A stretch of DNA of 64,000 nt, from contig NC_092673.1 of NCBI RefSeq assembly GCF_964355755.1, positions 36,093,648 through 36,157,647 on the forward strand. Reading direction: 5' to 3'. Origin of the DNA: Antedon mediterranea. Lineage: Eukaryota > Echinodermata > Crinoidea > Comatulida > Antedonidae. Below are positions 1-64,000 of this stretch, piece by piece; within the stretch, counting starts at the first letter, position 1, and each line of letters opens with the position of its first letter. A program made the translations under genes and the position numbers. The notes under the pieces are model-generated. The model saw only the letters and a program-made list of their open reading frames with translations, made no database searches and had not been told where the DNA came from.

Positions 1-3000
1 GATAGATTAGATGATGCACCTGTAGTCACCTCACGACAGAAGAAAAGACATAAAAATCATAAGCACAATGATAAAAATGTACAAGAACCAATGGAACCCA
101 TTCCAGAAAAAAGTAAAGAATCAACTACAGAAAGTAAGAGCTTAGATTTCAGGCAACATGACCTTAGCAAATCTATGAGTAGTATTGCAAGTGGTTCTTC
201 TTTTGGGTCTTCATCAAAAAGTTTGCAGGATTCCAGAGATCGATCAAAATCTGGGAGTTATGTTGCAAGCGAAGGATCAGTAAAGTCAGCAAGTACAGAA
301 AACTGTGGAAAAGAACACATTTTACAGACTCATAGAAAGCCAAAGATGTTGGCAACATCATTACCAAATCCAACAACTCTTGTACGGCACAGTTCAGAAT
401 CCAGTTCCAGTTCTGGTACGGCAACCAAGTATAAACTAAAGTCCATCATGTTCAATCACAGACTTACAAAGGCTGATAGTTCTCTATCTCTGATTAGTGG
501 AGCATCTTTAACAAATACTAAAGGTCTTGTTGATTCTAAAACAGACTCTATTTTATCATTGCCAAGCTCTGTGTCAACTGGGGATAATTCTCAACTTCTG
601 TTGAATGCTGGTGTCATGTATGGTGATTTGGCTGTAGATCCAATTGTTGAGGATTACACAAACAAACTGGTTGTTAACTGTGAAACACAGCAAGGTATTG
701 AAGTTAAAATAGGGGTAAGTTATTATTATTTATATTTTTCTAAACACCATAAATGTATGGTATCGTATCCGGATATTCACCCCCTGGACATTTACCTCCC
801 GGAAAACTACTCCCCCCCCGGACAACAACCACCTGGACCACTACCCCCTTAGGACAACTACCCCTTTAGGACAGCTACCCCCCGGACAAATACCCCCTTA
901 GGACAACTACCCTTTTAGGACAGCTACCCCCGGACAAATACCCCCCGGACAACTACCCCCTTAGGACAACTACCCCCTTAGGACAACTACCCCCTGGACA
1001 ACTACCCCCCGGACAATTACCCCCTAGGAACAATTACCCCCTAGGAACAATTATCCCCCGGACAATTACCTTCCCCCCCCCCCCCGGGTAATTACCCCGC
1101 GGACAACTACCTCTGACACAATACTCCCCGTAGGACAACTACTTCCTGGACAATACTCCGAGGGCAAATAATCTTTTAGGACAACTACCTCCGTAGGACA
1201 ACTAACCCCTGGACAACTACCCCCGGACAATTACCCCCTAGGAACAATTACCCCCTAGGAACAATTACCCCTTGACAATTACCCCCGGACAATTCCCCCC
1301 CCCCCCCCTCGGGTAATTACCCCGCGGACAACTGCCTCTGACACAATACTCCCCATAGGACAACTACCTCCTGGACCTGGACAATACTCCGAGGGCAAAT
1401 AATCTTTTAGGACAACTACCTCCGTAGGACAACTAACCCCTGGACAACTACCACCCAGAAAACTATACCTTTAGAACAACTAACCCCCGGACGGACAACT
1501 ACCACCCAGACCATTCAACAACCTGACTCTGCAACAGCGTATAATAAGAATTAATAACTATATTTTATTTCGTTACTTTGACGAATTACTATTCATTATT
1601 GTAAACAAAAGTAAAAGATTGAACATAAATATAGCCTGGTATAAACTGAAGATTGTCACACATGATCATAGGATAGTCGAACGTATTATATAGTACTCCC
1701 TGTATTTACTGTAAAGACTGGGTTCGCTAATAATAATAATAATTTTTGCGTCAGGACAATGCTTCGATAACCACTGGTCTTAAAAGAATTAATTTTTGTC
1801 TCAAATTTGTCATTTGTATTTTTGTACACTTGAAGAATAATATCACTTTTGATATTTGACCTCAATGTTCACTCACCGAATAAACGGCGATCTTTAAATA
1901 AATTCCCCTCAAATAAACGGTGACCGTACCATGTCACTCCCATGACACATCATATGGAATAATCGGCGTCTATTTCCATTAGATTATACCCCCTCCCATT
2001 GAATAAACAACTTTCTTCCAATAAATGTCCACCTAAAAACCACCTAAACAATAAACAGCCCAGACCGTTTTTTCAATAAATACGGTACTTTAAATCTAGC
2101 ACATCTAGGGTCTAGCGTGCTGTTAAACAGAATAATCGGTTAAAAACGGGTGTTTCGAAACTAGAGACCCGAGACCAGAGACCAGAGATCCGAGACCCAA
2201 TACGAAAAGGGAGACCTAAATATACGAAAAGGGAGACCCACGTACAAAAAGGGAGACCCCACTATACGAAAAGGGAGACCCCACTATACGAAAAGGGAGA
2301 CCCCACTATACGAAAAGGGAGACCCCACTATACGAAAAGGGAGACCCTAATATACGAAAAGGGAGACCTAAATATACGAAAAGGGAGACCAAATATACGA
2401 AAAGGAAGACCCAAATATACGAAATGGGAGACTCAAATATACGAAAAGGGATACCCACTATAAGAAAAGGGAGACCCCCCTATACGAAAAGAGAGACCAC
2501 ACTATACGAAAAGGGAGACCCTAATATACGAAAATGGAGACCCAAATATAGGTCTCCCTTTTCATATTGGGTCTCGTGTCAGGTCTCTGGTCTCGGGTCT
2601 CTAGTTTCGAAACACCCGTTAAAAACAGATGATTTCATTTTTACAGAAACCGGTCCTATATAGGCCTATTTGTCTACTTTTAGATTGGGGGGGGGGGTAG
2701 TTGACCGGGGGGGTAGTTGACCGGGGGTGTAGTTGACCGGGGGGGGTAGTTGACCGGGGGGGGGTAGTTGACCGGGGGATAGTTGACCGGGGGGGTAGTT
2801 GACCGGGGGGGTAGTTGACCGGGGGGGTAGTTGACCGGGGGGTAGTTGACCGGGGGGTAGTTGACCGGGGGAGTAGTTGACCGGGGGAGTAGTTGACCGG
2901 GGGAGTGGTTGTCCTAAGGGGGTGGTTGTCCTAAGGGGGTGGTTGTCCTAAGGGGGGTGGTTGTCCTAAGGGGGGTGGTTGTCCTAAGGGGGGTGGTTGT

Positions 3001-6000
3001 CCTAAGGGGGTGGTTGTCCTAAGGGGGTGGTTGTACTAAGGGGGTGGTTGTACTAAGGGGGTGGTTGTCCTAAGGGGGTGGTTGTCCTAAGGGGGTGGTT
3101 GTCCTAAGGGGGTGGTTGTCCTAAGGGGGTGGTTGTCCTAGGGGGGTTGTAGTTGTCCTAGGGGGGTTGTAGTTGTCCTAGGGGGGTTGTTGTTGTCCTA
3201 GGGGGGTTGTTGTTGTCCTAGGGGGGTAGTTGTTGTCCTAGGGGGGTTGTTGTCCTAAGGGGGTAGTTGTCCTAAGGGGGTAGTTGTCCTAAGGGGGTAG
3301 TTGTCCTAAGGGGGTAGTTTTTCCGGGGGGTAGTTTTTCCGGGGGGTAGTTTTTCCGGGGGGTAGTTTTTCCGGGGGGTAGTTTTTCCGGGGGGTAGTTT
3401 TTCCGGGGGGTAGGTTGTCCGGGGGGTAGGTTGTCCGGGGGGTAGTTGTCCTAAGGGGGTAGTTGTCCTAAGGGGGTAGTTGTCCTAAGGGGGTAGTTGT
3501 CCTACTAAGGGGGTAGTTGTCCTACTAAGGGGGTAGTTGTCCTACTAAGGGGGTAGTTGTCCTACTAAGGGGGTAGTTGTCCGGGTGGTAAACATCCGGG
3601 GGGTAACTGTCTAGGGGGTAGGTGTCCTAGAACCGTTCTTTCAATGTAATATCTTTCTCAGACATGTAAAAGTATAATGTGTAGGTCCAGTATTTATGCT
3701 GTGATGTTTGTATTTGATAGGTTATAGATCAGGAACTCATGATGGAAAGAAAGATGCGTTCAAAATCACAGAAGTTTTATCATAAAATGTTGGAGGCCCA
3801 GCAAACAAAAGGTAATTTAAGTTGCAATCATTTTACTATATTCATTTATTTTAAAATGTTGTAGGAAACATTTATGTTTAAATTTTACAGTGTAATAATA
3901 AGAATATAATAGTATCAATAGGCTAAATAATAATTGAAGTTGTTGTTACTTGTAAAAAAATACTAAAAAAATAAGAAAAGATGTCTTGAAATTAACTATA
4001 CAATATTATTGTTTCAATATGAAAGCAGCGTTTCCAAAATTAGAACCAGCTCTCCATGAACTTTTAACATCACTATCTCAGAATGGTAATTGTTTGGTAA
4101 CAGCAAATAATTGCTTACTATTAAGAATTTGCTTTCTGTGTTAATTTAGCATGCATGTTAAACATGATGAAATATTGTGGAGTTTGAAGCTACAGTTTGC
4201 ATTTATAGTTTAAATTTAATCTTGATATTTTGTGCATTGTGTGTCAACAAATATATTTAATTTTAATGTATGTTTGTTATCCCTTTTGTTTTATTAATGT
4301 CTATAGCTCCACCTGCTAATTACTGTTATTATTATGTTTCGTATTGCTATTTTCTGTTATGGCACGGCATGCACTGTTATGTATCATTCAATTCATTTTC
4401 ATAAAGCAATGTTAAAATTTGTTTGTATGTGTGTGATGATATTTTTAATATGTTATTGAAGTTTTTTTTAGAATTTAATGTAGCTAAGTTTCTACCGCTG
4501 CCTTGAAAGTGATGATGATAAAATTTGCTTGATTTTAAATATACAATGCTCAGATTCTAAAATTCTGAACTGTTTTTTTCTACAGGAACAGATTATAAGA
4601 CTATGGTAATTAGAGTTGGAAAAGAAATTGATGAAATGACAAATAAAATTGAATTTCTAGAATCTGCAAAACGTCATCTAGAGATGCTTTATTCCGAGCA
4701 GTGGGGTCTAGACCATTCCTTACTATACACATTTGCAACAAGGTAATATTTTAACAACATGTATATTTAATATGGCTTATTTTGATCATGTTTGTATATG
4801 TCACTCGCAAACTGAATTTTTGTTATTTCAGTATGGGACAGGAACCAATGTATCTTCACCATAGTCAGGAAGAATGTCCTTTGCTGTTGTTTCATTATAT
4901 AAAATCAGGTTCAACTTTGCAGGCAGGAGAGCCACTTGGACTATTCTCATACCTTTATGCCAGGTAAAGTTTGTCTACTTTATATACAATAATAGCACAA
5001 TCAAATTTGTGAGCTTGCATGTTGCTCTGTATGTGGAAGGTGTAATATTTATATAAAGTGTAGTAAGAGCCAACTAATGCTACTCATAATTCAAGTCATA
5101 GTATGTATTGATACTGTATAATAATGGTTCTTTAAATTGCTTTTTTGTTTTCAGACAAGCGCTTCTGGATGGTTACATTCATTATTTTTTCTCTACCTAC
5201 CACTACTATGCAACAACAGATGAAATATTTAAGTTCATTGTCGATAAATTCTGTGCTGCCAGAAGGTAACCATTTTTAAACAATATATCTGCTGTATACC
5301 TATTAAGGGTAATCAAACACAAATTTCCAAATTAATATGATAAAATAAAATATTTCTTTTGATATTTCAGTATGAGCTCAGCTCAGGCAGAAAGCAGAAC
5401 TAAAATCTTGTGCCGGACAATTGATATTCTACAAGTATGGATTGAGAATTACTATGCTGTTGATTTTCGACCAAACTTAAATCTTGTTAATCAGTTGACA
5501 GATTTTATTACAGAAAAGGTTAGACATAAACTTCTCTATAATACATACATACAAAATAAAAAGCTAATGATTTAAAGTTACTCTGTATTCAATAATGCTA
5601 TTTGCTATGCTATTTTATATAAATCAATTGAAGAATTTTATAGTTTTATCTCAATTTTATAGGAATTCATGTTGTTTTTGTGTGTTATTCATTTTATGTA
5701 AGTATGTCTATGTGAAGAGCCTCTTGACGGTTATTTTTATTTATAACTTTTAGGTGATCCGGCCTCATTTATTTACTTTTATGTTTTTTTATGTCTTACT
5801 TTGTACTGACTGTATATTGGCGAAATAAATGATATGATATGATATTTATTTATTGGAGTGCGTTTGTAATCAAATCAGGAAAACCATTACATTAGTTTGG
5901 ATGTGGTTATAATAAAAAGGGTGAGAATTATTTAAAATGCGTAGAAATTTTATTTATAATTAGATCTATGTTTGAATAATGCATTATGATATTGTTTGTT

Positions 6001-9000
6001 TTTACAGATAATATCTGTTGATGCACAGGGTGAATGTTTGCTGAAACTGTTAAAGAAATGTCAACAAGAAAAAGAAAAGGATATGTTGTTGGAAACATTA
6101 AGAAGACATCAGGAATGTGGAAATCATGCTAAACCAAAGAAAGTAAGTTTAGAATTAACCAAGTCATGATAAACCAAAGAAAGTAAGTTTAGAATTAACC
6201 AAGTCATGCTAAACCAAAGAAAGTAAGTTTAGAATTAACCAAGTCATGCTAAACCAAAGAAAGTAAGTTTAGAATTAACCAAGTCATGCTAAACCAAAGA
6301 AAGTAAGTTTAGAATTAACCAAGTCATGCTAAAGCAAAGAAAGTAAGTTTAGAATTAACCAAGTCATGCTAAACCAAAGAAAGTAAGTTTAGAATTAACC
6401 AAGTCATGCTAAAGCAAAGAAAGTAAGTTTAGAATTAACCAAGTCATGCTAAACCAAAGAAAGTAAGTTTAGAATTAACCAAGTCATGCTAAACCAAAGA
6501 AAGTAAGTTTAGAATTAACCAAGTCATGCTAAACCAAAGAAAGTAAGTTTAGAATTAACCAAGTCATGCTAAACCAAAGAAAGTAAGTTTAGAATTAACC
6601 AAGTCATGCTAAACCAAAGAAAGTAAGTTTAGAATTAACCAAGTCATGCTAAACCAAAGAAAGTAAGTTTAGAATTAACCAAGTCATGCTAAAGCAAAGA
6701 AAGTAAGTTTAGAATTAACCAAGTCATGCTAAACCAAAGAAAGTAAGTTTAGAATTAACCAAGTCATGCTAAACCAAAGAAAGTAAGTTTAGAATTAACC
6801 AAGTCATGCTAAACCAAAGAAAGTAAGTTTAGAATTAACCAAGTCATGCTAAACCAAAGAAAGTAAGTTTAGAATTAACCAAGTCATGCTAAAGCAAAGA
6901 AAGTAAGTTTAGAATTAACCAAGTCATGCTAAACCAAAGAAAGTAAGTTTAGAATTAACCAAGTCATGCTAAACCAAAAAAAGTAAGTTTAGAATTAACC
7001 AAGTCATGCTAAACCAAAGAAAGTAAGTTTAGAATTAACCAAGTCATGCTAAACCAAAGAAAGTAAGTTTAGAATTAACCAAGTCATGCTAAACCAAAGA
7101 AAGTAAGTTTAGAATTAACCAAGTCATGCTAAACCAAAGAAAGTAAGTTTAGAATTAACCAAGTCATGCTAAACCAAAGAAAGTAAGTTTAGAATTAACC
7201 AAGTCATGCTAAACCAAAGAAAGTAAGTTTAGAATTAACCAAGTCATGCTAAACCAAAGAAAGTAAGTTTAGAATTAACCAAGTCATGCTAAACCAAAGA
7301 AAGTAAGTTTAGAATTAACCAAGTCATGCTAAAGCAAAGAAAGTAAGTTTAGAATTAACCAAGTCATGATAAACCAAAGAAAGTAAGTTTAGAATTAACC
7401 AAGTCATGCTAAACCAAAGAAAGTAAGTTTAGAATTAACCAAGTCATGCTAAACCAAAGAAAGTAAGTTTAGAATTAACCAAGTCATGCTAAACCAAAGA
7501 AAGTAAGTTTAGAATTAACCAAGTCATGCTAAAGCAAAGAAAGTAAGTTTAGAATTAACCAAGTCATGCTAAACCAAAGAAAGTAAGTTTAGAATTAACC
7601 AAGTCATGCTAAAGCAAAGAAAGTAAGTTTAGAATTAACCAAGTCATGCTAAACCAAAGAAAGTAAGTTTAGAATTAACCAAGTCATGCTAAACCAAAGA
7701 AAGTAAGTTTAGAATTAACCAAGTCATGCTAAACCAAAGAAAGTAAGTTTAGAATTAACCAAGTCATGCTAAACCAAAGAAAGTAAGTTTAGAATTAACC
7801 AAGTCATGCTAAACCAAAGAAAGTAAGTTTAGAATTAACCAAGTCATGCTAAACCAAAGAAAGTAAGTTTAGAATTAACCAAGTCATGCTAAAGCAAAGA
7901 AAGTAAGTTTAGAATTAACCAAGTCATGCTAAACCAAAGAAAGTAAGTTTAGAATTAACCAAGTCATGCTAAACCAAAGAAAGTAAGTTTAGAATTAACC
8001 AAGTCATGCTAAACCAAAGAAAGTAAGTTTAGAATTAACCAAGTCATGCTAAACCAAAGAAAGTAAGTTTAGAATTAACCAAGTCATGCTAAAGCAAAGA
8101 AAGTAAGTTTAGAATTAACCAAGTCATGCTAAACCAAAGAAAGTAAGTTTAGAATTAACCAAGTCATGCTAAACCAAAAAAAGTAAGTTTAGAATTAACC
8201 AAGTAATGCTAAACCAAAGAAAGTAAGTTTAGAATTAACCAAGTCATGCTAAACCAAAGAAAGTAAGTTTAGAATTAACCAAGTCATGCTAAACCAAAGA
8301 AAGTAAGTTTAGAATTAACCAAGTCATGCTAAACCAAAGAAAGTAAGTTTAGAATTAACCAAGTCATGCTAAACCAAAGAAAGTAAGTTTAGAATTAACC
8401 AAGTCATGCTAAACCAAAGAAAGTAAGTTTAGAATTAACCAAGTCATGCTAAACCAAAGAAAGTAAGTTTAGAATTAACCAAGTCATGCTAAACCAAAGA
8501 AAGTAAGTTTAGAATTAACCAAGTCATGCTAAAGCAAAGAAAGTAAGTTTAGAATTAAACAAGTCATGCTAAAGCAAAGAAAGTAAGTTTAGAATTAACC
8601 AAGTCATGCTAAAGCAAAGAAAGTAAGTTTAGAATTAACCAAGTCATGCTAAAGCAAAGAAAGTAAGTTTAGAATTAACCAAGTCATGCTAAAGCAAAGA
8701 AAGTAAGTTTAGAATTAACCAAGTCATGATAAACCAAAAAGTAAGTTTAGAATTAACCAAGTCATGCTAAAGCAAAGAAAGTAAGTTTAGAATTAACCAA
8801 GTCATGCTAAAGCAAAGAAAGTAAGTTTAGAATTAACCAAGTCACGATAAACCAAAAAGTAAGTTTAGAATTAACCAAGTCACGATAAACCAAAAAGTAA
8901 GTTTAGAATTAACCAAGTCATGATAAACCAAAAAGCAAGTTTAAAATTAAACAAGTCATGATAAACCAAAAAGTAAGTTTAGAATTAACCAAGTCACAAT

Positions 9001-12000
9001 AAACCAAAAAGTAAGTTTAGAATTAACCAAGTCATGATAAACCAAAAAGTAAGTTTAGAATTAACCAAGTCACGATAAACCAAAAAGTAAGTTTAGAATT
9101 AACCAAGTCACGATAAACCAAAAAGTAGGTTTAGAATTAACCAAGTCACGATAAACCAAAAAGTAAGTTTAGAATTAACCAAGTCACGATAAACCAAAAA
9201 GTAAGTTTAGAATTAACCAAGTCATGATAAACCAAAAAGTAAGTTTAGAATTAACCAAGTCACGATAAACCAAAAAGTAAGTTTAGAATTAACCAAGTCA
9301 TGATAAACCAAAGAAAGTAAGTTTAATGTAATGTAATGTTGTTCGATTTATAAAGCACTTATACAATCAAAAGATTGTCCCAAAGCACTAAGAGAAAAAA
9401 CAGAAAGAAATTACAAAGAAAAAAGATTGGTTTTTAAGAGTGTTTTTAAAACTATGATAAAGGATGCATTTTTGATAGTTTAGGAGTATAGCTTATCCAT
9501 TTCCCCAGATGTGCTTGTTCTGCATCATGTATGATTAATTGGATGTATTGGAAGCATGGAGTAAATAATTACTCCAGGCTTAGAAGTGAAGTAATGAAGG
9601 TTCATCGTTTTCTTATTGTCTCTTTATAGAGGTACTCTATTCGAGAAGTATTGAGTGTTCCATCACGTGCACTGCGAGCTGAAAAGATGCCCAGTGGCGT
9701 TGCATCATGCTTTTCAGCAGCACATAAGAAAGAGTCTATGGAGACACAGTCTATTTACATACCTGTACAATCTGGTGATAAAGAATTTACAATGAGTGAA
9801 CACACAGCACAGAGACTGGCATACCAGCTTACACTTATGCAACAGGTAATTTATATTTACATACTTCATCTCTATTCCAAAATTTCACGTCATGTATTTC
9901 TACCTCGATATTTAGATCTTGTCAATGCAGTTTAAGTTTAAAAAACAATGAATCATTGGAATAGTGTAGCTTGGGCTAGGCATGGGTTAGGTTAGAGTAA
10001 TATTACACTGATATGAGCATATAAGTGCACAAACTCATTATTCTACAGGAATTGTTCCGTAAGGTCCATCCAGTACACTACCTAAACTCTCGCTACAATG
10101 GTATTGGTGTCGGCATGGAAGTGGATGTATCTTTGTCATCTCCTTCCATATCTCGTGCTGAGGTAGAACAAGACTATCCTAACTTGTTTGTTAATACACT
10201 CGGTGATGAGGGACTTGTTCATATACAGTTGGAGCATGCTCGTGAAGTGTCACACTGGGTTGCGGCTGAGGTTGTTACATCAGTTAGTCAAAAGGTAAGC
10301 AAGTGTCACACTGGGTTGCAGCTGAGGTTGTTACATCAGTTAGTCAAAAGGTAAGCAAGTGTCACACTGGGTTGCGGCTGAGGTTGTTACATCAGTTAGT
10401 CAAAAGGTAAGCAAGTGTCACACTGGGTTGCGGCTGAGGTTGTTACATCAGTTAGTCAAAAGGTAAGCAAGTGTCACACTGGGTTGCGGCTGAGGTTGTT
10501 ACATCAGTTAGTCAAAAGGTAAGCAAGTGTCACACTGGGTTGTGGCTGAGGTTGTTACATCAGTTAGTCAAAAGGTAAGCAAGTGTCACACTGGGTTGCG
10601 GCTGAGGTTGTTACATCAGTTAGTCAAAAGGTAAGCAAGTGTCACACTGGGTTGCGGCTGAGGTTGTTACATCAGTTAGTCAAAAGGTAAGCAAGTGTCA
10701 CACTGGGTTGCGGCTGAGGTTGTTACATCAGTTAGTCAAAAGGTAAGCAAGTGTCACACTGGGTTGCGGCTGAGGTTGTTACATCAGTTAGTCAAAAGGT
10801 AAGCAAGTGTCACACTGGGTTGCGGCTGAGGTTGTTACATCAGTTAGTCAAAAGGTAAGCAAGTGTCACACTGGGTTGCAGCTGAGGTTTTTACATCAGT
10901 TAGTCAAAAGGTAAGCAAGTGTCACACTGGGTTGCGGCTGAGGTTGTTACATCAGTTAGTCAAAAGGTAAGCAAGTGTCACACTGGGTTGCGGCTGAGGT
11001 TGTTACATCAGTTAGTCAAAAGGTAAGCAAGTGTCACACTGGGTTGCAGCTGAGGTTGTTACATCAGTTAGTCAAAAGGTAAGCAAGTGTCACACTGGGT
11101 TGCAGCTGAGGTTGTTACATCAGTTAGTCAAAAGGTAAGCAAGTGTCACACTGGGTTGCGGCTGAGGTTGTTACATCAGTTAGTCAAAAGGTAAGCAAGT
11201 GTCACACTGGGTTGCGGCTGAGGTTGTTACATCAGTTAGTCAAAAGGTAAGCAAGTGTCACACTGGGTTGCAGCTGAGGTTGTTACATCAGTTAGTCAAA
11301 AGGTAAGCAAGTGTCACACTGGGTTGCGGCTGAGGTTGTTACATCAGTTAGTCAAAAGGTAAGCAAGTGTCACACTGGGTTGCGGCTGAGGTTGTTACAT
11401 CAGTTAGTCAAAAGGTAAGCAAGTGTCACACTGGGTTGCAGCTGAGGTTGTTACATCAGTTAGTCAAAAGGTAAGCAAGTGTCACACTGGGTTGCTGCTG
11501 AGGTTGTTACATCAGTTAGTCAAAAGGTAAGCATCACGCTACAAATTTAGTTGTTATGTTTCTATTTGAATACAATCATATTTCAAATGTACATAAAAAC
11601 AGAGGTTTTTTTTGTTTTGAAAGATACCATGTTCAACTGGTGTAAATTAAAATCTTGTTCATTGTGAGATAAAAATATTACATTTTTCGTTATTTTTTCA
11701 AGTACCAAACAGCAATCCTGTGTAAGTTCATAATGATAGCTAGAGAGTGCTATGATATGAGGAATTTAGCCACCTGTATGCAGATTATTGATGCTCTAGA
11801 AAGCCTGATTGTAAGACAAGTACCGGTAGGTTTACATACTTGTGTTGCTTTTTTTTTTTATCAAATAAATTAAACTCATGGAGTCGCTATGTAAACTGCA
11901 CTACTACAAAGTTCTCTCTTCTTAAAGGCCTGGCGGAATCTTCCAAGTAAGATTGGAAGTAGTTTTGAAAAGTTAAAGGCGGCCAAAATCATTTTGAAAG

Positions 12001-13465
12001 GTGATGGAGAAAGCCTAATAAAGAATAACATTCATCATGACAAACCTACATTACCATGTTCATTGTTCCTACTGATGCATCTACAAAGTGCTGAGATCGG
12101 TGGATTCACACTTGCTAATGGCATGTATAAGTGGACAAAAATGAAGTAAGAATAATTTATATCTTTTTATCTCATTAAACATATTATTTATCGATTGACT
12201 AAAAACACTAAACTAATAAAAATCATTTTGTAAAAATTGATTGAAAAATTTACTGCATATAAAATGTTGCTCAAGTAGTGCAAAAATTCATTCTACTGTA
12301 TATTGCACAATTGTACACAGTTTGTAAACATATTTTGTTCAGGCTGACTGTCAAATAGGCTACTACTAATTGTACACAATTGTACACAGTTTGTAAACAT
12401 ATTTTGTTCAGGCTGACTGTCAAATAGGCTACTACTAATTGTGCACAATTGTACACAGTTTGTAAACATATTTTGTTCAGGCTGACTGTCAAATAGGCTA
12501 CTACTAATTGTACACAATTGTACACAGTTTGTAAACATATTTTGTTCAGGCTGACTGTCAAATAGGCTACTACTAATTGTGCACAATTGTACACAGTTTG
12601 TAAATATATTTTGTTGAGGCTGACTGTCAAATAGGCTACTACTAATTGTGCACAATTGTACACAGTTTGTAAACATATTTTGTTGAGGCTGACTGTCAAA
12701 TAGGCTACTACTAATTGTGCACAATTGTACACTGTTTGTAAACATATTTTGTTCAGGCTGACTGTCAAATAGGCTACTACTAAGTGTGCACAATTGTACA
12801 CAGTTTGTAAACATATTTTGTTGAGGCTGACTGTCAAATAGGCTACTACTAATTGTGCACAATTGTACACAGTTTGTAAACATATTTTGTTCAGGCTGAC
12901 TGTCAAATAGGCTACTACTAATTGTACACAATTGTACACAGTTTGTAAACATATTTTGTTGAGGCTGACTGTCAAATAGGCTACTACTAATTGTGCACAA
13001 TTGTACACAGTTTGTAAACATATTTTGTTCAGGCTGACTGTCAAATAGGCTACTACTAATTGTACACAATTGTACACAGTTTGTAAACATATTTTGTTCA
13101 GGCTGACTGTCAAATAGGCTACTACTAATTAACTATTTTAACTTTTATTATGCAAATTTTCACATTTTCAAGTAAATATTTCAGATACACTTAGTGTAGT
13201 TTATGCAACATTTTCTTACTTTTTCAGATCTATTGCAAAACTTGTCGACCAGATTAGAGTGTTCCAGAATCATACTTTTACCTTTGAATCTGACGCTGAA
13301 CTTCAGGAGTTGCTACAGAAACGCATCCTTCAAATGAATGACCATGACATACACTCATTGGCTGCCCAGCATTCGGCTAATTTTCACCAGCTTGCTTCAG
13401 AAAAGAGCTCAAATCGTTTTAAAGTAGCGTTTAAAAAAGTTAAACATTACACTGAAACTTTTTAA
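1..13465 (+). CDS. KNDC1: KNDC1 (very-KIND) Ras guanine-nucleotide exchange factor, C-terminal part
   Basis: Exons: <1-714, 3721-3811, 4586-4742, 4832-4963, 5155-5265, 5371-5518, 6008-6142, 9630-9845, 10049-10294, 11703-11825, 11928-12145, 13228-13465. All junctions are GT-AG and phases join cleanly to give 842 residues ending in a stop. The frame is open from base 1, so the N-terminal part, where KNDC1 carries its KIND domains, lies upstream. Residues 1-238 are Ser/Lys-rich and probably disordered. A helical stretch follows, then a RasGEF-N domain (about 335-470, around LFSYLYARQALLDGY) and a catalytic RasGEF domain (about 540-790). The tail with ANFHQLASEKSS resembles the C-terminus of vertebrate KNDC1 as I recall it. 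The family activates Ras-type GTPases by GDP release and in vertebrates acts in neurons, controlling dendrites through MAP2 binding. The Ras-GEF assignment is strong. KNDC1 rather than another GEF rests on the C-terminal match recalled by eye. Confidence 0.8.
779..1509 (+). repeat. C-rich minisatellite, left arm of the inverted repeat
   Basis: Irregular units of about 18-22 bp alternate runs of four to nine C with GGACAACTA, GGAACAATTA or TTAGGACAACTA. A block at about 1076-1200 is repeated at about 1299-1440, showing a higher-order duplication of over 200 bp. The extension of the KNDC1 exon-1 frame into it (to 851) is intron read-through and not coding. Confidence 0.85.
1510..2140. other. 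Unique spacer with degenerate AATAAACGG-like repeats
   Basis: Intronic, with no coding signal. From about 1870 to 2095 the words AATAAACGG, AATAATCGG, AATAAACA and AATAAATG recur at roughly 20-40 bp spacing, suggesting an old, decayed tandem repeat within the large inverted-repeat structure. Confidence 0.4.
2145..2620. repeat. Inner inverted repeat flanking a GGGAGACC minisatellite
   Basis: Arms of about 70 bp (2145-2214 and 2551-2620) are inverted copies with few mismatches; both carry the core GTTTCGAAACTAGAGACCCG in opposite orientation. Between them lie roughly 18 units of TATACGAAAAGGGAGACC(CCAC). The open frame at 2424-2663 only reflects the periodicity. The structure has the form of a small non-autonomous terminal-inverted-repeat element with an internal tandem array. 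Confidence 0.7.
2688..3630 (+). repeat. G-rich minisatellite with runs of 5-10 G
   Basis: About 50 units fall into successive homogeneous blocks: GTAGTTGACCGGGGGG (about 2690-2900), GTGGTTGTCCTAAGGGG (2900-3140), a GTTGTTGTCCTAGGGGG block (3140-3250), GTAGTTTTTCCGGGG (3315-3410), and GTAGTTGTCCTACTAAGG (3490-3580). The G-runs lie on the transcribed-sense strand, so intron 1 RNA could form G-quadruplexes or pair with the C-rich arm. Confidence 0.9.
5745..5856 (+). mobile_element. Possible 3' tail of a non-LTR element
   Basis: In KNDC1 intron 6, a T-rich stretch ends in GGCGAAATAAATGATATGA followed by a short TGATA repeat. This is the usual form of a LINE or SINE 3' end with a microsatellite tail. 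No body of the element is recognised. Confidence 0.3.
6123..9321 (+). repeat. 40-bp minisatellite carrying the KNDC1 exon-7 splice donor (about 80 copies)
   Basis: The unit starts in the last 20 bases of exon 7 and runs across its donor: CATGCTAAACCAAAGAAA then GTAAGTTTAGAATTAACCAA. About 65 near-identical 40-bp units reach about 8730. About 15 shorter, more diverged 37-bp units (CCAAAAAGTAAGT, often CACGAT) follow to 9321. Almost every unit keeps a full GTAAGT. Only the first donor (6143) is compatible with the protein, because read-through meets TGA at 6167-6169. Confidence 0.97.
10247..11534 (+). repeat. 56-bp minisatellite carrying the KNDC1 exon-9 splice donor (about 23 copies)
   Basis: Each unit consists of the last 48 bases of exon 9 (encoding CHTGLRLRLLHQLVKR-like text out of frame) plus GTAAGCAA. 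The first copy is the real exon end, with its donor at 10295. Later copies differ by only a few substitutions (GCGG/GCAG/GTGG). Use of any later donor would read into TAA at 10352-10354. The 8-nt 'intron' between copies is far too short to be spliced. Confidence 0.97.
12288..13130 (+). repeat. 69-bp minisatellite in KNDC1 intron 11 (about 12 copies)
   Basis: The unit contains ATTTTGTTCAGGCTGACTGT and TACTACTAATTGTGCACAAT. Because 69 is a multiple of three and the unit lacks stops in two reverse frames, long minus-strand open frames appear by periodicity alone. Unlike other arrays in this gene it does not copy a real junction, although TTTTGTTCAG resembles a 3' splice site. Confidence 0.95.
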
Positions 13466-13743
13466 ACTATAATAATTATAGTAATATCTTATTGTTTGCC
13501 TCTCTGCCAATGACATTTAGTCAGGTTAACATTTTATGCTGTCCTGTTCGTTTTAATGACAATATGAATTAAAAAAATAGTATACATAATAATATAATAA
13601 TAATATATATAGTGTATATATATGCAGTATTAAACAAGTTTTAAATATGACAATCTAAAAAAACATTTTTAATTTTAATGTGTGTGAAAATATCAATGTG
13701 TGTCATATATTATATATTCAATCTATTTTATGTACAGTACTAC

Positions 13744-13749
13744 AATAAA
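13744..13749 (+). promoter_or_regulatory. Candidate polyadenylation signal of KNDC1
   Basis: AATAAA lies about 280 bases after the stop codon, in an AT-rich 3' region. Confidence 0.5.
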
Positions 13750-13960
13750 TGTTTTAAATATCTAAGATGTAAAATTTAACTGAAAGAAGAAGTTGCGATA
13801 AATCATTGAGGTGTTGAAATCAATAAAGGAAACTTAAATACGTTAAATTACAAATTATTGGTTGGGAAGTTTATGAAAATTTGTCAATTTTAAATGAATG
13901 TGAAATAAGGTTATAAAATACATCACAGTGACTTGGTTTGCCACAAACTGACGCATCCAG

Positions 13961-14198
13961 CATTTGTCGTATTTGATTGGGACTTTTACCGTTGAGTATA
14001 GTTTTTCCGTTGTTGAGTACTTATTTATCGAAGTATTTTGAGCGTTGAGATTGTTCTTAACGAAAAAGTTTACGTTGTTAACGTTTTCTATTCAATGATT
14101 TTCTATTGAGCACATTCCGTTTAAAATTTACCATTCGAATACAACAAGTACTCAACGAATCTTTATCGAACGAAAGTTCCCAATCGAATACGACAATT
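13961..14198. mobile_element. Hairpin MITE-like element, about 240 bp
   Basis: The two ends are inverted copies: TTGTCGTATTTGATTGGGA on the left, and on the right the reverse complement of TTGTCGTATTCGATTGGGA. Similarity continues inward (GTTGAGTACTT near both ends), so most of the element can fold on itself. No coding capacity. Superfamily not assigned. Confidence 0.65.
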
Positions 14199-14640
14199 GA
14201 TGCCATATGGACGATCCCCAAACCAAACCGCGCGCTATTCACTAATAGCTATTCCGTGATTGGTTAAATATCTTCACGGTAGAGGGCCGTCCATACTTGA
14301 CATACACACGTGCAGCTTACTAAACTAGGCTAGCTACTAGTTACTGTAAATTCACTTACTTCTTCAAGTATACCAAACGTTCTTTGGATTGGTATATCGG
14401 CAATTTAAATCTTAGGAAGACACTTATAAAGAAGAGGGAAGGTATGTTTTTTTAAATCAAAATTGAGGAAATCTAGATCTCGGCTAATTCGTACGTTGTT
14501 AAAAGAGGTAAGCTCGTGAAATCATATGTATCGTCGCCTTTAGGCTTATTTGTCAGTGTTTTTTAATGCTATCTCAGACGGTATTTAATTATTGTTTTTA
14601 CGCGTGCTAAGGGCCTATCATTCATAACATTATGACATAT

Positions 14641-14930
14641 TACACTTAAAGATGTGTTGTCCCCAAAAACAAGAAAAATTAATTAAATCAGAATTTGAAG
14701 AGGTTATTTTGTAGTTTTAATCAAATCAATCTATTCCGAATAAATGGTTAAATTCAACCAAAAACTCATTGGCTGGCAGCCAATTTGACAATTAAATTAC
14801 AGTTTTTTCAGGTAAATAATACATTTTTTCGATTCAATTTTTGTCAAAGTGGATCACTTTTATGTGACATTAAAATTGCATATTCAACAACAAAAATAGT
14901 TAATGCTTTAATAATAATCAGCTTCTGCAT
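14641..14930 (+). repeat. Dispersed repeat family R1, copy 1
   Basis: It shares with 22600-22800 and with the reverse complement of 25240-25470 the ordered words TTGTCCCC, GGTTAAA, TCAGGTAAATA, TTTTTGTCAAAGTG and GACATTAAA. The left end AAAGATGTGTTGTCCCC mirrors GGGGGACAAAATCTTTA at the end of the 22600 copy, suggesting short terminal inverted repeats of a MITE. Confidence 0.5.
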
Positions 14931-15055
14931 AATCCAAAATCACCTTCGTGAACTCTTAACGAGCGGAAGTTATTTTTCCGAGGTACTGATATTATAATCT
15001 CAACAACCAGACCAGAAGCTGTTCTGGCTTAGCCTATATCATTTTAAAAAAAATC

Positions 15056-16603
15056 ATGGCGGACTCGGTAATAAAAACGATCATTTTAATGCTACTGATA
15101 ACTTTACTCAGTGTTGGAAATGGCCGACATACACATAGACGGAATAAAACTAGAGGCGACCCCAAGAAGAAGAACGTATTAATAATGTTTGTTGACGATG
15201 GTGGATTTGAAAGCCCAGTGTACAATAATACAGTCTGCAAAACTCCAAACTTGTCCGCATTTGCTAAGCGTAGCGTTGTATTACGTAGAGCCTATACATC
15301 TGTGAGCAGTTGTTCACCAAGTCGCTCTGCTTTACTCACTGGACTACCACAGCATCAGAACGGTATGTACGGATTACATCACTCATTCCATCATTTTGAA
15401 TCATTTGAAGGAGTCAAAAGTATCCCACTGATTCTAAAGGACCATGGTGTTCGGACGGGCATAATTGGTAAGAAGCATATAGGGCCTGATGACGTTTATA
15501 AATTCGATTACGAAAGAACAGACGAACATTACAGTATGTTACAAGTTGCTAGGAACATCACTAACATGAAAATTCTTGTGAATGAATTTCTATCCATGGA
15601 TGATCGTCCGTTTTTCCTTTATATTGCTTTCAAAGATGTTCACAGATGCGATGCAGGTATTGAAAAATATGGACAATTTTGTGAACGATTTGGAAATGGT
15701 AGCCAAGAGACGGGAACTATTCCAGATTGGAAACCAGCATATTACGACCCATTTGACGTCATTGTGCCATACTTTCTACCCGACACATTGGCAACCAGAC
15801 AAGAAATTTCAGCACAGTATACGTCGGTCAGTAGAATGGACCAAGGGGTCGGACTTTTCCTAAACGAACTAAAATCGTTGGGGTTCCTTGATAACACGTT
15901 GGTTATCTACACTGCAGACAATGGTATACCTTTCCCTAACGCAAAAACAAATCTGTACGAAAGCGGCATGGGTGAACCAATGATTATATCATCTCCTATG
16001 CACACCGAACGTTGGGGTGAGATTAGTGATGCTATGGCCAGTACTATTGATATTGTACCGACAATACTAGATTGGTTTGGAGTTGACTACCCATCATACC
16101 TCCTTAATGGTGTCACTGTGAATCTGAGTGGCAAATCTTTACTTCCAATATTGACTTCTGAACCAACAACGGGAGAGAAGTTTGATGAAGTGTTTTCCAG
16201 TCATGATCTACACGAAATAACAATGTACTACCCAATGAGAGTTGTACGCAATCGTCAGTACAGACTAATACATAACCTGAACCACGCCACGTCATATCCG
16301 ATCGCACTCGACATTTTCATGTCCCCAACATTCCAAGACACGTTAAACCGATCCCATGAAGGAAAGCCAACCAACTGGTTCAAGTCTTTACACCAGTATT
16401 ACTATCGACCAGAGTGGGAACTGTACGATGTCAACAATGATCCACAAGAATTGACCAACTTGATAGATAACTCGACACTGGCTGACATGGTGAAGAACCT
16501 GAAGACCAGCTTACAGGCATGGCTAAAAGAAACCAATGATCCGTGGCAATGCCTACCTAATGGCGTGTTAGTTGGGTCTGAATGTTGGCCTCTTTATAAC
16601 TGA
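15056..16603 (+). CDS. SGSH: N-sulphoglucosamine sulphohydrolase (heparan N-sulfatase, sulfamidase)
   Basis: A single uninterrupted frame of 515 residues, close to the roughly 502 of the human enzyme. It begins with a hydrophobic signal peptide (residues about 5-22, IKTIILMLLITLLSVG), as expected for a lysosomal enzyme. FVDDGGFE (Asp47/Asp48, metal ligands) and SSCSPSRSALLTG follow; Cys86 in CSPSR is the residue converted to formylglycine by SUMF1. GLPQHQNGMYGLH, GIIGKKHIGP, TADNGIPFP and the C-terminal WELYDVNNDP are sulfamidase-type. The enzyme removes N-sulfate from glucosamine during lysosomal heparan sulfate breakdown. Start: ATG in AAATCATGGCG directly before the signal peptide. Odd: no introns, whereas the human gene has several, so a retrocopy origin is possible. 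Several N-glycosylation sequons are present (e.g. NNT, NIT, NGS). Confidence 0.95.
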   Translation: MADSVIKTIILMLLITLLSVGNGRHTHRRNKTRGDPKKKNVLIMFVDDGGFESPVYNNTVCKTPNLSAFAKRSVVLRRAYTSVSSCSPSRSALLTGLPQHQNGMYGLHHSFHHFESFEGVKSIPLILKDHGVRTGIIGKKHIGPDDVYKFDYERTDEHYSMLQVARNITNMKILVNEFLSMDDRPFFLYIAFKDVHRCDAGIEKYGQFCERFGNGSQETGTIPDWKPAYYDPFDVIVPYFLPDTLATRQEISAQYTSVSRMDQGVGLFLNELKSLGFLDNTLVIYTADNGIPFPNAKTNLYESGMGEPMIISSPMHTERWGEISDAMASTIDIVPTILDWFGVDYPSYLLNGVTVNLSGKSLLPILTSEPTTGEKFDEVFSSHDLHEITMYYPMRVVRNRQYRLIHNLNHATSYPIALDIFMSPTFQDTLNRSHEGKPTNWFKSLHQYYYRPEWELYDVNNDPQELTNLIDNSTLADMVKNLKTSLQAWLKETNDPWQCLPNGVLVGSECWPLYN

Positions 16604-16876
16604 TGGAGCAGCCATGTATCGCACAATAGCACAATTATTACATTCATTGATATTCTAAAATACTACCTCATTTTTTTCTTAACGGCTAAAACAATCCATG
16701 ACATGTTATGGATACTGGCCTTATTATTATTATTATTGTTATTATTAATGTGAACTTGCAATGGTATATTGGCATGCTTCGTATATTTAGGGCTTACGCC
16801 TATTATGTATTATGGTATATTATGTATTTTCATACATTTTCATAATATTATTATAAAGAAACTTTATTTGTATTGT

Positions 16877-16882
16877 AATAAA
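16877..16882 (+). promoter_or_regulatory. Candidate polyadenylation signal of SGSH
   Basis: AATAAA about 275 bases after the SGSH stop. SGSH and AS3MT are arranged tail to tail, with stops under 800 bp apart. A small direct duplication (TTTACCATAATGCACGGATG, about 16990-17060) lies between them. Confidence 0.5.
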
Positions 16883-17384
16883 CACAGTAGCCATGATTTT
16901 CTTTTAAGTCATTTAATATTAATAAGCATCAGGGTTGTATAACAGTACGGTAAATGGTTTAAAATTAAAAACAATGTAAATACTACCGTTTTACCATAAT
17001 GCACGGATGCATGCATGAATGTTGTACCGGTTTACCATAATGCACGGATGCATGAATGTTGTATATAGAAGTACTGTAGTTTGTTGAATGATGTTACTGA
17101 ACCAATTTCACAAACATATCAGTTACATCGAATATAGTAGACTATTACTCCTTGGTACATTATCTGACCCATTTAAATCGTGAAATTATCGTAAATTATT
17201 ATTCACGATCGATATCGTGAAACACAGTTACACTAAATGTTAATAATGAGCCACCTGCTATAGTGACTGTCTAATTCACCCCATCATTCTCTTTTTTTTT
17301 AACGTCTCTCGATGCCACTGTGCTTGCCAGGTCATTGATCCATCGAGAGCGACATCATTTTTCAGAATGATAACATTCATGTGC

Positions 17385-20300
17385 TTATTTACATGAAAGA
17401 AGTCCAAATGGGTCACTAATGTCATTCTGAAAGGTACAATATGAAACGTACCCGAATTTATTCAGATGATTATACTTGCATATAGATGTTTCGAGTAATG
17501 TATAGATAATTACCTGGTGAGGAGGCGCTTCAGTTGACAGACTCGTGAAAGAGAAGTGTTTGGCATAGCGCGAGTACTTGAGAATCGCTGCTAAATTCCC
17601 ATCCACAACTGTCCGAGTACCAGTCTACAAAAAGAGTGTGTTACGGTAAATCACATCCAACCTAAATAGTCAAACTTTTGATTGAGATTAATTTACATAC
17701 TGCAAATATAGTACTACTCACCGTGAAAGTAACAGAGTTGTCAAATACTAACTTATCCAGGTGGTCTTCGGTTCCATTAAACTTCACTTCAGATTCCGTC
17801 GATTTACCACTGGCTTCTGGCGGTAACTTAAACAGTCGACACGTGATCGACGCATACTGGATATCACCTTTTTATTTAACAATAGAGAGTTTTGTTAAAA
17901 AATAGAAATTTTCGTTTGTTTTAAATATTTTTATATTAAAAGCTGAACAGACATACCAACCAGTTCTTTATATTCGGGCTTGTTGACGTTAATTTTACGT
18001 ATTGCATAAAGTCGTGGACGCGTAAATCCCACTTCTTCGGCAATTTCAAGCAATTGAGACCAGGTGAGTGCTCCAGCCAATCCATCACCTGTAATAAGAT
18101 TGTAAATCAGTAATTGAAATTAGTACTTTCTTTTATGCTTTACAGAGAAGATAGTTCATTTCATTGTTGATGTAGTCCTAAACTCGATCATATAATGGTC
18201 GATAATAAAAATTATCAATTCTCTGAGGCAATCCTATTTGGAACAAATCACAAATTAAACATGTATAAACAATTAATGTCCAGGTTTATCACTCGATCAG
18301 TAATTAAATTGTGAACATTTGAATAGAGTTATTAGTACTAATTCATTCTCCCCAGATATTAAATGTAATTTTTATTTCAAACCTACTACTTACCCCAAAG
18401 TGATTTGTTTGTCTTCAAGGTGTCTGGAATCGGCTTATTAGCATACATATCGCTAAAAAAGATCTCACCTCCATCTTTTAAAGAAGTGTATGCTTCTTTT
18501 AACACTGACCGTTTATCGGGCGATAGGTTTATTACGCAGTTGGACCTATTATATTAACATTTAAAAAATTAATTTTGAGTGAAATGAGTGACGATGTGGT
18601 GATCCTATAATTAGTGGGTTAGGATAGGAAATGGGTTATTATTTAATAATAACGAATGATAATGGAGGATCTATGCAGTGACTCGAATCGGACATTATAT
18701 TGTACAATCGATGCTGTTACTGCCCCACATGTCTGGCAACCTTTAACATATTGTAGACGGATGATAATTGCCAATAAGTAATAGTTTGAACTTACACAAT
18801 AACGTCAAATTGGTTAGCCTTAATTCCAGATGCAGACAGCTTCTCTATATATCCTTCCTTAAAATCAACATTACTCTCGTTGTATCCGAATGCTTGGCAA
18901 TGATAGTCGACGTATTTCTTAGCAAAACTTAGCTATATAACATTAAAACATACATTGTGGTTAAGCATTTAGAAGTTTTATAAGTGTGTGTATCGCTTGT
19001 ATTTTATGCTGGTCGTCATATCATTGTCAGCGATGACCTCATAATTACGAAGACAACATAGTCCATAGACATTGCATTATTAGTTCGTTCAAATTCAACA
19101 CTAACGTTATAATTTGTTTTTGAATTTTGAATCTGCTGGTGGGGCACTGATTAGAACATTGGACTCTCATTGGTTCCTTCCAACCAACCCAGGTGACAAA
19201 AATTAGCACTGGTATTTTTACTGACTCAGACTGGTGTAACACTCACAAACATGAACAGTACTATCAGTGGAGGTCTGCTCTAAACGGTCAATGAAATGGA
19301 GATAGGTAGGCAGCACGGTGGTTAGATAGGTACGGTAGGCAGCACGGTGGTTAGATAGGTACGGTAGGCAGCACGGTGGTTAGATAGGTACGGTAGGCAG
19401 CACGGTCGTTAGATAGGTACGGTAGGCAGCACGGTCGTTAGATAGGTACGGTAGGCAGCACGGTCGTTAGATAGGTACGGTAGGCAGCACGGTCGTTAGA
19501 TAGGTACGGTAGGCAGCACGGTCGTTAGAAAGGTACGGTAGGCAGCACGGTCGTTAGATAGGTACGGTAGGCAGCACGGTCGTTAGATAGGTACGGTAGG
19601 CAGCACGGTCGTTAGATAGGTACGGTAGGCAGCACGGTCGTTAGATAGGTACGGTAGGCAGCACGGTCGTTAGATAGGTACGGTAGGCAGCACGGTCGTT
19701 AGATAGGTACGGTAGGCAGCACGGTCGTTAGATAGGTACGGTAGGCAGCACGTTCGTTAGATAGGTACGGTAGGCAGCACGGTCGTTAGATAGGTACGGT
19801 AGGCAGCACGGTCGTTTTAGAAGCTTCGATTTCGACTTTACCCTTAGGCTTGGTTCTCACTAGGACGCACCGCAACGACACAAGCAATTTGACCAATCAT
19901 GACGTGTAATTGGTCAAATAACTAGTGCGTTGCGCGTCGCGTCCTGATTCCCAAGTGGGAACCAAGCATGTGTGAATTGGAATATAGGCCTTACAAACTG
20001 GGTCCTCTTGTAGACTACCTCAAAATTGTGATTATTGTCAAATTACTTGTTTAATTGATAAATGAAGGCTTACCAGTTCGTCGGTCATATCAATACCAGT
20101 GACATGACCATTTGGTCCAACCATCTTGCTAAGTAAATAGACATCTCGCCCTGTCCCACATCCCAAGTCAAGCACATGAGCCTCAAGTAGACAAGAAGGC
20201 AGAGGTAAACCACATCCAAAATATCTGGTGTAAGAAATTAAGATAAAAATAACTGGTGTAGCTAAACCTGAGGGTATCACTATCAGTATATATTTTGTAT

Positions 20301-22134
20301 GATTTTTTAATTTGTAAAGGGGGTTAAACTGTTTTAACCATTTAAAGAAAAGCATGTTATTTGAAAAAATATTTATACAAAATCTCGGCAGTCTGACGAC
20401 CGAGGCAGGCCTAAAGTAAAATCGTTTTCAGATTCAATGACGGAATTAAGTACATCGTGTCACGAAAATTGTAATTTAAAGCATAAAATAGTCAAATTGT
20501 TTGTCTGACAAACAAAAGTACTGTACAATTTAAATTATAATAAAAAATGCAATAAAAACGAATAAAAAGGTAGACAAAGTACAATATCGCTCACTTTGTC
20601 TCTATGAACTACGGTATCTATAAGTTTAACATATTAACTTTTGTAGGAGTGTGTGATTTTTCTTTCTGTTCTCGGTTTTTGAATTGTTGGTAGTTTAGGC
20701 CTACATTGACATTGGTTCGGAGCAAGCGAGGAATACTACCGGTACTGTACGGATATATAGGGGGACAATATTAAGCGAAGGTAAATTTAACAATTCTAAA
20801 GCTAAATTTATACACACTATACGGTAATTAGACTGGGCCAATTTTACCCAGTGAGGGACGCAGGTCCTGCAATTGATACATTGCTAAATTTATTTTATTT
20901 TTTTATTCAATTTACAAGACCTCCACTAACAGGTTGAAATAAAAGAAAAAAGAACACAACTTTTACAATTTGAGATCTAAAAATGGATAAACTATTTTAA
21001 AAATATAAATATCATAAACATTTAATGTATTGACATTTTTAGCTAATCTTTGAAATAAACCTTTGTAACGTCACTGGCCCAAAAGTTACATGAATTAAAT
21101 TCCTTGAGTGAGGGATAGGTAAGCCGTCGCTATTTCCAGATCCCGGGGAAAACTCCCTCTGACAGCCAGACAAATCGGGATACATTTCTCATAGGAACGT
21201 AAAATATTAGATGTTCAAAATGTACATGCATTCATGTCCTCATTATAAACGAACTCTTATATATTTAGACGATTAACTTTTCAATAATTAATTAACACGA
21301 TATTAATACAGTACTTTTAATTTACCTCTTCCAAATCCTAGTATATCTCTTTAAGAAGGTTTATACAGGGACAAAACAATTGCATATTCCAGGCAGAGGT
21401 AATATATTATTTCCGAAGTATAGGCCTAGACTGTATTTCTAATCCAAATGAAATAATAATGATAATAATTTATAAATTAATACTTTACTTTACTATATAA
21501 TTTGAAGGGGTTAAACTATCCCGAGTGAAAGTTTTTTTTTTCAGATTCAGACACCAAATTCACTCCATCGCGTTGACACGTGGGTTGTGGACTTTGGACA
21601 AAAGGTTACAGAACAGATCGTCACGAAGAATCTATTTCTATCGACTTCAATCTGTTGATTATCAGTAGTGGGCCCGTCAGTGGGATACTAACGCTATAAT
21701 TCGTAATTAAACAGCCTGAACATTTAGATTGTTGGCCATGTGCCTACACACCACATACCAAACGTGAACAATGCATGGGTTCAGAGACGAGCAACCCCAA
21801 TAATGACGTCACAATATAAACTAAAATAAAAAATAATGTAGATGCAGATAGGGTTGTTCAATTTGTGTGGGTTTAGCTTTTTAGGCTATGTCTGATTATT
21901 TATATACCAGCACATTACAATAATAATAAGGCCTCAATAATAATACTCTTTTTACCTTTCCTTAATATCTCCATGTACCAAAGAAAGAGCATTTTTTGCG
22001 CCCTTCGTCATCATCTGTGTTGCTTTTAGTGAACAAACATCAGATCCAAACCTAATTGATCCTTCAAGAACATTTTTATAATAATCTTGCATGTCATTCC
22101 AAGTTTCTGTTGACTTTTTAACACAAGTAGACAT
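17385..22134 (-). CDS. AS3MT: Arsenite methyltransferase-like protein, one catalytic Cys replaced
   Basis: Exons in transcript order: 22134-21956, 20224-20074, 18932-18796, 18545-18394, 18088-17957, 17867-17722, 17624-17514, 17426-17385; all GT-AG, phases consistent, 349 residues. It is a class I SAM-dependent methyltransferase: VLDLGCGTGRD (77-87) is motif I and GHVTGIDMTDEL follows. RYFGCG, VSNCVINLSPDK and the C-terminal NDISDPF match animal AS3MT. Human AS3MT uses Cys32, Cys61, Cys156 and Cys206 to bind trivalent arsenic. Here Cys34, Cys64 and Cys159 correspond to the first three, but WGECLGGAL is WGDGLAGAL, so Cys206 is Gly209. The protein may therefore methylate arsenic poorly or act on something else. 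Cytosolic; no signal peptide. Start: the only ATG before the first conserved residues. Divergent with mitoferrin, ATGs 1.57 kb apart. Confidence 0.9.
19303..19815 (+). repeat. 29-bp minisatellite in AS3MT intron 2 (about 17 copies)
   Basis: The unit GTAGGCAGCACGGTCGTTAG plus ATAGGTACG is nearly perfect. The first three copies have CGGTGG and the rest CGGTCG, consistent with directional expansion from the right. It contains no splice junction of the gene. Confidence 0.95.
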
Positions 22135-22214
22135 GATGAAGAATAATACGATCAAAATATCGAAGATTAGGGTATTTTGTATATAGGCCTAGTCGTCTTT
22201 TGTTATACCGGCGG

Positions 22215-22222
22215 CTTATATA
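22215..22222 (-). promoter_or_regulatory. TATA-like sequence upstream of AS3MT
   Basis: On the minus strand TATATAAG is followed by the GC-rich GCCGCCGG, ending about 80 bases before the AS3MT ATG. The distance fits a core promoter with a short 5' untranslated region. Sequence only. Confidence 0.4.
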
Positions 22223-22599
22223 CTACTGAGAGTTATTATCAGTTGATACGGTCATCCTCGTACAAATATACGTGCCCGACTACTTACATATAAAAAAAAC
22301 ATAATATACCGTACTATTTAATATTTTAGTCTTAAAAATACATTTTGTATAATGATTAAGTAGGATGGAAGACCTGCATTGGCGATGTATAGTTGTTGTA
22401 CACTTAAATTTGCATTATATTTATCTTTATAATATTTACATTACATTAAAAATGTTTTACCCCCCCTCATGTCATTCAAGGGTTATATTTATTGCCGACG
22501 TCATGCAAGGTCACAGACAGGAAGTGATTAGATTATTTAAACCAAAGTGAGACTATCTTTGTTAAAACTATAAACTGGTGGTACGTAGGCCTACAAAAC

Positions 22600-22800
22600 A
22601 CAGAAAAAACGTTTAATATTTTAACCAAATTATCTGTGCATGGTCTATGACAGACAATTTAAGTATTTTTTGCTTATTATTTTTGTAGGTAAATCCAGTT
22701 TTTGTCAAAGTGAATAACTATGACATTAAATTGGCATATTAAACAAAAATTGAAAAACATCTTTTTTAGGGGGACAAAATCTTTAACGAAATATTCTTCA
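22600..22800 (+). repeat. Dispersed repeat family R1, copy 2
   Basis: Shows the R1 word order: TTTAACCAAATTATCTG, ACAATTTAAGTATTTTTTGC, GTAGGTAAATCCAG, TTTTTGTCAAAGTGAATAAC, GACATTAAATTGG and the end AGGGGGACAAAATCTTTA. It is the copy with the clearest right end. Confidence 0.55.
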
Positions 22801-22848
22801 AAACGTAGTTGTGTAGGTACAGTTCCGATCTCTGCCACAATGTTTTTA

Positions 22849-23420
22849 TAATAATAATAATATTTATTTGGAACAACACTTTTTTAACAGTGGCACACAT
22901 GCGTAGATGGTGCGTCCATACCAATTACAAAATTCAATACAAAAACAATGAAAAATAAAAACTGAAACGAAAATAAAACATATTTAAATGACATAAAATT
23001 TGACTCGACGCTATTACAAAACTTATTTACAAACTAAAACTACACCAATATACAACTACTAATTTTGCAACAGCAATGCCTGGAAAAGAAAACAGGAATA
23101 ACGTGCTTCCTAGGACATATTGAACCTTAATAGATAGGTCACCAGAAATAAAATTTACCCAAGTATCTACACAATTTATTGCAATAAGTTTATGTTGAAG
23201 TGTTTGTAATTCTTATTACAAATAAACAGGAAATGTTTAACATCTTCTTCACCTGACCCACAAACCTTACACTTGTCATTTAGATTATCAATGTTCCACT
23301 TATTTGTAATTTTTCCAAGTGGTAAAGTGTTTGAACAAAGTTTAAATTTTAAACTTGAGCCATAAAAATCTGTTTTATCCAGTAGGTAAGGTTCTAGGCT
23401 AGGTGACTCTTTTATCAAAG
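22849..23420 (-). mobile_element. 5'-truncated non-LTR retrotransposon (LINE) fragment
   Basis: The minus-strand frame 23418-23176 encodes about 80 residues with SLKFKLCSNTLPLGK and KCKVCGSGEEDVKHFLFIC. This C-x2-C...H-x4-C pattern is the zinc-knuckle region after the reverse transcriptase of many LINE ORF2 proteins. Downstream, the 3' untranslated region ends in CCAAATAAATATTATTATTA, a microsatellite tail. The reverse transcriptase itself is missing, so the copy is 5'-truncated and dead. The same 3' end recurs at 53756-53870. Confidence 0.75.
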
Positions 23421-23700
23421 AGTAATTTTACAGGGGGCGCTATTATAATCGAGCGTTCTCATCCCGTGCTCAGATTTTGCTGGTGTGGTTTTTTCGCGGA
23501 TTCATGCGGCTACTGTACTGCTGCTAGGCTAGTTTGTTACGTACATGGCCGTGTGTATGATCGGGAATATGGAGTGACTTGCAAAGTTAGTCGCTTTACA
23601 TTTCATGTTGGTTGACTATTTTGTTTAAAGAAGTTTGACGGATAGCTATTGTTTCATAATCGTCGTAATGTTCTGCATATGATATGGAACTCAGCAGATC

Positions 23701-26700
23701 ATGGACAATGGAGACGATTATGAAGCGCTGCCTACCTCCAAGTTTACTACACACTTGCTCGCTGGTGCAATGGCGGGCATGGGAGAACATTGCATAATGT
23801 ATCCGATTGATTGTGTGAAAGTGAGTTTATAAAACTACTTGTCTTCAATCATGTCTATTTCTGACTATCACAAGGATTGTAAAATTTGTTTGCGCGCACT
23901 AAAATAACAATAAAATGTTCCAGTGCAGTTCCTGAGTGATTTTACTTGTGTATTACAATCAGAGCAATGTCGAACTCACGTGGCACACCCGAGCAGGAGC
24001 TAGAAGGCTAGAATAGATATATAGATAAGCCTAGGCGAGTCCTAAACATCACACAGCTCAGGCCCATTCCCTACGGCACACCTCTAGGCCTAGTCGTCTC
24101 TCACACAGATTGGTGAGGAGTGTCATCGATGGAGTAGCCAATTAGCCTTACTTAGTTATAAATTTAAACTGCTTTATCACTCTGCTTCCTGTAGTGTTAT
24201 GAGATATAGTTTTATACTGTGATAAAAATTAACTTGCTAGCCCACCTCATCCTAACTAGTTAGAAGAGAAGGCAGTTGTGTGAGGCCTAAGGCTGTAATG
24301 TATAATAGTAGAGTAGGGTGGTATTGCTATTTAGAATCCTACTACTAGGCCTAGCTAGTGGCGGTACTATTATATTAATTTTCAGAAATTTTAGAACAAT
24401 TAAAATAAATAATTTTACTAAAAGACATTTTAATGTAGAATATTATGGAAAATTTGGTTTCCTTATATTTTTTGAATTTTTCAGACTCGGATGCAGAGTG
24501 TTCGTACATCACAACAAATGTACCGTAGTGTTTTTGGAACACTAAGAACTATAATACACAATGAAGGGTTCCTGAAGGTTGTACGAGGTCTAAATGTTGT
24601 GGCTGTAGGAGCAGGACCTTCGCATGCTCTCTATTTTGCTTGTTACGAACATTTAAAAAAGAAATTAAGTTCAGGAAGACCTGGCCAAAGTCCATTGGTA
24701 AATGGTATGTATGCTGTGAATATTTTGGGTTTTTTTATTGAAGAAACAACATTTTTATTTTTTCATTTCTAAAATCATTGTCAGTTAAACTTTAAAACAT
24801 TTCACTACCTATTAAGTAATAACCAATTAATCAGTGCTGAATTAATTCTTAATACCCTTCTGTCCTTTGTGGGAAAAATGCTTTGTCATTTTAATACACA
24901 AGATGGTGTATTTAAACAAGTACTCCAAACTTCATTATTGAATGAGTTTGCATTTTGTATAGAAACATGCTGCAGTTAAGGTTTACCAATTTGTGATTAG
25001 CTGAAATATATTCCTTTTAAGTTTTAATATTAATTAACTTGCCCATAGGTCCTTGAGTATAATCCCACCCCTGTACATGAAATTTGTTGGAATATATCCG
25101 GGAATCCTCTGTACATAAACCAAGGCTTAATACTGTCCAAATGTAAATATTGTGTTATGTAAAGGTGCTCTGGTAAGGTCAGGGGTCGAATTATACATGA
25201 AGATCTACGGTAATTATAAAGGATTTACCAGGCTAGTACTTTAATTAGTTACAAATATATTGTCCCCCTAAACATTTTTGTTTTCAATAAATATTCCATT
25301 TTAATGTAACATAATAGTTATTCACTTTGACCAAAAACTGAATATAAAAATTATTATTATTTACCTGAAAAAATGTAATTTAAAGCAAAAAAAATACTTA
25401 AATTATCTGTTTAGACAATGGTTTTTGGTTAAAATTAAATGTTTCCTTTGTCTTTTTCCAAGTGAAATAATTTTTTTTTTTACAGAAGTGAATACATTAT
25501 AACAGCCAAATAGCCTATTTAAAGTCTGATTTAATTAATCTTCATTTTTCATGTTTTTGGGAGAAGTTGCATCTTGATAACAATAATGTCACATGTTTTT
25601 ATTCAAATGTCGTTTTTTTTTTACATTTCTTAAGTATAGGGTCTGTAATTTCATGTTGTAAGTATACAATAAAAGCAAACTAATTACTGTTACATTTATT
25701 AATAAGTGTAAAACCATGATTACAAATTTATACTGTTGTAATTAATAATAAAAATCCTAATATAATAAGTTTATAATTTAATAACTGAAATTATTTACTA
25801 AACTAATTATTGAACTTTTTTGTAAAGTACCATTATATTTTAAAGCAAAAAGTAGAGTGCATGTTCTTATCTTCACAGCTGTCATAAGATTTTTTTCCAA
25901 ATGCGAGAACATTTTTTTTATATACATACACAAAAGCCGAACATGCAATTTGAACTAATAATTTCCACCATACATTAAATATCAGTGTTATTGATGGCAC
26001 ATGATGCATAATTAACCAGTCAAAATACTACAATACACTGTTATAATAAAGAATATTTATTGACCATTTTCTACTAGTTAATTATCAGTAGTTATTTATT
26101 TACTGTTGAATGAATTAACAAACAAATTCTGCTGTTTTTTTTTCCGTTTGTTTCAGCTATTGCTGGGAGTATTGCAACTTTGGTGCATGATGCAGCGATG
26201 AATCCAGTCGATGGTAAAAAGTTTTAGTTTTTGGCAGTAAAAGCAGACATTTTTATAACCGGTGGTCATCATCTCAAATGATCTGGGCGTTGCTTAAATA
26301 ATCTGGGCACTGCTTAAATGATCTGGGTTTTGCTCAAATGATCTGGATGTTGCTCAAATGATCTGGGCACAGCTCAAATGATCTGGGCACTGCTTAAATG
26401 ATCTGGGCACTGCTCAAATGATCTGGGCGCTGCTCAAATGATCTGGGCGCCGCTCAAATGATCTGGACGCTGCTCAAATGATCTGGGCGCTGCTCAAACA
26501 ATCTGGGCACCGCTCAAACGATCTGGCCACCGCTCAAATGATCTGGGAACCGCTCAAATGATCTGGGAACTGCTCAAATGATCTGGGAACCGCTCAAATG
26601 ATCTGGGCGCTGCTCAAATGATCTGGGCGCTGCTCAAATGATCTGGGCGCTGCTCAAATGATCTGGGCGCTGCTCAAATGATCTTGGCGCTGCGAAAGCG

Positions 26701-27427
26701 ATCTGGGCGCCGCTCAAACGATCTGGGTGCTGCTCAAATGATTGAGGATATCTTTGGATATCCACAACCTTTATAAAAGAAAATGTGTTTATTTTGGTTT
26801 ACAGTACAGAATGTAATTAAAAGTTAATAACCTCATTCTTTGTTTTCAGTTATAAAGCAAAGATTACAGATGTACCAGAGTCCATACAAGAGTGGAATTG
26901 ACTGTATGAGGACTGTTTGGCATAGTGAAGGCAGTCTAGCTTTCTATCGTAGTTACACTACACAATTGACAATGAACATCCCATTTCAAGTCATACATTT
27001 TGTGACGTACGAAATAGGACAAGAAATGCTGAATCCCACACGGAAGTACAATCCCAAAACACATGTTATTTCTGGCGGGTGTGCTGGTGCAATAGCTGCT
27101 GCGGCAACTACACCACTTGATGTGTGTAAGACTATGCTTAACACACAAGAGAGTTTAATTTTAAATAATAAAAACGGCACAAGTGTCGCAATTACTGGTA
27201 TGATTAATGGGATGAGGACACTTTATATGAAAGAAGGTCTTTCAGGATTTTTCAAAGGCTTGCGAGCTAGAGTAATCTTCCAAATACCAGCGACGGCAAT
27301 TTCCTGGTCAGTTTATGAATTCTTTAAATTTATGCTAACAAACCAAGTGAATACGACGGACAGTAATAATGGAAACGGGTTAGCAATGGCTAGTAGTAAA
27401 TTATCATTAAAAGGAGACCAGCAGTGA
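23701..27427 (+). CDS. SLC25A37: Mitoferrin, mitochondrial iron carrier (SLC25A28/SLC25A37 type)
   Basis: Exons 23701-23820, 24485-24704, 26157-26213 and 26850-27427; phases consistent, 324 residues (vertebrate mitoferrins are about 340-360). The three mitochondrial carrier signatures are present: YPIDCVKTRMQ (about 34-44), [13 protein letters not shown] (about 129-141) and [13 protein letters not shown] (about 220-232). Mitoferrin-specific stretches include [22 protein letters not shown] and [15 protein letters not shown]. The protein imports ferrous iron across the inner mitochondrial membrane for haem and Fe-S cluster synthesis. The start is the ATG that opens [15 protein letters not shown], matching the YENLPT region of vertebrate mitoferrin. 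No separate presequence, normal for the carrier family. Mitoferrin-1 and -2 cannot be told apart in a single invertebrate orthologue; the symbol stands for the pair. Confidence 0.96.
25240..25470 (-). repeat. Dispersed repeat family R1, copy 3 (inverted)
   Basis: The reverse complement reads AACCAAAAACCATTGTC, TTTAAGTATTTTTTTTGC, TCAGGTAAATAATAATAA, TTTTTGGTCAAAGTGAATAA and TTTAGGGGGACAATATA, in the same order as the copy at 22600. It lies in mitoferrin intron 2 (24705-26156), which is otherwise AT-rich and featureless. Confidence 0.55.
26260..26745 (+). repeat. 20-bp minisatellite in mitoferrin intron 3 (about 24 copies)
   Basis: The unit CTCAAATGATCTGGGCGCTG starts about 50 bases after the exon-3 donor. 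The units form a mosaic of variants (GCAC, GCGC, GAAC; CTTAAA near the left edge). It contains no splice junction. Confidence 0.95.
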
Positions 27428-27513
27428 TTCTGAAGATTTCTACACTTTAATAATAAGATACTATTTTGTGTAAAGACACGTTTAGAGAGTTCAGCACTTT
27501 CTGCTGTACAACT

Positions 27514-27726
27514 TGTTACAATGGTATAGTTTACTGTGGGCATGCTTCAAGGCAGCTTGACCTCCAATAGATGATGTGTAGCATGTTACAATGGGATAGT
27601 TTATTGTGGGCATGCTTCAAGGCAGCTTGACCTCTAATAGATGATGTGTAGCATGTTACAATGGTATAGTTTATTGTGGGCATGCTTCAAGGCAGCTTGA
27701 CCTCCAATAGATGATGTGTAGCATGT
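27514..27726 (+). repeat. 70-bp tandem triplication in the mitoferrin 3' region
   Basis: Three copies of a 70-bp unit containing GTGGGCATGCTTCAAGGCAG, with single-base differences. They begin about 85 bases after the stop, so they are probably transcribed in the 3' untranslated region. Confidence 0.9.
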
Positions 27727-27896
27727 ATAACATAGAAGAATAGAATACACACTATTTTACCAATGAACAAAGTAGTGCCTTGCAATAACCACAAATCATT
27801 AGTTTATGTAATACAGTAGTCAACACTATTTCATACTTTTTAAACATAGAGTACTGTTCTACTGGTTTGTATACAGCACTGTAGGTAGTCATTCAC

Positions 27897-27902
27897 AATA
27901 AA
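27897..27902 (+). promoter_or_regulatory. Candidate polyadenylation signal of mitoferrin
   Basis: AATAAA 470 bases after the stop. If used, the 70-bp triplication lies inside the mRNA. Confidence 0.4.
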
Positions 27903-29414
27903 TCATGTTTTTGCTTCCAAATTGAAGATGTTTTAACATGGGGTTCTTACTGAAAATTATTGTGGATAGGTCATTAGTTTTGTTATTGTATTCTGATGCC
28001 TTTATCAACAATGGGAAAGTAATCTATCATATGTGGCCTAGCTTTATTGTGTGAGATTAACATTATTGTTTTCCTTTCATTTGGCAATCTAACTAACTTG
28101 AACAAATATGTTTTTGTTTTTCCCCCAAAAAACAACTGAAAATGAAATAATAGTGTAATATGGATTTGTGTTGCATTATTCAACTCACAAATTTGCATAA
28201 TGTTCTTGCATGTAATGTCAAGATATGAGGAATAATATAATTTAGTTTTGTGTATACTTTTCAGAAGCACACCAAATTAGCAAATTGTAAGCAGATTAAT
28301 AAGTTTTGTTGAATAACATTTACAGTATTCGTGACTGGTGTATTTGCACCTTCACTAAACTAAGATTTTATGTTGCTTGGCTGCAGTGTTACTATTTTGT
28401 ACATTGATTGTGCAATTAACAAAAGATATTACTGTTTGAAGTAAACTTATTTTGTTGTACATTAAAATGCAGTAAATATGTACTGAAAACTTGTGTTGGT
28501 TTAGCAAGGTTGAAACAGATAGATGAGGTTTCCCTATCAAAATGTTGCTAACATGAACACTACTACTTGGTTGGTTTAGCAAGGTTGAAACAGATAGATG
28601 AGGTTTCCCTATCAAAATGTTGCTAACATGAACACTACTACTTGGTTGGTTTAGCAAGGTTGAAACAGATAGATGAGGTTTCCCTATCAAAATGTTGCTA
28701 ACATGAACACTACTACTTGGTTGGTTCGTAAAGTTACATTTAATGTGTACATACTGTACAAGAAAAAAAGCATAGGCCTGTAGTTTAACTTTCATCGCAC
28801 AAATGTATGTTTACCAACAATAGTACAAATTATAAGAAATATATATATATTGTTGGTGGTGGTATATAATGGAATTTTTAAATAATTATAATAGTAGTCA
28901 TTGATTTAGAATGTAGAAAATATTTTATTAAGATTGCAAATTGTATAACATTGATATTAAGAGTACTATTTAGTATACAGTCCCTACTAAACAATATCCT
29001 ATTTTGTGACAAGCATGTAATATTCTTTTCTTTTAGGATCCTTTTTATAAAAAAAGACTGAAGTGACCAGTGTATTGTGTGATTACTATCTAACATGTGC
29101 AGATTAGTTTATCATTTTAACATTTACTTTCAAAAATGGTTTTTTTCTCACTATAATATAATGATATGCGATTTAAATATAATCTAGTATCATTGATGAT
29201 TGGAAACATTGATAAAATGTTGATTAAAAAAGAGTTGATTACAAAAATAATAATTTTAAATTGTCATGATTACACTGTACATTTGCAATAAAATATTGAT
29301 GTTACTAAACTTTACACATATTGTTTACATATAACATGAGTTATGACTTTTATCTTGGTAGCAGTTTATAATAATTCTTCTTGTCTTTATAAGGATTTTG
29401 GCATTGCTGCTAGT
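27903..29414. other. Intergenic region between convergent mitoferrin and ADPRS
   Basis: AT-rich, with no recognisable gene. It contains a 75-bp tandem triplication (28495-28728), a TA/GT microsatellite (about 28840-28870), and nothing else I can support. Confidence 0.5.
28495..28728 (+). repeat. 75-bp tandem triplication
   Basis: Three near-identical copies of a 75-bp unit (starting TTGGTTTAGCAAGGTTGAAA). 75 is a multiple of three, which creates a repetitive minus-strand open frame (28795-28355) with no coding merit. Confidence 0.92.
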
Positions 29415-31440
29415 CTATGCTTTACTCAAGTCCTTATTTAGTGTAAATAGTTCTTCTCCTTGCTTTATAGCGTAATCAATGCCTTCACATATTTCCTGCC
29501 ATTTCTTTGGCACAAACTCCAATCCATAATAAGCTCCACCAATAGCACCGGCCATTGTTGCTATTGTATCTGTATCTCCATCCATTGTAATGGCGTAAAG
29601 TATGGTACGCACAAGGCCATTATCTGTTGGAATACTTTCAATGTGTTTAACTGATCGCAAGAAACAGAAGATTGCTGTAACTACAGATTGATGTGCTGCT
29701 ATGCCATTGCCTGTAAAAATATGAAATTAAACTTTACATATTTCTCATTCTATACACCATCAACAGTGTATGACATCCTTTCCCTTTAGAATATTACATA
29801 CCAAGTTGTTCAACCACTTTTTATTTTAAACTTTACATATTTCTCATTCTATACACCATAAACAGTGTATGACATCCTTTAGAATATTACATACCAAGTT
29901 GTTCAACCACCTCTTTATTTTCTACATTATTCCTTTTCAAAAATTCTTTTACAATTTTCAACTTGTTTGCATATACTGCTTCCTCAGAAACACGCTCATC
30001 AAATCTATTTTAAAAACAATAGAAAATAATGCAATCAGTAATTTTAGACATAAAGATAATATTTTATTTAATAATTTATTTTACTGAAGTAGAACAGAAG
30101 TAATAATTATACCTTGATTTTGTAGCTTCGCTGACTTCTTCTGCTCCTCCTTCAACATGTTTCATTATATCAATTAATCCATCAACAAGTTTATCTGTAT
30201 CGATATCCGTTCCATTGTCAATGTGAAGCACATTGTGGATTGCACAGCATAGTAACAATGCACCATTATATCCTAAGCTGTTAGAATGTGTTAAACGGGC
30301 AGAGTCAACAGCAACCTATGTAGTAGATCATTTGTTAAAATTATTGAACCTTTTTTGCCACTTGACAGTATCGCCATTTTAAATATGAAATGTGGAATCA
30401 TGTTTAGTTTGAATTCTTGTTGATCAAAGCATATTGATCGAAACATCGAGAAACTCAACAGTTATTTTCAGAACTAATACACGTGGTGTACCGCAAACTT
30501 TATATCAACAATTTTGAAAATCCACAAAGTTGGTCATTGAACCTACCTGTTTCATAGTTTCAAAGTTATTGTAGAAAGCAAGAGCAACTGGTGCTACTCT
30601 CATTGCTCCACCATTCCCATAAGATCCACTCCCATTAAATTGTGTTGTTGCTGGATGATAAATATTGGTTAATGCAGGGTCCGCTAATCTTTGAAATATA
30701 TCTGTTACATTTGCTCCATACCCTCTCCAGTTCTCCTTTACGTATTCATCATTGAATCTGCAATTTTGATTAGGAAATTCAAAATGATATATGCAGCACA
30801 GAAATTGAATGGAACAATAAATATGAAACATAATAATTATAATGTTGAATAGATTGTGCTACCTTTTAGCCATATCCCGTGCATTAAACTTGCATGTACT
30901 CTCTATGAGGGACTGAGCAACTGACCTGGCCATAGCTGTATCATCTGTAAACTTTAGTTTCTCTGTAAATGCAGAAAAAACACACTCACAAATGCTGGAC
31001 ACATAGATATATCAGTACCATAATGCAGGAGTGCAAGTATACAATTTATTAGGTTCAATTTAATGGTTTATTATTATAGAAGTGATTGTTGTTGTTCACT
31101 CACAGTATTATTTACTTATTCTATTATGTTCATTTTATATGTATGAACCCTAACCCTAACCCTAACCCACTGAAGTGGATTTTCTATTTTATGTATGAAC
31201 TGCCCACTGAAGTGGATTTTCTATTTTTACAATTCAACTTAAAGATGAGAAGGATGCATGAATCATTTGGAACGTACTAGAATCAAAACTCAACTCCTCT
31301 TCAAACTTGATAACCTTGTTGACACTTTCAACACCACATACTTCAAACGGAGCACCAAGGCAGTCGCCAGCAACTGCAGCTGCCAAACAACCCTGAAAGC
31401 GAGCCTTTAACTTGTGTCCCCATGCTGCAGTTGCAGACAT
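29415..31440 (-). CDS. ADPRS: ADP-ribosylserine hydrolase ARH3
   Basis: Exons in transcript order: 31440-31278, 30962-30863, 30757-30547, 30315-30113, 30004-29895, 29710-29415; all GT-AG and in phase, 360 residues (human 363). It is an ADP-ribosylglycohydrolase fold. FQGCLAAAVAGDCLGAPFE opens the domain (Glu33 in the place of human Glu41). FTDDTAMA (Thr60, Asp61, Asp62), GSYGNGGAMRVAP, LTHSNSLGYNGA and DGDTDTIATMAGAIGGAYYG (Asp308, Asp310, Thr311) supply the di-magnesium site. ARH3 removes serine-linked mono-ADP-ribose and degrades poly(ADP-ribose) after DNA damage, in nucleus, cytosol and mitochondria. All key residues are present, so the enzyme should be active. The start at MSATAAWGHK is chosen because it directly precedes the domain; a longer upstream reading lacks support. 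Confidence 0.96.
29727..29913 (-). repeat. Tandem duplication carrying the ADPRS exon-5 splice donor
   Basis: Two copies of about 90 bp: 29827-29913 includes the last bases of exon 5 and its donor (reverse strand CAACTTGGTATGTAA), and 29727-29812 lies in the intron. The intronic copy keeps GTGGTTGAACAACTTG and GTATGT intact. Read-through from the real donor meets TAA at once, so the distal donor cannot give a normal protein. Confidence 0.85.
31147..31168 (+). repeat. Short interstitial telomeric repeat
   Basis: Almost four perfect CCCTAA units (TTAGGG on the minus strand) in ADPRS intron 1, followed by a 42-bp-spaced duplication of ACTGAAGTGGATTTTCTATT (about 31169-31225). Confidence 0.9.
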
Positions 31441-33031
31441 CCCAAACCACCTCACCAAATTCAGCTTAAAAAATTTCTTTAAAAAACAAAGAAGATGCAA
31501 CAAACTGTTAATTCAAACAAACAATAGATTTACTACTACACACACTACAGCAAATATACTTATGACATGCAGCCTGAGTTATGATATTATATAATAACAA
31601 AAACTGACAGAATATATCACCAGGCTAGGGCCTATAATTAGGTTAGTACTACACTAGTACTGTCTGTAGTACTACTAGATAATAAGTAGTAGAGTTCAGT
31701 AGGTAGTACTTAGTAGTGGTGGTAGTAGGCCTTACTAGCTAGGCCACCTCTCTAGCTAGGCTAATCCAAATTTTCATTAGAATTCAAATTTTCTAAAATA
31801 TTTTTTAGAATATTCCTCCAATTAAATATTCCTCTCTTGGTTGGTAGAAAAATGATTAGTGTTTAAATATGCCTAGTTGTCCTACTATAAGTGTATTTGT
31901 GAAAGATATCAGAATGAGCAATCCGGGGTTTTCCCTTGCAACAGTAATTTTGTTCCGTGCGGTAGGGCGCCGTATACGTCGGGATGATTTGTGACGGTCA
32001 CTAGTTTGATCCCGAGTTTGATAAAAAAGTGCGATATGCCCAAATATGGTCGTGATATGACATCATCATGTCCCTATATGGCACATAACATTTTTTGTCA
32101 CGTAATTGATAGCGTAGACAGAGCTATAGCCTGGTGGGCCACCGGTAGGGTTCTCATGATTATCAAGTACATGCTAACATCATGTTTTAAATGCTATTTG
32201 GATCATGATTTTTTAAATCGTTCAATATGCAATTATTTAGTAAAAAAATGACAAATAGACAGTTCTTCGCATCAACTGCCTGGCGTATTGTTGTTAGGAT
32301 AGTTCATTAATATTGCAATAGTCAACTTTTTTCTAATAGAAAAAATAAATATTACAGGTAGTTGAATTTGACATTGTATAACATGTATTTTATAGTAATT
32401 TATATCATAAATATTACTTGACCGGGCGTAGATTAATATGCGGCAATGGCAAAGAATCTGTACTTTTTATTGTTTTAAACATTGTATTTCAAACTGCACG
32501 TGTATTAACAAAGAATTTCTATTTTTATATAAATTAGACCAATGAAAGATTAATTGAATACTAAGCCATGCTTGGTAACATGGATGATTTTTGCTGTAAA
32601 CATTTCTTTGTGAACTAATTTTATTTTAGTTATTTTATTTTATTCAATCGAAACCAACAGCAATAATTACCGCCGCTAACAGGTTGATACAAACAAAGCC
32701 AGGACTCAGCACCTTGGTTGGTCCTAACATGGTGGTAAAATAATTTTTCTATTTTCAATTTTTTAATGCACACTAGTATGTTATTAGATATTTTTCATGA
32801 GATGTTATATAATTGCAAAATATACTATCATTCTATTTAAATCAATGACTGTTAAGCACCTTGGTTGGTACATCCGCTAGGGCGGGCAGGCACCCATGCT
32901 CTAAAAAGTACACAGAGAGACTTTCCAATGCAAAAATCGCGTGACGTGTGTACAGTGAGTGGTGGCAGCAGATTAGCAGCAGCAGCACCCATGTGTTAAT
33001 ACACGTTGTGTGAACACTTTTTTCCTTCAAA
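31441..33031. other. Divergent promoter region between ADPRS and MAK16
   Basis: No coding exon recognised. 31620-31770 is rich in CTAG/GGCC words (TAGGCCTTACTAGCTAGGCC) close to the ADPRS start. A dispersed repeat R2 copy lies at 32027-32120. Two GCACCTTGGTTGGT words occur at about 32709 and 32856. The MAK16 5' untranslated region probably lies within about 32850-33031. Confidence 0.45.
32027..32120 (+). repeat. Dispersed repeat family R2, copy 1
   Basis: It contains GATATGCCCAAATATGGT, TGATATGACATCATCATG, TTTTGTCACGTAATTGATAG and GTAGACAGAG, found in the same order at 54228-54345. Unclassified interspersed repeat, no coding capacity. Confidence 0.65.
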
Positions 33032-36000
33032 ATGCAACATGACGATGTAAGTATTTCTTTATTTGGGATCTTCATTTAAACATTGATTTCAATATTAGTT
33101 TAATTTCTAATTTCTTATAATATCACTATCTAGGCATCTAGAATTTAAATTCTAGGCTAGGCTAGGCCTAGTCCTCGGAGGACTAGAAGTCCGTCCTTCC
33201 TTGTGTAGGATTAGGAACTAGGGAGCCTGACCCTGGGTCGATTCGTCCCAGGAACAATTCAACCCGGCAATATTATTGTATGTTATTAGCCTATAGTAGT
33301 AGGTAAATTAATTTTATACACAACAACTTCAAACACTTTCTCTTGACTTAGATTTATTTGCATTTTAAATCACAAATTGCATTTATGATTTAATTAAAAA
33401 CAAAGAAAAGTGGCTAACCACCGAAATGAGCCAGTTTCATTAAAACTTTACCAAAACTGTATCCAATTTAGTTTTAGATTGTCTTTTTCTGGTTCAGTTA
33501 GCCAGACAATAATTATGTTGTATGAATAAAAATGAAATGAATTCATTATTTTTTTTTAAAATAATTACTGTTGTCTTGTCACAGGTCATATGGAGTATTA
33601 TTAACACCACATTCTGCTCATACAAAGTGAATTCGAAAACAACACAGTTTTGCCGTAATGAGTATAACTTAACAGGTTTATGTAACCGATCAGCCTGCCC
33701 TCTTGCTAACAGTCAATATGCAACAATCCGTGAAGAAAACGGTTAGTTTAGTAGATTATACACTTTCAGTTTTGCCGTAATGAGTATAACTTAACAGGTT
33801 TATGTAACCGATCAGCCTGCCCTCTTGCTAACAGTCAATATGCAACAATCCGTGAAGAAAACGGTTAGTTTAGTAGATTATACACTTTCAGTTTTGCCGT
33901 AATGAGTATAACTTAACAGGTTTATGTAATCGATCAGCCTGCCCTGTTGCTAACAGTCAATATGCAACAATCCGTGAAGAAAACGGTTAGTTTAGTAGAT
34001 TATACACTTTCAGTTTTGCCGTAATGAGTATAACTTAACAGGTTTATGTAACCGATCAGCCTGCCCTCTTGCTAACAGTCAATATGCAACAATCCGTGAA
34101 GAAAACGGTTAGTTTAGTAGATTATACACTTTCAGTTTTGCCGTAATGAGTATAACTTAACAGGTTTATGTAATCGATCAGCCTGCCCTGTTGCTAACAG
34201 TCAATATGCAACAATCCGTGAAGAAAACGGTTAGTTTAGTAGATTATACACTTTCAGTTTTGCCGTAATGAGTATAACTTAACAGGTTTATGTAACCGAT
34301 CAGCCTGCCCTCTTGCTAACAGTCAATATGCAACAATCCGTGAAGAAAACGGTTAGTTTAGTAGATTATACACTTTCAGTTTTGCTGTAATGAGTATAAC
34401 TTAACAGGTTTATGTAATCGATCAGCCTGCCCTGTTGCTAACAGTCAATATGCAACAATCCGTGAAGAAAACGGTTAGTTTAGTAGATTATACACTTTCG
34501 TAGTTACAATGTAAAGAGCAAGAAGTATTTAGGTGCTTTAATAATAATACTGTAATAATGACATTATATGTTTTATGTTGATAGGTGTTTGACATTATAT
34601 GGATTATATGTTTTATGTTGATAGGTGTTTGACATTATATGGATTATATGTTTTATGTTGATAGGTGTTTGACATTATATGGATTATATGTTTTATGTTG
34701 ATAGGTGTTTGACATTATATGCATTATATGTTTTATGTTGATAGGTGTTTGACATTATATGGATTATATGTTTTATGTTGATAGGTGTTTGACATTATAT
34801 GCATTATATGTTTTATGTTGATAGGTGTTTGACATTATATGGATTATATGTTTTATGTTGATAGGTGTTTGACATTATATGGATTATATGTTTTATGTTG
34901 ATAGGTGTTTGACATTATATGGATTATATGTTTTATGTTGATAGGTGTTTGACATTATATGGATTATATGTTTTATGTTGATAGGTGTTTGACATTATAT
35001 GGATTATATGTTTTATGTTGATAGGTGTTTGACATTATATGGATTATATGTTTTATGTTGATAGGTGTTTGACATTATATGCATTATATGTTTTATGTTG
35101 ATAGGTGTTTGACATTATATGGATTATATGTTTTATGTTGATAGGTGTTTGACATTATATGGATTATATGTTTTATGTTGATAGGTGTTTGACATTATAT
35201 GGATTATATGTTTTATGTTGATAGGTGTTTGACATTATATGGATTATATGTTTTATGTTGATAGGTGTTTGACATTATATGGATTATATGTTTTATGTTG
35301 ATAGGTGTTTGACATTATATGGATTATATGTTTTATGTTGATAGGTGTTTGACATTATATGGATTATATGTTTTATGTTGATAGGTGTTTGACATTATAT
35401 GGATTATATGTTTTATGTTGATAGGTGTTTGACATTATATGGATTATATGTTTTATGTTGATATGTGTTTGACATTATATGGATTATATGTTTTATGTTG
35501 ATAGGTGTTTGACATTATATGGATTATATGTTTTATGTTGATAGGTGTTTGACATTATATGGATTATATGTTTTATGTTGATAGGTGTTTGACATTATAT
35601 GGATTATATGTTTTATGTTGATAGGTGTTTGACATTATATGGATTATATGTTTTATGTTGATAGGTGTTTGACATTATATGGATTATATGTTTTATGTTG
35701 ATAGGTGTTTGACATTATATGGATTATATGTTTTATGTTGATATGTGTTTGACATTATATGGATTATATGTTTTATGTTGATAGGTGTTTGACATTATAT
35801 GGATTATATGTTTTATGTTGATAGGTGTTTGACATTATATGGATTATATGTTTTATGTTGATAGGTGTTTGACATTATATGCATTATATGTTTTATGTTG
35901 ATAGGTGTTTGACATTATATGGATTATATGTTTTATGTTGATAGGTGTTTGACATTATATGGATTATATGTTTTATGTTGATAGGTGTTTGACATTATAT

Positions 36001-39000
36001 GCATTATATGTTTTATGTTGATAGGTGTTTGACATTATATGGATTATATGTTTTATGTTGATAGGTGTTTGACATTATATGGATTATATGTTTTATGTTG
36101 ATAGGTGTTTGACATTATATGGATTATATGTTTTATGTTGATAGGTGTTTGACATTATATGGATTATATGTTTTATGTTGATAGGTGTTTGACATTATAT
36201 GGATTATATGTTTTATGTTGATAGGTGTTTGACATTATATGGATTATATGTTTTATGTTGATAGGTGTTTGACATTATATGCATTATATGTTTTATGTTG
36301 ATAGGTGTTTGACATTATATGGATTATATGTTTTATGTTGATAGGTGTTTGACATTATATGGATTATATGTTTTATGTTGATAGGTGTTTGACATTATAT
36401 GGATTATATGTTTTATGTTGATAGGTGTTTGACATTATATGGATTATATGTTTTATGTTGATAGGTGTTTGACATTATATGGATTATATGTTTTATGTTG
36501 ATAGGTGTTTGACATTATATGGATTATATGTTTTATGTTGATAGGTGTTTGACATTATATGGATTATATGTTTTATGTTGATAGGTGTTTGACATTATAT
36601 GGATTATATGTTTTATGTTGATAGGTGTTTGACATTATATGGATTATATGTTTTATGTTGATATGTGTTTGACATTATATGGATTATATGTTTTATGTTG
36701 ATAGGTGTTTGACATTATATGGATTATATGTTTTATGTTGATAGGTGTTTGACATTATATGGATTATATGTTTTATGTTGATAGGTGTTTGACATTATAT
36801 GGATTATATGTTTTATGTTGATAGGTGTTTGACATTATATGGATTATATGTTTTATGTTGATAGGTGTTTGACATTATATGGATTATATGTTTTATGTTG
36901 ATAGGTGTTTGACATTATATGGATTATATGTTTTATGTTGATAGGTGTTTGACATTATATGGATTATATGTTTTATGTTGATAGGTGTTTGACATTATAT
37001 GGATTATATGTTTTATGTTGATAGGTGTTTGACATTATATGGATTATATGTTTTATGTTGATATGTGTTTGACATTATATGGATTATATGTTTTATGTTG
37101 ATAGGTGTTTGACATTATATGGATTATATGTTTTATGTTGATAGGTGTTTGACATTATATGGATTATATGTTTTATGTTGATAGGTGTTTGACATTATAT
37201 GGATTATATGTTTTATGTTGATATGTGTTTGACATTATAATGACATTATATGTTTTATGTTGATAGGTGTTTGACATTATATGGATTATATGTTTTATGT
37301 TGATAGGTGTTTGACATTATATGGATTATATGTTTTATGTTGATAGGTGTTTGACATTATATGGATTATATGTTTTATGTTGATAGGTGTTTGACATTAT
37401 ATGGATTATATGTTTTATGTTGATAGGTGTTTGACATTATATGGATTATATGTTTTATGTTGATAGGTGTTTGACATTATATGGATTATATGTTTTATGT
37501 TGATAGGTGTTTGACATTATATGGATTATATGTTTTATGTTGATAGGTGTTTGACATTATATGGATTATATGTTTTATGTTGATAGGTGTTTGACATATG
37601 GATTATATGTTTTATGTTGATAGGTGTTTGACATTATATGGATTATATGTTTTATGTTGATAGGTGTTTGACATTATATGGATTATATGTTTTATGTTGA
37701 TAGGTGTTTGACATTATATGGATTATATGTTTTATGTTGATAGGTGTTTGACATTATATGGATTATATGTTTTATGTTGATAGGTGTTTGACATTATATG
37801 CATTATATGTTTTATGTTGATAGGTGTTTGACATTATATGGATTATATGTTTTATGTTGATAGGTGTTTGACATTATATGGATTATATGTTTTATGTTGA
37901 TAGGTGTTTGACATTATATGGATTATATGTTTTATGTTGATAGGTGTTTGACATTATATGGATTATATGTTTTATGTTGATAGGTGTTTGACATTATATG
38001 GATTATATGTTTTATGTTGATAGGTGTTTGACATTATATGGATTATATGTTTTATGTTGATAGGTGTTTGACATTATATGCATTATATGTTTTATGTTGA
38101 TAGGTGTTTGACATTATATGGATTATATGTTTTATGTTGATAGGTGTTTGACATTATATGCATTATATGTTTTATGTTGATAGGTGTTTGACATTATATG
38201 GATTATATGTTTTATGTTGATAGGTGTTTGACATTATATGGATTATATGTTTTATGTTGATAGGTGTTTGACATTATATGGATTATATGTTTTATGTTGA
38301 TAGGTGTTTGACATTATATGGATTATATGTTTTATGTTGATAGGTGTTTGACATTATATGGATTATATGTTTTATGTTGATAGGTGTTTGACATTATATG
38401 GATTATATGTTTTATGTTGATAGGTGTTTGACATTATATGGATTATATGTTTTATGTTGATAGGTGTTTGACATTATATGGATTATATGTTTTATGTTGA
38501 TAGGTGTTTGACATTATATGCATTATATGTTTTATGTTGATAGGTGTTTGACATTATATGCATTATATGTTTTATGTTGATAGGTGTTTGACATTATATG
38601 GATTATATGTTTTATGTTGATAGGTGTTTGACATTATATGGATTATATGTTTTATGTTGATAGGTGTTTGACATTATATGGATTATATGTTTTATGTTGA
38701 TAGGTGTTTGACATTATATGGATTATATGTTTTATGTTGATATGTGTTTGACATTATATGGATTATATGTTTTATGTTGATAGGTGTTTGACATTATATG
38801 GATTATATGTTTTATGTTGATAGGTGTTTGACATTATATGGATTATATGTTTTATGTTGATAGGTGTTTGACATTATATGGATTATATGTTTTATGTTGA
38901 TAGGTGTTTGACATTATATGCATTATATGTTTTATGTTGATAGGTGTTTGCTTTTTGTACATGAAAACAATAGAGAGAGCAGCATTTCCATCAAAGTTAT

Positions 39001-40202
39001 GGGAAAAGGTTAAGTTATCAAAGAATTATGAGAAGGCCTTACAACAAATAGATGATCAGCTACGATACTGGCCAAATTTCATCAAACACAAGTGTAAACA
39101 GCGTTTTACGAAAATCACACAATACTTGATACGTATGAGAAAACTTGTTTTAAAAAGACAGTAAGTTAAAATTGGATCAAACTGAACAGAAAATGATGTG
39201 CAAATTTCAATGGTATAATAGCAAAAAATTAGAATTAGTAACAACATGTAATAATATATATGATAAATAACATTTAGGTTGTCTATAAAGCTAAATATAG
39301 TCAGCCCAATTAAAACCAAGCATGTACTGTAGTCCATATCATAATATAATACATTTTGTCGAGTTCACATGATTTCAGATATTTTGATATTTTTACAGGA
39401 GAAAACTTGTTCCAATAAGCCGTAAAGTAGAAAGACGAGAGGAACGTAGGGAACAAAAGGCTTTGGTTGCAGCACAGCTTGATAATGCTATTGAGAAAGA
39501 GCTCTTGGAACGACTTAAAAAAGGAACTGTGAGTATTATTGTTCCGTGTGTAGGCCTGCTTTTTATATTTCACATAGAACACCATGTATATGTGTGACTG
39601 GTCTTTTTTTGCAGTATGGCGATATATACAATTTCCCAGCACATGCATTTGATAAGGCGTTAGATGCTCAGGAAGAAGATGAAAGTGAAGTGGAAGGAGA
39701 ACAAGAAGAAGAATATGAGGAAGAGGTAATGTCATTTAATCGCCTTTCTTGGATCTTTACACCTGAATATATGTTTGATAGTGTTAAGAAATTAGAAAAG
39801 TTGAGTTGGATTAACATTGATAAAAATGCTTGTTACTTTAGGAACCTGAAGTAGAATATGTGGCAGAAGGTGACTTTGAAGAAAGTGATTTAAGTGACTT
39901 TGAGGTGAGTTGGAACACATGATATAATAATAATCATTTTATTATTAATTTGTTATGTAAGTAGATGCAGATGCATTTGGTATTTAAAAGTATATTCAAT
40001 TTGTGCATAAATCAATATTTGTATTTTTTTGCAGGAGATGGACAAACTCCACAACATAAGCGATGATAATTCAAGTAGTTCAGATGAAGAGCAAAAGAAA
40101 AGTGTGAAAAAAATGTTCAAAAAGAAAAGACCACGAGTTGAAATAGAATATGAAAAAGAACTTGATCAGCCATCAACATCAAAACTAACTCTAAAATCAT
40201 GA
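33032..40202 (+). CDS. MAK16: MAK16 ribosome-biogenesis factor
   Basis: Exons 33032-33046, 33585-33741, 38944-39160, 39399-39528, 39615-39725, 39842-39904 and 40035-40202; phases consistent, 286 residues (human about 300). Exon 1 codes only MQHDD. VIW and the cysteine-rich segment [20 protein letters not shown] follow, then [11 protein letters not shown], the basic core [40 protein letters not shown] and [20 protein letters not shown], then [16 protein letters not shown], an acidic tail ([18 protein letters not shown]) and a short basic end with VEIEYE. MAK16 is a nucleolar protein that acts with RPF1 in early 60S pre-ribosome assembly. Introns 1-2 are remarkable: intron 2 (33742-38943) is almost wholly made of two minisatellites that copy its own donor and its own acceptor. 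Confidence 0.98.
33648..34499 (+). repeat. 122-bp array carrying the MAK16 exon-2 end and donor (7 copies)
   Basis: The unit is the last 94 bases of exon 2 (from TTTTGCCGTAATGAG), the donor GTTAGT and 22 further intron bases ending CACTTTCAG. Copies start at 33648 (real exon), 33770, 33892, 34014, 34136, 34258 and 34380. From copy 2 on, variants with AACCGATC/CCTCTTGC and AATCGATC/CCTGTTGC strictly alternate, so the later growth was by a 244-bp dimer. Read-through of the first donor gives AAC GGT TAG, a stop. Confidence 0.97.
34559..38943 (+). repeat. 40-bp minisatellite carrying the MAK16 exon-3 splice acceptor (about 110 copies)
   Basis: The unit is GACATTATATGGATTATATG plus TTTTATGTTGATAGGTGTTT. 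The last unit is the real 3' splice site (TTTTATGTTGATAG, exon from 38944 GTGTTTGC), so every copy carries the same acceptor and the first six exon bases. Rare variants are GCATTATATG and GATATGTG (AG lost). Two phase breaks occur near 37240 and 37597. Splicing to any copy except the last gives GGT GTT TGA, an immediate stop. Confidence 0.97.
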
Positions 40203-40703
40203 ACATTTATTAAATACTGTAGTTGATATTAGTTAATACAATGGCATCGATTGTGAGTATTTTGAGTGTTCCAACTTCCATGTTCATAAACCAATCTGTA
40301 TTGTGAAAATCAATGTAATCTAAGTCTAATTTCTTTAGTCCAGACCCTTTTCTTTTGTTGAAATTACTCCCATTTGACCATGAATCTTAATTTTTCAATA
40401 AAATAATTTAAGTACAGCATTACACATGTTGCATACCATAATTAAAGTTAGCAGGATGGGGACGAAAGCAAAGATGAATTGTTCATATAATTGTAGCTTT
40501 TCTCGTAAAGATCTTATCAAGGCTGATTGACAAGTCTGACTTATCTTTTTTGATATTAAAAAACAAAGTAGTGTACTGTATTTGCTACCGCCCTCTACAA
40601 TTAAATAAGTGAACCATCGCTCGTACGACGCGTCTCTCGAGAGCTGATGAGAGGAGAGAGAGAGCTGAGAGAGAGAGGGGGATGTTGATGAACAGTCAAG
40701 AAT
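40203..40703. other. MAK16 3' region and C20orf27 promoter region
   Basis: Only about 500 bp separate the two genes, same strand. A purine-rich GAGAGAGAG stretch (about 40640-40680) directly precedes the C20orf27 start. No other gene seen. Confidence 0.5.
40397..40402 (+). promoter_or_regulatory. Candidate polyadenylation signal of MAK16
   Basis: AATAAA about 195 bases after the stop codon, followed by a T/GT-rich stretch. Confidence 0.55.
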
Positions 40704-43640
40704 ATGGCGGAGGCGAATACATTGAGTGATCAGTCTCCGACAAAATCAACGGTTGCTGGTGTAGTAAAGAGAGAAGGTAGAATTTATTATTTATGGTTAA
40801 TTATTTAACAATTAAGGATACTGTAGCTCAGTTTTATTCGCCAAGGCTTAATCTGGCTATTCATTTTTAAAGATACCAGCTAGGCCAAGGCTATCGCGCC
40901 TAGACTAGTAGGAGGGCTAGGCTAGTTAGGCCAAGGTGCCTAGCTAGCGGGGAGTATGATCGGTTGAGCCGCCGGTAATTTCTATGAAACGCCCAGTGCG
41001 TCTTTTAGGACATTTCGCGTAGTGATTAGAGTGGTTAGTAGTGTCCTAGTAGTACATAAGTTCATGCTTTAGGTTTGTTGTGTCATGAAAATAAATTACA
41101 TGTTTATGTCATTTTTGGCTAAAAACTATCATTTTTGGTGATGTTTTAGACCTTATATTTTGGAATCTACATACAAGTCAGATTTGTAATTGTAATATTT
41201 AATAATATATACTAAAATCATGATATATAAACTTTTGAATATAGAACTTCTATTGAATAGAAACAAGCACCGGCGTTTCATAGAAAATAACGTTTTTATG
41301 GCGGCGGCTCAACTTGGCCTAATCTGGGCCTAGCCTAGTAGGCCTTGCTAGTATTTTTTGTTGTTTAAAAAGACCCACCACATTCACCGGGGAAATCCCG
41401 CTTTTTACCCTCGGGCCTGGCTAGCTACCTACTTGCTAAGTAGGCTAGAGTAATGGTGGTACCGTAGTATTGAGTATGATCCATGATGGGTCATGATGGT
41501 ATGCCTAGCCTAGTAGGCCTAGTCTAGTGTAGTATTAGGCCTAGTGTAGTAGGCTCAGCCTAGGCCAGGTAGAAATTTAAAGCTCTAGGACAGGTTAGAC
41601 TTTAATAATTAGTGTTCAGTCAGTGTAGAGTAGAGTAAGCGGCTACAATACATACAGCTGCCCATCTATATATATTTTTAATTATGATATTGGATAACTA
41701 ACACCCAAACAACAATTATTGGCTCTTCCTCTACTAAACCTCTCCTAGATGCTACTCTTAATTTTTTATTATTTTAAGACAATACGCCATTTTCACAAAA
41801 AGAATGACATCTTTGATCGATGACATACAATGCTTAGTCTTAATATTAGTAAAAGAGATAAATATTTTGGCACATATGGCGTTTCATACGTATACTACTT
41901 GATTTTAGATACTCCGTTTGGGAAAACACGTACAAATCACATGGTTTGACACCAAGAATCCTTGGTGCATACGATTATCCAGTTGACTAGTTTCAGCCAC
42001 ATGCCATTGGCTACTCACTCGTATGCAGTTTTAATATTCATATTTCAGAATTTCAAAGACTCAACAACTAAGACGATGCGCATGCGCTATGTTACGTTTA
42101 GACAGTATGTGTTGGGTACATTGATGAACGTTTCTAAAGGCTAGAAATGATTGATCGGATTTTTCCCAAGAACATGAAAACTCGTCTAAATATGATAGGC
42201 TGCCTTCTCCGCAAATCAAACATTGAATGGATCATTTATTATGTGGAGATAATTTGATTTAATTCCCACCCAGCCCAGACCCTGTCCCTGTGTGGTAGGT
42301 GTGTAGCTCTGTTGTGTACCGCTGGTGGTATGTACCTTATTGGCTTTTTATTTGGCAGGTCATACGTACCAGTTGAGTAGGCCTACGAAGGAAGCCTAGG
42401 CCAGGACTAAACAATTAGGCCTAATAAACAAAACAACTTGGCAACACGATTTTATATTTTAACAGTTGTTCAGTCTCGATCGTACATTCAGCACTGTACG
42501 TACTCAATCTTTTTCATTTTGAAACAAAATGATCATTGGTTGATTCGAAATCCATACATACCGCCCGCCCCATATAGCCAAATACGGTAACGATAACTTA
42601 GGTCTTTCTTATCGGATGTTTGCAGTCTGCAAATCGATTTCTATATGTGTTTCACAAGTCAGTATTTTCAGACAAAAATCGAAATAAAAACAAATAAATA
42701 AAATAATTTGTTTTTACTTAAGAACATTTTAAATACAGTAATTTGTTTTCTCATAAGACCCTCTGTACAGGAATTTTTAAATTAACATGGTGTCCTGAAA
42801 TTTCCTGAAAACGCTGTTGGTTACGCTTCTCGATTGAATATGTAGTGCTAACTACCAGCAGCAGCTATTAATAATGGTCGTACCACGGTATCTGAAACAG
42901 GGAAGCGAGGCTGTACTTCTTGATTTTGCACAAATCTGAGTCCAATTTTATTATTTATTATTATTTTGCCATATTTATAAATATAAATTGTTTTTATAAA
43001 ACAGACATATATATGTATATATACCGTTAAAATGTTATTTTTATTAAATAATCCAATGTTAGGTAAGAAAGGTCGACTACGAACTACGTCCAAGGTTCGC
43101 TTTCCAGAAGATGTGCACGAACCAGATATTTTAGTATCCCGAGAGAATAATGGTGCAATCGATATAAATGTGGGTTTTTTACTAAGTCAACACAAGTATG
43201 AAGCTAGTTTTACTATAGAAGATTCTATTAAAGATGATATTGAAGTGCCTACAGATCAACAAATATTGCTCAGAGTTCGTAATATCTATACATCTCAAAA
43301 TGGTATGCACTTGTTTTATTTATTTCCCTTTATGTGTTTTGTTTTTAATTAGTTTTCTGTCTACTTCATGTCTAGTTCAGATGGTCAGTATGAACCGGAC
43401 ATGGTTGCCAACATGATTGCTCACTACTTTGCGTATTTTATCCGTTTATTTTATATTGACACTGATAGATTCGTCTATTTGTTATTTAAATATTTTTATA
43501 TAGTTTATTATATATCATTGTTGTTACTTTGGGAGTACGGAACCTGAACTCTTGTTATAGTGATTAGGTTCACTTTTAGGTTCCTACCTACTCCCTTAGT
43601 TTCTGTGTTTTTGTTTGTTTGTAACTGGTTTTTGGCAATA

Positions 43641-43673
<33 letters not shown>

Positions 43674-46600
43674 TTCATTAAATTGTATCCAACAAAAGAA
43701 TCGCTTGGCAAAAATGATACGTCAAACATCTCTGGTTTCCTTAAATATAAAAAAAAAGTTGGGTCCTGATGCAAATGAATATCTCGACCTGAAATATGGC
43801 AAACTAAGTTTTAATGTCACTCCTGCCAGCCTCAAATAAATAATGTCTGCATCCAGTAAAAACATCTCAGCTAAGATGCCAGTAAAGCGTGGTTTCCAGT
43901 CGACGTAAGACTTGCTTCCGCTTACGATTGCGTCGTTTTCTTACGATTACGCTTGCGTTCCGATCAGTTGACCAAAAACTAACGTCGACACAAAATTGTC
44001 ATAATCACGTTGGACCGCACAAATTTAGATTATTACATGTGCTGATTCCGTCGTTATGAAAGTTGAATTTATCGCAAAGTCTGTCCTTCTTGCCCTTACG
44101 TCGAGTTGAAATTTTTCCTTGCGATTACAACACATATGACGTGATAACAAGAAATGATTTCTGATTGGCTCATAAATTCCGCGCGAATAGAGGAGGCCAT
44201 TTTCTAAAACATAAACAGTGCAGTGAGGCTATGACGTATTTTTTTACATAATCTTAATTAAAATGTTTATCAGTTCTTCTTTTGATAAGTTGCCGACAAA
44301 TTTAATCTTTTTATTCTGAGAATTATTTTATGAGCGGCTTAAACAATCCCATGATTTTACCCACCCAGGAGAGCTTGTTTATCGGAGTTTTACTTTTGTG
44401 TCTGCCGCCTTTTGTTTTGATTTTCTTTGTACCACCCTGCATGGCTTATTGTTTATGATTAGACTGTTGTTATAATTGTCTGTTCTTCGAATTATTTTTT
44501 ATTCCTGATGATGATGATCTTTATTTGATGAACGTTGAATATCATGACTTGCCTACGATGTTGTTTATATACAGTACAGTTTATCTATTAGGTTTTTTTT
44601 ACCCGGTTTTCATTTCTTTTTTTTATAAATAGATAATTCAAATGATGTAGGCTAATAATTATTTATTTTCATCATCAAATTATCATATGCCTATAAATTA
44701 TGTTTAGATTCAAGCAAACACTACGGTGAATTTAATAAATATATATTATTAATTTATTACCCAACATACCTTCATCATACAATTAAAACAAAATCATTAC
44801 GTAATTTTTCCCCACCTACTTTTGAATGCAAACTATATGCCAGGTGAAACGTATTGTTATCCTGATGATCCTGATGATGACACTGTTCTCTAACATTTTA
44901 TTATTATTAATTTAGTCTGTCTGTGTGTATTATTTTTACCCATTATATCGTATTTTTACTATGTTTATATAATTATAATAAGTAACAAGCAAGACAATTT
45001 TGTATAGTTCTCACATCCATTTTGTATTTCATCCACCTAAATTATTACATTCTATCACGAATTGAACAACATCGTGGTTCAGGTTTATTTACGTATCATT
45101 TATTGTCAACAATTCTTATATACGGTACTTTCTACTTTCTTTCACCTTTCTAAGCTTTGACCTTCTTGCCAACGTCACATAATCCTCGTCACTGATTAGC
45201 TGGTTCTTACGATCCTTGCGCTTACTCTTACAAAAGTTGACTTCAAGCGTAAGCGGAAGGGTATAAAATCGCATCGTAAGACATGTTCATCCAGAAATTC
45301 ACCGGTTTCCTGTCGAATCGTCGAATATCGACGTAACAGACGGAAGCTTCAGTCATTGGTTTCCTGTCAAACACTTGTACTACGGCGATTTCTACTTGCG
45401 TTATGTCGTTTTGACATTTAGCTTTTTTCAACCGGTTTCCTGTCGATTTTCAATTTCCAATGTAAAAACGACGCAATCGTAAGAAATTCTAATTTATTAA
45501 TTTTCTTACTTAACTAGTTTGTTTTGCAGTGTATTAATATGTTAAAACTAAAACATTGAGACTGAATGAAAATTATAATTTAAAAAAAAGTGTATCATAG
45601 GGCAGCCTTTATTTTTTGGATCATAAATAAAGTGTATCATAGGGCAGCCTTTATTTTTGGATCATAAACAAAGTGTATCATAGGGCAGCCTTTATTTTTG
45701 GATCATAAACAAAGTGTATCATAGGGCAGCCTTTATTTTTGGATCATAAATAAAGTGTATCATAGGGCAGCCTTTATTTTTAGATCATAAACAAAGTGTA
45801 TCATAAGGTAGCCTTTATTTTTGGATCATAAATAAAGTGTATCATAGCAGGGCAGCCTTTATTTTTGGATCATAAATACACATGAAATGCAAAAGATGTA
45901 TGTCTGATATTTTCTTTTGGAAGATTTATAAATTGTTTATTAAAACAAAATCAAGTTGATTCTCATACTTTCCTTTGCCATGTAGCACAACACAATATAT
46001 CGTATAATAATTCTACAGTAAAAAGGCAATGTTTTCTGTCCACTGCCTCATGGTAATTTATACTGATAGTAATTCATAAATGAATTTGATTAATATACTA
46101 AATGCATAAATACATAACCAAGTACTGTACAGTGTCATAGTTGATAAAACATGTATTGAATATACATGTATACTTATACTATTTTGGATAGCATATTTAG
46201 ATGTGTTGATATAGTTTGGTTCTTATTCTTTATAATTTTGTTTTCTTTTTGTTGCCATTATTGGTCGTTGCCATTATTTGTTTATGACCTAGTGGGGAAA
46301 TTGGCTTTGCATGCTATATGTGGTTAGTACGTACCAAAATGTACGAATATATTCACATCATGTAGACTAATTATTCCAAAATTGTATTTTGCTCTAGGAT
46401 GTGGACACGATATTGTAATGGAGATCCACGCTCATAAAGAGGGAGTATGGTCTGAACAGATTCAGTTATCAAGCAAATTGGACAACAACAACAAAGTGAT
46501 CTTAGTTGTTCATGCAAGAGTCATGGGTATATATCTTTTTATATCAATATACTGTATCTTTTTATATCAATATATTTTTAATATGAACACTTTTTTAATC

Positions 46601-46795
46601 AACAAATAAAACAAAGCAGACTATTACTACTTCTATTATAATTTGATAAAAATGAACCATTATTTACATTTGTGAATAGATAAAGAGCAAGGCCATCCGT
46701 TATTAAAAGAGGGTATTCACTGTTTAGGATTGTTAAACCCAATAGCAGAAGCTGGGTCAGCATCTGAAGACAGTGACTGGAAGGGCTTTGAGTGA
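40704..46795 (+). CDS. C20orf27: C20orf27 (UPF0687) homologue
   Basis: Exons 40704-40776, 43063-43302, 46398-46526 and 46680-46795; phases consistent, 185 residues (human about 174). Shared with the human protein: a VRF(P/A)..H start, VGFLLSQHKYEASFTIED (human VGFLKILHRYEITF), SAHKEGV-type HAHKEGVWSEQIQLSS, VHARVMDKEQGHPLLKEGI and the C-terminal EDSDWKGFE (human SEHSDWHGFD). No signal peptide, no membrane segment, no known catalytic motif; the fold looks like a small beta-rich domain. Its molecular function is not established to my knowledge. The start ATATGGCGGAGGCG has a good context, and exon 1 codes only 24 poorly conserved residues. Intron 1 is rich in CTAGGC words; intron 2 contains an apparent DNA transposon and a 41-bp minisatellite. 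Confidence 0.9.
40860..41580 (+). repeat. CTAG/GGCC-rich cluster in C20orf27 intron 1
   Basis: Dense overlapping words such as TAGGCCTAG, CTAGGCTAG, GCCTAGC and CTAGCTAGC around 40880-40950 and 41325-41580, separated by AT-rich DNA. Same composition as 53205-53580, 31620-31770, 33150-33190 and 50170-50250, all near gene starts. Confidence 0.6.
43555..43673 (+). mobile_element. Possible non-LTR element 3' end with TAA microsatellite
   Basis: T-rich sequence ending GGTTTTTGGCAATAAATAATAA, with about ten TAA units. The end GGCAATAAA resembles GGCGAAATAAA at about 5820, as expected for related LINE/SINE 3' tails. No internal coding or promoter box recognised. Confidence 0.35.
43880..45490. mobile_element. 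Putative non-autonomous DNA transposon in C20orf27 intron 2
   Basis: The less AT-rich ends share inverted sequence: TTACGATTGCGTCGTTTTCT near 43922 against the reverse complement of 45466-45490, which contains TTACGATTGCGTCGTTTTTA. Subterminal words recur: GGTTTCCAGTCGACGTAAG at 43890 and GGTTTCCTGTCGA at about 45303 and 45433. GCTTCCGCTTACG and CTTCCGCTTACG occur in inverted orientation near 43913 and 45245. The AT-rich middle has no transposase frame. Boundaries and superfamily are uncertain. Confidence 0.5.
45587..45882 (+). repeat. 41-42-bp minisatellite in C20orf27 intron 2 (7 copies)
   Basis: The unit AAAGTGTATCATAGGGCAGC plus CTTTATTTTTGGATCATAAA/C has small indels in the first and last copies. 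No splice junction included. Confidence 0.93.
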
Positions 46796-49700
46796 AATCA
46801 ACACAACCAGATAATACAGGCCTAGCTATGTTGTAATATGACAATAATGGACGTCAGTAGCAGTCTTTACTAATTCATTATTGTCTGAATTACATTCCAA
46901 GACATTTTATTATGTTAAATTAATTAGTACAGACAGTTTTAGTAGGAATGTGAATAGTGGATGTACTATCAGGTTTGATTCAGATTTTATTTGTCCCAGA
47001 AAGTGGATGATATTCATTCACAGTGGATACAGTAGAGTTGTATCCATGTCACCAGTGATAGTCCAGTGACATGGTGACATGGATACAGTAGAATTGTATC
47101 CATGTCACCAGTGATAGTCCAGTGACATGGTGACATGGATACAGTGGAGTTGTATCCATGTCACCAGTGATAGTCCAGTGACATGGTGACATGGATACAG
47201 TGGAGTTGTATCCATGTCACCAGTGATAGTCCAGTGATATGGTGACAGTAGAGTTGTATCCATGTCACCAGTGATAGTCCAGTGACATGGATACAGTAGA
47301 GTTGTATCCATGTCACCAGTGATAGTCCAGTGACATGTCACCATGGATACAGTAGAGTTGTATCCATGTCACCAGTGATAGTCCAGTGACATGTCACCAT
47401 GGATACAGTAGAGTTGTATCCATGTCACCAGTGATAGTCCAGTGACATGGTGACAGTAGAGTTGTATCCATGTCACCAGTGATAGTCCAGTGACATGGAT
47501 ACAGTAGAGTTGTATCCATGTCACCAGTGATAGTCCAGTGACATGTCACCATGGATACAGTAGAGTTGTATCCATGTCACCAGTGATAGTCCAATGACAT
47601 GGTGACATGGATGCAGTAGAGTTGTAGCCATGTCACCAGTGATAGTCCAGTGACATGGTGACATGGATACAGTAGATTTGTATCCATGTCACCAGTGATA
47701 GTCCAGTGACAGAAATTCATTCTTTTTATAACAGAACTTGTTTTGTATAATCAGACAGTTTATATACCAATTATTATTATTATTAGTGATAATACTTTTA
47801 ATAGGCTTTCTCAATACATACTGTATTAAGCAAAAAGCTAAACATCTACTGTCGAAAATGAGGGTGGTTGGTAGTAGACAATACAATATTTTAACTTCAA
47901 TTAAGAAATACAGTAGTTGGTATATAAACTGTTTTTGGCGAGAAACAATCGCATTTAATTTAACTTATTTAATTTTAGATATTATTTGTAAATTTGTATT
48001 TTTTATACTGTGCCAAATTGTGTAGGATAAATAGAGTAGTAATTACTGTAATACATTGATAAGCATATTTAAAACTTTATTGAAACATAAGTTCATGTAT
48101 TTTATTATAGTTACTGCAGCTTGTGGTTAGGGGTGTTTTATGCTGTCATTCTAGCAAGTGTTTCAAGGTGCAATTAACTCATTGCTAACTAGTCAAATTA
48201 GTATTATTACTGAGATAATGTACAGGGGCGGGCTATTCCATTTTGCATATATGTATAATTGAAATAATACTATTAAATAACTATCAATATATATATATAA
48301 ACAAATCAGGCAAAGAACACTAATTCTAAACTGCCCGGTAATATACTGAAATTTAATTAATTAATTTGAAACGATAAAGATGAGGAAATCTGTGAGAATG
48401 AGAAAAAGTCGTATATATATATATATATAGTATAATAAAAAAAAATTTGATTAAAATTTGATAATGGTAGAATAAAATGAATTATATTGCAGAGGATGCC
48501 TTTGCACCATCATTCCTTTAAATCCGCCATTGATATAGTACAGTGTATTTAGGGCTACGTTGGTGATGAATACAAACATGAGATGTAATTTGAATTCAAT
48601 TTTTCCTCCATGTATTTTATTCATTAATACAAATTTATTGTGAAATAAAACTATCACAATGAAAACGAAGACAAATCGTGTTTATATAATTAAAGCTATT
48701 TTGGTTTGTTTATTTTATTTTCACATGAACCAACTGCAAATACTTTTTACTAAATGTGAAACCCATGTTTTTTAAAATAATCAAATCTCATTTTATTATG
48801 CTTAGGTAGTGAGGCTGTATTTGAGGGCTGGAAAAAATCCTGCCAGAAAGACCCTTTGGAACTAGCAAGCACTAGCGCTGCAAAATACAGTACCTGTTGT
48901 TGTGAAAGAGTATTATCATCATTTACTACTTGGAAAAATGCCAAGCACATTTCATTTTTGTTTGCAAGTGCCAGCCTTCTGTCTTTCGTCAAGTATTTCA
49001 CTCAGTTTTTATAAACGCTTGATTTCCAACTGCTCTTCTGTTGTCATTGAGGGATGTTATTTCAAAACATGTACATCATCACTGCATAGACTTTATTGCA
49101 ATCATACCAATTATTTCATGTCCTGTTATTCACTACCCGATTTATTCAACAACAAAATAAACAAATGTGTTATACTGTTTTTTATTTTATTTTTTGTCTT
49201 ATTACATAAAAAGTGGAATGAATTTAACAATACAGTACTTCCCCAGACTTCAGTTTTGAATTTCTGAAGGTAAATATGTTGTATAAAATTGATTATATTT
49301 GGTAAAGCAGTGCTGGATTTGGTATAGCAATTATCTTACTTGTTGTACTAGCCAGATTTCAGCGTAATGATTTTATAAAAACACGCTTGTAATGTACAAT
49401 GGTATTGCTATAATATTGTTACTTTTCAGCTAAACCATAAAAATACTGTACATGATTTTAACATCCAAATGAAAACAATTATTTTCAGCAAATTGTGAAA
49501 TTTAGAATTCTGCAACCCATTAATTTTTATGTTTTGAAATTATAATAGTAAAATATTTTTTAATATTGAAAATTCATTTTTTAGCAAAATATTATTAAAT
49601 AGGCAACTAACTATACTGAACTCAAAATAACATGGTCTGCATTTTGTTGACAGATTAAAACTTTTTTCAAATTGTTCATTATCTACATTTGCTGTATCTT

Positions 49701-49830
49701 GACGATAACAGTAGTAAGTCATGAATTGGTCATCACAATTTCTCAATGATAGTTTTTGTTGCTTGAAGACTTGTAAAAAGTAGTTGAAGATGCATATTCT
49801 AGAAGACTGAATTAAAAACTCCCAGCAGAT
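46796..49830. other. Intergenic region between C20orf27 and the first G-gamma gene
   Basis: Convergent 3' ends. It holds a minisatellite with internal palindromes (47030-47710), a TA microsatellite (about 48412-48430) and AT-rich DNA. Open frames at 48902-49267 (+) and 49001-48750 (-) overlap each other and match no family I recognise. Confidence 0.5.
47030..47710 (+). repeat. Minisatellite with internal inverted words (about 13 copies)
   Basis: Units of about 40-57 bp contain GTTGTATCCATGTCACCAGT and GATAGTCCAGTGACATGG. The variable spacer is GTGACATGGATACAGTAGA or its shorter forms. CATGTCACC and GGTGACATG within one unit are inverted copies, so each unit can form a hairpin. Unit length varies by loss of the hairpin arm. 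Confidence 0.9.
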
Positions 49831-50031
49831 TTAGAGAATGCCACATTTGCCCTTATCCTTGTAATGATTTTCACCGCTTGGTGGGATTCCAGTCAAAAGC
49901 ATATCCTTATCACGATGTTCCACACAGTATTCACGTAGACTGGTTGCAGCTTGTGATACAAGCAAGCGTTTGATTGCCGCCTCACGTTTTAGTTGTTCGA
50001 CAACTTTCTTCATATTCTGGACACCAGTCAT
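49831..50031 (-). CDS. Heterotrimeric G-protein gamma subunit (GNG5-like)
   Basis: 66 residues in one coding exon. MKKVVEQLKREAAIKRLLVSQAA matches the N-terminal coiled-coil helix that pairs with G-beta (closest by eye to vertebrate GNG5). LREYCVEHRDKDMLLTGIP is the family core. The end CGIL is a CaaX box with Leu last, predicting geranylgeranylation and membrane anchoring. The usual ENPF motif before the CaaX box reads ENHY. The ATG directly follows a good 3' splice site (TTCTATTTTAAACAG), so a non-coding 5' exon exists upstream on the minus strand, perhaps near the CTAGGC-rich segment 50170-50250 or the GC-richer 50440-50540. Partner of the second gamma gene 1.5 kb upstream. Confidence 0.92.
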   Translation of the reverse strand: MTGVQNMKKVVEQLKREAAIKRLLVSQAATSLREYCVEHRDKDMLLTGIPPSGENHYKDKGKCGIL

Positions 50032-51190
50032 GGCTGTTTAAAATAGAAACAAATCAAATTATTTATAACAATCAATATGATAACAACAATTAAAAAAGGT
50101 CATGCTTCAAAATTTCAGAGGCTGCTTTATCTTCTGATCGGTTGTCACATTGTTGGTACAGTAAATAGGCCTACAGTATATCAATAGGCTAGCTAGGCGG
50201 ATCGGGTCATCCGGGGCTGGCTAGGCTACTGTAGGCCTAGGCTAGCTAGAGAATGTACGTCACTACTCGTGCTGATACCGATATGATAGCCTACGCCTGC
50301 TAAACTGGCTAACCGCCGTTCTGTTGATAAAAAAAATCAACAAGAATTTATTATAAATGAAATAAATGTTCCCACCGTGATAAATTTATTCTTGTAAACC
50401 TTAGATTGACAGTAAAAAAGATGTATTTTCTGATGACTTCCGTTCTGGAATTACAGCATCAGACCAACTCTATCGGCGACGCCTATTTTGGTTGTTCTTT
50501 GAGGGTCTCTCGATAGAGGGCGCGCGGTGGGAAAATGTAACTCCTCTCTGTTTTGGATTCTTTTATTCGGAAAACTTGTTTCCGCAGAGGGATTTTCTTC
50601 TTTTTTTCATCTTTTTTTCTTTTTCAACGTTCCACCATTATTATTTGAAATATCTTAATTTGTTAATTTGATAGGAGGCGGAACCAAAAAACTGATGTTA
50701 TCATTTTTTATATGTTCAATATAGGCATTGCCAAGGAAAGTGACGGCCCTCTTTACCTTCTGGACCAACAACAAATTGTTCCTTTCGTTTAATAGGGGGA
50801 CCGACCACCAAGTAACATTACAAATTAAATGGGAAAATGAATGAATGACTAATTTGACAATACATGTTGGCATCAACCAATGAAAGCTGTCATAGACAAT
50901 GCCTCATCATGTTCATATATTATGAAGATCCATGTTGTACTACCATCTAAATGAATGTAATTTTGATCTTTGTCAAGAGAAAAATCCTCCAAGGCGTATG
51001 ACAGAGGATTTGAACCGGTAGTTTATCCACCCCCTTCTCCACTTTATCGAATTTGTTTTTTTAAATGGTTGATCTCGACCCCACCACTGATGATAGTTCG
51101 CTAAATAAGCTATATATGTTTTATCCTTAACTGGGCCATAAACAAATAGAATAAGAACGCAACATGTTTGAATCACCGGCCAATTGTTAT

Positions 51191-51196
51191 TTTATT
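51191..51196 (-). promoter_or_regulatory. Candidate polyadenylation signal of the second G-gamma gene
   Basis: AATAAA on the minus strand about 340 bases after the stop codon. If used, the 60-bp duplication at 51295-51420 lies in the 3' untranslated region. Confidence 0.3.
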
Positions 51197-51294
51197 TCAC
51201 AATTTCAAATAATAAAGTCTTATATATGAATTCATGACTTGTGTTTTGCCAATCTTCCCACCAATGAGGCAATTAAGTTCTTGTCATCAATGGG

Positions 51295-51420
51295 ATCACA
51301 TCTTTCACATAATGGAATTATTCAGTGAATGCCTCTCTGATGAGGACGGTTAGTAGAGGGACCACATCTTTCACATAATGGAATTATTCAGTGAATGCCT
51401 CTCTGATGAGGACGGTTAGT
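51295..51420. repeat. Direct duplication of about 60 bp
   Basis: Two near-perfect copies containing CACATCTTTCACATAATGGA and CTCTGATGAGGACGGTTAGT, about 66 bp apart. Confidence 0.9.
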
Positions 51421-51538
51421 TAGCAGGATGAGTAACGCGCGACATCCTCTTTTATGATTTTATTAAAATACCAGTTTTCACCACCAATAGATGAACGGAT
51501 ATACACATTATTAGTGGAAACAAATGATTTATTTGGCT

Positions 51539-52033
51539 TTATATTAAACAACATGGTCTGCTACTCATTCTGTAAGGAGAAACACGTCCTGGGTTGTCAG
51601 CTGTTGGACCTCCTGTCAGTAAAAAGTCATTTTTTCCAAGTGAAATGCAGTATTGTTTGAGATCAAGTGCTGCTTCTGATACTGGGATTCGAACAATTGA
51701 TGCCTCTCTTTTTAACTGTTTGATGTCCTGTCTTAAGCGCATTGACTCTGTTTTGATTCTATACTGAACTCTGTGGTATGAAGAAATAAACTTTATGATA
51801 GATACTAATTTAACCTTGTTCACTCAACTGAAATGTAATGCATTCGATCAGTAATAAAAATAATAATAATAATCAATAATATTAATGAAAGTACAGAGTA
51901 GCCTTGTCTACCAAACGTAACGTCACATTTTATTTCCATTTGTCTTATCTTTCGTCATTTTCGTCATTACTTCTGTTCACTATAACAAAGTGTTATACAT
52001 TCTCACAGTAAAAAATGCTTACCTTGGATCCAT
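51539..52033 (-). CDS. Divergent heterotrimeric G-protein gamma subunit
   Basis: Exons 52033-52023 (MDP plus two bases) and 51770-51539, joined at AG/GTAAGC and CCACAG/AG; 80 residues. IKQLKREASIVRIPVSEAALDLKQYC is the G-gamma helix, followed by GKNDFLLTGGP. The C-terminus CCLI is a CaaX-type prenylation signal with an extra Cys. The NPF motif is replaced by DNPGRVSPYRM, an extended linker, so this is an atypical paralogue. The tiny first coding exon is chosen because it supplies an ATG in phase with a canonical donor. A start at internal Met (MRLRQ) would give 67 residues, nearer the family norm, and cannot be excluded. Divergent from DNAAF9, ATGs 1.1 kb apart. Confidence 0.85.
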
Positions 52034-53134
52034 TGTAATGTTGAAACTTCACCACTCAATCGTGTAGTTACAATAAGATTGAAATCCTATGTATGACAGC
52101 AGTTCAAACTTCACTTTCATTACCTATTAAATTAGATTTATTCACAGCGATTCAATAATAAAACATCGATACTACTAAAGTAAATACATTAACCATCGGC
52201 GGTCGACGTCTAATTACGCATTACACGCAAACAAGGGCGTATACTAAATAACCAACTTAGTTCCTACAACCAACTCTGGCATTATAAACTGCTCGATATA
52301 CTACTACAATATTATAAGGCCCCTGGACAAACTGAGAACAACATAATTTACAGAAAATATGACTTACTTAGCTTTATAAATTCGACTGAATATGACTCAT
52401 TATCACCTCTTCGTTCACGTTAAACTGGTGTATAAGTAAGACAAGAAGAAGACTTAGCAGCCAATGTATGGAATGCTCAACTCTCATATCCGGAAGAAGT
52501 GACGTGGTATATTAAGCACAGTGGTAAAGGATATTGCTTTTATCTTTCCGGTAGTATGGTCGACCAAATAAGGTGTGATGTTAAAAAGATAACGGCGCGT
52601 CAATACACTTTTTTTTTTCAAATTACAATTTTTAGTATTTAGTATAGTATTACTTTGTATGGAGTTTACACTTTATTTTCAATATAGTGGGCGCGCCTTT
52701 GACCGACTCATGGTTCTGTAACTACTGGATCCTCTGTTATGCTTTTTAATTGCCATCATAGATAGGAACGGAATCCTCAGCGTCTACGCGCCGCCAAACA
52801 TGTTTTTTTCTTGAAACAACGTCGGAGAATCGTGTTTATTGCTTAATTTTCGTAAAATCGAATCACAGAACGTGATGTCAAACCTGAATAGCTATTTGCA
52901 TTACTTAAATCCATATGTAAACTGTTTTTTTAGTACTGAGATATTCATTGCGTTGTTTTGAATTTTTAATTAGCAGTGAACTTGCTAGCCAATCACAATG
53001 TAGCAAATTGGAATCCAGGGTGATGTTTATACCACGTGACCATAATCAAAATGGCGTTTTTGTTGTTGTAAAAATGAGGAAGGTCGTGTGAAATACAAAA
53101 CATTATTAGGCCTAGACGTTGATTAAATAAGAAG
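52034..53134. other. Divergent promoter region between the second G-gamma gene and DNAAF9
   Basis: No coding exon. A less AT-rich stretch around 52440-52560 and another at 53020-53100 (CCACGTGACC, an E-box-like word) may be the two promoters. No convincing RFX X-box was found for the ciliary gene. Confidence 0.4.

Positions 53135-64000
<10,866 letters not shown>

Follow-up and report, generated by a model that had tools for sequence, protein, structure and literature searches.

Minisatellites are ordinary components of introns and subtelomeric DNA, where they have units of 20-120 bp, show high identity between copies, and are dense near contig ends. Splice signals can also be part of a duplicated segment. 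In intron 7 of the human F7 gene, 37-bp repeats span the donor, and only the most upstream donor is normally used (PMC6627357). The first repeat carries the authentic 5' splice site, and an oriented mechanism picks the upstream one (PMC6627357). Splice signals are also duplicated in a described route of intron gain, in which an AG/GT proto-splice site undergoes tandem duplication and duplicated exon sequence becomes a new intron (PMC2891723).

Here we describe tandem arrays that cover exon-intron junctions in a 64-kb stretch of a crinoid genome (the window; C4:36093648-36157647). With ordinary minisatellites, these arrays share unit size, copy identity, and density near a contig end. However, their units include exon sequence and a functional-looking splice site. 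With F7 intron 7, they share tandem units, an authentic 5' splice site in the first unit, and homologous distal donors. F7 is a single human locus in which only the donor is repeated, in few copies, whereas the crinoid arrays are found in many genes, also involve acceptors and a whole microexon, affect both ends of one intron, and reach up to ~110 copies. An earlier statement that no named system of this kind is known was thus too strong, because F7 intron 7 is a precedent (PMC6627357). A search of the open literature on junction minisatellites found no precedent beyond F7. To judge from their units, the donor arrays appear to be further cases of the F7 type. The acceptor arrays, the microexon array, the double-ended intron, and the presence of more than 100 decoys go beyond the precedents found in that literature and would follow from the same logic. 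As in intron gain, a duplication that bears splice signals can leave the mRNA unchanged. However, the present arrays occupy one intron end; the rest of the intron includes non-repeat sequence, and its opposite end has a separate site. Intron gain by duplication, in which the whole intron would be one copy bounded by duplicated AG/GT, was rejected as a source because the introns hold non-repeat sequence.

Genomic setting of the window

The window lies ~35 kb from a contig end in an animal genome of 354 Mb and 18 contigs. It contains KNDC1, a sulfatase, a methyltransferase, and a mitochondrial carrier gene, ADPRS, MAK16, two G-gamma genes, and DNAAF9. The curated gene model of the window has 107 junctions, and more than one quarter of the window is taken up by tandem arrays. 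The genes that carry the arrays discussed below were confirmed through PDB or Pfam matches. KNDC1 was identified by matches to the RasGEF and RasGEF_N domains (Pfam), ADPRS by a match of its last exon to ARH3 (E 4e-28), MAK16 by a match of the exons adjoining both of its arrays to PDB 8fkp (E 4e-63), and DNAAF9 by DAAF9 domains (E 4e-62 to 2e-73). Both G-protein gamma-like genes are short (49831-50031 and 51542-51770) and are placed antisense, on the minus strand, between a DUF4517 gene at 43 kb and the DNAAF9 exons; one of them has a Pfam G-gamma match.

Several dispersed repeats were also observed. Arrays of the GGACAACTACCCCC type lie at 809-3630 of the window, and this type has more than 90 matches across many contigs. 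A dispersed 21-bp repeat, GTGATATGCCCAAATATGGTA, is present at 54232-54281 and near exons on several chromosomes. A reversed donor word, TGAATGGA, at a spacing of 20-50 bp gave 1815 forward and 175 reverse matches genome-wide, a strand imbalance that suggests a single large array in one orientation. Elsewhere in the genome, more than 20 similar myosin head exon matches spread over 5.5 Mb of C3 (19.6-25.1 Mb), which suggests a very large myosin gene family.

Arrays that span exon-intron junctions

The sequence-only reading had listed eight arrays, each said to start on a splice junction. All eight exist: seven were recovered by TRF and the eighth, a duplication with copies at 62247 and 62362, was recognized by eye. 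They do cover and copy exon-intron junctions. However, they span the junctions instead of starting there.

Two arrays span donors of KNDC1 on the plus strand. The first (6124-9325; 40 bp x 80.7) has a unit of 19 exon and 21 intron nt; its authentic donor follows position 6142, and 65 distal donors have an equal score. The second (10245-11533; 56 bp x 23) has a unit of 50 exon and 6 intron nt, with the authentic donor after 10294 and 22 distal donors of equal score. In ADPRS, on the minus strand, a 99-bp segment is present twice (29727-29921), and the authentic donor is the low end of exon 29895-30004.

A single plus-strand intron of MAK16 is multiplied at both ends, with seven copies of a donor segment at its start and ~110 copies of an acceptor segment at its end. 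The donor array (33645-34499; 122 bp x 7) has a unit of 97 exon and 25 intron nt. Its authentic donor follows 33741, and six distal donors score alike. The acceptor array (34563-38950; 40 bp x 109.7) has a unit of 33 intron and 7 exon nt, and the authentic acceptor, before 38944, is accompanied by 103 identical distal acceptors. Joining exons 33585-33741 and 38944-39160 yields a protein that matches human MAK16 (E 4e-63). Each donor unit also contains an in-frame 66-nt stretch with a weak acceptor and a weak donor.

DNAAF9, on the plus strand, carries the remaining three arrays of the window. One of them (54446-54649; 50 bp x 4.1, 100% identical) repeats a 29-nt microexon (54449-54477) together with both of its junctions. 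The DAAF9_N score was 219.9 bits without this microexon and 246.6 bits with it, and this gain of 27 bits indicates that it is a real exon. The downstream copies lack the T-rich (pyrimidine) tract, and their acceptor score is -6.0 versus 3.2. The duplication missed by TRF (62200-62430; the 62235 case) consists of two diverged copies of ~115 bp, with the authentic acceptor before 62362 and a weaker copy before 62247. The third array (63618-64000; 102 bp x 3.8) has a unit of 61 intron and 41 exon nt and runs beyond the window to C4:36157774, giving five copies when extended. Its fifth copy enters a coding exon that starts at extended coordinate 64087. The authentic acceptor is located there, and four distal acceptors score as high. 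Within 2.3 kb past the window there are three more duplications that span DNAAF9 donors, at extended coordinates 64572-64664, 65369-65692, and 66145-66303 (C4:36158219-36159950).

Junction-spanning arrays were also found in exon sets that were picked blindly, that is, by Pfam family and ignoring repeats. Six such arrays were present in ~120 kb of sequence, of which 61 kb came from TCP1 chaperonin exons and 58 kb from 105 kinesin exons. The TCP1 set had three donor arrays in one CCT gene (C4:29.705-29.708 Mb) and one in another CCT gene (C7:23.672 Mb), and the kinesin set had acceptor arrays at C5:31.795 Mb and C7:0.437 Mb. In other words, junction-spanning arrays are real and recur in unrelated genes on other chromosomes. 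The donor-spanning type, in which the unit holds an exon end with its 5' splice site and the first copy sits on the coding exon, is represented by two arrays in KNDC1, one each in ADPRS and MAK16, three in DNAAF9, and those of the CCT genes.

The strength of the copied sites was assessed with a splice-site matrix (PWM) trained on kinesin exons of the same genome. Distal and authentic sites scored equally in most arrays. Distal donors were comparable to the authentic one in KNDC1, MAK16, ADPRS, and two DNAAF9 arrays, but not in the DNAAF9 duplication at 64572. The sites of other copies are weaker in the 64572 and 62235 cases, and in the microexon array the acceptors of the later copies are lost. 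The sequence-only reading had noted that distal sites lead to an in-frame stop. Such stops are present at the three donors tested (24, 57, and 2 nt past the donor on read-through). However, they carry no evidential value because they are expected in any AT-rich intron.

A proposed model for junction-spanning arrays

How can a gene tolerate so many extra splice sites? The reading we favor, to which we assign a probability of roughly two in three, is that ordinary tandem duplications arose with breakpoints placed nearly at random in a genome rich in minisatellites and then passed through a selective filter. When a duplicated segment lies across a junction, one outermost copy stays on the intact coding exon, as the first copy at a donor and as the last at an acceptor. 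Since this exon-attached copy remains, normal mRNA would still be possible and the allele would survive. Duplications within coding exons would be removed by selection. Purging in exons together with survival at junctions would lead repeats to accumulate in introns and on junctions, and not inside exons. Some duplications would later have been amplified into long arrays, presumably by replication slippage or unequal exchange.

The exon-attached site would be the one that is spliced, through either oriented selection or exon definition, and the distal copies would be neutral decoys. At donors, the exon-attached site is the first to be transcribed. An acceptor row ends with its authentic site, so simple first-AG use would fail, and the acceptor arrays likely work through exon definition. 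The earlier idea of tolerance, with the exon-attached site retained and distal copies acting as decoys, fits the arrays seen. The rate of arrays at junctions in the blind samples is also compatible with random seeds.

The anatomy of the units can be considered in terms of the same filter. All five acceptor units retain ~33-61 intron nt, and donor units retain 2-72. An intron portion of ~33 nt or more in acceptor units is enough for a pyrimidine tract and possibly a branch point. Donor arrays outnumber acceptor arrays at junctions by 11 to 5 (P 0.21). A filter for working exon-attached sites fits the retained intron lengths and could also yield the surplus of donors. A mobile element or introner as source was rejected for the MAK16 donor unit, the only unit searched, since each of its seven matches in a genome-wide search lay at the MAK16 locus itself.

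Are duplications more frequent at junctions?

A different origin, which we consider a minority possibility, is that processes coupled to transcription or splicing (R-loops, a stalled polymerase, or template switching) seed duplications preferentially at exon-intron borders. Under this explanation, duplications would be about twice as frequent on borders as elsewhere, with a bias to donors. The sequence-only reading had estimated a threefold enrichment from a null of one touching array in ten. That null was replaced by one in which arrays are collapsed to single units and length-matched seeds are placed randomly, those wholly inside coding exons being forbidden. The collapsed null gives ~13% per array in the window.

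Against this null, 7 of the 25 arrays of the window span junctions and 3.30 are expected (P 0.036). The enrichment is thus nominally present but only about twofold, in a window chosen by that reader. The count speaks more strongly for border-linked seeding when the window from 4 kb onward is combined with the 2.3-kb extension (10 of 24 versus 3.40, P 0.0006), although this region was also picked by the reader. In the unselected extension, all three arrays span DNAAF9 donors; taken alone, three versus 1.65 expected is not significant (P 0.15). A ninth window case (51292-51420; 66 bp x 2, with a donor-like GTTAGT) was dropped because its frame had no DAAF9_N support. With its provisional exon (51226-51348) the window count was 8 of 25 before the case was withdrawn.

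The blind samples provide the counterweight. Four of 19 arrays span junctions in the TCP1 exons (1.86 expected), and two of 10 do so in the kinesin exons (1.71 expected). The pooled count, 6 of 29 versus 3.6, is not significant (P ~0.15, Poisson). One CCT gene on C4 has three donors affected, which would suit border-linked seeding. However, hits of this kind are grouped in few genes and are hence not independent. The P values are optimistic because touching arrays cluster in this way and because one kinesin array was counted as two pieces.

A crude genome-wide comparison of words points in the same direction as the blind samples. Arrays of the donor word AGGTAAGT with a period of 39-58 bp were not in excess over those of the scrambled word GGATTAGA. 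The initial 43% of the genome gave four AGGTAAGT arrays, and the whole genome gave four GGATTAGA arrays; both counts are small and were judged by eye. The array rate per word was 7.4e-4 for AGGTAAGT, extrapolated from that 43%, versus 6.9e-4 for GGATTAGA, with 12,558 and 5,785 word occurrences, respectively; about half of the AGGTAAGT occurrences may be something other than donors. Only independent arrays were counted, as raw pair counts are dominated by copy number in few giant arrays.

The scattered register of the units also speaks against border-linked seeding. The share of the unit that lies upstream of the junction varies between 0.14 and 0.96 (~0.41 in the 62235 case, with ~47 intron nt), and no preferred breakpoint or fixed register was found across the junction-spanning units. 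Against near-random breakpoints, the junctions tend toward the 3' portion of their units (mean 0.63, KS P 0.07). Preferential seeding, as claimed earlier, is thus not upheld by the blind counts, the similar word rates, and the variable register. Nevertheless, junctions may carry an excess of arrays reaching about twofold at most, and the pooled data lean toward it.

A less probable explanation of such an excess has no role for splicing. Exon-like DNA would duplicate more often, exon-internal duplications would be purged, and those at the edges would remain. Units off junctions have a GC content of 0.368, which is above the intron background (0.316; exons, 0.397). However, a GC-weighted null lifts the window expectation only slightly, from 3.43 to 3.63, and GC matching also makes little difference to the blind samples. 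GC composition was therefore rejected as the source of the excess, its effect being negligible under the GC-matched null.

Possible function of the decoys and integrity of the assembly

The decoys might themselves be functional, with selection maintaining multiplied sites that slow or tune how the host intron is spliced. The strong distal sites of most arrays and the multiplication of both ends of one MAK16 intron would be in keeping with such a role. We nevertheless regard it as improbable, given that the array junctions are spread among unrelated genes, that the distal sites of the 62235 and 64572 cases have decayed, and that the microexon copies lack acceptors. An assembly artefact through collapse or expansion of long reads is very improbable, for although assemblies can mis-size arrays longer than 3 kb, the diverged two-copy cases and the non-identical copies within long arrays cannot arise from a simple assembly loop, and the same anatomy is seen at many loci.

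Significance

Under ordinary duplication with a selective filter, the arrays have no special origin. Even so, they are natural experiments in splice-site choice. In MAK16, the authentic acceptor lies behind 103 identical copies, and in KNDC1 an authentic donor lies ahead of 65. Such arrays bear on whether the choice among identical sites depends on where they lie relative to the exon, for donors and acceptors apart. They also mislead gene finders. For example, a simple gene predictor inserted six extra in-frame pseudo-exons into MAK16 from the donor array at 33645-34499. If there is a true excess at junctions, it would point to mutation coupled to transcription or splicing, and the crinoid genome would offer a natural system for junction-targeted mutation.
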